Shown here piece by piece: positions 1-64,000 of a stretch of 64,000 nucleotides of DNA. Origin of the DNA: Sporobolomyces roseus (Eukaryota > Basidiomycota > Microbotryomycetes > Sporidiobolales > Sporidiobolaceae); assembly GCA_016617785.1 (NCBI GenBank), contig JADILM010000005.1, positions 1,178,001 to 1,242,000 on the forward strand, given 5' to 3'. The notes below the pieces were generated by a model. That model was not told where the DNA came from. It searched no databases and saw nothing but the letters and a program-made list of their open reading frames with translations. The translations under genes were made by a program, and so were the position numbers. Position 1 is the stretch's first letter. Every line of letters begins with the position of its first letter.

Positions 1-454
1 CTTTCATTCAAACAATTCTCGAACATCAATACTCTGCACCTCGTCAACACCTCTCTTCCGAGCGAACAAGAGCTTTACGACGCCATTCATCAGTTCAAGC
101 ATCTCACGACTCTCGCTTACGACGCTCTTCTACCCGAATCGACAATTGGAGCGATTGTGAACGATCTCAAACAGCCGCTACCGCCTCCCCTAGGTTTCCT
201 TTCCATTGACCATGCGCGCAATCTCGAAGACGCTGCTCAACTCGTTACCGCTTTACCCAACAAGACTCAGCTCGAGATACTCAACTTCCGTGTAATGGAT
301 CAAGACGTTGATCGAAGTACGTTGAGATCTTTGTGTCAAGAAAAGGGAATCAGGTTAACTTTCGGAGGAATTTGGAATCTCTGGGATCTGCTTTGTACGT
401 TTCGCTCTTTATCCTCCCATGGTCTAGCTGCTAATAGATGCATCTGATGAGTAG
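1..454 (+). CDS. C-terminal part of an LRR/F-box-like protein (partial, 5' end outside window)
   Basis: Frame 1 is open from the first base and reads a leucine-spaced sequence (for example NTLHLVNTSLPSEQELYDAI) typical of the irregular LRR tails of basidiomycete F-box proteins. A short intron at 395-437 (GTACGT...TAG) joins the frame to a last exon of 17 bases that ends at TAG 452-454, giving the C-terminus WDLLYASDE. Without the intron the frame would run on with an unlikely tail. The F-box itself would lie upstream of the window, so the family is an inference from the leucine pattern only. It could equally be a generic hypothetical protein. Confidence 0.5.
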
Positions 455-1198
455 GAGGAGGAAGAGAGGGAAAGAAGATCAAATAAGTAGGGGAAGAGAT
501 CGCTTAGATTGGATAGCTTAACGAAATCGCTTGCAACAGAGGAATGAAAAGGTGGACTCGTACCTCAGATTGTACGTCTCAAATCACATCGTCTCCAGGT
601 GAATCGCTTCGAGATAACGGAGAGAGGCCAGGAAGAATGGGTCGATTCCGAGGATCCGAACCTTCGACAACTTTTGCGTTTCGCAACGGCAAACATCTCG
701 TCTGTTCTCCTGCTTCGATAACTATTCTCGCTCCGATGATCTCTGTCGCTGCCTTGTGCCCACCTTTCGACAGACTTTCGCAGTCTGTCTTCGCTTGTTT
801 GACCCGTTCTATCTCTTGTCGCAGTGCACATCGTCTCGGCTTCGGTCCTTGCCCGCCATCGTTGTTGCTGTTGAAACTCTCCGCTCCCGACATCCCTCCA
901 GACTGGCGTCTCCGCTTCTCGTATTCTTTCATTTGGCGAATATTCGCCGACATTAGTTTGATTTTGTGCAGGAAATAGCTCAAGGCTTGAAATAGGCTAA
1001 GGATCGCTCCCCCACGACTCTCGTGACTGAATAAAGGTTCGGCTCTCGTCTAGCGAGCTACGCCATGTTGCTATTGCTTCTTCCGATTGTTCCGCTTCCC
1101 TCGCTCTATCTATCTTTCCATTTTCCCCGCTTCTCGCCCCTTCCTATCTTCCGAAGATATCTCCAGGTTCTTCCTCGCTATCACCTTCAGCCTGAATC
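455..1198. other. Intergenic stretch with no supported gene
   Basis: This stretch lies between the end of the LRR-like gene and the start of the acetate-transporter-family gene. Overlapping open frames exist on both strands (544-978 plus, 579-983 minus), but neither shows a recognisable motif or a convincing exon pattern. The pyrimidine-rich part from about 1080 to 1190 is probably the promoter and leader of the downstream transporter gene. Confidence 0.4.
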
Positions 1199-2921
1199 AT
1201 GCCTTCCTTCAAGAAACACAACGACGTCGAGAAGAACGCGGTTGCTCGCGACAGCTCAAGCAGCGAATACGTACCTCAAGCGGGTGCACCTGAAGGAGGA
1301 GCGACTTTTCATGATCAGCGCAATATCACGCCTGGAGGTCATCCTCTTGATCGCTCTCAGCCAGCTTTCCCCACGTGTGAGCTGAGCGTTGGAGTTCGTA
1401 ACAAATTTCGAAACTGACTTGACGTTTCCGCAAAACAGATCATCGACGTTTCGCCAATCCTGCTCCTCTCGGTTTGAGTGCTTTTGGTTTGACGACGTTC
1501 ATGCTGTGAGTTCAGTCTCTCGGCGCTTCGAGGCGAAGAGTCTAGAAATTTGATCGGCTACAGAATCGCTTGAGCTGACTGCCGCTTCTGGCTATACCTA
1601 CAGCTCTCTGATCAATCGTAAGCTCATTGGACTGCCCTCATGCTTGCATCGTACCGGCTTGGTTCGACTCGCTCGCGGACATTAACGACGAAAAAAGGCG
1701 CGAATTCGTTTCGAAAGATAAGTCACTGATGTACCGCATGATCTTCGACAGTTTCGACTCGAGGTGTTGTCGTGCCGAATGTTGTTGTCGGTCCAGCTAT
1801 GTGGTACGGAGGGTTAGCTCAACTTTTGGCTGGAAGTGAGTCCTCTTCGTTCATCAGCTCTCTCGTTCTTCGCTATTTTGGCGAGAACTATCGCAGGATC
1901 AGCTACTCACACTCCTCCTTCACAGTGTGGGAGTTTGCTGTAGGGTGAGCCTCCGAGCTGCGTCATACTCTCGAGCTTAATCATCGGCTATTGACGATTA
2001 CAACCTCTCCTCATTCTTTCGCTTTTCGCCTTTTCGCCTTTGCGTCTTTTTGTTACCTCAACCGTTTGCATTCGACGCACACAGTAATACCTTCGGAGCT
2101 ACAGCCTTCTGTAAGCCCCTTTCAACGCTCTTTGCGAAATGGAAAAAACGAGGTTCGTCTGGACTAGACGACCAGCGTCACTGAAACTCTCCAATTCACT
2201 CAGCGTCCTACGGAGCATTCTGGCTATCATATGCGTTCATCGTTTCGCCGTGGAGTCAAATTGCTGGCTCTTACGAAGTCGAGGCAGACTTCGCGAGCGG
2301 GGTCGCTTTCTTCCTCTTCGGATTCGTGAGTCGCTCGCTCTCAATGTCCGATTCAACGAGAACTAATGATTCTCTCACCCTAGTTCATTTTCACGACGAT
2401 CATGACAATCGCTTCAATCCGATCTTCTGTCGCTCTCTTCATGGTGTTCCTGACAGTCGACTTGTGAGTGGCCTCTGAGCTCATTCTGCGTGAACTCAGA
2501 CTGACCAGCGACGTTGAGCAGAACTTTTTTGATGCTTGGAATTTCGGAATTAGGCATTTCTTCTGCGGCTCACTTCAAGACTGCAGGTGGCTCCCTGGGA
2601 ATCGTGGCGGCGTTCTTGGCTTGGTGTGAGTCTTGAGGGTATCTGACGACAGGCTACTCGAGGATACTTGTTACACGAGTCGAAACGAGTTTTCTCCAGT
2701 CTTTACCCGGAATTCCTCTTTTCTCCGCTCCTTAACAACCTGTACTGACGCTTCCTTCTCTTCTCAATTCTAGATGTCGCTGCAGCATCGCTGATTGTAA
2801 GTGATGTTTTCAAATCTGCTTGCAAGCTGGGAATGACTGACCCCAAAATTCGAAATTTTGACAGACTCCCGACACCGCCTACATCAGCCTCCCGGTCATC
2901 GACCTCTCGAAGAAAGACTAA
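1199..2921 (+). CDS. GPR1/FUN34/YaaH-family acetate transporter (Ato/Ady2 type)
   Basis: This is predicted to be a plasma-membrane six-helix carrier of the acetate uptake family (yeast Ady2/Ato1-3). The first exon (1199-1376) encodes a hydrophilic N-terminal tail of about 59 residues. Splicing restores the family signature HRRFANPAPLGLSAFGLTTF, which contains the NPAPLGL motif. Later exons give NVVVGPAMWYGGLAQLLAG, then WEFAVG, NTFGATAF and SAYGAFWLSYA, all characteristic of the family. The C-terminus reads TPDTAYISLPVIDLSKKD before TAA at 2919-2921. The gene is broken by many short introns, so only fragments of it are visible as continuous frames. Transport substrate is inferred from the family; an ammonium-export role, as proposed for Ato proteins, is the alternative. 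The ACH1 gene 12 kb downstream is also in acetate metabolism. Confidence 0.85.
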
Positions 2922-3232
2922 GCTCAAGTCAGCGTCGACTCCGAAAGCAGGATAACTCCTCGAAAAGGAAGTGCTATCGAAACGGATCCTCCGCGAAAAA
3001 GAACTTGTGCAATTAGTCGCGCTCAGAGCCTTCTCCTTCCTTTCTATCTGTATCTGTTGTAGAAGTGCATTGTTTATCATCCATGTTGCAAACACTCGCA
3101 TTGAGTATTCATCAACTTCGACTCGGCTCTCGAGCAGCTTTCGTCGAAGAAAGCTAGAGTCTCGCTTCTCGTTGGCGATACGTCCAGTCCCTCCTATCGA
3201 GCTTTGATACATCCAGCGTATATTGACGCGAG
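2922..3232. other. Convergent 3' intergenic region
   Basis: The 311-bp gap lies between the stop codons of the plus-strand transporter gene and the minus-strand oxidoreductase gene. It should hold both 3' UTRs and polyadenylation signals. No further gene is supported. Confidence 0.5.
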
Positions 3233-4891
3233 CTAGACTTCAATTCCGAAACGTCGTGGCGACAGTGCTGATACGTCTGCACTCAAACTCCGGTCGAGAA
3301 CCATTTCTGCGACAAGCTTCCCTGATCCCGGAGCTAGAGTGATACCCTATTCGTACGCTGGTGGTGAGTACACGTCTCGAATGACGTGAGTGGAACAGTA
3401 GGCTCACCCAAGGTCCCATCCCAGTTGCAACGAGAACGTCTTTCTCGAGGAAACCGATCAAGGGTTCTCGATCACTCGATATCGGTCGATAGCAAAGCTG
3501 TGCGCGGAGACCACAACAATGCGAGTTAGTCACAGCAGTACGACGAGTTCCGACGGATGACGGTCAAGACTTACCTGTGTCTTCTCGATCTTCGCTCCAT
3601 TTTCCTCCTTCAGAAACGGACTGATTGCTCCGGCAGCTCTCTTCAGTCGCCCGACACACTCTTCATCAAGCATATCCTTCACTTCGTCTACCGTCCGAGG
3701 CAGCTTGTTTGGTAACCCAACGTCACTCGCCTTTGCAGATTCTGGAATCGAATTCTCTCCTGCGACGTAGACAAGACCATTTTTCCGAACGAAGAACTCG
3801 GGACATTGAGTGTAGCTATGAGAGAACGCAATCAACGCATAGTCGTACAGGGCTGGAGAGATTTGAACTCACCCTCGTGCTTTCTCTTCCTCCGAAAGTC
3901 CTCGTGCTAATCCAAACGAATCACCATGAACTCCTCCAACTCCTCCGTCGATTCCAGCAAAGACTGCCCCAGCAGGTATTTCCTTTGTTTTGTTCGAGGT
4001 AGCGTGTCCAGGGACGTATGAATCGAGTGAAGGTCGGATGAGAAGCGAGTGACCAGGCAGGTTCGAAATTGGAATCTTCGGTAAGCTGAGTGTTTCGCAG
4101 ACTTGAGCTGACCAAGGTCCAGCTGCAAGGACTAGTTTGTCGAAGGGAATGTCGATACAGGGAGAATCCACAATGAGAGCGCTGTGAGGGGAAGAATGAG
4201 GTCGAAAGGAGAGTGAAGGGCGAGAGGATGAAGAAGATGGTACAATGGAGCGTGCTGCAGTCTGAAGGACCGATGGACGAGTGATGGATATTGCGTGACC
4301 AAATTCGATGGAGAACCGGTCGGTATAGATTGAAGAAAGATGTTGAAAGAGCGTTTCGCAGAATTTCGAGGGATCGCTGTTGCGAAACCAGGAGTCAATA
4401 CGCGAAGTTCGAAACACATGGGGCAGCGCTTACACTTGTCCTACACCACCTTCAGTGCTCAACTCTTCTTTCTTCCCCTCAAGCCATTCACCTCTCGGTA
4501 ATTTCCCTTCTTCACTTTCGACCGCTTCTCTCCCCTTTTCTCCTGGTAAAGTTCTATACGCGCTTCTTCTGACGGGTCCGCCTACGCTCAGTCCAATCGC
4601 TCCGCACTCTCTCCAACCGTAGTTCTCTCCTCCCCCGAGCACTTTCGCCATTTCCGAATGACATTTCCAACTTTCCTTTGCCAGATCCCTCGAAGGTTCG
4701 TTGTGCCAACTCTCACCACCCGCGATGAAACCTCCTGCATATCTTGATGCTCCTCCAGCGATTTGGCGTTCTGTTGAGGACTCGAGGATCTTGACTCGAA
4801 TCGAATTGTCGAGTGTAAGCAGCGAGTAAGCAGTACAGAGTCCGACGATCCCAGAGCCGATAATAACGACCTCTTGAGCTTCTCCTGCCAT
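3233..4891 (-). CDS. TDA3-like FAD-dependent oxidoreductase (DAO family)
   Basis: Five exons (4891-4434, 4376-3873, 3815-3575, 3497-3408, 3346-3233) join to a protein of about 468 residues. The N-terminus carries a Rossmann dinucleotide-binding motif, VVIIGSGIVGLCTAYSL. Further on are family blocks such as DPSKFCETLFQ, FDKLVLAAGPWSAQVC and ISNLPGHSLLIRP, and a C-terminal FAD block GMGPWGITLAPGSGKLVAEM that appears only after the last intron is removed. These blocks resemble the DAO-fold proteins related to yeast Tda3, linked to endosome-Golgi transport; the substrate is unknown. I chose the ATG at 4891 because it directly precedes the FAD motif. The frame is open further upstream, so a longer serine-rich N-terminus, possibly a targeting signal, cannot be excluded. 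The gene is divergent from the monooxygenase at 5336. Confidence 0.8.
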
Positions 4892-5335
4892 GATGAACGA
4901 AGCAAGCGATGAGAAAAGAGAGAGAGAAGAGAGAGCGGCGAAAGGGGACTGTAAAGAGGGGAGAAGAGAAGCCGAGGTCACCCCTGTCATTTGATGCTCT
5001 TTCTCTGAAAATACCGTCGTTCTAACGTCGTCAAACGAGTGATAGTCGACGAAGAAAGCTCGAAGGTGAGCGACGACGACGAATCGACTCTCACGAATAA
5101 AGTCGACTTTTTCTTCCTGAACATTTCCTCCCCTCCCGCTCGCTTTTTCGAGCCAATCGCTGACCGGATGAATGGTTTCTTGATTCTTCGGAAGCCGTAG
5201 AACAAGCTGCCGAAGGGATCTGCCGAAGTGACTTTTTGACGGGTAAAACTGATTTTGCGAAGAACTCTCTTCATCTTCGATCAACTTCCGCTCGCTCTGC
5301 TTTGCTTCTCTATATCATATACGACACTTGACGAA
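4892..5335. promoter_or_regulatory. Shared upstream region of two divergent flavoenzyme genes
   Basis: The 444 bp separate the start codons of the DAO oxidoreductase (minus) and the FAD monooxygenase (plus), so both promoters must lie here. A minus-strand frame stays open through much of it but carries no domain. No specific factor site was identified. Confidence 0.45.
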
Positions 5336-7282
5336 ATGGTTGCCGCTCCATTATCAGCCGACACACTCGCTCAACACAGCGCTAGCAATCCTTCACTTCG
5401 GATCAAAATAGTTGGAGGGGGAATCGGGGGACTCGCTTGTGCACTAGCTTGCGCAAGATTAGGCTTCACGGATGTGGTAGTCTATGAGAACGCTCCTCAG
5501 ATCGCAGAGGTACGCCCTCGTCTCTCCTCTCCTTTCTCTCGACTTTTCCTCATTCAACTCTTCGAGGTTCCGAACAGGTTGGAGCAGGGATTCAAGTAGC
5601 ACCGAATCAAGCCAGGATCTTACGGAGACTGGGTGTATTGGAGGACCTCGAACCATCAGCTGTTCGGTTAGACAAGATCTCTCTTCGCCGTTCGTTCAGT
5701 TTTCCTCCTATTCCTTCGCTCCCTTCCCCACCTCAGACCCAATCTCGACTGTGACTTACACCATTTCGCTATACAGGGTACAAGGACAATTCGATTCTCG
5801 GCACAGCACCCCTGTCATCAGTTCCCGAGAACTACGGCGCACCAATTTGGGTTGTCCATCGAGCCGATTTACAACGAGTGCTCCGAGTAGGAGCTGAACG
5901 CGAAGGAGTTAAAATCCTCTGCGGTCACCACTGTGCCGATATCGATTTCGAGCAGTCGAAATTATTGGTCAAGAACTCGGAGGGAGAGGAATGGGTCGAA
6001 GGAGAAGTGATTATTGCTGCTGATGGGATCAAGAGTGTTATGAGGGAGAAGATGCTCTCTCTCAGTGGTCTCAAGGATGAAGGTGAGTGCGACTATCTCC
6101 GCGCTTCACTGAAGGAAAAGAAGCTGAATCGTTATTCGCGAAATCAGGTCGAGCAACTGGAGATGCTGCCTACCGAATCATCATTCCTCGGGGAAAGCTT
6201 GAAGACGATCCTGAATTGTTACAACTGGTCGACGAGAAGGTTGGGATCAGATGGATGGGTCCTGGGTGAGCTCTCTTCCTGTTTTTCGCAACCTTTTCTG
6301 CCGTTGCTGACCCACTTCGTCGTTCGATCTCATAGAGGACACATCATGGCCTACCCGATCAAAGATCACCAAGTGTACAACATGGTTCTGCTTCATCCCG
6401 ACGTCAACAATACATCGGAGAGCTGGACAAGCAAAGGAAGCAAGAAACAGATGCTCGATTTCTATGGTGAATGGTGCCCTAGTACGCTTCTCCCTCGATT
6501 GACAGCGCTACTCAAGGCTGACGTTCAGGATGATGAGTACAGCTGTTCAGAAACTCTTGAACTTTGTTGACGAAAATTCGGTTATGGAGTGGAAAGTAAG
6601 GGAAGATTCCACCTTCAGCATTTTGTCGACAGCGCTGATACCGAACCTTCCTTCTACAGCTAATGGATCACGAGAAGTTACCCTCGTGGGTCGAAGAATG
6701 CACCGCTTTGATGGGAGACGCTTGTCATCCGATGTTACCCTATGTTGCGCAGGGAGCGGCACAGGCGATTGAGGATGGTGCGGTACTCGGTGTCGTCTTG
6801 AGTGGAGTCCAGTCTTCATCCCGACAGCAGATCAAGAATGCTCTTCTACTTTACCAAGTTTGTCTCCTTTTCTCATGTCTCCGTTCCTTCTACCTTGCTG
6901 ATCGTCAATTTTCATGTCATCAGGAAGTGAGAAAGTCACGAGCGGAGGCGATTCAAGCTTCAGCTGCCGATACTCGAATCTCGCTTCATCTCCCCGATGG
7001 AAAGAAACAGCAAGAACGAGATGAGAACATTCGATTAGCTTCGAAGGGACAAGGTCCTAATCCTGATAAAGTGAGCTTCTCATTACGACTGTTTCGATCA
7101 AAGCCAGAGCTAACGATGAGACGAAACGTCAACAGTGGTCGGACAAGAGCTGGCAAGAATTCATGTGGAAGACGGATTGCGTTCTTCAAGCGAACGAGCG
7201 ACTAGCCGACGTTGGAGAAGGATCAGCAGTTCAACAACGAGGCGCTCAACTACCAGTCGGAGCAGTTGCTGCTGCTGCCTAG
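5336..7282 (+). CDS. FAD-dependent monooxygenase, salicylate-hydroxylase-like
   Basis: This is a class A flavoprotein monooxygenase, expected to hydroxylate an aromatic ring using NAD(P)H and O2. After a short N-terminal extension the protein has the GXGXXG motif IKIVGGGIGGLACALACARL. The next exon supplies VGAGIQVAPNQARILRRLGV. The DG motif is seen in EVIIAADGIKSVMRE, and the FAD ribityl-binding GD motif in ALMGDACHPMLPYVAQGAAQ. The final exons end in an alanine/valine-rich tail before TAG 7280-7282. The start at 5336 is the first ATG that places the Rossmann fold about 27 residues in. At least seven short introns interrupt the gene. The exact substrate (salicylate, 3-hydroxybenzoate or another) cannot be read from the sequence. 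Confidence 0.85.
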
Positions 7283-7694
7283 ATCTGCTTCGCATGAGGA
7301 AGCAGAATGTAGTTGTTCTCGTCTGTACATTCATTCGTTCTCACGTGGGTTGCTCTGTTAATTTTTGGGGTCTCAACGCCGTACCTTTGTCTCTATTATA
7401 TCTTGCTTTATTCGCTGCTGTCATTTCAACATTGTCGTCGTTTACCATCCCAACTTTCGAAATCCCTAAACTTCTGACTCGGGCGAGGGACGGACTGCTC
7501 TTGCTGAAGTCTTTCGGATCGATCTTCGCTATTCAACTTACAGAGGAGATAGAGCAGCGCTCTCCCTCGAATCAAAGAATGTAATCGACTTGCGAAGATT
7601 CTGTGTGAAAGAGCGAAGTTGCGACCAAGAGGAAGAGGAAGACGTTCCCTCAACTTCTTACCTAACTCGACATCTCGCTCATTCAAAGCCTTTG
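7283..7694. other. Intergenic region upstream of the ankyrin-DIL gene
   Basis: The 412 bp between the monooxygenase stop and the next start contain several short overlapping frames on both strands but no recognisable protein. They probably hold the 3' UTR of the upstream gene and the promoter of the next. Confidence 0.4.
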
Positions 7695-10600
7695 ATGGTA
7701 ACGCTGGACCTTCCGACAGGTCCTCCACCACCTACCTCTCCTCCTCTCTCCCCTCCTCCTCTCTCAAGAAACGCGACGATCCGACCTTCATCAACTCAGT
7801 TGACAGCTTCACCGAGACGTTCACCTGGACTAGTAGGATCTGGATGGAGTAGTCCAATCATGGCGGGTTCACCACAGATGGGAATAGGCAGACCTCAATC
7901 TATTGTTGAGTTACCTCCAACTCCAAATCAACTCGACCTAGCACTCTTACCCTTGTCCCCGTGAGCGCATACTCTTCCTATATCTGTTACTGAGAGTATG
8001 CTGACGAATCAAGCCCTTCTTACCCTTCAATCTCACTGCACGATCCTACTTTCGCACAACTCTCCTTTCAGACTTCCCTCTCACCTCGCTCCCTTCCTAC
8101 ACCCAATATCCCCTTTATCGTCGACCGAGAAACGCAAACTATTCACTTCCGTCTACCTTCGTTCCGCTTCAGCTGGCAATTCCGATACTCTCGAATGGCT
8201 TCTCTCGATTCCTCCAGACCCTCAATTATCAAGTCAACAGAATGCAGCAGCAGCTAGAAGGTTCTCATTGACAGCGGCACAACTCAATAACATGATGGAT
8301 GGATTGGCGTTTGGATCTCCACCATTGGGAGCGGAAGAGGTCAAGAAACAATCGGAATTGTCAGATCAAGCACCGAGGAAATGGGTCGATTTGGAAGCGA
8401 TCGATGAAGAAGGGAACACGGCGTTGGGACTCTGTGTTGCTTTGGGTCACGCGGAAGCTGTGAGGGTCCTCGTTGAGGGAGGGGTGAGAGTAACTCAACC
8501 TGATCAAGGTGAGTCTTCTCGGTGCTGTTGCTGCTCTCGCCTCATTGAGATCCCGCTAATGCATTCTTGTTCAGCTGGTTGGACTCCTCTACATTGGGCG
8601 GTTCAAAATAACGATATTCCGATTGCATCCTACCTCCTGAATCATCGCGCTTCTCCTCTCATCGCTTCTCACAAAGGTCTCACTCCTCGAGACCTCGTCA
8701 AGATTGGGAACGAAGGAGTAGCGATGCGGGAAGTACTCAAGAGTGCGTGGGAAGCAGCGGTAGAAAGGGAACGGGCGAGACTAAGAGAGATGGACCGGGA
8801 GGAAGAAGGGAATGAGAAAGGGAAAGGGAGAGAAGAAGGGACTAGTAATGGCGGAGCGTCGAGACCCAGTTCAAGATTGAGTATCGCTAGCTCAATAGCG
8901 GGGTCGACATGGATGGATCAGAAAGAGAAGAGTGAGGAACAAGAGCGGGAGAAGAACATGAGGAAACGGTTAATCCTAGCGATGGACAGTGCGAGGAACC
9001 TGGAGATCGATGTCGAAGTGTTGGGATTGGGGGAAACGAGAAACTCGCTCGAGGACGACGATGAAGACGAGGAATCCGAGGGAATTCAGAACCCGTTCGT
9101 TTGGGATCGATGTCTTCCGGATCAAATGATCGTCTTCACTTTGGACGACCTACCGACCTTATTTGACATCGTCATCACGACCATCAAGCCAACACGGAAG
9201 AGGAAGTATCGAGTGATACCGGCGAACGTGCTCTTTCTCTGCGCAAGATTCGCACATCATTGGGGAACGCCGGAACTACTGGAAGAGCTTGTGATAGGAG
9301 CGATGGAACGGATAGAAGCTGCTGTACATGTGAGTATTCTCTCTAATTGCGATTGATCAGACTCAAACTAATCTCTTGAATCGTTTCGTAGCATCGACCG
9401 GACGACATGACAAATTGCGCTTTCTGGCTCTCGAATACTCTCCTCCTCCTCTACTACCTCCGAAAAGAACCTTCCCTCGCTCGCTCAACTTCGACCTACC
9501 AACTTCACCTCTGCGACCTCATCAACGAAATCTTCGTCTTTGTCATTCGAGATGCTGAAAGACGGATAGATCGAGTGCTCGAAGCCGCCATGCTCGAGCA
9601 TGAACCTCTCGCTGGATTCGAGGATGTCATGTTCGAAGGAGAATGGGGAACGAGTCGGTTCGTCAAGAAGTTGACGGGGAGAGGGAGAAAGACTAGCAAC
9701 ATTCGATCAAGCACGAGCGCGATGAGTCTGTTCTCAGTGGCGAGTAGTGGAGATGGTGGGAGCTCAGTGGGAGACACAAGCTTCGACTCGATAGGAACCG
9801 CAAGTCCTCCTCCGAATCGCACTTCTCGACTCGTTTCCGCCAGCCACGTCCCCCCTTCCGAAGCTACCCCCGCCAGCATCACAGCCCACCTCTCTTCTAC
9901 ACTCTTCATCCTCCAAATCTATCAGATCCCGCCAAGTATCGTCGTTCAAGCCTTCTCCCAACTGTTTTACTGGATTTCGTGCGAGATCTTCAATCGTTTG
10001 TTGAGTCAAGTGAGCAAACCTCCCTCTTAAACTCCGTCTTCAACTTCAAAATGACCTGTTGTTCTCCAGCGTAAATACTTGTGCCGGTCACGAGCAATGC
10101 AGATTCGACTCAACGCTTCAAATCTCGAAGATTGGGCTCGAGCGAATCGACTGCCGACAAAAATGGTTTCCGTTCACTTCGCACCCCTCAGCCACCTCCT
10201 CCAATGGCTTCAGTGCCTATCCTCCGAATCCTCGATCGACGGTCTAATCGGTACGATTCAATCATTACGATCTCTCAATCCTCTCCAACTTCGACGAGCG
10301 GTTCGGGATTATCGATACGAAGTCGACGAAACGAAGATGGATGAAGAATGTTCGCAGTACCTCGTACAGATTCAGAAGCAGTGGGAAAGACAGAGAATGC
10401 AGAAGACTGTCGATGGATTGTCGAGTCCTCCAACTCAGAGTCAGAGGGAAGCAATGGAGCGGGATGCAGCGGCGGACGAAGCAGCTTCGGCGACGAGTCT
10501 ACAAGAAGATGCGGCGAGGATGATCGACGAAGTGTTCAGTGACCCTAGCGAGTTCGGATCGTATTCTCCTCCAGGAGCTACCGAAGCTTTGGGAGAATTG

Positions 10601-11224
10601 CTCAACTCTCGATACATGGTACGTCTTCACTTCCCTCCCCCATGTGATCTCAGCCTAATCTTTTCCTCGAATCTGTAGCTACCCTTCGCCGTCCCATCTT
10701 CAGCAGAAATGCTCGTCAATTTCGATCAACCCGAAGCTTTCGGTCCTTTCGCACCGAATCGGTCTCGCAGTACTTCCAATTCTCACGAAGGTACCGCCAC
10801 TCCTCGCTCTATCTCTCGCATGTCTTTCTCCTCTTCGACTCGCCTGTCTCCCATCAACGACATCGGAACCGAAAACACTTCGATCGCTTCTCCCGACTCG
10901 TCTATGTCGAACGATGCGCCGAAACCCAAAGAGCCTTTCGTCCCGCTTCTACCGGACGACTTCTTCTCTGTCTGGGACTCGGCCAAAGCTAGAGCAGCTG
11001 GTCGACATCAGAACGCAGTGACGAATGGCGAAGGAAATGGACAAGCTTGGAGGGAGAACATGCCTGGTGAAGAGAGCGAGAGTGGTAGCGATGTCGAAGA
11101 TGACGATGATGATGCAGGCTCTGTGATCTATAGACCGTCAGGGGGAGGGGGAGACGATTCGTTCGATAGTGAAGATGCGGCTGGAGTGATGGAAACTCCT
11201 CGACCTAGATCAGGGTTCCAATAA
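7695..11224 (+). CDS. Ankyrin-repeat and DIL (dilute) domain protein
   Basis: The N-terminus is proline/serine-rich (VTLDLPTGPPPPTSPPLS). Two ankyrin units follow: DEEGNTALGLCVALGHAEAV, then, after an intron, AGWTPLHWAVQNNDIPIASY. A charged linker leads to a dilute domain spread over exons near 9100-10680, with blocks VIPANVLFLCARFAHHWGTP, NCAFWLSNTLLLLYYLRKEP and FNRLLSQRKYLCRSRAMQIR. The C-terminus is serine-rich and acidic. DIL domains form the globular cargo-binding tail of class V myosins, but here there is no motor. Ankyrin+DIL proteins of this build are known as a fungal family. The first intron is uncertain: 7961-7996 fits the frame but is only 36 nt long. An alternative start within the second exon is possible. 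Confidence 0.75.
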
Positions 11225-11403
11225 CCGTTTCCCTCTCTCTTTCTTGTTATCCTTAGTTGTTCTTATACCCCCCGTTCTCTCGCATACTCCCCCTCTCTGC
11301 CCTCTGTTTTGTGGACTTTCGCATACGCATCAATTCTCTCTCTTTTTGTTTTCCTCTGTTTGCTTTCTTTTGAACAACATGCTTGAATTCTATACTAGAC
11401 ATT
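11225..11403. other. Convergent 3' gap
   Basis: A 179-bp pyrimidine-rich stretch lies between the stop codons of the ankyrin-DIL gene (plus) and the CZIB-like gene (minus). Only 3' UTR functions are expected. Confidence 0.4.
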
Positions 11404-12364
11404 CTATGCTCGATCGATTCTACTTTCGAACTCCATAATAGACACAGGTGCGCTAGCCTGTGGTTTCGATTGAAGAGGATCAGCCAAGTTGTCGACTTTT
11501 TGATACTCGAGAATCGGAAACTCACCTTCTCGTCATAGTCATTCCACTCAGACTCTTCCAGGCTCAGGTCAATCTCCTCCTGTGGTATGTCGAGTTGTTG
11601 TCAGTCTGAAGTCTGAGACTAAGATGAAGTGACTCGTAACTCACGAATTTAGTGTTCGACTCTGCACCCTTCGCACTCCAAACTCCTTTCGGATCGAAAG
11701 AAGTGATCTCGCATCCTCGACATTCGAGGACTGCTAGAGGCGCAAACTTCTGATTCTCCGAGTTTTCGAGAGTGTAGACAGCCTTTTTCCGAGAGAAGGA
11801 TTCGTCGAATGCTGTAATGAGTTATGGGGGAGTCAGTTCGGGACATAGCCAGTCTTCCACGTCGTTCTTTCTATCTCTCCTACCGCGCCGGAGAGAGCAG
11901 TTCTTCGAGCGCAAGGGTCGAAGCAGAGTAGAGGAGGGGAGAAAGTTTCGAAACTGACAAATCGTGTGTTCCCGTTTACACATCTTGCACTTCCAGACCA
12001 AATGCGCCTCTCCCCTTGATCCACTGATATCGTTCTGCTCTGTAGCATCAATTCCCATCCAGTTCGGGTGTTCCTCTCTGCAGGAAGTACACTTGACTTT
12101 GAACATCCAGTTGAAATCTTCTCCGTACGGTTGTACTAGCTTGCGAGGGGTCAGTCAGTACGTCGGAGGACTTCACGGTCACTTAGATAACGAGCACAAG
12201 ACAGTCTCGCCGTTCAGAGGCAGTGTAAAGAGAGGAACTCACAATCAGTTAACCCTTCGAGAGTAGCCTTGATCGAGACCTTGAGTTTCTGTTAGACGAA
12301 AGTAGAGCATGATTGGGTCAGTCTAAGCCAAGTAGAGCAAGATAATGAGGTGACCTACGACCAT
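11404..12364 (-). CDS. CZIB/DUF866 (UPF0587) CXXC zinc-binding protein
   Basis: This small protein of about 160 residues is assembled from six exons; exon 1 holds only ATG GTC (12364-12359). The spliced start reads MVKLKVSIKATLEGLTDLQP and continues into YGEDFNWMFKVKCTSCREEH. Two CXXC pairs (CTSC and CKMC, in LVWKCKMCKREHTI) form the expected zinc site. Downstream are LAVLECRGCEITSFDPKGVW and SEWNDYDEKA, typical of the human C1orf123/CZIB family, and the protein ends EFESRIDRA at 11404. The fold is conserved across eukaryotes and binds zinc; its cellular role is unclear. Only 91 bp separate its start from the divergent methyltransferase start. The third intron, following the T of ATT|T, is the longest and hides the link between the two halves. 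Confidence 0.88.
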
Positions 12365-12455
12365 TGTAAAACGTTAAAGATGAAGAAAGTTGGACCAACT
12401 TTTTGACCTCTTCCACTCACCTCGTTCGGCTAGGAAGACCCCTTGATGCTATCAG
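12365..12455. promoter_or_regulatory. Very short bidirectional promoter region
   Basis: Only 91 bp separate the start codon of the CZIB-like gene (minus, 12364) from that of the methyltransferase (plus, 12456). Both genes must be transcribed from this stretch or from overlapping 5' regions. No specific factor site was recognised. Confidence 0.45.
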
Positions 12456-13950
12456 ATGGTAGAAGACAGCCCAAAAGAAGCATTCCGACTCGGCAGACTT
12501 CGGTTCATCCGACTCCCACCAACCTCAATCTCCCTCGCTCTCGATAAAGGTAGAATCGAATCCCCTGCTTGTGAGTAGCTCTCAAGGCTTCAGAGTGATT
12601 CACACTGATCTTATCGAGCTGCAGTCGATATTGGAATCGGAATCACGGATGACTACGGAACAGATATTGACCTTTTCGAATTGATTGATCGTTCGTCCTG
12701 CTTCCTCTCTCTCGTTGAAGGTCTCGCTGACTGTGTCGCGTCTCTCAGTCAGACTAGAGCTAGTATCGCCGTCTAACGTGCCACCGACGAAAGATCTAGC
12801 GCTCAGACTCGCATCTCAGGATCGTTCTGAAGCGAAGTCTTTCATTGACTTCACCTTTACTCCTTCTCGAGGACCCTTTCACAACCTCTCGATTAAGCTT
12901 GTCTCCACCTCAGCGAAACTACCGTCTTCAGGGTCGATCTCCTTCCGCCTTTCAGTCGTTACCTCAACAGAAGCATCCAATTTAAACGAAGATCTGGAAT
13001 CGCAACGAATACGAACAATCGTCAAGGAGCCGGATCAACCAATTCTCGAAACGTGGCATGACAAGAGATATATCTTCCTCAGTGTCGATAGCGGGACAGT
13101 CGAATGGGACAAGCGATCACATGCGAGCATCTCGAAAGATAAAGGTTCGTCCATCTTTCCGACTCAATCCACCTCTCCACTCACACAATTCTCCGACACA
13201 GTGCAAATCGCTCTTCGACACATCCATCCCAATTCCACCCTCGATCCAATCACTATCGTCGAACGATTGGCGTTGAACAACTCGACCGGTTCTCGACTCT
13301 GGGATTGCGCGATCGGTCTCTCCGCTTACTTCTCCCTACATCCCGAATCCCTCGACGCTTCCTCACCTCTAATGCTCCTCGACGCGAGCAACTCGGAGCG
13401 AGACTCGCATCGAACGAAACGTCGACGGACAATAACAGCTTCGAGTCGAAATCGGATAGTCGAGCTAGGAGCAGGATGTGCCTTGGCCTCACTTGCAGCT
13501 GGTCGACTCACTCAAGCACAACTGGAGGAGGTGTCAGTGTTAGCGACAGATATTGAGGCGACGGTGGAAACGACACTCGCTGAAAACGTCGCTCACAATT
13601 CGCGGAGGCCGTCCGACACGCCCATCGAAACGGTTGTGTTGAACTGGGGCAAGCTGTCAGATGATCGGGTGAAAGAGATACTCGACTCCTCTCCGAACCC
13701 GAATCTCACTCTCATAGCAACCGACGTTCTGTACGATCCCGACACCCATCAACTCCTCCTCGACACTCTTCTTTCCTTCCTTCGACCGTCAAACGAGATT
13801 GCACCTCTCTTGGGATCGACGAGAGCACTCATAGCTTACAAGAGGAGGACGGATGGGGATGATGGGTTCTTTGAGATGGCGAGGAAAGCGGGATTGGAAG
13901 TTGGGAAAGTTTGGGAATGGAGTGAGGTTTCGGTTTGGAGCTTTACCTGA
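12456..13950 (+). CDS. METTL21-like (family 16) protein-lysine methyltransferase
   Basis: This is an AdoMet-dependent methyltransferase. The ATG at 12456 begins MVEDSPKEAFRLGRLRFIRL. Introns at 12571-12624 and 12691-12748 (the latter with a GTTCGT donor) join it to the long exon. The family hallmark TGSRLWDCAIGLSAYF precedes motif I, IVELGAGCALASLAAGR, which binds AdoMet. An acidic post-I block (VLATDIEATVETT) and LIATDVLYDPDTHQLLLDTL follow, and the protein ends SEVSVWSFT. METTL21-type enzymes methylate lysines on chaperones and translation factors; the target here cannot be predicted. The N-terminal 150 residues form a less conserved domain. The second intron could instead be a 28-nt one starting at 12721, but the 58-nt version has the usual length and a CTGAC branch site. 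Confidence 0.8.
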
Positions 13951-14025
13951 ATAATGTGGGCCAGTGGAAGGAGACCTTAGCGTGGAGGCTCGCTGAGTGT
14001 AATCTAGGCGACTCACCTCACGCAG

Positions 14026-14262
14026 ATGATCGATCGAGGGCCGTTTCGAAGGACTTTTTGCGAAAGACAGGCCAAAAAACTTCTCCTCGGGAAATCGCTC
14101 ACAGTCTCAACTCGTAGCGGACAATACTCTTCGACGCTGAATGAACGCCTGGAAGTGGTCAATCGCGAACAAAGGGAAGTATCTGCGAAGTTGAAAAAGT
14201 CGATCGAAGCGCCGAGGCCGTTTGTCCCAACAAACACCTCCACTCCTTCCACAACATCATAA
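14026..14262 (+). CDS. Small basic protein candidate, unknown function
   Basis: A 78-codon frame opens in the 351-bp gap between the methyltransferase and ACH1 and ends at TAA 14260-14262. The product is basic, with a predicted helical, charged middle (LNERLEVVNREQREVSAKLK) and a proline/threonine-rich tail. I do not recognise the family. A small organelle protein is conceivable because of the arginine-rich start (DRGPFRRTFCERQAKK), but that is guesswork. A CAG acceptor sits directly before the ATG, so an upstream noncoding exon is possible. The stretch could also simply be the ACH1 promoter, whose start is 40 bp downstream. Confidence 0.3.
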   Translation: MIDRGPFRRTFCERQAKKLLLGKSLTVSTRSGQYSSTLNERLEVVNREQREVSAKLKKSIEAPRPFVPTNTSTPSTTS

Positions 14263-14301
14263 CGCGCTGGTTCGCTCATACACACTCTTTCAACACTCAA
14301 T

Positions 14302-16527
14302 ATGCTAGCTACAAAGATTCTGCGGAGAGCTCCTCTCGCTTCTCAACCTTCAGCTCTCCTCAAATCTCGAATCGGCCGACCTACCTATCTCAACAAGATT
14401 AGAACAGCTGAGAGTTTGGTGGAAGAGTTTGAGGATGGTCAGTACCTCGGTTGGTCAGGGTACGTTCAGTTTCCTCTGTGCAATCGCTCAGAAATTATCG
14501 AGTTAGATCTAACCCCCAACTTTTCGCTCAACTCTCCTCGACCCCGATGAAACTTTCGTTCGTTTGCACAGATTCACTGGTGTAGGATACCCAAAGATGG
14601 TGCCGGCAGCTCTCGCTCAACATGTCGAAGAACAAGGTCTGCAAGGGAAAATGAGGTTCAATTTGTTCTGTGGTGCTTCGACTGGACCTGAGGTGGAAGA
14701 GAGATGGGCTAGGAATGATATGATTGCGAGACGGTTTCCTCATCAAGTCGGAAAGGAGATTGCGAAGGGTATCAACGAAGGTCGAATCGAGTTTTCAGAG
14801 TAAGTTAATTCTCATTTTCGACGATTTCTCGGGCACTATCTCGTTGTAGAGTCGCCTGATCCCATCCTTCCGCCTACTACATTGCTGATAATGCTTCGAG
14901 ATGACAGCCAACACCTTTCAATGTTCCCTCAAAACCTCACTTACGGATTCTACTCGCTCAAGAAGCAACACGGTGAACGATCAAGACCGCTAGATTGGGC
15001 TATCGTCGAAGCTACGGAAATCTTCGAAGACGGTTCAATCGTCCCTGGTGCTTCCGTTGGAGCGACTCCCGAAATCCTCCAGTCTGCAGAGAAAATCATC
15101 ATCGAAGTCAACACCTCCCTTCCCTCGATGCGAGGTCTTCACGACATCAACCAGAGCTTCCTCCCTCCCCACCGACAACCTTACCTCATCACGAAACCCT
15201 CCGATCGAATCGGTACCGTCTCTATTCCTGTCGACCCGGCACGAGTCGTCGCTGTCGTCGAGTCTGATCGACCGGACAACACTGGAAACAACGCTCCTGA
15301 AACCGAAGATTCCAAGAGGATCGCTCAACACTTGATCGACTTCCTTGAAGACGAAGTGTCTGCAGGAGGATTACCTGGCAATCTCCTGCCTCTTCAGAGC
15401 GGAATCGGAAATGTCGCCAACAGTATTATCGGAGGACTCGCAGATTCTCGTTTCAGGAATCTGCAAGTTTGGACCGAGGTGCTTCAGGACAAGTTCCTGC
15501 CGCTACTCGATAACGGAACTCTTGATTTCGCTACTGCTACGTGAGAACTTCTTTGCCTCGAGTCTCACAAAGTTCTGTCACTAACCCTCTTTGCTTCAGC
15601 TCTATCCGATTCTCACCTGAAGTGTTCAGAAAGTTCTACGCCAACTATGCCGACTACACTCCGAAACTAGCACTCCGATCTCAGCAAGTCGCTAATTCAC
15701 CAGAAATTATTCGTCGATTAGGTGTTATCGCTATGAGTACGTCGCGATCGATTCTTCAGTCGCGTTCCCGAGACTTAGGTTTCCGTTAACGAGTACAGAT
15801 ACTCCCGTCGAGGTCGACATGTACGCTCACGTCAACTCGACCATGACTTTGGGTTCAAAAATGTTGAACGGTCTCGGAGGATCGGGAGATTTCCTTCGAA
15901 ACGCCAAACTCTCGATTGTTCACGCACCTTCATCTCGACCGTCAAAAACTGATCCTACCGGTATCAGTTCAATCGTACCTTTCGTCAGCCACATCGATCA
16001 GTGCGTCTTGCGGTCTTTCCTGAATTCAGCTACTATCGCTGACGTTTGCTCGTTTGAAACAGCACTGAACATGATATCGACGTCATCGTCACTGAACAAG
16101 GACTCGCTGATGTACGTGGACTGAGTCCAAGAGAACGAGCGAAGGTCATCAGTACGTTTTCACGATCTCTTACGCCTGACTTCCTTCACTGACATCGAAT
16201 TCTTGGTCTCAGTCAACAAATGTGCTCACCCCGACTACCGAGATCAACTGAACGCTTAGTAAGCGCTCTTTCAAAACGCTCGCATCCCTCCTGACTTTGA
16301 CTGATCGTTTCCTCTCGTTTGTTGCAGCTATGAACGAGCACTCTTCGAATGTCTCCAACGAGGTGCCGCTCACCAACCTCACATCCTTGGTTCCGCTTTC
16401 AAGATGCACACTTCATTCCAACAAACAGGTTCGATGAAAGTCAAGTGAGTCTTTCGCTCTTTCGACTGGTTCCTTTGACGACAAAGCTGATTATCTCGTT
16501 CGCTTGTTTCGCAGGAACTGGGATTAA
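14302..16527 (+). CDS. ACH1: Acetyl-CoA hydrolase / succinyl-CoA:acetate CoA-transferase (Ach1)
   Basis: This mitochondrial CoA transferase moves CoA between succinyl-CoA or propionyl-CoA and acetate. The N-terminus ([20 protein letters not shown]) looks like a mitochondrial presequence. Exons then supply [36 protein letters not shown] and [13 protein letters not shown]. The oxyanion-type glycine loop is [20 protein letters not shown]. The catalytic glutamate lies in [20 protein letters not shown]. The C-terminus is [19 protein letters not shown], with TAA 16525-16527. Every block expected of a full-length Ach1 is present, with about eight short introns. The gene ends 238 bp before the break where the inverted repeat begins. 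Together with the transporter at 1199 it suggests acetate handling, but the two genes are not adjacent. Confidence 0.93.
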
Positions 16528-16764
16528 CTCACTCATAGACTCACTATACCATTAGACATAGACTAGACCTACAGCTTCCTCTCCTCGCATATTAGATTTC
16601 GTTTCTCTCGTTGTTTATCATTCTTTAGATTTCGTTCTTTCGTTCCCCGGGTCTTCGTCGCGTACTCATATAGAATAGGGCAAATACAGTGTCTCGGTAT
16701 ATCTACATCGCGACCGCTGGAGAGTAGCGAGACGAAGCTGTTCGATTGCGAAACGAGCGAAACT

Positions 16765-16875
16765 TGCTTCTCGTCTCTAATACATCGCTTGACTCCAAGG
16801 AGGGAGCTGTTGATGATCTCGGATATCCTGTTGATGCCAAGAGTGAAGAGAAGGTTCCGCTAGTGGAGAGGACAT
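16765..16875 (-). pseudogene. Truncated, frameshifted 5' fragment of a MATH-BTB gene
   Basis: Reading from the ATG at 16875 on the minus strand, the sequence matches the first exon of the intact MATH-BTB gene at 54768 (plus), including the block CTAGCGGAACCTTCT and the end AAGCGATGTA before intron 1. One base is missing relative to the intact copy (CCTTCTCTTCACTC versus CCTTCTACTTCACTC), which shifts the frame and leads to an early TAG. Similarity stops a few bases into intron 1. All MATH and BTB exons are absent. This is a remnant left by the duplication and is very unlikely to be functional. Confidence 0.75.
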
Positions 16876-17229
16876 GGTCAGAGACCAAACAGTATTTGCT
16901 CCTCTCTTTCTGACTCTTTACTCGCTCAGTTCGTCCTCCTTCAATAGCCTCAAGTAGCCAAGAAGAAGCAATAGAATAGTATCGCCCGCTCTAAACACGC
17001 TCAAACAAGAACAAAGTCTTTCTCTCCTTGTTGCCTCGATCTAGTTTCCTCCCTTGTTCTCTGTCCATTTGATAGCTACGTCCTGTTGCAGTACCTGACA
17101 GTGTGAGCGACCTTCTCCTTTATCTTATGATGCAGTCGGCTGATCGATGTAGAACGGTTCTGTCACAGTCTTCTCAGGCTGCCCTTCGAATCGTTTCCCT
17201 TCTTCCCTGCCTTTCGATCTCGTCTTTAC

Positions 17230-18266
17230 ATGTCCGGCAGCCTCGCAGGCAAGAAGGAGCACAAATACGGGGAATGTATCGTATGCGGTGAGATACCTTG
17301 CGACTTGAGATGCTCTGCCTGCCAGGAAAATGGAGCAGGCTTCGTCTTCTTCTGTTCTGTCGAACATCAGAGACTCGTAAGCGTGTAATCTACGACTGTG
17401 CTAACTTCCCGCATCAAAGCTGAAAGGAGGTATTCGCAGGTTTGGCCTCTTCACAAGCGAGTTTGTGGAATTCGCTCTTCGCCTTTCCGCACTCCAGCTC
17501 TTTCACCTGCTGAGCGCGCAGAAATCAAGACTCTTCTCGATAAACCATTGCTCCTCGAGGATGGTACGACTCAGATCTGGCAACACTTGATGAGAGAGAA
17601 CAGCGTGATCCCTCCCGGACTCGCAAGTTTGGGAATCAGTGGAGATATCTTTGCAGCGGTCTGTCTCGCTTCTCTCTAGAGGGTTCCGTGCCTCCACCTA
17701 CTGACTTGATACTGTTCCTGTATAGACACAAGCCCATTTCGCAAGCTCAGACTCAAGACTCGCTTCTCACTTCGAAAGAATCAGATCAAGTGATGCAGAT
17801 CAGAGCTTTAGCTTGGCTTGCGAGAATCGGGACGAGGCAGCCCACTCCCGATGAGTATCATGCTCTCGTCGCCGAACACCCATTCGACTGGGTTTCGTCC
17901 ATTCAAGCGAGAAGGCTCACCCGAAATGGAGCCGACAATGAACTACCTTCGAGCGCTCCTCGTTCTCCCTGGATGGACGAATTCTTACACAAGTACTTGA
18001 TATTTGTCGCTCTCATCCGTCGCATCCACAAGCATCCGGAGTCTCGTTACGTTATCGGACCTCTTCTCGGAAGTACCTCAATCCGTATCTTGATGGATCT
18101 CGAAGTATTGCGCATGAAAAATTGGAAGGGGCTAAAGGAGCTTCACACTCACACGGTCGATATGGTGCTAGAATTGTGCGGGTTGTCATTGAGGGAACTT
18201 CAGGCAAAATCAAAGGGAGATATGGAGGAGAAGATTGTTGAGGCATCAGAATACGCACAAGATTAA
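17230..18266 (+). CDS. MYND-type zinc-finger protein, copy A
   Basis: The protein starts MSGSLAGKKEHKYGECIVCG. The zinc motif is ECIVCG - LRCSACQE - FFCSVEHQRL, completed after the intron at 17377 by VWPLHKRVCGIRSSPFR. This gives the C-x2-C, C-x2-C, C-x3-H and H-x3-C ligand spacing of a MYND finger with one Cys replaced by His. The rest is a helical domain containing IRALAWLARIGTRQPTPDEY and HPFDWVSSIQARR, shared only with its paralogue at 53416-54404. The second intron runs from the GTCTGT after GCAGCG to the AG before CCCATTTCG. A 5'-UTR intron (GTGAGCG... to CACAG, about 17102-17180) is conserved in the paralogue. MYND fingers bind proline-rich peptides; the function here is unknown. The frame is intact, so the copy is probably active. 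Confidence 0.7.
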
Positions 18267-19108
18267 TAAGAGTGATGCTTCGGGGTCGGAAATTCCTGGG
18301 AAACGTATATGATCTACTCTTGAAGCATAAATGTTGCTATTGAGGATTTACTGCAGTCGAGAGAGAGAGCCAAAAGAGCGATCTGTGAATCTTTCGATCT
18401 CTCTTACTTTCATCGAGTTCGATACCGCTACTTCGCTCTCCTTTCATAGGGAACGACTTGACGCCCTTCACTCAAAGAGAAGACGCAAACAACATATATT
18501 CGAAGTGGAATCGATTCGACCTGACTTTCGAATCTTTCCCTCGAATCCAGCGAATCAACCACCAATCTCAACCGATGCTCTCGACACCGTCACACAAAAA
18601 GCATACAGTTCTCGAATACAGCGCAAGTTAGCTTGCACTTCAACCTCTACCGTCCCCGGCTAATTCCGACCTGTTTACTGCTTCATCTAATTCGCCCAAT
18701 CTTCCGTCAACAACCCTACAAGCGACTCTAGAGAGCTCAAGAGCAAGACCAGATAGTCCTTATTATATACTGAAGTCAGTGGGAGATCGTTTGAGGGTGC
18801 TGGACGAGAGGAAGAGGAGAAAATCGAGAACGGTGACGAGTTGATCGAGGAATTTGGAAGTGTTGTAGTTGAGGTAGAGACGACAAGGGTGTCGAGGTAC
18901 GGGAGAGTGGATTATAGAGTAGGACAAGGTTGTAGAGCAGGTTCGTTCGTTGAGTCCTCCTGTTTCCCTTCCTCGACTCCATTTCCGCTTCCAATCGACC
19001 TCTCTCTAGCCTCTCCAGCAGCCCGACCCTCCAGCACGACCTGCCGCCGCGTGATTCAAGTCGCTCTGACGGTAGCTCCTTCGGCAGTCCACCTTCCCCT
19101 CCTTTCGC
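18267..19108. other. Spacer inside arm A, no supported gene
   Basis: This stretch lies between the MYND-A stop and the end of the HMG-like pseudogene. It is similar to 52544-53415 in inverted orientation but has many small indels, and no frame is kept in both arms. A small frame that looks open in arm B (52880-53027) is broken in arm A. It most likely holds the two 3' UTRs. Confidence 0.5.
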
Positions 19109-19522
19109 TCAGGCTCCTTTCGATTCTTCCCGCTTCTCGAGGTATCGCTGCTTCTCGTCTGGAGTCGCTTGATTTCACCTCTCAGCAATCAGCGAAGCTA
19201 TTTCATGAACGCCATCAGCTTCAATCACTTCCGACTCGAGAATACGAGGAGACTTACCGTGTGAAGGAGGAGATTTGGAAGCTTCATTCGAGGTGTGCGG
19301 TGAGGAGTGTCGGTAAATGGGTACGCGAGACTCGTCGAAGCGAGGAGTAGAGTTGCTTGAAGCGTCTTGCTGCTCCTGGAGAGCTAAGGAGGGTTGAAGC
19401 GGCGATTCGGCGAAAACAGCGAGGGAGGAGGGAGAAGCTGTTTGGTCGGGAAGAGAATTCGTTTCAGAGGAGGACGAATGGTTGAGGGCTTCCGAGTACT
19501 CTGTGGGCGATGCAGTCCTCAT
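19109..19522 (-). pseudogene. HMG-box-like gene, copy A, with a nonsense codon
   Basis: From ATG 19522 the frame matches the intact copy at 52130-52543. It carries the serine-rich N-terminal region (SETNSLPDQTASPSSLAV) and then reaches IASLIAER. At that point the TGG of the paralogue is TGA (19175-19177), removing the tryptophan expected in HMG helix 2. The codons after it still read NQATPDEKQRYLEKREESKG up to a second TGA at 19109, so this single change is what breaks the gene. Readthrough or use as a short protein cannot be excluded. The upstream noncoding exon and its intron (GTACGT donor, CTGAC branch) remain recognisable. Confidence 0.6.
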
Positions 19523-20936
19523 CTGGGCTGAAAGGCGGATATCGGTGAAGGAAGAGACCCTGTTGAACCAGAGGGAGGTCAGTTTTCTTCTTTCCCTTTC
19601 TTCCTCCAGCACTCCTCGATTCTACCTCATCGACTTTCTCACACCATCTCTCAGCTATACTCGCCTACGTACACAAGGCAAACCACGAGAAGAGCCCAGT
19701 CACTCGCCGCTCTCCTCCTCTCGCTCGCCCGACCGACCTCAACCTGTTTGCGATTGTCAACCCCTCAACACCCTTCGACGTCCCTCTACTTCAATCTCAC
19801 TAGTCAATAGTCTAAACCAACAGCCGTCACTCCAAAAGGCAGATCTTCTGTTCCAACCCAATCACTTCTCCCTGACTTCTTCTACCTTTTCAAGTCCTCC
19901 GCCTTCCGACCAAGCAGCGAAAGACAAGCTCACCCTTTCGTCATCTATTGCTTCAGTTTCAGCGCTGGAATCCGCTAGATCATCTCTTGGGCTCGACTTG
20001 CTGTTGCAGGGATGCGAAGGTGGCTTAGGATCGTTGAATGCTCTGGATATCTTGCTACATTAGTCTCGGGATCTTCCGCTGGTCTTCCTCGCTTGTTAGG
20101 CTGTGATCAGGTAGCTTTGAGGTCAAGGTGGCAGTGTAGGAGTTCCTCTCACCGAACACTTCTCGTTTTCAGATTCTTCGCTATTCTTACACCGTTCGAA
20201 CTGGCGAATTGAATCATTCTCGACTCTATGCTAGCCTCCACTTACTCAATGCCAACAAGAAACGTTACTTAACGAATCCGCTCGGAGGAGCTCTTCGACA
20301 TTTCGTCAATTGAACCCCGCTCGAATCGATCCACGATCCAAACTAACATTTCCATTCTAGCTCGCAACGTCTCTCAAGCAGCCATTCATGCCCATGTACG
20401 ATCCTCTTGAGCTTCTCACTGCGCTGTGCTTGAATCAGTGCGTGACCTCTAAAATCTTCGAAGTCTCACCACCTCAACTGCTCGCTGGATTTCGCATTGA
20501 CGAAACAAAGCCTAACGACTCTACAAGTCACAGCCAAAGTGAGGTTGACATGTTGTGCTGTTGAATTACCAGGACTGCTACGGTTGAATCACCAGGACTC
20601 CTGCGCGAACGGAGAAACGAGCAATGTGCGCTCAACGCAACCGAAGCTGTTTTCCCTTTTTCGCTTCGAATTGCCCTCTTCAGGCTCAGCTCGGATTTGA
20701 AGCCGTTTCTTCCTGCTCGTCTAGCATACGTCTGCGTTCCTCTCGCTCATTGCTGTCGAGTTTGTCGTTCAGAACCAGTCAAGATTCCTTCGTCTCTCGA
20801 TTCATGCGAGAGGCAGACTCTCGAAAAAGCTGCGAGCGAGTCAGACTGACATTCTCGTCAATCTGTAGGACGGCTGGGGAGCGACGTGACAATCTAATGA
20901 CACCTGGAACGGAGCCAGCGGAAGTTGAAAAGCATT
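19523..20936. other. Long duplicated spacer with leader exons and a conserved unassigned frame
   Basis: The 1.4 kb between the HMG-like pseudogene and the HAD stop is conserved in arm B (50707-52129). Near the HMG gene it holds a 5'-leader exon and intron for that gene on the minus strand. A frame on the plus strand, ending SLNALDILLH at TAG 20061-20063, is kept with the same stop in arm B (SLNALDVLLH). A region near 20240-20400 is strikingly similar between the arms despite having no open frame. Two diverged copies of GTTGAATYACCAGGACT lie near 20560-20603. No complete gene model could be built. Confidence 0.45.
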
Positions 20937-22218
20937 TCACAATTTCGATTTCTCTTCGAACAAGTCTAAACCGACAATTCTCTCTAGTTCCTTCACAGCT
21001 TCTTTTGACCTACCATGTACGACGCCTAGAATGTAAAGATCTGGTCAGTAGCAGAAGAATGCAAGCGCAGGTTGAGGTAAACTCACGAATCGTTCGAATC
21101 CCTAGCTTCTGAGCAGTCGACAAGTTGTGCCCGATATCGTCGAGAAAGACTGCTTCTTCTGCTTTGACTCCTAGCTTGTCAATTGCGAGCTGGAAGAATT
21201 TGAGATCAGGTTTCCTGCGACGATCATTGAACAAGCTACTCAGCTTCGAGTACTCGAAATATCGCGAGAAGCGAGGAACTCACCGTAAGCCTTCGACGCA
21301 ACTCTCGATGTACTCATCGAACATACTCTTCAGCAGAGTATCCCCCGCCCCTTTCGTATCTTTACTAGCTGCAGCCGCCGCTCTCAGCGACTTGCGTAGC
21401 TCTTCCGTCGTGATCGGACGATAGGAACCCGTCGATCGATACCGTTCTGGTACTCCAGACGACGGAGCAAAGTTGTTGGTCAGCGCAGCGATCTTGAAGC
21501 GGTCCGCGGCTGATAAACGCCTTCGAGGGTCAGCAAAAGGAAACGATGAAAAGGAAATTGGATTTCGCAAGCTTACCTCGTAATCGATTAATCGCGGTCA
21601 CAACGAGGGGATCTGGCTCCGTCGCGGGATCCATCATCAGAGACCATAGCTGTGGATACGATAGGAATCAGTCAGAAGCTGAAAGAGATATAATTGAGCA
21701 GAATCTCACCTCCTTCCCATCAATTTTTAGCTTCTCCGGCAGTTTTGGACAATCTAGCGCTTTCAAAACGAGTCAGTCGCACTCTAGACAGTATATAGAC
21801 TGGATCTCACCTATTCCAGCCCTCTTACAGTAGACTTGATACGCCTTATTCCCTCTCTCAACATTCGATAATTGTTCTCCAAACGCTTTATAGAACTCCT
21901 CTATGACTAATTCACCTCGTTCTAACCGCTGGAATGCCCCTTGATCTCCATAAGCCTATCTCAGAGCAGATCAGCGAAATGTACGAATCCCGAGCGGACG
22001 AAAGAAACTCACAGTTATGAGAGCGTTCAAGTAATGAGGAGGAAGGTTCCATAGCTTCTCTGCTCGAGAAATTGCAGCTACTGGCGATCCCACTACTACT
22101 CCTCCTCTGTTTTGAAGGGAAGGGAGAGATCGGTTAGTGAGATAGCCGAATGTGGGAGGAGGGGAGACTTGATGGGAAGAAGCGCTTACATGTCGAAGAT
22201 GACAGCTTTGATGACCAT
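20937..22218 (-). CDS. HAD-superfamily phosphatase, epoxide-hydrolase-N-terminal type
   Basis: The start ATG (22218) gives MVIKAVIFDIGGVVVGSP after the first intron is removed. This is the HAD motif I in the DxGG form typical of the ACAD10/soluble-epoxide-hydrolase N-terminal phosphatase group. Later exons carry RAEKLWNLPPHYLNALIT, FKIAALTNNFAP (motif II region) and LKSMFDEYIESCVEGLR. The motif III/IV segment is KPDLKFFQLAIDKLGV and AVFLDDIGHNLSTAQKLGI. The last exon ends in GLDLFEEKSKL with TGA at 20937-20939. The complete set of HAD motifs implies an active phosphatase of unknown substrate. The 3' part, from about 21335 downwards, lies inside inverted-repeat arm A, and its duplicate at 50312-50706 is truncated. 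Confidence 0.82.
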
Positions 22219-22414
22219 GAGAGAGTCGAGTAGAAGCGAGTACAATGTGGAAGGAGCAAGAGACGTGCGAGAACCGGAAAGTTTCGCCCAAGTTCTCAAG
22301 TTCTCGGATTCGATTCTCTCGTTTCGTTTTGCAAGTCTGTCCTCTCACCGAACGCTGGATAAGAAACTCCACATCGTATAAAGTGGATGGGACTCTGGAA
22401 AGTTCAGTTGCTGT

Positions 22415-25400
22415 TCATTCCAAAATAGCTCCTCTCGTACTAGAGATTGATCTCGCAGCACCAGGACCACTCCCACCTCTCCTCATACCCAACGCATTGC
22501 CACCTCCTCCCCCACCTGCGTTCGGTCTATTCGGATCAAAGAGCTGAGTCGATTTTGGAGGTGGACGTCGAATGTCGGGGAACGGCAAGTTGTCCTGAGA
22601 TCTACCTCCGCTTGATGGCTGCTGAGGAGGAATTGGAGGAGCTGGAGGCATTGATGGATGAGCGTAAGTCCAGTTTGAAGGAGGTAGATTGACCGGGTAG
22701 GCTCCTCCTTGAATCGGATAATTCCCGGTTGAAGATGGTTGAGAGAATGAGGGGGCAGCGGGATAGTGGATTCCACTCGGTCGATTCCAGTTGGGTGGTT
22801 GACCTGGTTGAGACGGATTCGAAGGAGGTGCTGGGGAGAAAGACTGAGGAGGTTGTGGGTAGAAAGGTGGTTGAGAATTCGTCGAGATTGGGTAGGAACA
22901 ATAAGCGGGTTGAGGCGGAGGCTGCTGATGGGACTGATATGGGTGATGCAAGGTAGGAGCAGCGTTGTGAGAGGCATAAGAAGCTGTAGGTGGCTGGGAA
23001 GTGGGAAAAGACGGGGGTGTTGCTTTCGAGGAATGTTCAGTGGTTGATGATGGAACGGGAGGGGGAGGTGTTCGAGCTCGAGGAGGTTTTGTGGCGACCC
23101 ATATAGGCTTCGCGGGGAGACTCGGATGGAGGGATGTCGATGAAGCAGGTGTCCGACTAGGGGATTCTGTCGATTCCTCCTGCTCCTCCTTTTCCGCTTC
23201 AGGCGATTCCGTTTCTCTTCCTACAATCGTAGTCTGCCTATCCCGCTTCTTCACTTCTCCCGATGACCCAGACCCAGCATCACTTCCTCCCGTCAACGAA
23301 ACTTTCCTCTCTCCCGCTAATCTCGCCGACGACACCGAACTTGCCAATGATCCACTCTGTCTCCTGACTTGCGATCCAGTACTTCCAGTCTTCCCCGTCC
23401 GACTCCCTGTCCCTGCCGCACTCGAGCTCGCCGCTGTTCTCGAAGTCCCTCCTGAATTGTGACTGCTTTGTTGACTGTTTGAACTGAAAGAGCTGACACT
23501 TCTCGCAGTCGAAGGAGGACCGACAAACATGGAAGAGGACGGGGAGGAGAAGGTAGGTGGTCCAGCAGTGACTGTTCCTCCAGGTGTAACGACTGCTCCA
23601 GAGTCGGCGAATCGCATGAGGTATCCTGAATTAGCACTCGTGCTCCGTTCGCTAGTCGTGGTCGAGGAGGAAGAGGCGTGATGGTGATGGAGAGGTTGTT
23701 GCATCGAGCTTCCCGAGCTGTTCGAGAGGGAAGGAGAAGGGAGAGAGGGAGGAATTGCTCGACCCCAGGCATCGACGGGTTGATAGTGTTGCTGAGAAGG
23801 AGGGAAAGGGGGAGGAGGAATCGGACCCGAGAAGGAAGACGTCGAAGAAGAGGCGTAGGAAGGTGAAGAAGCGGCATAAGGGGAGTGAGAAGGAGGAGCA
23901 GTCACTTGAATCGGAGGGTGAGGAGAATAATTCGAGTGATTCGGATACTGTTGAAACTGTTGTTGCTGCCATGAAGGATCCTGAGCGTAGTTGGCGTACT
24001 CGGGAGTCCAACCTCCATGCATGCTCGGATCGAAACTTGGTGCAGAAGGTCGAAGTGAGGGCATCAACTGAGATCCTCCTCCGTAAATTCCTCCATGATG
24101 TCCACTCCACATGCTCGATCCCGACTCGCTCACTATTGATGGACTCGGCCTCCCTCCCGCGACTGATAAAGCTGCGCTACTTCTCGAGAATGTCGAACCT
24201 GCTGAACTGGGTCGAGTGATTCCCGCACCAACCGATGCCAACCTCGAGCTAACATCTTCACTCGCTACGCTGCTCGAGCTAGGAGCTATCTGACTAGCAG
24301 CCCTCTCCTGTTCCGGCTGACTAAAGATTCGTTCCCTAGCTTCCTTGTAAGCTGCTTCTCGCTCCTCCAGAGTCAACTCTTTTCGATTCTTGCCCTTTGC
24401 ACTCGGTGGTGCGCTTGATGAGGTCGCAGGATCGTCATCGGTCCCGATCGATGAGGAGGCGGAAGATGCAGTGCGAGATGCGCTCGATCTGGGCAGAATC
24501 TTGAGAATCTGAGGAGTTGTTGGCGGTTGAGAAGAAGCGGTCGCGGGATCTACGAGGTTCGGAAGTGACGAGGTTGAGGCAGAGGGTGGCGCAGAAGTGA
24601 TTGGCGAGGAAGCTATGGAAGGAGTCGAGGAGGGAGAAGGAATTGCGATCGTTGATGGGGTAGGAGCGGGAACTTCGGGAGCTGGTACATAAGTCGCGAG
24701 CTTGGCGGGAGGACTACATTGGAGCGAGACATCAGTACATCGCGTATCCTGGAATCAACAAAAGTATCCTTACAAGCGAGTGTTTTCGCCTTTGACGAGA
24801 ACGACAACGCCTTGAGGTTGACCAGTAGCAGGATTAATCGCTCCTGCGTTCCAGATCGTCGGTGGTGCCGCTTCAACCTCTCGAGTGATCCCGAATGTAT
24901 CTGCTAAGCGATGTACGAGGAGTCGCTGATAGGAATTGAGGGCAGGTTGGAAATAGGGAGGAGCGAGAGGAAGTCGGGTCATTCTGCGAGAAAGCGACTA
25001 GATTAGCGAGACTCCAAGACACCAGAGAGGGGCAGGAGACATACGAAGGGTTCCCCAAGAACCTTTCCATCTCGACCTCTGCTCGCAACAGGAGGAAGCG
25101 ATCTCGATGATGATTCAACGCTGCTCGCAAAACTGGGTCGAGCGAATCCTCCACCTCTTCCCCTGGGACTGCTTCACTCTGCGATATATCTGAGCGCTCG
25201 CTTCGCTCTGATTCATCCGCTTCTCCCGCCAGTCCATCCGTTGAATCCGCTAGTTCTCCTCGTCCCGAATCTACTGCATCTCCGAAAGTCACACTCCCTC
25301 GCGGTTTCTCGTATCCCCTAGTCGCTTTTCTCTGTAACAGCTCGACCCTAGGTCCAGGTGAATCCTGATCGTGTGAAGAACTTTGTAGGTTTAGAAGATT

Positions 25401-25658
25401 TGGAGGAGATGAAAGTGGTCGAGATGAATCGGTTCTCGGGGTAGTCAGGAGGTCTGGGGAGTGTAGAGCAGGTGATTGCGCTTTCGAGCTGTCCGTAGCG
25501 TCCTCCGTATCGAGTTGAGATGTTTGAGGAGCCGACGTCAGGAAAGGAGGAAGAGTCGACGAGGAGGCCTCGGAGGAGAGAGAGGACGCTGCGAGAGCTG
25601 CAGAGATCGATTCATGATCTTGTAGGTGGGCTTCTGATAGCTCAGTCGGCGTCGTCAT
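22415..25658 (-). CDS. R3H and SUZ domain RNA-binding protein
   Basis: The long N-terminal region (25658 to about 25150) is serine/acid-rich. The R3H domain follows in SLDPVLRAALNHHRDRFLLL and continues across an intron to RMTRLPLAPPYFQPALNSYQ and RLLVHRLADTFGI, where the R-x3-H pair (RLLVH) is visible. The SUZ motif is LTLEEREAAYKEARERIFSQ near 24360, just after a linker exon. The remaining 600 residues are low-complexity Pro/Ser/Gln-rich, like the tails of R3HDM1/2, Drosophila encore and fungal relatives that bind single-stranded RNA. The protein ends STRGAILE. The stop lies 197 bp from the HAD start, and both genes are on the minus strand. Confidence 0.82.
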
Positions 25659-26106
25659 GGCGAGAGCGAGTGTAGACGATGAAAGTCGGTTGGAGAAAAA
25701 GGGTGTTCAAGGTAGAAGAGGAATGAATAGATCGCTATGGTACTGGTAGAGCTATCTTGTCATCGAATGCACTCTGTCGAGGTCTAAGTTTCTGATGGAA
25801 GTGAATTGGTGAGAAGCAAAAAGTGAAACTTCGTCGAATTCCCTCTCAAGTCCAACGCAACTTTTTCATCGGAATTTACTTAGTTACACAGTGCGAGACA
25901 AGAGACCTTGTCTAGGAAACGGAAGCGAGCGAATCAAGCTGTAAAGGGTTTGCGTTTCATCGACGAGAAAGACAAAAGATACAATTTTCGATTCTACGAA
26001 CATTCAGGTTTCAGCAGGTCTGAGAAATGCTACAACAGAGGTTCGACAAGCTAGATACCGTAATCTCAGTCCAACGAGGAGGAATAGGCGCTGAGGCAAA
26101 GCGGTT
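25659..26106. other. Intergenic region upstream of the R3H-SUZ gene
   Basis: The 448 bp hold the promoter and leader of the R3H-SUZ gene and the 3' UTR of the cytochrome b561 gene. No protein-like frame or repeat is seen. Confidence 0.4.
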
Positions 26107-27266
26107 CTAAGACGATCTCCTGCGAATCCCGAGTTTACTCGTCCTGTCAATTCGTTCACAACGCTAATCAGCTTCGGTCTTGCGACTGGAGGTGAAGTAA
26201 GTAGGACATACTCAATACGAGTCATAGCTCCGATAGCGGCCATGGCGTAGCCGACAGCGACGAGGTTCCTTTCGTGTTGCGAAGAATGCCCGATGAACCA
26301 ATCACTCCAAAGGGCGAGGATCGGTGTCGCAATGAGGAGAGAGAGGCCAAGGTATCCCGAGAGTCTGCTCGTAGTAGAGACGTAAGCGGGAGTTCTAGCT
26401 TGTTGAAACGGTGGAGAAGACAAACCGATGGTATTTGTAGAGACTCTTCGCTTTTCCCTCTCCTCCGAGAAGCGAAGGTGCGAACACCGCTACAGCTCCG
26501 AAAGTGGCTTGGAGAATGATGAAGCAGAGTGTCTGGATATGCGATGGTGGTTGAGCGAAATGAACGAAGAGGAGTGGAAAGATTCGCAACTTACGACGAG
26601 ACCGATCTTTGCATGCCATGTTGTGAAGTGTGGTGCTGTGAATTGATTCAAAGAGTCAGTAAGATGCTGTTATTGTTAGATCGATACTCAGGACAGCGCT
26701 GTTCACTCTCAAGAGACCAAAAAATCGAAACTCACCACCGTGCGAAGCCTTGTTGTAGATGATAAAGGTTGCTCCCGTAATAATAAGCAGCGTCGCGAGA
26801 CCCTGGAAGGCTGTATGTAGCTGCCGTCCTGTTTTCTTGACAACAGCGTTGCTAGGAGGTGGTTGCAAGAGAATTATCCCTGTAAAATTGCGAAGATTCT
26901 GATTAGTCGAAGAACTCGCTTCAACGTGGATATAGGACCTCACCCTCGATGAAAAGCAACACAGCTACAGATTGGAACGCTGGGTGGTAAGTAAACAGAC
27001 CTGTTCGATCCCGCTATCCTCAGCTCCTGAATATCTCGAGATCGGAGTTTGCGGGGGCACTGACCAGAGGGATTCTCCTTGACAACTTTCCATAATACTA
27101 CATGCGATAACAGTATTCCAACCTGTGCGAAGACTGCTCCAAAGCCGAGGAACGAGTTGTCATGTAGGTAAGAGAGGAAGGAAGGTCTTTCTTGAGGCGT
27201 TGATCCTGCCGAGTCTGTTCGGATCAGTGGTGTAGTCTCTTGATCTGCGTCGTGAGGTGAAGGCAT
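26107..27266 (-). CDS. Cytochrome b561 domain membrane protein
   Basis: Exons joined from 27266 encode a multi-pass protein beginning with a hydrophilic tail (MPSPHDADQETTPLIRTDSA). The haem-ligand histidines of b561 proteins appear in LFTYHPAFQSVAVLLFIEG, RQLHTAFQGLATLLIITG, APHFTTWHAKIGLV and SLYKYHRLSGYLGLSLL, giving the expected set of four. About six hydrophobic segments are predicted. The family transfers electrons across membranes, usually from ascorbate, and this protein is closest in look to CYB561D2-type transmembrane reductases. A last intron (GTATGT...GACAG) leads to a short basic tail and TAG at 26107-26109. The first introns contain small unassigned frames that are not coding. 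Confidence 0.82.
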
Positions 27267-27601
27267 CGGCGTGAGAAGTGAAGAAAGTGGAGAAAGTGAA
27301 AGGAAACACGAGGTGCGATAATTTGATCCATCGCAATCGTGAGCGATCCTTCGATCGTTTATCTCGCAGACTCTCTCTCTTCTCACGACGATCTGAGAAG
27401 ACGCAATGATGAAGAGGAACCAACGAGATATGTCTCTTTGCAGACTTTTCTTTGTTTTTTTTGCGAAATCGAAAACGACGAAATTGACAGAACGAGATCG
27501 AGAGAGAGAAGGATATATGAAGAGGGGGATAACAATGTGGAATATACTTTACCTATAACAAGACAACGGAACTAAACCTAACCTAGCTTCCTCCTCTCTC
27601 T
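27267..27601. other. Intergenic region between the b561 and nucleoporin genes
   Basis: The 335 bp serve as promoter of the b561 gene and 3' region of the nucleoporin gene. No gene is seen in it. Confidence 0.4.
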
Positions 27602-30600
27602 CTACTTTCTCCGCCTCAGAGGTCTGATCGGTCGACCTGATTTGCCTGCTGCATCTTCTCCTCCACTTCCGAGGTTGAACAGTCCTCCGCCTGTAGGAGT
27701 CGTTGCACCGGATCCAGTCGGAGCACCGAAAGAGAATCCTCCTGCGGCAGGCGCACCTCCCAAGGGAGCTCCAAAAGGAGATGCGGAAGGGGCAGCTCCA
27801 CTCGATGAAGCACCGAACGAGAATGACGGTGGTGCAGCTTGAGCTCCTCCAAAGTTGAACGACGAGTTCGATGTACTGGCAGAGGGAGAAACAGGTTGAG
27901 ACGCCGAGTTACCGAAGGAGAAAGATGAATTCGAAGGTGCTCCAAAGGGTGAGGCAGCTCCATTCGTTCCGGGTGCTGACAATGTTTGACCCATCGCTGA
28001 CGACGCGGCGTTGTTCGATAAAGGTTGCGAACCGAATGCGAAGGGAGCAGAGGGAGAAGCTGGAGGATTCGATGAAGCGGCTCCGAAAGAGAATCCAGTC
28101 GATGCTGGGGCGGGAGAGGCCGGTCTCGAAGATGGGTTACCGAATGGCGAAGGGTTCGATGGGGCGGTCGCTCCGAAAGTGAAAGGAGAAGAAGCGGGAG
28201 GGGCGGAAGTCGAAGGTTGACCAAACGAGAACGACGATGTCGAAGGGGCAGCTGCGGCGGGAGACTGGGGAGCAGGGGAGGGTGAGAGAGAGCCAAAGGT
28301 GAAAGGTTTGGCAGCTGAAGATGAGGATGCACCACCGAAGAGAGAGTTGGTCGACGTCGTCGAGGGTGCTCCGAAAGGCGAGGGAGCTGATTCCTTCTTT
28401 TCTCCAGTCGGTGCAGTCGATCCGAAACTGAACCCACTCGAAGTTGCGTTGGTCGAAGGAGGTGCGCCGAAGAGACCGGTCGAAGTAGAAGAGGGAGCGG
28501 CGGAACCGAAAGCGAAAGGAGCTGGCGAGGCAGGGCTTGGTTTCGAGGTTGAAGAAGCGGGCTCAGCTTCATCCTCCATTCCGCTGTCACCGTCAGCATC
28601 GTCAGTCCCCGCTACCGACGACGGTGCTGGAGGAGCGAGAGCGCCGAAGGGTGAAGGAGGGGCAGAGGGAATCGGAGTCGAAGCTTTCTCTTCTGCTGTC
28701 GGAGTAGCCGGAGTTGTTCCGAAAGTAAAGGTCGCTTTGGGAGTCGAGGTCGTGGGAGGAGCGGAAGGAGTCGCACCGAAAGAAAACGAAGGAGTTGACG
28801 CAGGTTTCGATACCTCCTCGACAGGTTTCGCGGCGCCGAAAGAAAATGAAGGAGCAGATGAGGTTGAAGTCGAAGGAGTCGGCTTGAATGCGAACGGAGA
28901 TGCGGCAGGTGCTGACTCAGTCTTCTGAGAGATCGAAAGATTCACATCAGCTTCATGCAATCAAAAAGGGAAAACAAAGAAATACTGACCTCGGCGGGTT
29001 TTGCGGTTGAAGCAGCTCCGAACGAGAACATAGGCTTAGCTACTTCGTCCTTCTTCTCGGAAGGCGAATTGGTCTCTCCACCGGTCTTCCCCTCATTGCT
29101 CTCCTTGATGATCTCGCTCACTGGTTTACCGAAAGCTGCGAACGGGTTAGAGGCTGGAACGTCCTTCTTCTCCTTCTCAGGAGCTGGTGTCGATTCCGTT
29201 GGCTTGACGGCGGGAGCGGATGAGGTCGAACCGAAAGTGAAAGAAGGGAGGGGAGCAGCTTTGGGAGTTTCTTCTTTCTTCTCTGCGATGATCGATCCGA
29301 AGAAGTTTGGCTTGGCTCCGTCCGAAGGTGCGGGGAGTGCTGCTTTTGGAACGGAAGGAGCAGAGGTCGAGGGAGTAGCGAAAGAGAATCCGCTCGAGGT
29401 CGAAGTCGATGGAGCGGAAGGTTTGGGTGCGAAGAGGTCGGCAGCGGCAGGAGTAGGTTTGAAGAGAGATGAAGAAGGAGCGGGCTTCGACGTTACTGCT
29501 CCGAAAGAGATTGCAGGAAGAGGGGGGATGGTTGAGGTCGAGGTTGAAGGAGCGGAACTGCCGAAAGAGAAAGCAGGTTTGTCGGAAGAAGTGACGGGAG
29601 CTGCTGAAAGTCGACCCAAGAGACTTGATCCTTGATCCTTCTTCTCAGATTCCACCGGAGGTGAAGTCGCGCCACTTTCCGTAGGTTTTGCAGGGGCGGG
29701 AGCTCCAAACGAGAAGCTGCTGGGGAATTTCATCGCTGGCATCTGAATCTTTGAGAGAGCGTCATCGTCGATTGGCGGCAGATCCTCCTCACGAGCTGAG
29801 AAGACCTTCGATGATGCTGTGTGCTGTCGAGATGAATGAGATTTGCCAGGTCGAAGGGAGGATCGCTGAGTCGGATTCGTCGAAGTCGAGGGGACAGGAG
29901 GAGGAGGAAAGACGATTTTGGGAGGAGGGGGAGGAGCTCCAGATTGCATACGTTCGGAGGCTTCGGAAGGAGGAGCGGGAGATTTCGAGATGGTGCGTTT
30001 TTGGCGAGTCGAAGGAGGTTCGAGTTCTGCGTCGTTGGTTTCTTCTTCGTCGTCTTGCTGCATACGCTTCGACTTGCCCTTCTTCTTGGGAGTAGGAAGT
30101 GGCGAAGGAGATTTGACGTTGCGGGTCGAAGCGCGAGTCGATCGTCGAGGCGTTGGTGGCTCGAGTTTCTTCGATTTCGGAGCAGCTACAGAGCTCCTAG
30201 TCCTCCGCCTGGGTCGATCCTCTTCATCATCATAATCCTGACTCATGACGCTCTCGAGCTCATCTTCCTCATCTGCTTCCCGCTCTAATCGTTCCAATTC
30301 CCTCCTTCGTTCATCCCTTCTTCGATCCCGTTCTTCCTTCTCCTTTCGTTCCCTTTCTCTCTCCTCCCGTTCTTGTTGCACGAGTGCTCGACGACGATCT
30401 TCCCGTGCTCGAAGGACGGACTGAAGACCTTTCCCTGAGGAGGCAGCAGTGTTTGAGAGAGCAGGTCGAGCAGCGTAGGGGGCTCCTGAAGGTCCGTTGG
30501 ATGATCGAGCGAGTCGAGAACTGTCGCCTGGAGATACAGGAGCCGGTACGCTGATCTTCTTTGACTATTTGGAACGACATGATCAGAACTAGATTCGAAG

Positions 30601-32131
30601 TTTTCGGAGAACAGTGAAGAGCGACGTACTCTAGCAGCACCTCTCTTGGCTTCACCAAGCGGTGTGCGACCCATTCCCTCCAGCACTTCGAGAATACGTT
30701 CAGCTTCATTCTTCGGCAGAGGAGGCGCATCTCTGTCAATCGGGAGAAAAGGTCAATGAACTGTTCCGAACCTCGGATGATGCGTTTAACGTACCTTTCT
30801 TTTTCCATATCGAGCCGCTCTCGACTGACTAAGCCTCTCGAAGGATCCCAAACCATCTGCTTCTTCCTTGCTCTCTCAGCTCCTCCAGTCTGTGAACCTT
30901 CCCCTTCTGTTGGCGAGAAAGGCACTCGAGGGTTGAGAGGAGATCCTACGCGGGCGTAAGGTCGTTTCTGAGCAGTCGAAGGTGCCGAAGTAGGGTGAGG
31001 CGAAGGTGCTGAAGCGAAAGAGGAGAGTCCTTCTCGCATCGATTGACTTCCTGCGATACTAGGAGATGCTCCACGAGGAATGGTCGATGTGTAGGGGAAG
31101 AGAGCGTGGCCTTCAGGTCGGGTCGAACTAGATCGAACAGATCCAGCGACAGAGACAGCTCTTTGCGAACCGCTTCTTCCTCCTCCTCCTCCTGGTGCGA
31201 AGGGAGAACGAGAGGTAAGACCGAAAGGATTCGAGCCACTTGTCATAGCTGCGTTGCCGAGGGTCGTAGTGTCGTGGGCTCCACCGAAGGCTGAAGTTGG
31301 GGAACGAGGTTGGGCGAGGTTGAAAGCAGACATGCTGCCCGCGAGTCCGTTTCGCATTGGAGAAGGGGATCGTCGAGAGTGTGCGTAAGAGGCAGAGGAG
31401 AGTGCAGGGGATACGGCACGGGAATGACGAGAGAGGTTTGAAGTCGTGAGGAAAGAGGGTACGCCAGATCCGTTTGTCGAGGCTGAAGCGAGGTTCAAAG
31501 TCGAATGGGAAGAACGGAGGCCGGAAGGAGCGAAAGGTGATGCGATGGAAGAGAGTGCTGACATGGAAGAGGAAGAAGGTAAAGAATCTTTTTGGGGTTG
31601 ACGGCGAAGGCGAGAAGGGAGTGCTGAAGGTGCTGCTGAAGGGGAATCTGCAGCTCTAGCCAAGTTGGTTGCCGTTTTACTCCTCTGCATCCCTCTACCA
31701 ATTCCATTCCCTTGCTCCTTAGCTTGTTCCTCCTCAACTGCAGCCCTGACGTCTGCGAGAGATGTCGAATTTGCGAGTGTCTTGCTACTCGAGCTACGAG
31801 CCAACCAGCCCAATGCTTTCCCAGGTAAACTCTTCACTCGACCGAATAATCCACTCCTCTGCTGTACTGGCGAGTCTCCAACTTCACTTTCTCCCTCTCC
31901 TCGAATTGTTGCATCGTCCTCAAACTCTTCTTCCTCCTCTCTAGCTGCTGCTGCTCGAGACACACGCCTTGCATAAGGTGAATATCCTGGTCCAGAACGT
32001 CCTCCTATAGCTCCCAAGTTGCGTGTCGAGCGAGATGTCGAAGGTGAATTTTGAAGGGAAGAAATTGAATTCGAAGTCGAAAGTTGGGCGAGTCGAGGGT
32101 GCCCTGGTGTGTGATCATTCACCGGAACCAT
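27602..32131 (-). CDS. FG-repeat nucleoporin (Nup1/Nup153-like)
   Basis: A long protein of about 1,400 residues is encoded in a few large exons. The N-terminal part is Ser/Arg-rich with a conserved-looking block (SGLFGRVKSLPGKALGWLAR) that could be an amphipathic, membrane- or lamina-binding helix. A central part has a charged coiled-coil stretch (QQEREERERERKEKEERDRR). The C-terminal half is packed with FG units such as FSFGA, FTFG, SPFGA and FNFG, ending in a basic tail GKSGRPIRPLRRRK. The N-terminal helix, FG domain and basic end fit the nuclear-basket nucleoporins Nup1/Nup153/Nup124, which bind importin-beta. The exact orthologue is uncertain because FG sequences align poorly. Frames antisense to the FG region (for example 28299-28928 plus) are shadows. 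Confidence 0.75.
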
Positions 32132-32436
32132 GTCGGAATGGCCAGCGAACCCGGGAAGATGTTCGAATCAAAGTTGGACGTAGGGAACCGAAAAAAAAAA
32201 ACAGCTTCGAATTCGACCCTTTTGTAATCGAGCAAACCTTATCTTCGGTTGATTCTTTTCGCATGCGAAGAAGGGGTTGGACATTGAAGTCTCTCTCCCT
32301 GACTTTTCACGAAATAGGTTCAAGGGAAATGAGCGAAGATCAATTTTGCGACTCGAGTTTCGCACGGAGAATTTCCAAGCTCTCGCGTGAACAAGCCACC
32401 ATGGAGAGAGATAACGACCAGCGTTTACAGAATATA
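32132..32436. other. Intergenic region upstream of the nucleoporin gene
   Basis: The 305 bp contain a run of A residues near 32191-32202 and no protein-like frame. They are the likely nucleoporin promoter and the 3' UTR of the MATH-BTB gene. Confidence 0.4.
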
Positions 32437-34596
32437 CTACGAGTCAGCTGCACCTCGTTTTTGAGGAACAGTGCTCGAACCAACAGTCAACTTCCCTAAC
32501 AGCTTCATCCAGATTTCCGAAGCTCCCTCGATCCTTCCCATGCATGACCCTGCGACGACTTCTTTGAATGCTGGCGTAAGCTTGACTTGGTCCTGTTACA
32601 GGGCCGAAGTAAAGGAGAGATTGGGGTCAGCTTTGGCGGAACAAGAGTTGAAATCGAGAAAAGACAGTGAAAACGAACCCAGTGCTCGAGGGCGAAAGCT
32701 AGAGCGGCCTCTTGCATTTCTGAGTAGTGGTAGGAGAAGGTAGAAATGAGCTCATACAGGATCTGGGAAGTCATGGATGAGTTATTTGATCAAAGTTGAC
32801 GGGAAACAAAAAGAGAGTTTGACCTACATTCTCAATGGTGAATCCTTTGGTGATCGCAGACTTCGCCAGCTCTTTTGCACTGGGGATATCTAGCTTGTCG
32901 GCGAGGCGATAGATGGCGTGGGGACTAGCGGGTTCTATTGGGTGCAACTTGGGCGAGTATCGAGCATCCTTTTCTGCTCGATCGAGAAGCCAAGCTCGGC
33001 GAGACAGCAGACCAGGCGGCGTAGGGGATGTTGCAGTAATGCTACCTTCTTGATCTGTTGAGGTTGTTGGCTCTGAGTTGCGGGAGGAAAGGTGAACGAG
33101 ATAATTCGACGACAATTCGGTTACCAACAGCTCGTGGGTGTACATCCAGTAAATGAGGGCTCTGAATGTAGTCCAGCTTTGTTATAGGAAATGAACGCAT
33201 CAGTGGGGCACAGTGATAGAAAGCATGACAGGAGACTCGCCCAGCATCGACGACGACAACCTCTCGCAAGTTACGCTCTTGTAGTCTCTCTTCCACCGAG
33301 GGCTTGCCAACAGCCAGCTGCGAGTGGCTACCGATTGCCGTGTTATCGGGGATAGGTGTTTCAGCTGTCATTCCTGCATCATCTGTGTGAGCACTTTCGG
33401 ACGAACGAGTTGGAACTGCTTCGCCCGCTGCGCTGATGCCGGCATTCGGGGGTTCGACAGCTCGACCGTGGTCAAGCGCGACATCATCGGCGTTGTTCTG
33501 GATCGGTAGCCATTCCGTTGAATCGTCGTCGTCCTCGTCGTGCTCCTTCTCCCGTTTCTTGGCGCGTAATTCGGCGTAGCTGATAATCCTGGTCGACTCA
33601 GAGAACCCTGACCCGAAAACTACAACAGTGTCAAGCAGTGAGGTCAGCCTATACCCTCGCGAGCAAGTCTCAGGCAGGACGCACGTTTCGCAAAGTAAGT
33701 GGACTGAGCTTCGAGAACACGCTTGTGAGCGTAAACATGTCGTTCCGACTCTTCGATGTCATGCGGCCGGATCTTGAATACCACGTCTGTCGTAGAGTCT
33801 TCAAATAATGATTCGAGCGATGCGTAAATCGGATCCGACGGGTAGACGTAACGTTGACAAAGCGAAGAAACTTGGTAAGCCGAGACCTCTAGTATGATGC
33901 CCGCAGACTTCCCGAGCTTTGAAGTAATCGATTCGTGACTTGTGTAGTGCGTCCAGCCCCAAGAGTCTCTGCCTTTAGCATAAGTGACCGGATCAGGCCT
34001 GTCAGCCGCGGTCGCTGTGCATCACGAGGAAGACGAGCGGGAATAAGCTGCATGATCGATCAGTGATTGGTAGTAAGTCATACATTTAATCGATCTCCCG
34101 TCGAGGGTCTCCAGCTGTATTCAGAGCAGAACAGTGAGTAGACTCATTCTCCCTCCTTGCACATCACGGAGACATACATTGCACGTGAAATGAACTACCC
34201 GTTCGGGAGTAGTCGAGTCTTCAACTTCGAGTAGGCGAAGGAAGACGGAGCAGTTCTTTCCCTCGCCGCCGTCGGGTTGCGCCTGACGGTACATTTCGGT
34301 GAATAGATGGCCAGCGTGTAAAGACTGCGATCAACTGACCACTCCGAATACCATGCTTAGGCACCAACGGTTGTTGTCGAAGAAGGGAGACTGTACTAAG
34401 TCCGGAATTGTGAGCGAGGGGGAACAATGCAAGCTTCATCTCGCACTCACGTTAATCGTCGAGCCCTCCTCTATCTTCTGCTTGACGTCGTCGATCTTCC
34501 ATCTCACCGTGATCTGTCGCGAGGGAGAAGGGGTCAGCTATCAAACATCCGAGTTGAATCAGGAAAAAAGAATCGACGTACAGCTGCAGTCTCCAT
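32437..34596 (-). CDS. MATH-BTB domain protein (paralogue 2)
   Basis: The protein begins METAA and after an intron reads ITVRWKIDDVKQKIEEGSTI, SPFFDNNRWCLSMVFGV and NCSVFLRLLEVEDSTTPERV, a MATH (TRAF-like) domain. The BTB domain follows: SLFEDSTTDVVFKIRPHDIE, HVYAHKRVLEAQSTYFAK and, after a long acidic insert, WTTFRALIYWMYTHELLVTE. A BACK-like region contains PHAIYRLADKLDIPSAKELA. MATH-BTB proteins act as substrate adaptors for cullin-3 ubiquitin ligases; the substrate is unknown. The intron before WTTFRALIYW starts with GC rather than GT. A donor GTTCGT is used at TGG|GTTCGT. The overall plan matches the gene at 54768-57378, and the two share the block AxYRLADKxxxxxAKELA-like, so they are paralogues. 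The divergent VPS11 gene starts 164 bp away. Confidence 0.75.
33179..33240 (-). other. Candidate GC-AG intron in MATH-BTB paralogue 2
   Basis: The exon ends GATGCTGG and the intron begins GCGAGTCTCC, ending AACAAAG. Using it gives DAGWTTFRALIYWMY, which matches the corresponding junction SYSTFRALLYYLY in the paralogue at 56593-56659. No GT donor nearby produces this frame. Reading through instead would lose the BTB helix. Confidence 0.65.
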
Positions 34597-34760
34597 AGCG
34601 AGGGTGCCTATTAGATCCTAGTACTCTTGTGACTGACCAAAAGCTCTTGCTAGATCGGAATTGACGATTGGAAGCAAGCGAGTGAAGTGAAGAGGAGAAA
34701 GAAGCGAACAGAGCGACTTGGTCTTCTACATTCACCTACCATCCTCATAGTAATCCTTGG
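34597..34760. promoter_or_regulatory. Short divergent promoter region (MATH-BTB / VPS11)
   Basis: These 164 bp separate the two start codons on opposite strands and must contain both promoters. No specific element was recognised. Confidence 0.4.
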
Positions 34761-37700
34761 ATGGCCTCTAGAGCCCCCAATAGATCCAATGGAGCGGCGA
34801 ATGCAGCTTTAGCAGCTCCCGCTGTGAGTTGATCTCCCCACCTCGTTTCACATCTTCCAAAGGAGCAACGAAGCGACTGACCCCTCTCGAGGACTCATAG
34901 TGGAGACAATTCAACTTCTTTGGATCTACACAGTACCCAACAGGCGCTACTTCGTCGAAAGATTCGCCAGAAATCGTTCAACAGTCGCACCTCATCTCGA
35001 CCATTCACTCAAAACCGACGTTAGGAGATGGTATCGTGTTACTAGCTGATCTAGAGGGCAATATAAATTGGTTGAATGAGGAATGGGCAGTCGAGAAGAC
35101 TTGGAAAGCTTACGAAGGGGGAAGAGTCGGATACATTGAAACGAGTCTTTGGGATCGCAAGAAAGGTAGAATCATCGTAGTGACAGTCGGAGTAAGTTCA
35201 ATTCGATGCTGTGATTCTCTCACCGAGAAAGAGCTGACACCTCGCACTGTTCAGGACGATTCTTCGACTCCTTTTCCCCTCCTCAAAGTTTGGCTTCTCA
35301 CCCTTCCTTCTGCTCCTTCCGATCCGTCTACCTCATCAGCCCTCTCTTCGCCCGATCTCACTCTACTTCGGCAAACTCCCGTCTCACCAACCGCGAATCG
35401 ACCTTCACCTGTTTCATCCCTCGCCGTATCCCCTTCACTCTCTCACATCGTCGTCGGCTTGACAGATGGCAACGTCGTAGGATGGAAACGAGTGGATGAA
35501 TTGATCGAAGCGAGCGTAGGAGACTTCGATGCAGCAGCTCGAGCGTCAGAGAATGGAGCGGCAGGAACGAGCAAATCGAGGGATCGAAATCCTCAATTCA
35601 ACGTTGGAGGAATGGGAAAGCTGAGGATCTTGTCAGAAGGGAACAAAGAACCGATCACAAATATTGGAATAGCAGATGCCTCGTCAAACTCCGGTACTCC
35701 TACCCTTTTCATTCTCACCACTTCAGAGATCCTTGCTCTCCCTCTTCCTCCTTCGCATGGATCGAGTCGACACAAGACGACGACTCCGACGGTACTCGAT
35801 GATCTTGGTGCTGCGGTGGGATGTGCGAAGATTATGAGATTGGGATTAGGGAGAGGAATCGGAGAAGATGGAGAAACGGCGGAAAGAATGGTCGTTGCGA
35901 GAGAAGAAGCGATCTACGTTTACGGAAGCGAAGGTCGAGAAGGATGTTGGGCGTATGAGGGTAAGTAGCATCTTCGCTCGCCTGATGACTGTTACTCATC
36001 CTCTCCGTTCGAAAGGTCCGAAATCTGCAATCTTTGCGATTCAAGCTATGCCGACGAGCTCTTCGTCACCCTCAGATCCCCCGTCGCCCTCACTCCCAAC
36101 TCCATACCTCGCTATCGTCACTCCTCCCCAACGTTCAACCATCGCTTCGCAATCCGCAACAATTCGACAACACGCTTCTCGGTCGAATACAGGTATGAAC
36201 GGTTCACCTCGAATCGGTTCACCTGCTGTTGCTCAAGATGAACAGGTCTCGAAAGTGACCATCTTTGATCCGGAGAACAAGTTTGTCGCTTTCACTGCTG
36301 CTTTCGGAGACGGAGGATCTTCCGAAGGAGCTGGGATTCGTCAGATCGTGGAAGCTTGGAATGTAATCTGGGTGCTCACCGACTCGGGACAAGTGAGTTC
36401 ACTCCTTCTTGAGCTTCAACAACGTCGCTGAATCTGACGAGGATCCTTGGTGCTCACAGCTATATCGACTCACTGAACAACCCCTTCAAAATTCGCTCGT
36501 CACGCTGTATCAACGAAGCTTGTACACTCTCGCGATCAGTTTGGCGAAAAGTCGAGGATTAGGAGAAAGCGAAGTTGGAGAGATCTATCGAAAGTGAGTC
36601 CAGTCATTCTTCGATTCTGTCTCGCTCCATTGCTGATCCAAATCTTTTGCAGGTACGGTGATCACCTCTACGGAAAGGGAGACTACGAAGGGGCGATGAG
36701 TTGTTATCTCAAGACTGTCGGTACCGTTCAAGCGAGTTATGTCATTCGCAAAGTGAGTTCCGATTTTCATGCAGTCTCAGCGTGTACTGAACCCGAGTTC
36801 CGCAGTTCCTCGACGCACAACGGCTCACTCACCTCACCTCATACCTACAAGAGCTACACTCTCGCAAACTTGCAAATAGCGATATTACGACTCTCCTCCT
36901 CAACTGCTACACGAAACTCGCCGATGACGAAGCCCTCTCCCGATTCATTCACTCTTCCTCTCGCTCATCATCTCCAGCTCGACGTAACACAGATGGTGAA
37001 GAAGTCGATGCCCCTCCATTCGATCTCGAAACCGCAATTCGTGTCCTTCGACAAGCTTCCTACTTCTCTCACGCGATTTGGCTTGCTCAACGATATCGAC
37101 TTCATTCGGAGTACCTACGGATATCAATTGAGGATACTTCCGACTTCCTCGGAGCTTTGGTCTATGTTGGCGATCTCGCGAAGAGCGACAAGGCCGAAGA
37201 GAGGGAGGAAGCGGAAAGAAGTATGAAGAGGTGGGGAGGAGTACTACTGAGGTGGGAACCTAGGGAGACTACGAAAGTATTGGTCGAGATCTGTTGCGGT
37301 ACAGTGAGGGAGAAGCAAGCGACAAATGGAGACTCTACCTCGAGTCGAACCAACGGAGCGAATACTCTCGATTCAAATTCGAAGGAGAAGAAACGATCAG
37401 GAGGAGGAGGAGGAGGATACGAAGTACTCGACTATACCACAACAGGTTCAACTCCAGCTACTCGTGTCACGGAAGCATCTCCACCTCGTGTCGCTTCTCC
37501 AGAACCAGCTGAACCCCTTCCTTCCCCTCGCCAATTCTTCGCTCATTTCGTCGACCATCCACGAGAATTCATTTCTTTCCTTGAGCAAGTCGGTTCCCGA
37601 CGATATGGCAAATCTCTCGACTCGATCAAGGTACCGAAGAACCTGAGCGGAGTCGAAGACCCTCTCCCAACTCCTCGAAACCTCGGAGCTTTCGAATATG

Positions 37701-38851
37701 GAGATGCAGATACTCGAGACGAACAGGCAGTCTGGAACACTCTCCTCGAGCTTTACGTCTCGCCTCTGCCGCCGAAAGAAGGAATGTCGGAAGTCGACGA
37801 ACAGGAACGAGCCCAACTCCAGTCGAAAGCGATCAAAGTTTTGAAAAGTCGGGAAACGGTGCCTTATGATGAGACTCAGGCTTTGCTCGTATGCACGACG
37901 AAGGAGTTTGTTGACGGCTTCGTGCTCATCTACGAGCTGCTAGGCATGTACGAAGATATCGTCAGATGTGAGTCGCTCGTCCAGTCTCTTCTGCAGGCGA
38001 AACTGACTTCATTCGCTTCCTTAGATTGGATCGACACCTCTACCGCTTCACCTTCCAACACCCTCTACTCGAATCGTATCGTCTCCTCACTTCGCCGATA
38101 TGGTCCCTCTCAGCCTTCTCTCTATCGAACCGTCCTTTCTTACCTCACAACCACCTCTTCCCTCCTATCACATCATCAAACCGATATCCTCTCGATCCTC
38201 GACGAAGTAGATGAACGCAAGATCATGCCTCCTGTCGAAGTCATCGAGGTCTTGAGCAAGAATGGGACTGCGTCTATCGGATTAGTGAGGGAGTTCTTGA
38301 AAAAGCAGTTGATGGCTGAGAAGCAGGAGATTGATTCCGTATGTTTCATACTCTGCTAGTACCACTCACAAATCATGCCAGCTGACTCGAGCTGCGTGAT
38401 ATACAGGATCAAGCACTCATCAACTCGTATCGAATCGAATCTGCGAAAAAGCAAAAAGAGATTCAAGAACTTTCCGACCCGAATGTCCCACGAATCTTCC
38501 AAGTCACTCGATGTTCAGCTTGTGGAGGACAACTCGATCTACCTGGCGTTCACTTCATGTGTAGACACTCTTATCATCAACGGTGAGTTTTAGCTCTCCG
38601 TTTTTGCCTTCCCTCAAACCAACAACTGACCTTTGTTTCGCTCTACTAGCTGCCTTGGAGAAAACGAGTCACAATGTCCCAATTGTGCTCGTACACATGG
38701 AGTCGTTCGAGAGATCCGCAAGAACAATGAACAACTCGCAGGTCGACACGATCTATTCCTTTCCGAAGTCGCCGAGAGCGAGGATTCGTTTGCGACTGTC
38801 GCGACTGCTTATGGTAGAGGATGGATGTCATTAGCGAACGCTTCAAGCTGA
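34761..38851 (+). CDS. VPS11: VPS11, HOPS/CORVET tethering subunit
   Basis: Vps11 is a core subunit of the HOPS and CORVET complexes that tether endosomes and vacuoles before fusion. The start MASRAPNRSNGAANAALAAP is followed after an intron by WRQFNFFGSTQYPTG, the usual N-terminal start of the propeller. Blocks such as DGIVLLADLEGNINWLNEEW and SSLAVSPSLSHIVVGLTDG follow. The middle is the alpha-solenoid with YGDHLYGKGDYEGAMSCYLK and FFAHFVDHPREFISFLEQV. The C-terminus is a RING-H2: CSACGGQLDLPGVHFMCRHS, YHQRCLGENESQCPNC. All eight ligand positions are visible after splicing (intron after CATCAACG). The protein has the length expected of the family. The final stop TGA is at 38849-38851. Confidence 0.92.
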
Positions 38852-39411
38852 GTTGTAGTCGAGATTGAGTGAGATGATGTTGTTTCGTAAAATCTGTTCA
38901 GATGTTGTACAGTCTCGCAATACCACTCCCCTCGCACGGTGTTCTTTCTCTCAGTGTATCTCGACTCGTCGACGCCCTCTCGAATCAAGACCCTTGCCAG
39001 CTCGTTTGATCCCTCAACAACCTTTTCATTTCGCACTTCGCACGAATTTCGGCTTTAATTCGACGACGGCTGCACCCCAACTCGCTGTCGCGCTCGCAAG
39101 ATACTCTTCAGAGTCTCCTTAACGTCGTTACTATCAGTAAGACCTCGACTTGCAACCTTTTTTCTCGTCGCCTCGCGAACTTGCGCCTCTCCCCTTCTTG
39201 GCTTCCTTCAACTCTCTTCACTTCCACTCGTATCCACCTCAGTCGACTGCTGAGCAGCTAGTACAAGATACATACACGACTTGCGACTACTCTCAGTGAA
39301 CGACCCTTTCAAAGCGACTCGGCACACTCCTTTCAAACTCCATCAAAGAACCTCTCGGCAAACCACACATACACCCAGCTCACCTAAGCAATAGTACAAC
39401 CTCACATTTGG
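38852..39411. other. Intergenic stretch between VPS11 and the UPF0658 gene
   Basis: The 560 bp contain one 85-codon plus-strand frame (38865-39122) that is Arg/Ser-rich and shows no recognisable motif, so I do not call it a gene. The stretch from 39160 onward is C/T-rich and is likely the promoter and leader of the membrane-protein gene. Confidence 0.4.
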
Positions 39412-41132
39412 ATGGGCTTCTTCTCCCCTTCTCGACTACGGCCGCTGATACCGACTACATGGGCGACTCGGCTTTTCCTCTATTCGACCTTGGTACAAAC
39501 TGTCGTCGACTCTGCGATCGTAGGAGTGTTGTTGAACTCATTCGAGGAGAAGTTGTGGCAGACTGTGTTGCAGAGGAATGAGAGGAGTGTTTTACCAGTC
39601 TATTTGGGATTGTGAGTTGCAACGAATCATCTTGTTCGATTCTGGGGAGGCATACGCGCACGACGACGAGTGTCGACGATGACAAGGGATGGAGAAGCGA
39701 GGGAGTGCAGGAATGTGGGCTGAAGAGGAGAGAGTGCGAAAGACGGAATTCGAAACCTCGCAAGACCTCGATTCTCGCTTGGAACAGCAGCATACTGAAG
39801 TTCGCTCCTCCTCGAAATCACACAGATTTGTACTAGCTCACGTCGTTCAACTCGTCTTGGCTTTTGATGCGCTAGTCGCAAAGAATACGATTCAAGTAAT
39901 GGCTCTCCTCATCTTCAACACGCTTTTCCTGGCGTATGCCGCGATTCAGGTCCGTCTTCTTCACTATTCCGTCGTTCGTACGTTATCGCTAACTTTCTTT
40001 AGCACGTTGTACTTCGATAGATTCATGAGATTCGAGATTTGATCAACGGTGAAGCTTTACAAATCGTCGTTTGGTTTATTCCAGGGTACGTCTCCTTTTG
40101 ACTTGAGCTCTCCGTATACACAATAGCTGATATCGAAGCGACGAGTACAGGATGATCAGTCTGACTGAAGTGATCTATTGCGCGACCATCATCCCGATTT
40201 GTTCGTTTCCTCTCCGCAAACTCTCTATTCTTCGCTGATTTTCTTTGCATGACTGTAGACAAGGAGTTCGGCTGGTCGGTATTCAAACGGATTGGAGCAG
40301 ATAGACGGATAAAGAGGTGTTTTCTCTGGTTTCAAGTCTACCTTTGCATGCTCAAGTTCGGTAGGTTTTTTGCATCCTCTCAGGTTCGAAGCGATCCTAA
40401 ACGAATGTTCATCCATACAGATTACTTCTTTTTCATCGCTTTCTCACTACAACTCGTCTTCCTCGTACCAACACAAACGAATGCCGAGGTGAGTCTTTCC
40501 CTCCTCTGCTGAAGGACATCAAACTGACGATCTCTACTGTATAGCGCTGGCTCACGATCGCTGCACTCCCCGTCACTCTTCTGATCCTCGTGATCGGCTA
40601 CCACGCGATCAAGCGAGAACATCGAGGGACATTCTACGTTTTCGGAGCGGGTTGTGCTTTAGGTTGCGCTTACTTCGTTTACAAGGTGAGCAACGTCTCG
40701 CTGTCAGCTCTCCATCGAAGCTGAGGCGGTGCCGTTTGGTCACAGTTGTTCATCATCTCCCGAGATCGAGAAACGGATTACAAGCTAGTCTTCAAGAGTT
40801 TGACTGTATTCGCTGCATTCTCCCTCGCCGCTCTCCTCTGGACCAGTGTATCAGCTTTAATCTGCTTCCACAACTTTGGTCGCGGTCTCAAATATCACAG
40901 TGCGTGTTTCAAGACTTTCTGCGAGTCAACCAACGAGCTGACTCGAAGTTTCCTTTTTCACACAGTGACTCGACAAGCCTTGACCTCGACTTCTCAAGTG
41001 GATCTCAAGACGGGTGGTACAGGGAGCTACGCAAATTCGCCAGCTAGTGGAATGTACGAAGGGATGGAAGAATACCCAATGAGTCCAGGAAATGATTCGA
41101 GACGGCAGCAATTCCGAATGTCTTTGGATTGA
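39412..41132 (+). CDS. UPF0658-type Golgi multi-pass membrane protein
   Basis: Exons from 39412 encode hydrophobic segments including TWATRLFLYSTLVQTVVDSA, FVLAHVVQLVLAFDALVAKN, IQVMALLIFNTLFLAYAAIQ, DYFFFIAFSLQLVFLVP, TIAALPVTLLILVIGYHAIK and SLTVFAAFSLAALLWTSVSA. A hydrophilic serine-rich C-terminal tail begins after NFGRGLKYHMTRQ. The conserved charged linkers (IHEIRDLINGEALQIVVWFI and KEFGWSVFKRIGADRRIKR) resemble the fungal UPF0658 Golgi membrane proteins of S. pombe (C23H3.04 type). The molecular function is unknown. At least seven short introns interrupt the gene, several directly between membrane segments. Confidence 0.7.
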
Positions 41133-41534
41133 ACAACGAAGAAGACGCTGGCTCGCCTGACTCTCTTGCTCACTGCCTCAAATCCCATCTTGTATCTCCT
41201 CTCGTTTGTACCGACTTTGCTCCTCCGGACGCTCTCCTTAACTTTACTTGTTCTCTTCTTTGTTGTAACCTCAACCTTTGTCACTCGTTTCTCTTACACT
41301 TCTACCGTCATTGATATCAGCGATGCCGAGAGTTGTCGCACGCAGAGAGCTCGAAAAATCGAGAATCCTCACTTCGCGAAATCGTCACATCAATAGGTCT
41401 CTTCCGCTCTCTTCTCGTACCAGTATAGATGTTCTTCTCTCGAGAGTGTCAGATTTGAGTACAGCCGATGTACGACTCTGAGAGCGCGAAACTGAAAAAA
41501 CTGCACATTTACAACAGAACGCTCTTATCTTCGC
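41133..41534. other. Convergent 3' region
   Basis: The 402-bp gap lies between the stops of the UPF0658 gene (plus) and the RXT2-like gene (minus). A hydrophobic frame at 41166-41396 seems accidental because it lies in a CTT/CTC-rich 3' UTR. Confidence 0.4.
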
Positions 41535-44017
41535 CTAATACTCCTCATAAACCCCCTGTACATTTCCTCCTCCATTCGCTTGACCACCTCCAGTCTGTGC
41601 CGCACTCCCTCCCGCCGCTTCCTCTTCCAACCAATCCAAAGCGACAGTTCTCACGACTTTCCACATTCCTTTCCTTCTCCTTTCGACTTCCAACACACCA
41701 TCCCTGATCTCACTCAACCTCGCTCGGTACTCGATCGTATCACTCAAAAATCTATGTAGATCACTATAATTCTCTTTCCCTCTATTCAATCAGTACTTCG
41801 CTTTGAAGGTCAAGATTTGGAGAAAGAGGAAAAAGAAAAAACGTACGTTAAACAATCATGAACCAAAGCTTCTTGTTCATTAGAAGAGAGTGACTCCATT
41901 ATCCCAGTCCCACTAATCCCATTAGGTCCAGACACACATTTCTCCAATTCGACTTCTTTCTCACTGACGAACAAACTCCTGACGTATCCTTCGGGATCGA
42001 CGAGTCGAGATGCATACTCTGGTAAATCCTCGATTGGTACTAAAGGCAACTCCTCTTCTTCTTCTTCTGCTTCTTCTTCGGGAGCTCGAGCGGGGGCAAC
42101 AAGAGGTTGTTGTGAAATAGTTTCAATTTCTGATTCTTCGGCTTGGAGTTGAGGAGTAGTTGCGCCGTGCGAGTAAGGATCGGGAGAGTAAGAGATTCCA
42201 CGTGAAACGGTTCCTCCTCCTCCTCCTAATGCGTCTAGGCGAGATCCACCAGCGGCTCGAGCAGTGTTTCGTCCAGATCGACGACGAGGTTCTTCAATTT
42301 CCACTTCGGCTTCCTCCTCTGCGACTGGATCTTGATCGATCACTGGTGTCTCTGGTTGTTCAGCTGTTGAGGGATCGACTTCCATCGCTTCTTCAATCGG
42401 ATCAGGCTGCTCCGTGACTTGAGGTTGTTGGGAAGTAGCTCGACTCGGAGCGGTCGAAAGCGCCGCATCGACTTGTTCTGGAAGGGAAGGGGTCTGTTCA
42501 TCTTGCGCTCCAGCTACGGGTGTGGGTTCGGGTGCAGAGGGTCGTTCTGAATTGGGAGGGAATTCGAGTGGTTGAGGATCTGAAGATGAGGTCGATTGAA
42601 TTGGTTGAGAGGGTTCGGAAGGCAGTGAAGGATCGATTGCTGGGTTCTGAGCGAGGACGGCGAGATCAGGATTTGTAGCTGTTTGTGTCGCGGGTGATGG
42701 ATGACTGATAGTGTTTGTCGTGGTTTGAATCGGCGGAAGTTGAGCTTGAGGTTGAGGATCCGACATTTCGACATCTCCCGAATGAGTCTCAACTTCATTC
42801 CCTCCTACCAAGGGAGTCTGTTGATCCGGTTCCTCAGGTTTGACAGCGACCGATTCTTGTTCCTGCTCCTTCTTTCTAGCTTCCTCTTCTTCTCTTTGCC
42901 TCTTCGCTTCCTCCTCGAGTGCTTCCTCCCTAACCTTCCTCAAACGCTCCTCCTCCCTCTCGACCTCTTCCCTCCTCCTTTCTTTCTCCTTCTCCTCCTC
43001 TTCGAGCTCCCTCACTCTCCTCTCTTCCTCCTCTTCCTCTTTCCTGACTCTCTCCTCTTCGACTCTGACCCTCTCCTCCTCTTTCCTCTCCCTCTCCAAT
43101 CTCCTCACTTCCTCCCTCTCGACCCTCTTCCCTTCCTCCTCTTTTTCCCTCCCTTCCCTCCTCTCCCTCCTCTCCCTCTCCTTCTGCGCATCCCCTTCCC
43201 ACCTCCACTCGTAACCCTCCCCTCTCAATCCCCTACAAACGCCTCCCAAAGCACCTAGCAACACTCCTTCCTGTTCGATCAACCCAGTAGTACTTTCAGA
43301 CAATAAATGAAACGTGTGATTCTTTTGGGAGAAAGTGTGTTGTATGTGAGGGAGGAGAATCAAATCTAATGGGCTTTGAGGAGGTGGTGGTAAGAATGAT
43401 GGGAAAGGTTCGGGGTTCGTTGAGGGGTTGAGAGGACGAGGGATCAAGGCGAAATTCGGGGCGATCGAGAACCCGTTTGAACGAGAAGAAGACGAGGAGA
43501 GATCGTTTAGTTTTTGTCGTTTGGGTGGTGGGAGCGATGGGGTTGAAGACGAAGGGAACCCGACATCGGGTTGAGAATGGTGGCCTAGTTTGTGAGGGTG
43601 GGTGAAAGGGGCGAGGGGGGATAATTTGTGACCTCTGTTTGAGGTCGAGATGGGTTGGGGAGAAGGGAGAGGTAGTTCGCGGGTCAGGGAGATGGGGTAT
43701 GCGGGATGTAAGGGAGGATAAGCAGTGGATGGTGGTGAAGTGGGAGGGGAATCGTAGTAGTAAGGTTTATCTTGTGAGGGAAGTGAACTGAAAATGAGGA
43801 GTGAAAGTGAGTATATGCAGTCAAGTTCACAAAGAGAGGAGAGGGTAGCTCACAGCATTGATAGATCACGATCTTGTAGTGCTACTCTCTTCTTTGTTGT
43901 CGTATTCGAGGGTTGAGATGAGTGATTCGTTCCATTCTGTTGCATAAAAGGAGCAGCAGCCGAGGTTGAAGCAATGGGTGTGGATGCTCCATTTGTAGCT
44001 ATTGATGGGGCTGACAT
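41535..44017 (-). CDS. RXT2-like subunit of the Rpd3L histone deacetylase complex
   Basis: ATG 44017 starts MSAPSIATNGASTPIASTSA. An intron (GTGAGC...TTTCAG) leads to SLPSQDKPYYYDSPPTSPPS. The segment STSNRGHKLSPLAPF matches the 'SNRGxKL' signature of Rxt2 N-terminal domains, followed by LDLILLPHIQHTFSQKNHTF and LIEQEGVLLGALGGVCRGLR. A very long Glu/Arg coiled coil (KERERRERREGREKEEEGKR and onward) and an acidic Pro/Gln-rich part follow. The last exon, DLHRFLSDTIEYRARLSEIR, is also typical. Rxt2 is a subunit of the large Rpd3 deacetylase. The antisense frames over the coiled coil (for example 42701-43258 plus) are shadows of its GA-rich composition. Confidence 0.7.
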
Positions 44018-44423
44018 GTTCCTTGGAGTTTAGCCGGAGAGCGTGGAAGAGAGTTTGAAGGGAAGAGGAAAGGAAGAGTGAGGGGAAACAAGTAGAGAGA
44101 GGAGGGCGAGTTTGATCACTCTTTGCTGTACTCGTAGCTTGCTGGTAGTCGTATTGGGTGCTGGTCGGTGTATCTAGCTGATTGATAGTGTTGTGTTGGG
44201 AGATTACGAGTTGAACTCCAACTCGAGCGGCGAATCGATTCCTCGTCCCTCCTCTCTCTACCACTCACTCGCCCATACAAAGATCGAAGCAAACAGCATA
44301 ATCAGCCATCCAGCAGGAACGCGCAACCTTGTTGAATCTGATTCCCCCTTCTCTCGGTTTCTCTTTCACTTCAAACCACCCCTTCCTCACACCTCACTCT
44401 CCACTTGAATCACCAGTCAAGCG
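44018..44423. promoter_or_regulatory. Divergent promoter region (RXT2-like / CUT8)
   Basis: The 406 bp between the two start codons serve both genes. A minus-strand frame (43866-44264) crosses it but lies out of frame with the RXT2-like protein, so it is not coding. Confidence 0.4.
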
Positions 44424-45737
44424 ATGTCTGGATTCTCTTCCTTCTCCCAACCCCACGCTTCAACCTCGTTCAGTCCTCCCTCTCATCACTCACAATCCCA
44501 ACCATTATCAACCTTAACTCCTCACCACCAAGTCCCATTCGGTTCAATCCCAGGTTCACAACCAGGCGTCTTATCTTGGGGTTTCGGAATGAGTTCGGCA
44601 AATCGAGGTGGAACAGGTTGGGGCGCAACAGCAACTCTAGGAGGTGCGAGAATGACGCCTCCTCCTGCGACAACAACAAGTCAGAATGTAGCTTGGGGTA
44701 GTCAATCACCTACTACTACATCCAACTCTCGAAGGAGGAGGAGGAGCGATACACCAGAACGAGAAGAGGACGAGGAAGGACAGACCCAGAATGAACAGAG
44801 GCAAATCAGGCAGATGACTAGTTCGACTTCAAAGAGGGCAAAAAAACTCACGAGTACGACTAGTACAAGTGAAGGGTTGGCGAATGGATTAGCAGGAAAT
44901 TTGTCACTAGGTTCAACCACCCCTTCAAATTCGGTAGAAGATCTAGGGAAATCACTAGGTACGTCTCTCTTTCTACCTTCTCTCCCTTGCTCTATCTCTG
45001 CCCTTGACTAATCTGCAATCGAACTATCCACAGCCTCATTGGACCAATCCTCACTCCTCTCAATCCTCTCCTCTCTCCTTACGACGCACCCTCACTTATC
45101 TCCAACGATCACCTCCCTCCTCCCTTCCCCATCTCTCTCTCAAACCCTCTCTCAAATAACCACCCACACTCAAACACTCCTCTCCTCGATCCCTCGTTCA
45201 ACTTCTCCAGCCTACGTTTACTCTCGCCTCCGTTTACCCCTAGAATCCTTCATTCTCGAATCTCGAAAACTCTTGAACCTCTACATACCCTCTTCTCTCC
45301 CTCCTCCTCCCAAAGATTCTTCAGAACTTTATCACCCAACAAGTTCAATGAATTTTCTCCTTCATTTAACTTCATCAATCTTGACCATTTCTCAATCCCT
45401 TCCTCCTCCTCCTGATTCCTCTTCCCCAAATCAGAATCCACTTCAAATCTCACTCTTACCGAGTTTGATAAACGCTTTTCATATTTTTATTACTCGATTA
45501 TCAGATCAAGTCAATTCGAGAGGTAGGATCCTCAGTCAATCAACGATCAACTCATGGTTCGAAGAACTCGATCAATTGGTTCAAGGAACTAAAGGGAGTG
45601 ATGCGTTGGGACAGGAGAGGAAAGCTTTGGAGGGAGTACAAGGGAGGTTGAGGAGAGAGGTTGGGTGGTTGGTCGGTTGGAAAGAGACGGAGGAAGGTGG
45701 GCAGGGTCGGATGGAAGGGGTTGAAGAGGAACTTTGA
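44424..45737 (+). CDS. Cut8/Sts1 nuclear proteasome tethering factor
   Basis: The disordered N-terminus (MSGFSSFSQPHASTSFSPPS) contains a basic NLS-like stretch, SNSRRRRRSDTPEREEDEE, and TSKRAKKLTS. After the single intron at about 44959-45030 comes the helical Cut8 domain, SLDQSSLLSILSSLLTTHPH, followed by SSIPRSTSPAYVYSRLRLPL, and then a helical bundle ending GRLRREVGWLVGWKETEEG. In S. pombe Cut8 and yeast Sts1 this protein anchors the 26S proteasome at the nuclear envelope. The Cut8 signature 'Y-x-R-x-R-x-P' is present (YSRLRLP). Length of about 410 residues fits the family. Confidence 0.82.
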
Positions 45738-46180
45738 AGAGGAAGTATGATCAAGGTAATTTGAAAGGTTCCATTAGAGGTTATCGAATGGTTTGTTTGT
45801 GCGTTCTAGTTGATTCCTTGTCTTGACCCTTGCCTCGTCTCTTCTTTTTTCGAGTCGTTCTTCGTTTTTGTCTCTCTACTTGTTAGGTCTCTCGCTTTCG
45901 TCTCGCAGTGTAGTATCAGATTTGGTCAACTCTTTGCATAGCTTTCACACACTCTCTCTCTTGTTCTGCTTTTGTATATCTCAATACCGTTTACTCGCAA
46001 TCAATCGTTTTCCTACTCTTGACACAGTCTTCCTCGCCTTTCGTTCGGAGCGGAGGTAGCTCCACCGCGTTCTCGCTTCTGCATGCTCCTGACGAGGAAT
46101 AATTCGACCGTCTCTCTCGATGCGGATAAGAGCAAGCGAAGAAAATGCTTTCACTATTCATTTCTCGTTTCATGGATTCC
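45738..46180. other. Convergent 3' region
   Basis: The 443 bp separate the stops of CUT8 (plus) and the PPIL4-type gene (minus). Pyrimidine-rich 3' UTR-like sequence is seen and no gene. Confidence 0.4.
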
Positions 46181-47833
46181 CTACCGCCTCCTATCCCTGT
46201 CCCTATCTCCACGATCCCTTCGATCATCTCGATAATCCCTTCTGTCACCTCTAGGACTCCTTTCCCTCTCCCGTTCTCGATCATCGTACCTTCTCCCTCC
46301 CGATCCTCCTCCCCTCTCATCTCTTCTCCTATATTCATCCCGGTCTCCACCTCGTCCATCATCTCTCCTTCGATCCCTATCCCCTCCTCCTCCTCCGCCA
46401 TGATTCCTAGACCTCGAATCATGTACCTCATTCATATCAAACACTAAATCATTCCCACCTCCTCTTCGGTCGTTGGAGTACGAGGAGGATGAGCGATCGG
46501 GTTGGGATCGATTGGATTTGTTTGGAGGAGGTCTTCCACCCGTTTTATTGAATACATGAGTATTATGTAATTTCGACACCGACTATTCACTCACTCGACG
46601 AGCTCCTGTCAGTTCCGAGTCTCCCAGTGAAGAGGAGAATCATACAGTGAGTACGTACCTGAGAGAAATCGACATGGATTCGACGATCATCGACCAAAAC
46701 GTTATCCATTTTGACATACGCTTTCTCTGCACTTTCCCTCTCCCTAAACTCTACGAAAGCATATTGTAAACTATCCCCCGTCTTCTCATCCCTGATAATC
46801 TCACAACTCAAGATCTCTCCAAACCTAGAGAAAATCAATTCTAGATCCTCTGAAGTTGTCACTTGATTCAACTTGCACACGAAGAGGACGTTTTCTGGGG
46901 GTGCGACATCGGCGAAGGGCAAATCACCGACCATTTCGAGAGTCAAAGCTTGAGCGGACGCTTCGTGGGCTCGACGTTTTTGGGCAGTGAGTTCGGGATC
47001 TTCGGAATCGGAATCGAGGGTTTCATCTTCCCCTATTCGAAGTGATGCGAGTTGAGCTGGAGTAGGTGCTGGGGAAGAAGGAGGGATGATTAAACCAGGT
47101 GGATCAGGGAATGGATCATCTATACACGCTCACTCTCTGATCAGTACTTACTAAGCAAAAGGGGGAGGAAAGGTTAACTGACCTAAAACGATCACATGTC
47201 TAATCCTGATATCCCTCAATGGTCTCCCTTGTCCATCCAACAAACTCTCCCCAATCTTCCCCAATGTTTCTTCCCCTTCGACGACTCTTCCAAACGGTGC
47301 GTGTTTGCCATCCAAATAATCCAATTCCTTTTCCAAAGTGAAAAAGAACTGACTCCCTGCACCACCCGTTCCACCTCCATCTTTCTGCGCTAAAGCCATT
47401 GACAGTGTCCCCAATTGAGTATGTTTGAATTTTGAAGGGAGGAGTTCAGAAGAAGGTGGGAGGAAATAAGGATCTTTTTGATATGCTGGAGAAGATTGAG
47501 GAAGGGTGTGCCAGATTGAACAACCTCCTGAACCGAGTTCTGTAGGGTCACCAGTTTGGGCAATGAAGGATGGAATGATGTTGTGGAATAAAGAGTGGTT
47601 GTAGTAGTAGGATTTACACAGTTTGAGAAAGTTTAGAGAGAGGACTGGTTGAAGAGTCGTTTCCAAGTCGACCTGCATATCAACGAAGGGTTAACTAGTG
47701 CCATCACTCAGCAGTAAGGAGAGTGAAGGCGTACGATGATGTCGCCTAAAGAAGTCTCGAATAAGACAGACTGGAGAGGGGTAGAAATGAGTCAGTTAGA
47801 GATGCTAGAGGGGCAGAGAGGATAGCGTACCAT
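46181..47833 (-). CDS. Cyclophilin-RRM protein (PPIL4 / Cyp6 type)
   Basis: Exon 1 is only the ATG (47831-47833); the next exon reads [12 protein letters not shown]. The cyclophilin domain continues [40 protein letters not shown] and [20 protein letters not shown]. The catalytic arginine of the FHR motif of active cyclophilins is replaced (FHN), as in other PPIL4 proteins, so isomerase activity may be weak. An RRM follows with RNP2 VLFVCKLN and RNP1 LQYAFVEF. The C-terminal tail is Arg/Asp/Gly-rich (REREREREERS-like), typical of splicing-associated factors. The family works in the nucleus with the spliceosome. Confidence 0.87.
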
Positions 47834-48257
47834 CTTGAGCTACTCTGTGTAGCACTACAAAGAGTGATTGAAGTTCGTAGTGAATGGCGAGAGGGAGAGA
47901 GAGAGAAGTAGAAAAGGTTGCATCTTGACCTCATCCAACACAATTTCTGACCTCGCTCTGAACAGTCATACGTGGGAGTAGAACTATCAATAACACTACA
48001 CGAGGTAAGCTAGCTTGATCCCTTCTTGTATCGGATCGTCATTGATCTATTCGAATGTTACATCTATCAACTCTCGTCCCCATCTCCCACCACCTCTGGT
48101 CGACTAATCTATACTCTCTTACATCTACCAATCTTATACTCGACCCCTGACGACCTCTCACAACTCGCTCTGATGTGTTCTCGACATTCCAGAATCACCC
48201 TCAGTCAACCTCCAATCCCATTCGTACCTCGCTCTTGAAGCGTAAAGAACAGTAAAG
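47834..48257. promoter_or_regulatory. Divergent promoter region (PPIL4 type / DRG1)
   Basis: The 424 bp lie between the start codons of two essential-type genes transcribed away from each other. No gene is seen within it. Confidence 0.4.
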
Positions 48258-50151
48258 ATGGGTATCCATGAGAAGATTCAGGATATCGAGTTGGAGATGC
48301 AGAGGACTCAAAAGTGAGTTTGAAAAACCTCTCATTCAATTCTCGTTTGATTTGCGAATATTGATCTTCTTCCTTGCTGGCAGAAACAAAGCTACTGGTG
48401 AGCGGCTCCTGGATTATCAGTCATAGATCGTTAGCTGATATACATGGTTGATCGTTCGCAGAATACCATCTCGGTCTTTTAAAAGCCAAAGTACCTTCCC
48501 CCCCTCCTCCTTCCCCTGCTGCCCCAACTGACTCCCTCTCTCCTTTAGCTCGCACGTTACCGTCAAGAACTCCTCGAAGGTTCAATCACGAAATCAGTCA
48601 AAGGAGAGGGGTTCGACGTCGCGAAAGCAGGATACGGTCGAGCAGTGTTGATTGGGTTTCCATCGGTTGGAAAGAGTACGCTGTTGAGTAAGGTTACGAA
48701 TACGGAGAGTGCGGCGGCTGCGTATGCGTTCACTACGCTTGTCGCTGTACCGGGAGGTAAGTTCGAGATTGAGGCTCAGCTAGAGAAAAGTTGACGAAAG
48801 CTGAGAATGATTTTGTGGACCTACAGTTCTCGATCTCGATGGTGCGAAAGTCCAACGTGAGTTCCGATACTCTCTTCAGCTCTATACATCTTGCCCGAGG
48901 GCTGACACGAATATTTCGTACCACAGTGCTCGATTTACCCGGAATTATCGAAGGTGCCTCGAGTGGTAAAGGACGAGGACGACAAGTTGTCGCAGTAGCC
49001 AAAACAGCAGATCTAGTAGTCGTACGCTTCCTCTCCCTCTCCCTCTTCTTACGAGACGCTGACCTCGCTTCACCACTTCTTCAGATGATGCTCGACGTAA
49101 CAAAGTACTCCTCATCTCCCTTCCTCTCCTTGACTCCCGCTGATCCTCTGTCGCGACTGCAGAGGCGACGAACAGCGTTCCCAACTAGAGCACGAATTAG
49201 AAGAAATCGGAATCCGCCTGAACCGAACGAAACCTGATATCGTTTTCAAACCCAAGACTGCTGGAGGGATTACTATCAATAATACGGTACCCTTGACGAG
49301 AATCGATGAGAGGACGATCAGGGGTATCTTACAGAGTTACAAGGTGAGTCTTGATTGTTTTGGATTTGAGAAGAGGGAGAAGGGAGGCTGACTTGAGTGA
49401 ATGGGAGATGATAGATGCATAATGCAGACGTCATGATTCGGGAGGATGTACGTTTGATTCCCCGGACTATCTGCTGTCGTCTATGAGCTGATAGATTCGC
49501 CGTGATCGACCGTAGATCAACACGGATGATTTCGTCGATGTGATTATCGGTAATCGAAAATACGTTCCCTGTCTGTACGTCTCTCTCCCTCTCCTCAATC
49601 TCGTCTTTCAGATCTCACCTCGCTCTCACTCAATAGCTACGTATACAACAAAATCGATTCCATCTCTCTCGAAGAAGTTGACCGATTAGCTCGTCAACCT
49701 CACACGACCGTCATCTCGTGTGAACTCGATTTGAACCTCGAAGTGTTGAAGAAGAGGATTTGGGAGAAGATGGGATTCAACCGGATTTACACGAAGAAGA
49801 GGGGGGAGAGACCGGATTTAGGGGATCCATTGGTGATCAAGACGGACGCTACTATTGAAGCTGTTGTACGTACACCTCCTGCTTCTCAAGTCATTCAAGG
49901 AAACTGACTTGAAGCCATCTTGTGCGCACAGTGTAATTCGATTCACAAGTCACTGGCGGAAAAGTTTAAATACGCTGTAAGATTCCGAAGTTCGCTACAT
50001 CGCTTGTCTCACACTTGCTGATGTCGTATTCTTGGTCTTCTAACAGGTCATTTGGGGCAAATCATCAAAGTTTAGTCCTCAACCTCAAAAAGTTGGATTA
50101 ACGCACAGATGCGCTCAAGATGATGTAGTTTCAATAGTTACGAAAGTGTAG
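48258..50151 (+). CDS. RBG1: DRG1/Rbg1 developmentally regulated GTP-binding protein
   Basis: The start [20 protein letters not shown] is the usual DRG N-terminus. After several introns the G domain shows G1 [10 protein letters not shown]2-region AAAYAFTT, G3 [20 protein letters not shown] and G4-type NKID in [19 protein letters not shown]-terminal TGS domain includes [19 protein letters not shown] and [20 protein letters not shown], ending [18 protein letters not shown] at TAG 50149-50151. DRG1 GTPases bind translating ribosomes together with Dfrp1/Tma46. All motifs are intact. The gene ends about 160 bp before inverted-repeat arm B. Confidence 0.93.
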
Positions 50152-50311
50152 TCTGTGAAAAGTATATCATTTTTCTTGGACTAGTGCGGGAGGGCGATGG
50201 AGAAACTGAGCACCGGGTGAGAGAGCGAAACTTGAGAGTCAGATCTCGAACGGAATTGGTCATTCCAAGTCCGAGCAGACCGATCGCTGAGGGTGTCAGA
50301 AATACTCTTCT

Positions 50312-50706
50312 AAAGAGCATGTTCGATGAGTACATCGAGAGCTGCGTCGAAGGCCTGCGGTAGGTTCCTCGCTTCTCGCGATATTTCGAGTTCTCGAAGC
50401 TGAGTAGCTTGTTCAATAATCGTCGCAGGAAACCTGATCCCAAATTCTTCCAGCTCGCAATTGACAAGCTAGGAGTCAAAGCAGAAGAAGCAGTCTTTCT
50501 CGACGATATCGGACACAACTTGTCGACGGCTCAGAAGCTCGGAGTTCGAACGATTCGTGAGTTTACCTCAACCTGCGCTTGCATTCTTCTACTACTGACC
50601 GATGCTATATCTTCTAGGCGTCGTACATGGTAAATCAGTCGAGGCAGTGAAGGAGCTCGAAAAAGCAGTCGGATTAGACTTGTTAGACGAGAAATCGAAA
50701 CTGTGA
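50312..50706 (+). pseudogene. Truncated 3' fragment of the HAD phosphatase gene
   Basis: The fragment begins inside the exon that in the intact gene reads LKSMFDEYIESCVEGLR. It carries the next exons KPDPKFFQLAIDKLGV, AVFLDDIGHNLSTAQKLGV and VVHGKSVEAVKELEKAVGLD, up to the stop at 50704-50706. Splice sites and frames are preserved, but motif I with the catalytic aspartate is absent and no alternative start for a complete HAD domain is seen. It is the duplicate of the 3' half of the gene at 20937-22218 and cannot encode an active phosphatase. Confidence 0.75.
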
Positions 50707-52129
50707 AATGCTTCGCAACTGTCAGCTATATCGAACGAAATTTGCCGTGTTGTCCCTTCGCTCTCCTGCCGTCGTCGAGATTGAGGAGTGCGACAGTCTG
50801 ACTAGCTCAGAGCTTTTTCGAGTGCGATGCCTCTCACATTAATTGAGAGACGACCGAATCTCGCATGGTTCCGAGAAACGGAGTGAACGGCGAGGAGCGA
50901 GTGGATCAAGATTGAGTCGGACAGCACAAGTAGTGAGAATCGTCTTCAAGCTCTAGCTGAGCCAGAAAAGGGCAATTCGAAGCGAAGGAAGAACAGCTTC
51001 GGTTGCGTCGAGCCAAACTGCTCACTTCTCCGTTTGCGAAGGAGTCCTGCTGATTCAACAGTAGGAGTCCTGGTAATTCAACAGCACAACATGTCAGTCT
51101 CACTCTAGCTGTGATTCGCAGAATCGGTCAGGGTTAATCTCGTCGATGCGAATTCAAGCGAGCACTGGCAATTGAAATGTCGAGAATTCCGCGATTTTGG
51201 AGGTAACGCTCTGATTCCAGCACAGCGCATCCAGGAGCTCGAGCGAAGAATCAATGGGCATGGATTGCAGTGAGGAAGACGTTGCGAGCTAGAATGGAAA
51301 TGTTAGTTTTGATCGTGGATCGATTCGAGCGGGGTTCAATTGACGAATTGTCGAAGGGCTCCTCCGAACGGATTCGTTAAGTAACGTTTCTTGTTGGCAT
51401 TGAGCAAGTGGAGGCTAGCATAGAATTGAAAACGATTCGATTCGCCAACTCGAGAGGGGAGGAGAAGAGCGAAGAACCTGAAAACGAGAAGTGTTCGGTG
51501 AGAGCAACTCCTGTACGACCACCTCCCTTACTGACCTCGAAGCTATCTGAGTATAGCGTGTGACTGGAGGGATACCAGTGAAAGATCCCAAGCTAGTGTA
51601 GCAAGACATCAAGAGCATTCAACGAACCTAAGCCAGCTTCGCATCCCTGCAACAGCAAGTCGAGCCCGACAGATGATCTAGCGGATTCCGACGCTGAGAC
51701 TGAAGCAAGAGATGGCGATAGGATGAGCTTGTCTTTCGCTGCATGGTCGGAAGGCGGAGCACTTGAAAAGATCGAAGAGGTCAGGGAGCAGCGATTGGGT
51801 TGTAGGAGAAGAACCGGCTTTGAGACAACGATCTATTGCTTGAGCCTATCGACTAGCTACATCGAAGGAGAGAGAGGTCGAAGGGTGTTGAGGGGTTGAC
51901 GATTGCAAACCGATCTAGGTCGATCGGTCGAGCGAGAGGAGGAGAGCGGCGAGTGACTGGGCTGATTCGGTGCGTGCCTTGTGTGAGTAGACAACTATAG
52001 CTAAGAGGTTCAGTGAGGAAGTTGACGAGGTAGAGTAGAGGAGAGGAGTGCTGGAGGAAGAAAGGGGAAAAAGAAAACTGACCCTTCAACAGGGTGTCTT
52101 CCTTCACCGATATCCGCCTTTCAAAGCAG
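50707..52129. other. Duplicated spacer and leader of the HMG-like gene (arm B)
   Basis: No complete gene is supported here. On the plus strand near 51601-51900 a frame reads NEPKPASHPCNSKSSPTDDL and MSLSFAAWSEGGALEKIEEV, kept in arm A with a few substitutions. On the minus strand a frame ends SLNALDVLLH at 51593. The two frames overlap, and which strand is coding is unclear. A leader intron for the HMG-like gene (51983-52092: GTGAGT donor, CTGAC branch, CAACAG) precedes the ATG at 52130; the frame upstream of this intron has a stop, so that exon is a noncoding leader. Two copies of a GTCCTGRTWATTCAAC-like unit lie near 51045-51085. Confidence 0.45.
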
Positions 52130-52543
52130 ATGAGGACTGCATCGCCAGCAGAGCACTCGGAATCCCTGAGCAATCCGTCCTCCTCCGAAACGAATTCTCT
52201 TCCCGACCAAACAGCTTCTCCCTCCTCCCTCGCTGTTTCCGCCGAATCGCCGCTCCAAACCTCCTCAGCTCTCCAGGAGCATCAGAATACCTCAAACAGC
52301 TCCATTCCTCGCTTCGACGAGTCTCGCGTACCCATTTACCGACACTCCTCACCGCACACCTCGAATGAAGCTTCCAAATCTCCTCCTTCACACGGTAAGT
52401 CTCCTCGTATTCTCGAGTCGGAAGTGATTGAAGCTGATGGCGTTCATGAAATAGCTTCGCTGATTGCTGAGAGGTGGAATCAAGCGACCCCTGACGAGAA
52501 ACAGCGATACCTCGAGAAGCGGGAAGAATCGAAAGAACTCTGA
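52130..52543 (+). CDS. HMG-box-like protein, copy B (intact)
   Basis: The first ATG after the leader intron gives MRTASPAEHSESLSNPSSSE, a serine-rich region, and then RFDESRVPIYRHSSPHTSNE. The C-terminal part ASLIAERWNQATPDEKQRYL, followed by EKREESKEL, resembles helices 2-3 of an HMG box (IAxRWxxxxxxEKxxY). The N-terminal helix 1 signature (PxxAFxxF) is not seen, so the domain would be incomplete and the assignment is tentative. A 60-nt intron (52395-52454, GTAAGT...GAAATAG, with CTGATGG as a possible branch site) may be removed; because its length is divisible by 3, both forms remain open (137 or 117 residues). The function is unknown. The arm A paralogue is broken by TGG-to-TGA. Confidence 0.5.
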   Translation: MRTASPAEHSESLSNPSSSETNSLPDQTASPSSLAVSAESPLQTSSALQEHQNTSNSSIPRFDESRVPIYRHSSPHTSNEASKSPPSHGKSPRILESEVIEADGVHEIASLIAERWNQATPDEKQRYLEKREESKEL

Positions 52544-53415
52544 GCGAAGAAGGGGAAGGTGGATTGGCGAAGTCGGTACGGCCAGAGCGAGTCGAACCAG
52601 TCGGAGGTAGTTTGTGCTGAGTGTCGAGGGAGATGCTGGACAGGTTGATTGGAGAAGCGAAAACAGGATCTCGAAGAGGGAAACAAGGAGGACTCAACGA
52701 CGGAACCTGCTCTACGACCTTGTCCTATTCGCCACTCCATTCAACTGCATCTCGACACCCTTGTCATCTCTTCCTCGCGTTCACTGCTTTCAGATTCCTC
52801 GATCAACTCGTCACCCATTTATAGACTTTCTCCTCTTCCTACCCTCCATCGCCTCCATACAATCCTCTACCGCCTTCAACATGCCTCGAACATCATCTAT
52901 TTCTGTCTTTGGGCTCCCCAGGGTTGCTCGTAGGGTTGTTGGGGAGAGATTGGGCGAATTAGATGAAGCAGTAAATCGGGTCGAAACTAGCTGTCGAGGG
53001 TGGAGGGTGAAGTGCAAGCTAGCTTGAACAATAGGTCAGATCTATCGGTTTATTATGCGAGGCTCTTGAAGCTGTGACTTGAGAGTGGATGTCGGACCGT
53101 GACCCGGAGAGAAGGCAAAACTCGAGCGCTCCGAAGTTGCCAGAGACGCAAGCACTCGATGCATGCCTCTTCACTGCTCAGCGAAAGGAGCGAACAATGT
53201 GCTGAACCTCTCGCAAAGGGAAGCGAAACTTATGAATGAGGGATCGAGCAGACTTCTTTCGCTCGCTTTCGAATCAATGGATCTAGAATCCGTCTCTCAG
53301 TCTCTGATTTGCTTGCGCAACTAGCAGGCATTCGGAGAGTGAGACATATCTGACGACACTACATCTTGTATGGACTCCCAAAGGACTAGTTGTGCAGACA
53401 CAAAAACAGACCTGC
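52544..53415. other. Spacer inside arm B, no supported gene
   Basis: This stretch lies between the HMG-like and MYND stop codons, which face each other. It mirrors 18267-19108 with many substitutions and indels, and no frame is conserved in both arms. Confidence 0.45.
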
Positions 53416-54404
53416 TCATTCCTTCCCTTCCCTTTCGTCCTTTCCGAGTACTTCATCTGATAAACCGCACATTTTTAGAAGAGTCGAAATGAGGTATCCC
53501 GTAAGCTCGAATGCTTCCTCTGTGCCGGTTGAAGCGAGTCTTGCGAAGTTCAATACGAAACGTACAGCGAAATCTTCGAGGAGGCCGACGAGTTCCGAAC
53601 GAGCTTCGGGCTTCTTGTGAATGCGAGCGATGATAGCGATGAAGATCAAGTATTTGTGAAAGACCTCGTCGACCCAGTCGCCGTTTCTGGAGTCGTCAGG
53701 CGGGTTCAGCGAGAGGCGAGAACTCCGCTTCGCCATGACAGTCGCAATCCAATCGAAGGGATGGTTGGCGATTAAAGCATGAAGCTCCCCGGGAGTGGGG
53801 TTCTTCGTCCCAATTCTTGCAGTCCAGGCTAGAGATCTAATGGCGACCAGTTGATTGGATTGATTCGTCGCGAGAAGTGGATTTTTGGCGTTCTCTTGCA
53901 GCAGGTACAAACTAGTCTAGATTCAACGACGAATACTTCAGTGAGCTTAGTCGTACCAACCAGTAGTGCGAAAGGTCGCACATTACCGCTGAATAAGCCT
54001 CTTCGGTAATTCCTAATGTTGCGAAAGCAGCGGGAACTCTGTTGCTCTCCTTCATCAGGTTGGCCCAAGTCTCAGTCCCTCCCTCATTGATACCGAAAGG
54101 CTTGCGATATAACGTCTGGAATTCTTCGACCTCCTCGGTTGTGAGTGCAGGACTGCGGAAAGGCGAAGAGCGAATGCCGCAAACGCGTTTGTGGAGGAAC
54201 CAGACCTAGACCACACGCTTTATCAGCTCGCCATCTTTGTCCCAAATAGATAGAAATCCCGCTCACAAGCCTTTGATGTTCAGTCGAGCAGAAGTAAATG
54301 TAATCAATGCCGTTCTCGAGACAAGCGGAGCATCTCGTGTGACAAGGTGACTTGCCGCAAACGATACATTGTCCTGATGCGCTTGTGGAAGTACTGGAAG
54401 ACAT
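53416..54404 (-). CDS. MYND-type zinc-finger protein, copy B
   Basis: The first exon reads MSSSTSTSASGQCIVCGKSP, then CHTRCSACLENGIDYIYFCS and TEHQRL. After an intron comes VWFLHKRVCGIRSSPFRSPA, completing the zinc finger with the same ligand spacing as copy A. The body contains IRSLAWTARIGTKNPTPGEL and HPFDWIATVMAKR, then VDEVFHKYLIFIAIIARIHK, and ends KDEREGKE. It is clearly paralogous to 17230-18266, with enough amino-acid differences to show the two have diverged under constraint. The second intron ends AGAG before AACGCC. A 5'-UTR intron lies upstream. The gene is divergent from the MATH-BTB gene whose start is at 54768. Confidence 0.7.
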
Positions 54405-54767
54405 CGAGAATCGAGAGTAGAAGCGAAAGCTACTAAGGGAGGGAGAAGAACGATTCTAGGGGGGGAAGACTGTGACGAGAAGTTCGATTTCGATCAGTCG
54501 AATACGCCTCGCAGATCAGAGGGAAGGTCACTCACACTGTTAGATACTGCAACAGGGCGTAGCTATCAAATGGACAGAGAGCAAGGGAGGAAACTAGATC
54601 GAGTAAATAAGGGGAGAAAGACTGCTTGATCGTGGGTGAGCGTGTCTAGAGCTAGCGATACTATTCCCAATGCTTCTTCTTGACTACTTGAGGCTCCTGA
54701 AGGAGGTCGAAACAGAGCGAGTAAAGTGTCAGAAAGAGAGGAGCAGAGTAGTGCTTGATCTCTGACC
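54405..54767. promoter_or_regulatory. Divergent promoter region (MYND-B / MATH-BTB 1)
   Basis: The 363 bp hold the MYND 5' UTR with its intron and the promoter of the MATH-BTB gene. A minus-strand frame here (54566-54904) is open but is antisense to the MATH-BTB first exon; its counterpart in arm A is broken by indels, so it is not a gene. Confidence 0.5.
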
Positions 54768-57378
54768 ATGACTTCTCCTCTAGCGGAACCTTCTACTTCA
54801 CTCATGGCATCAACAGGATATCTGAGATCATCTGCAGCTCCCTCGTTGGATTCAAGCGATGTACTAGAGACGAGAAGCGTTAGTTTCCCCTCTCTTCCGC
54901 TCAAGACCCTCTCTCTTGCTCACCGTCTCCAACGCGTTAGGTACAACTTGAATGGAAAGTCAGTAATCTCAAGCAGCTATTCGATTCTACAAAAGGGGAG
55001 ATCAAATCGAAATGCGTCAAGGTGAGTTCTCCTTCTCCTCTCTTTCCCTCTCATGTCGATGTGGGGCTCGAGTTGACCTTGAGAACGCGCGTTGTAGTCT
55101 CCCTTGTTCGACAATTCTCGATGGCAGATATTCTTGTATCCGAACAGTGGACACGAACAATACGTCTCGCTTTACTTGTCAGCGGAACCGACAGAATTCG
55201 AAAAGGAGAGGAGTTTGAACGAAGGCGCTCTCTATGATCCGCCGAAAGTTGGAAGGGATGGGAAAGAGAAGGAGAAGGAGAAAGACAAGGCACCTTGGAG
55301 GAGAGACGGGCATTACAAGTTCACTTTCGAGGTGAGTATTCATTTTCGATTCTTGAGTTTCGCAGGGAAAGCTGACACAGTAACGCGTCATAGGCCAGAG
55401 ATCTCAACCGAAGATTGACGTTCAAACAGATGGAGGCAGACAATCACTCGTTCTCGTCGAAGGAGAGGAATTGGGGTAAGCAGCAATCTCTCACTCCTCG
55501 ATTCTGTTGCCCATCTGACTGGTACCGCTACCTCAACAGGCTATCAATCGTTCTGGAGACGCTCTGAGGCATACTACAACAATCCCGCGACCCGCTCAGC
55601 CGACGGTTTCCTCATCATCTGTACCATCACTTCCTCTCCGACTCTCCCAGCAACTTCAGCTCCTCCTCACCTGTCAATCCCGAAAGATCTAGTCACCTCC
55701 TTTGCATCACTCTTCGACGACCCAGAGTACTGCGATATTGTCTTCCGTATTCGACCTGAAGATGAGGAAGGAAGGAGAATTGGGAGGGAGAAAAGACTTT
55801 ATGCAGCGAAGAAGATTTTGGCGGGTCGCAGTGAATACTTTCAATCGAGTGAGTTCAGGTAGAAGACATCCTCTATTGGCCTGCCAGTGCTTATGCCTTA
55901 TCCTTTCGAGCTCGCAGTGTTCAATTCGGGGTTCAATGAATCGACAGCAAGAATCTCTAGCTCGCCAACCCGAACGTCTAGTCAATTCGACGAACTCAAC
56001 GACCACGACAGCGGGCTCGAGTTTTCTTCTGATGAAGATGGAGAAGACGGAGGAATCGATGAAGACGATGATTCAGCAGTTGATGAAACCGAATCAGAAT
56101 CAGAATCGGACGATCAAATAGGAATCGTTCACCCTTCATCAAGCACACCTCGACCATCTTCCGCTCTTCCTGTCACTACATCGGCCGATCTCTCTATGTC
56201 CTCGACGATCGCACCGAGCCCAGTCGTCGTCGCTCCTTCGACTCCTCGTTCTCGAACTTCCTCAGCCGCAATCTCGAACGATGGAGATCAACTTGAGCCC
56301 TTCGCCGACAGCACAGCTCCCTCGGTCACTGGCGACCTCTCGGAACTGTCAGCTGGAGAAACAAGCGAAGTCGAATCGTCTCGGCAAACGAGCACTCCTC
56401 CTCCGCTCTCCCCATCAAGGAGGAACGAACCAAGATTCGTCGATGCGAGAAGCGCTCCTCCTTCTCCAGCGAGAATTCGAGGGTTCTCAATGAGCCAGAT
56501 CGAGCCGTCGGCGAAAGTGAGCAATAAGCGGGAGCAGAAGAAGAAGGGGAATGATAGACCAAGATCCGAAGTTATCGTCGCTGATGCATCGTAAGTTCGG
56601 GAAGTCTGGTTAATCACCGTGTGTGTGCTGATTTTCTTGAACTCTTCGGGCTACAGATACTCTACATTCCGAGCTTTACTTTACTATCTCTACACGAATC
56701 AAATCAGGTACTTCTCCTTCCTCTCTCTCAAGATTTAGATCGTAAGCCTGATGCCTCTTCTCTCTCTAGCTTCACTCCCCTTGCCTCGACTTTCTACGCA
56801 GCGAAAGATCGAGCTTTTGCTGCCTCCATCCCCTTTACCTATACATCTCGCAAAGCTTTCATCCTCGCCCACTCACCACACCACTCGAAAGTAGGTGACG
56901 GTGTAGGACCCGCTTCGGCGAAAGCACTGTATCGGTTGGCCGACAAGATGGGGTTGATCGAGTTGAAAGAATTGGCTTTCCAACATATCGTTTCGAGTTT
57001 GACTCCTCAGAATGTGAGCTCCAATCTCTCCTTCTCTCATATTCGAGTCTCAAGCTGACTTATTGAGGGAGCAATAGGTCGTGTACGAGGCATTCGGTTC
57101 ATTCTCGATGAGGTTCGACGAGATTAAACGAGTCGAAGTTGCGTTTCTACTCCAACACTGGGTAAGCTCTTCTCCTCTCTCTTTCACCATCTCTCTACTG
57201 ATAGAACCGCGCTTCCACTATGCAGAACGATGTTCGTTCTTCACCATCAATGTCGAAAGTCTTCACCTACCTCCGCACGAATCGTTTCCCAGGATTCGAA
57301 GAAGTCTGGTTATCACTCCTTGAGAACCTCGAATATCGACCACCGACTACCAACGAGGTTGTTGAAGAAGGAGAGTGA
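54768..57378 (+). CDS. MATH-BTB domain protein (paralogue 1, intact copy)
   Basis: Exon 1 (from 54768) reads MTSPLAEPSTSLMASTGYLR, and exon 2 joins to DVQLEWKVSNLKQLFDS. The MATH domain continues SPLFDNSRWQIFLYPNSGHE and YVSLYLSAEPTEFEK, then DGHYKFTFE and ARDLNRRLTFKQMEADNHSF. The BTB domain contains LFDDPEYCDIVFRIRPEDEE, KRLYAAKKILAGRSEYFQSM and, after an acidic Ser-rich insert of about 200 residues, STFRALLYYLYTNQISF. A BACK-like part has AKALYRLADKMGLIELKELA. The C-terminus is YRPPTTNEVVEEGE. MATH-BTB proteins are expected cullin-3 ligase adaptors. The first exon lies inside arm B; the rest is outside, which shows where the repeat ends. Confidence 0.8.
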
Positions 57379-57738
57379 AGGAGGTAGCTTGTCACAAATG
57401 TTGCGAAGGAGTAGTTTTGCGCAATACGAGAAATATTGTTGTTTGTATCTTTTTCGAGCGCGTTTTCGCTGTGTATGGAGTGTTCAGTGGTCGTCAGCCT
57501 CGTCGCAAGTCTGTAGCGAAATGAAGGGAAAATCGAGAAAAGTTCGAAATTTGTGGACGCGACGGAAATCGCTTCTCTCCTGCTCCTCCGACCAGCTCTT
57601 CACGCTCAGAAACGATATAGCCAGCTACAGAGCACCCTCAATCACCGACAAATAGCCTCTCGAAGCCACGAACGCGACTCTTTCCCTTCATTTCTCAACC
57701 TCTTAACTCGAAGCGACTTTGCTTAACAGCTCTCGCAG
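57379..57738. other. Intergenic region upstream of CTF4
   Basis: The 360 bp contain the 3' UTR of the MATH-BTB gene and the promoter of the CTF4 gene. An open frame across it (57230-57655) is basic and cysteine-rich with no motif, and is not called as a gene. Confidence 0.4.
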
Positions 57739-60700
57739 ATGGCAGACGCCAGCAAATTCGTGGTTACTCCTCATGCAGATGGTATAGCACGCTTGACCTT
57801 CTCTCCAGATGGATCGTACGTCTCCCCCGCTTTCACCTCTATCGCTTGATAGAGCTAACGCGACTTCCGCTATTAGCTACCTGTACACAACTGGAGCAGA
57901 AGGATTCATGAGAATATTCGATGCACGGACATCTGCACCTGCTGAAGTAGACCCTTTGTTGTGTGATTACCATGAAGATCCAGTTTTATCCGTTTCTGCC
58001 TCCGTAAGCTCTCCCTCTCACTCTCTTTCACGCTTTGAACGATCTTGCTGACTCCCTGAGGGGTGGTAGAATGAGTACTGGTGCTCTTCATCGGAATCTG
58101 GACAAGTCGTATTATTCAAAGCGGGTTCGAGAGATTTAGAAAACGATTTCAAGTTGGTTACAAGATTCTCGTTTCCTGCTAGAAGCGTCAGGTTCGATCC
58201 TAGGGGAGGGAAACGTATTGCTTGTACCGCAGAGTGAGTTCGACCTTTCCCTTTCCAGAAGTAGAGGAGTACTAACAGATTCCGAGTTTCGCAGCGACGT
58301 TATTGTCAAGATTGTGAATGCTGAAGATACGAACAAGGTCCAGATCTTGGCGGGACATAAACAACCAGTCAGGGAAGCGTCGTGGTCTCCAGATGGAAAT
58401 CTTCTCGTGAGTCGACGGTGTGGTTGATCAACAGAGAGAGAGACTGCTGATCGCCGACATCTCTCCTCCACAGACCACTTCTTCTACGGATGGTCAAATT
58501 AGGGTGTGGAAGTTAGACTCGGGAACGGAACCTACTTGCCTGCAAGTTCTAGATGGATTGATCAAAGCGGATGAATCAGAGTGAGTTACGGATTAATATG
58601 CTCCGTTTCTTCCTTCAGAGCTAACGAACTTCCGCTCGCAGATCTGAATACTCTGTCGAAGCGATATGGCATCCTTCTGGGAAGTTCTTCGCTGTTGCTG
58701 CAAAGGACGATGGTACGCAGTCTCTTCATCATGTCGTTTCTCGCTTTGAAACTGACCCAATTCGAAACTCACAGGGGTTTCCCTTATCTCGAGCGAGACA
58801 TGGCAGAAGATTGGATCGTTCGCTGGTCATTCAGGAGTGAGTCTTTCCGAGTTCAGTTTCAGCAGCGTTTGAGAGGCTGACTCAAATCTGATTGCTCGCA
58901 GCCTGTTTCCGCTCTCGCTTTTTCACAAAATGGTCGATACCTCGTCAGTACAGGAAGGGACGAGAAAGTATTGATCTGGGATGTTCAGGATAAGGCGAAA
59001 GACAACAAGTCACCAGTAGCAAAGTAAGTCTCGCTTCACTCTTCACAACTTTCGAGAAGCTGATGAACTCTTCCCCTCGCAGAACAACTCACGACCACGG
59101 CCTCATCACCTCTATCGCTTTCCATCCTCTTCCCGGAGCCAATGCTCTCGCTTTCATCGACAACAAAGGTCAACTCACCCGATGGAACGATCCTATTCCA
59201 GAAGGCAAACCTCCTCCGACCGATCCTGTAGGAACGAAACGAAGTACCGAAACCTCGAACGGAGCAAACGGACGACGAAGAAGAAGTGATTCGGCCTCGA
59301 CGACTACTTCATCTCGAGCGGGAGGAGAGGATTTGTTCAGGAAAGATCAGGATGAAGATGAGGACGAATTTGATCGACTTAATACGGCGGCTGGGTTCGA
59401 TGATTGGATTGATGATGATACGAACGAGTTTGGGACGAACCAGAGGAAGGAAGCTGAGGAGGAAGATAGAGGGATGAGGATGCCGAGTGAATTTGGGGGA
59501 GAGAGAGATTTCGTTTCGAAGGGAAAGAGAAAGGCATCTTGTAAGTCTCCGCTTGTCCTGTCACTCGATTGCCTGTGACTGACAGACTCGACGTATAGCG
59601 TACATTTCAACGAGTCTCGTGGCGAAAGGTCAACAACCTTTTCAACCTGGAGCGACTCCGAGTCGAGAAAAGAAACGCTATCTCGGTTCGTTCCCTTTCC
59701 TTCTGCGTTTCTTCGTTTCACTGACGCTAGGCTTCCATCTCGCAGCCTTCAACATGATCGGATACATTCACACTGTCGAACGAGAAGAATACAACATCAT
59801 GAGCGTCGATTTCCACGATCGAAGTTCTCACGTTTCAATGCGATTCGACGACAATATCAAGTACACTGTCGCTGCTCTCGGTACGTCTTATCTGCTGTCT
59901 CCGATTCCAACAGAGAGACTGATGTCTCTGCTGTACAACAGGTGAATTGGGTGCCGTTTTCGCTGCTCCTGGTCTTTCCTCCGAACCTTCAAAGATCCTC
60001 TACAAACCTTACGAATCATGGACGACACTTACCGACTGGGAGGCCTCGTTACCAGCAGGAGAAGACGCTACACTCGTCGCTATCGGAGGAATCGCACCTG
60101 TCTACGGTGAAGACGAAGGGAGTCAAGGGTTGACTGGATCCGGTTCAGTCCTCGTCGCTACCGATCGAGGATTCGTTCGATTCTTTACTGGAGCTGGATT
60201 GCAGAAGTATGTTTGGAATGTCGGAGAAGAGATTGTTACGATGGCGGGAGGGAAAGATTGGGCGATTATCGTCCATCGAGCGAATGGAGCGGGTGCTGGA
60301 CTCGAATACGCTCTCATCGATACCGATAGCTTTGAGGTCGTTCAAGCTGGAAAGGTGCCTCTAGCGAAGGGAGTAACGCTCAAATGGATTGGGTTCACCG
60401 ATGATAACGTGAGTCCTCCTTCACGCTCTGGCTCCTTTGACCGATATTGATCTCTCTCTCGTTCTCGATAGGTCCCCGTCATGTACGACTCGGATGGCTT
60501 GTTGTCTGTTCTCGATCGATCTCGTCGACCTCGTCAAGCTCGCTGGCTCCCCGCTCTCGATACGCAAAATCTGACAAGACGGGAGAACAAGCAGGAAGAC
60601 TACTGGCCTGTCGGAGTCAATGACAAGGTTGCTCACGTCATCATCTTGAAGGTGCGTCGATTGGCTCCTCGTAATCTGAACGCAAAGCTGATTTCGTTGC

Positions 60701-62515
60701 CTTTCTGGTGCAGGGAGAAGAGAAATACCCTCATTTCCCTACGCCTCTGCTACAAGAGCTCGATCTTCAGTTCCCTCTACTACGACTCGATATCGCACAA
60801 GGTCAACTCGAGGAGAAGTGAGTAGTTCTATCCTCTCTTCAATAGCAGAACATTGACTGATCCCCTTCTCTCGCTCAACAGACACCTCCGCGAGTCTGTC
60901 TTCGTTTCACATCGTCGAGATGGAGCTCCTCCAGATGACTACGTCTTCAAATCGATGCTCGCTAAAGAAGAACTACAAATCGACAAACATCTCTTGCAAC
61001 TTATCCAAACTTACTGCAAAGCCGAACGAGTCGAAGCCGCTCTCGACGCAGTTCTCCTCCTCTCACAACCCGCTTCTCTTAATGCGGCCCTCAAGATCTC
61101 CGACTTCTTCGCCCTTCCTGCACTATCTGAACGCATCGAGATCGTTCGAGCCGCAAAGACTGGAGAAGATCTCGACGACGCCCTCTCGAAACGACAAAGC
61201 AAATACGCTCACCTCATGGACGATCGAACTATTCCCGACCCTCTCTCCCGCTCAGTCGGTAACGGGCGATCAGCACGAGGAGGAGCCAGTAGCAGCATGT
61301 TCGCCCCGAGTGCCGATGACCTCTTCTCTCCTCGACCTTCTGGCATGTCATCAGTCTTCGGAAGCGGTCGCAAGTCTTCGACACCTGTCGCTTCATCCTC
61401 GAAACGACGCAAGTCGATGCCTGCACCTTCGAACCTAGGAATCGATTCTGGATTTGGTGGAAGTGAGGATGGAGATGCGAACGAATCGATGGATGTCGAC
61501 GGAGGTTACGCTAGTCAAGACGCTCAAGAACCATCATTCCGATCAGACAGTCCTGCTGCTATGGATGAGGAGATGGAGGAAGATTCGAATGCTCCGCCAC
61601 CGAAGAAAGGTAAGTTTTCTTATCATCCCTTTGCGAAGCGCTCGTCACTGATCTCTCGTCTTGCCCTCAGCTGTCAATCCTTTCGCCAAGAGAGCACCTG
61701 CTGAGAAGAACGTCGCCCCTGCCGTCAACCCTTTCGCAGGTAAGAAAGGAGCGAATTCGAAGGAAGTCAAGCGAACAGACAGTTTCTTCAATCGAGTCGA
61801 AGGTACCGCTCCTCCGAAAGGTAAGTCATCAAGCTCATCGGACGTTATAGCTGTGATGCTGATTGTGTGCTCATCTCTGTAGCAAAAGGAAAGGGAAGTC
61901 GAGTAGCGAACGGCGCTTCTTCTTCGTCTTCGAAATCGCAAACAACGACTGTCCCCGGCTCGAAGCAAACGACACTCTTCGGTATGGCTCCGGGTATGCC
62001 GAAACCGACGGAGAAGAAAGGAGGAAGGAAACGAAAGGCCGTCGATGATGAGGAGGCGGAAGTAGCGGCGAAAACTGTCGAGTCTTCGAAGAAACTCGAC
62101 TTCGTCAAGAAACCTGGATCTTCACAAGCTGCCGGGCTTGGAGCTGCTGCTGCTCGAGAACTGCCGCGGGAAGGAGATGAGATGGAGGAGACCCAATTCG
62201 AGGAGACTCAGGAAACTCAGTCTCGAAATGGCAGTCGACTCAATCTCGTCGACGAGGAGGAGGAGGAGGAACTCGAAGACACTCAAGTCGAAACTCAGGT
62301 CGACGAATCTGTGAGTTTCGCTGTTCTCTCATGAGTCTTCCCGATCGAAACTGACTGTTCTTCTCTCGCAGTCGACAAAGGAGAAAGCTCGGCCTCCAAC
62401 CTCGAAAGAGAAACTCGCTGCATACGCTTTCAAGAGAGCAGAACCTCCTGCAGTCGTCGAACCCTCTCTCGCCGAACCTGCCCCTTCAGCTGAACCTACT
62501 CCTTCTGACGCTTAA
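57739..62515 (+). CDS. CTF4: Ctf4/WDHD1-type replisome hub protein
   Basis: Ctf4 couples the CMG helicase to DNA polymerase alpha and other partners. The N-terminal WD40 propeller starts MADASKFVVTPHADGIARLT and has repeats ending GQVVLFKAG, GQIRVWKLD and DEKVLIWDV. An acidic linker leads to the second, conserved SepB propeller: MIGYIHTVEREEYNIMSVDF, ILYKPYESWTTLTDWEASLP and VPVMYDSDGLLSVLDRSRRP. A helical bundle follows: FKSMLAKEELQIDKHLLQLI and YCKAERVEAALDAVLLLSQP. The C-terminal disordered tail has two VNPFA repeats, a KRTDSFFNRV segment and KQTTLFGM, and ends PSDA at TAA 62513-62515. There is no HMG box, unlike animal WDHD1 but as in fungi. More than 15 short introns interrupt it. Confidence 0.9.
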
Positions 62516-63712
62516 ATCTGTAGCTTACTAGTCTTGCTCTTTGTCGTTCTGTACCTTGTATGTTTTCATTCTCAGTAACGCGCAATCTTGTTCTCGTCGT
62601 TCTCCTCTCCGTAGTCAATCGCCGTGAATCACAAACGCAGTGTCGATATATCGACAGTCGAAACAGCGAGAGTATGAAAAGCAAAATCAAGTTCAAATTC
62701 GCCTTCACACCATTTCTTCTTCCTTGCGGGGTCGTTCTGCACTCCAACTCCAGTCGTATCCTCCTTGTTCTCTCGCTACGCGGAAGCATGACGAATGAGC
62801 TAGATTCGGCAAATAGAGAGTCTGAGCGAACGTTGACCTTACTGACAAAATCGGTTCCGTTGTTGAAACCTTTGTAGTCTAGGCTATACGAAGACCCTGT
62901 TCTCCCAATCGTGAGGTCGAATCTCGTCAGTTCGCTGAGCCCTTCGGAGTCTCCAGCACATTTGGTCAAGTCGTTGAGCACCTTCATCGCCGAGAAGATC
63001 GCCTGACATTCGCTTCCCGCTCCCTCGCCTTGACAGTCCGGACTGACATGCAGAACGACGGAACAGATATCGCAAGGAGACCATACGTCGATAGAGATGT
63101 CTCCGTTTGAGGTATCCGACCAGCTTTCGATGTGAAATCGACCATGGGAAACGGGAGTCGAGTTGGTTGAGTCGTTGGTATCCTCGGAATCGACAGACCA
63201 GCTCGTCTGTGATCGGATGGCGTTGATGGATACGCGAGGCGCCAAACTGTCGAAGTCGGGCGACACTTTCGGAGGAAGATTTTGGCGATTCCGAGAGATC
63301 CGAGAAGCGAGGAGCGTGATGGCGAGAATTGATGTCGTCCAGAAGATAAACAGAATGACAGCTGCGGAGGTCTTCAGCAGCGTGGTAGCTGCCGATGAAG
63401 CTTGATCTATCGGTCTCGCAGAGATTTAGCAAAACCGCTATAAGAATGTCGCTCAAAGAACGCACCGTCGACCTCCTCAGAGCCGTTGCGACGGAAGCTA
63501 CCATATCTAAAGCTTCTGAGCTTGAGGCCAGCCGCTACTTTGGGGCAGCACTGTCCATCGTTGGGAACGGTAATAGACCCTCCGATTCCGCCTTTGCTTG
63601 CCTCCCCCGACCCTTTATCTGAGAGTAATGGTTGCGTCTCTTCGGAAGCCGAGGTCGAATGGAGTGGTTGGCGAGAGGAGGGAGACCCCCGATTGAATCC
63701 GGTAAAAGACAT
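62496..63712 (-). CDS. Single-pass membrane protein of unknown function
   Basis: Exon 1 (ATG 63712) encodes a cytosol-like Ser/Gly-rich tail (MSFTGFNRGSPSSRQPLHST) and ends EEVDG. The intron (GTGCGT...GATAG) joins to SAAVILFIFWTTSILAITLL, a single transmembrane helix. After it comes an exposed domain with paired cysteines: WSPCDICSVVLHVSPDCQGE, GSECQAIFSAMK and LTKCAGDSEG. This suggests a type II membrane protein with a disulfide-bonded lumenal or extracellular domain. I do not recognise the family. The 3' end is uncertain: the frame runs on as a basic tail to 62496, overlapping the CTF4 stop on the other strand, so a real stop or intron may lie near 62700. Confidence 0.55.
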
Positions 63713-64000
63713 CTCGAGATGATATCGATTTTCGAATGGTTTCGCCTTAGAGTGAGGCTCTGAGTTGAGGGTTAAGGAGTATCTATAGGTACAGAGGGAG
63801 AAGAAGTGTCCTCAAGAAGACGCTAGCTAGACTCCACGGACCAAGAAACGTGGGATCCACGATTCTCTCGACATCGCAGAACCCTCATCATCATCGGTAG
63901 GCGAGAGAGCGAAAGCATCGCTCGCGAGTAGGTCACCCTCGGGTGCGCTTTTCTCCTTTTCTTAACTCAGAGAGGCGCGAGCCGATAGAGCAGAAACAAG
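63713..64000. promoter_or_regulatory. Upstream region at the window end
   Basis: The last 288 bp contain no recognisable protein frame. They are the likely promoter and leader of the minus-strand membrane-protein gene. Confidence 0.35.

What the first reader, a model, noticed from the sequence alone, without database searches (positions are those of the whole stretch)
16765..54873. Inverted duplications flanking a 29-kb block: the footprint of a staggered-break inversion
Two arms of about 4.56 kb (16765-21335 and 50312-54873) are inverted copies of each other. The gene truncations are reciprocal: arm A keeps the full HAD gene (which extends into the inner block) and only a 5' scrap of MATH-BTB; arm B keeps the full MATH-BTB (which extends into the outside) and only the 3' part of HAD. 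A staggered double-strand break at one inversion end, followed by fill-in, produces exactly this arrangement. It predicts the ancestral order ACH1 - DRG1 ... R3H-SUZ - HAD - HMG - MYND - MATH-BTB - CTF4, with ACH1 and DRG1 facing each other tail to tail.
Basis: partly seen in the sequence, partly recalled or inferred. Interest (0 to 1): 0.9.

Follow-up and report, generated by a model that had tools for sequence, protein, structure and literature searches.

The report
Yeast gene block that flips repeatedly
In a red yeast related to Sporobolomyces roseus, a 29-kb stretch of genes lies between two mirror-image copies of a 4.6-kb sequence, and gene order in related species suggests that the stretch has been turned round more than once rather than once.

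Summary
Arms 16762-21341 and 50302-54883 are inverted copies (82% identical over the inner 2.7 kb, 74.5% over the outer 0.77 kb), found nowhere else in the genome search. The reciprocal truncations are real: HAD is whole at A and a 3' scrap at B; MATH-BTB is whole at B and a frameshifted exon-1 scrap at A. The host is a Sporobolomyces sister to S. roseus. Locus tags of relatives suggest gene order: S. phaffii has the predicted ancestral order (MATH 6550, HAD 6551, ACH1 6563). One inversion does not explain the rest: S. ruberrimus (MATH 1513, HAD 1524) and S. carnicolor (ACH1 2364, HAD 2366) fit the window's order, but group with S. phaffii and S. pararoseus; a single clade of inverted species is rejected (p-AU 0.019). 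The arms are mosaic: MYND copies with dS 1.36 beside a 171-bp identical run and HAD introns 87-94% identical. I read this as an old inverted duplication whose arms still recombine, homogenising parts and sometimes flipping the block, as in the Saccharomyces chromosome XIV flip/flop region. Birth by a staggered break is plausible, not proven.

The parts
16762..21341 (.). arm A of the inverted duplication
50302..54883 (.). arm B of the inverted duplication
21342..50301 (.). 29-kb block between the arms; nine genes by my models plus the 5' part of HAD
14302..16448 (+). ACH1 (acetyl-CoA hydrolase) outside arm A; the end is read from the frame that matches relatives
   Evidence: PF02550 143 bits, PF13336 118 bits; end
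16765..16875 (-). scrap of MATH-BTB exon 1 in arm A, frameshifted by a 1-nt deletion relative to B
17230..18266 (+). MYND gene, copy A; second intron has no strong donor, so its exact structure is unsure
   Evidence: PF01753 30.4 bits
19118..19561 (-). HMG-like ORF, copy A, with an in-frame stop
19176..19346 (.). 171-bp run identical to 52306-52476
20937..22218 (-). complete HAD hydrolase gene; its 3' part lies in arm A
   Evidence: PF00702 48.2 bits
22415..25658 (-). R3H-SUZ gene
   Evidence: first 416 residues scanned: SUZ 43.8 bits; R3H 21.4, below its cut-off of 26.8
26004..27266 (-). cytochrome b561 family gene
   Evidence: PF03188 34 bits
27602..32131 (-). FG-rich protein, nucleoporin-like by eye; not scanned
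34761..38851 (+). VPS11
   Evidence: PF23341 230 bits
40405..41132 (+). small hydrophobic protein; not scanned
41535..44017 (-). charged, coiled-coil-like protein by eye; not scanned
44424..45737 (+). Cut8 family gene
   Evidence: PF08559 66.6 bits
46181..47678 (-). PPIL4-like cyclophilin-RRM gene
   Evidence: PF00160 104 bits, PF00076 63.5 bits
48258..50151 (+). DRG1, ends 150 bp before arm B
   Evidence: PF16897 119 bits, PF01926, TGS
50302..50706 (+). 3' scrap of HAD (about 91 residues) in arm B, splice donor of intron 5 changed
52082..52543 (+). HMG-like ORF, copy B
53416..54404 (-). MYND gene, copy B
   Evidence: PF01753 25.2 bits
54768..57378 (+). complete MATH-BTB gene; exon 1 and promoter lie in arm B
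   Evidence: BTB 45.1 bits; MATH_2 12.7 bits in my model, below its cut-off, but listed for relatives
57739..62515 (+). CTF4/WDHD1 outside arm B
   Evidence: PF12341 311 bits

Best explanation
The arms are an old inverted duplication of a HAD-MYND-MATH segment, made at one end of an inversion or insertion (birth inferred; a staggered break with fill-in fits). Since then the arms have recombined with each other. Exchange without crossover made parts of them alike again (the mosaic is shown; gene conversion is the inferred cause). Crossovers between the arms inverted the 29-kb block (inferred from gene order in relatives), so that Sporobolomyces species carry it in opposite orientations. From the map, a flip with its crossover between the HAD part and the MATH part leaves both genes whole: HAD keeps its own half-arm, MATH-BTB keeps its own, and the scraps stay together at the other junction. 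The MYND copies have diverged too far to be made alike and persist as two different genes.
For: Two inverted arms only, with reciprocal truncations. Uninverted order in S. phaffii and, for HAD-MATH, in S. pararoseus; the window's order in S. ruberrimus (10 genes between MATH and HAD; the window has 9 block genes plus MYND) and S. carnicolor (one gene between ACH1 and HAD). Concatenated tree: (window, roseus) 100/99 beside the six other species at 94/96; a clade of window, roseus, ruberrimus and carnicolor is rejected, p-AU 0.019; fewest orientation changes on the best tree 3. Mosaic arms: longest identical run 171 bp against at most 76 in 5000 shuffles; MYND last exon dS 1.36 while HAD introns 5 and 6 differ by 6% and 13%. 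MYND-A groups with metagenome protein P0228 (100/98), and MYND-A with MYND-B as sisters is rejected, p-AU 0.003.
Against: Orders are read from locus-tag numbers, not DNA; only two markers per species except S. phaffii. No arm was seen in any other species, and the MYND+HMG search found no protein in S. ruberrimus, S. carnicolor, S. phaffii or S. pararoseus (2 proteins of 6056 candidates). Window+roseus+ruberrimus as one clade is not rejected (p-AU 0.071), nor are phaffii+pararoseus (0.279) or ruberrimus+carnicolor (0.415), so two events could suffice. The five tests came after a first tree had been seen. The tree has much missing data (roseus and carnicolor 20% of kept columns filled). In Rhodotorula, HAD and MATH are about 3 to 54 tags apart, so adjacency is not universal. 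High identity in some tracts could be constraint on unknown elements. With arms 18% different overall, flips today would be rare.
Confidence: 0.55

Rival explanations
1. One reading: one inversion by a staggered break, arms as its passive footprint.
For: Reciprocal truncations and the predicted order in S. phaffii.
Against: Orientation does not follow the tree (p-AU 0.019); the arms were made alike in parts after MYND diverged.
Confidence: 0.15
2. Independent inversions reused the same fragile ends in several lineages; the window's arms come from its own event and do not mediate flips.
For: No arms were found in other species; HAD parts of the arms are as close to each other as to S. roseus HAD (8 against 9 differences in about 91 residues, my count).
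Against: Inverted arms are a ready substrate for flips; the MYND copies are older than one speciation; the mosaic shows exchange between the arms.
Confidence: 0.2
3. On birth only: the arm was first copied in reverse into the ACH1-DRG1 gap, and a later crossover between the two copies inverted the block. Compatible with the best explanation.
For: Gives the same map as a staggered break (reasoning).
Against: Needs two steps where a staggered break needs one.
Confidence: 0.3
4. Assembly error.
For: No long reads were available to check.
Against: The arms differ at 18% of sites in the inner part and far more in MYND, and have different flanks; the contig is 1.88 Mb.
Confidence: 0.02

Closest known systems
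Saccharomyces chromosome XIV flip/flop region (Salzberg et al. 2022, PMC9731477; abstract, passages and section 10 seen)
   Same: A block of similar size (24 kb, 15 genes) between inverted repeats of similar size (4.2 kb); the repeats carry a fast-evolving gene whose family duplicates often; both orientations across a genus; proposed cause is gene conversion between the repeats with occasional crossover.
   Different: There the repeats are nearly identical and orientation is polymorphic within species; here the arms are 82% identical in the inner part, MYND escapes homogenisation, and polymorphism was not tested.
Recurrent inversion on the mammalian X chromosome (Caceres et al. 2007; not read, seen only as cited in PMC9731477)
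   Same: Repeated inversion between homogenised inverted repeats.
   Different: Animal locus; details not seen.
Staggered-break inversions of Drosophila (Puerma et al. 2016, PMC4965816; abstract and passages seen)
   Same: Duplicated pieces of a few hundred bp to 8 kb at the two ends of an inversion, with whole or partial genes.
   Different: Here relatives show mixed orientation and the arms have exchanged sequence.

Membership tests
Recurrent inversion between homogenised inverted repeats (flip/flop) | Inverted repeats at both ends of the block | tested here: met
Recurrent inversion between homogenised inverted repeats (flip/flop) | Orientation changes more than once on the tree of relatives | tested here: inconclusive
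   Favoured: p-AU 0.019 against one clade, 3 changes on the best tree; but orders rest on locus tags, and not every grouping is rejected
Recurrent inversion between homogenised inverted repeats (flip/flop) | Repeats kept alike by exchange | tested here: inconclusive
   Met in tracts (171-bp run, HAD introns), not met in MYND (dS 1.36)
Recurrent inversion between homogenised inverted repeats (flip/flop) | Repeats present at the same ends in relatives | not testable with these tools
   No DNA of relatives was available
Recurrent inversion between homogenised inverted repeats (flip/flop) | Both orientations within one species | not testable with these tools
   One strain only
Single staggered-break inversion | Inverted duplicates at the two ends with reciprocal truncations | tested here: met
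Single staggered-break inversion | Uninverted order in a relative | tested here: met
   S. phaffii tags
Single staggered-break inversion | Single copy of the duplicated piece in that relative | not testable with these tools
   No DNA of relatives was available
Single staggered-break inversion | One event explains the inverted species | tested here: not met
   p-AU 0.019, with the caveats given

The most novel reading that the evidence does not exclude
A flip/flop locus evolved independently in basidiomycete yeasts and, as in Saccharomyces, its repeats carry members of a fast-evolving, expanding gene family (MYND here, Centroid there). The shared pattern would suggest that such genes in the repeats, not the block between them, keep the flipping alive, and that orientation is still polymorphic within species.
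Probability: 0.3. Interest if true: 0.75.

Novelty: new member of a known kind. Interest (0 to 1): 0.55.

Why it matters
It would be a flip/flop region in a yeast far from Saccharomyces, of similar dimensions (29 kb between 4.6-kb arms, against 24 kb between 4.2-kb repeats) and again with a fast-evolving gene in the repeats. What keeps such repeats alike is stated to be unknown in PMC9731477. A second, less homogenised case shows which parts are kept alike and which escape. It also warns that arms at the ends of an inversion need not be the footprint of one event.

Tried and rejected
No Rfam family reached its gathering score and no tRNA was found in the window, so repeats of RNA genes are not behind the arms. 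Retrocopy origin rejected: introns are in both arms. Dispersed repeat or mobile element rejected for the arms as a whole: two copies in the genome search. Selection on the protein alone as the cause of MYND divergence rejected: silent sites are near saturation. The first gene-finder script gave nonsense and the second was too strict; one search replaced them. A dN/dS attempt failed on a wrong frame and was redone with my own Nei-Gojobori code for the MYND last exon only; dS was not obtained for HAD. One translation (HMG, B copy) was in the wrong frame and is not used. The search meant to count arm copies in relatives returned 2 proteins of 6056 candidates and cannot show absence. My 314-residue MYND-A model, used, keeps some letters that may be intron; one search lists spliced variants of 274-299 residues. 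Outgroup distances HAD-MATH in Rhodotorula (about 3, 7, 12, 26 and 54 tags) do not all favour adjacency and were used only with that caveat.
Full report
What is there. Self-comparison confirms two inverted arms at about 16762-21341 and 50302-54883. blastn gives 81.9% over the inner 2.7 kb and 74.5% over the outer 0.77 kb. The stretch between, which holds the MYND gene, aligns at 41-68% per 90-base window. Outside the arms identity falls at once. A whole-genome DNA search with arm B finds only the two copies. The genome has 22.4 Mb in 15 contigs, and the window is C5:1178001-1242000.

Genes. I trained a simple gene finder on 264 kb around the window and checked 15 proteins or pieces with Pfam (7, 8). 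Left to right: ACH1; arm A; HAD, running out of arm A into the block; R3H-SUZ, cytochrome b561, an FG-rich protein, VPS11, a small hydrophobic protein, a charged protein, Cut8, PPIL4 and DRG1; arm B; MATH-BTB, running out of arm B; CTF4/WDHD1. The FG-rich, small and charged proteins were named by eye. HAD is whole at A; B keeps its last ~91 residues, with a changed splice donor. MATH-BTB is whole at B; A keeps exon 1, with a 1-nt deletion. MYND is in both arms. The HMG label is weak.

Host. The nearest protein relatives are Sporobolomyces species. HAD is 94% identical to that of S. roseus JCM5353; the pair has support 98/93 in the HAD tree and 100/99 in the concatenated tree.

Gene order in relatives. 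I had no DNA of relatives, but locus tags of several species appear to be numbered along the contig, so tag numbers suggest order (my inference). Pairs whose listed contig lengths agree: S. phaffii MATH 6550, HAD 6551, ACH1 6563; S. pararoseus JCM5350 HAD 4180, MATH C-terminal fragment 4183; S. ruberrimus MATH 1513, HAD 1524; S. carnicolor ACH1 2364, HAD 2366. Outgroups: R. kratochvilovae HAD 964 and MATH 967 (prefixes JCM10450v2 and JCM10449v2), R. araucariae 160 and 167, R. pacifica 5777 and 5789, R. glutinis 1465 and 1491, R. mucilaginosa 2410 and 2356. S. ruberrimus has 10 genes between MATH and HAD; the window has 9 block genes plus MYND. S. carnicolor has one gene between ACH1 and HAD; the window has MYND-A and the doubtful HMG-like ORF. 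ACH1 tags of other species may be hidden in a cluster of 8 members that is shown under one name.

Tree. HAD, MATH-BTB, ACH1 and PPIL4 concatenated (1402 of 2276 columns kept, 12 rows, much missing data) put (window, roseus) beside the six other species at 94/96; the order among those six is unresolved. Five clade tests, run after a first HAD tree had been seen, gave p-AU: window+roseus+ruberrimus+carnicolor 0.019; window+roseus+carnicolor 0.0072; window+roseus+ruberrimus 0.071; phaffii+pararoseus 0.279; ruberrimus+carnicolor 0.415. The fewest orientation changes on the best tree are 3, with R. kratochvilovae scored as uninverted; two would suffice under groupings that are not rejected. The orientation of S. 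roseus is unknown.

The arms have recombined. Over 2700 aligned inner columns (82.3% identical) the longest identical run is 171 bp, against at most 76 in 5000 shuffles of the columns; the variance among 60-column windows was reached by 0 of 5000. JC distances are 0 in the core, 0.05 in HAD exon 7, 0.06 and 0.14 in HAD introns 5 and 6, 0.24 in HAD exon 8, 0.10 and 0.16 in MATH exon 1 and its promoter, 0.34 and 0.46 in two other non-coding stretches, and 0.52-0.69 in MYND. The MYND last exon has dS 1.36 and dN 0.585 over 143 codons. So silent sites there are nearly saturated, while introns of a HAD scrap, which should be free to drift, differ by only 6-13%. A tree of 8 MYND proteins joins MYND-A to a metagenome protein, P0228, at 100/98 and rejects MYND-A and MYND-B as sisters (p-AU 0.003); long outgroup branches are a caveat. 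The duplication is thus probably older than at least one speciation, and other tracts have been made alike since. Constraint on some unknown element could explain single tracts, but hardly a scrap's introns.

Mechanism. A crossover between inverted arms inverts the block; exchange without crossover gives the mosaic. From the map, HAD stays joined to the inner half of arm A and MATH-BTB to the outer half of arm B whichever way the block lies, so flips need not break either gene (reasoning). This is the mechanism proposed for the Saccharomyces chromosome XIV region (PMC9731477: abstract, passages and section 10 seen). Staggered breaks are documented for Drosophila inversions (PMC4965816: abstract and passages seen) and fit the birth of the arms here; a duplicative insertion followed by a crossover gives the same map.

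Not shown: arms in other species, polymorphism within a species, breakpoints of relatives at DNA level. Searches of the held paper library for Sporobolomyces with inversion and genome, recurrent inversions with fungal terms and inversion toggling with basidiomycete terms listed no title or abstract start that describes this locus. Of 13, 177 and 11 papers I saw listings of 13, 12 and 10; most subscription papers are not held.

Noticed in passing
own genome G000, many contigs, mostly C2 and C5: The arm MYND protein has 90 exon-level matches at E <= 0.1 in this genome, 4 of them the arms' own (100 candidates scored, a lower bound), and PF01753 has 65 at E <= 0.01. A published table gives 11 zf-MYND for S. 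roseus and 26 for R. glutinis (PMC4469406, passages; methods differ).
   Followed up: partly
G000:C2:1855587-1870554: Five MYND matches spaced exactly 3718 bp apart with equal scores, as in a young tandem array.
   Followed up: no
window 21087-21214: HAD of arm A reads KPDL where the arm B scrap and all eight relatives that I fetched read KPDP; that this is a conserved HAD motif is recalled.
   Followed up: no
window 42951-43182: A short diverged direct repeat, 76 columns at 80%, inside the charged protein's gene.
   Followed up: no
S. phaffii tags 6551-6563: Eleven tags lie between HAD and ACH1 where the window's block has nine genes by my models; two extra genes at the DRG1-ACH1 end would fit an arm copy there, but annotation differences could explain it.
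   Followed up: no
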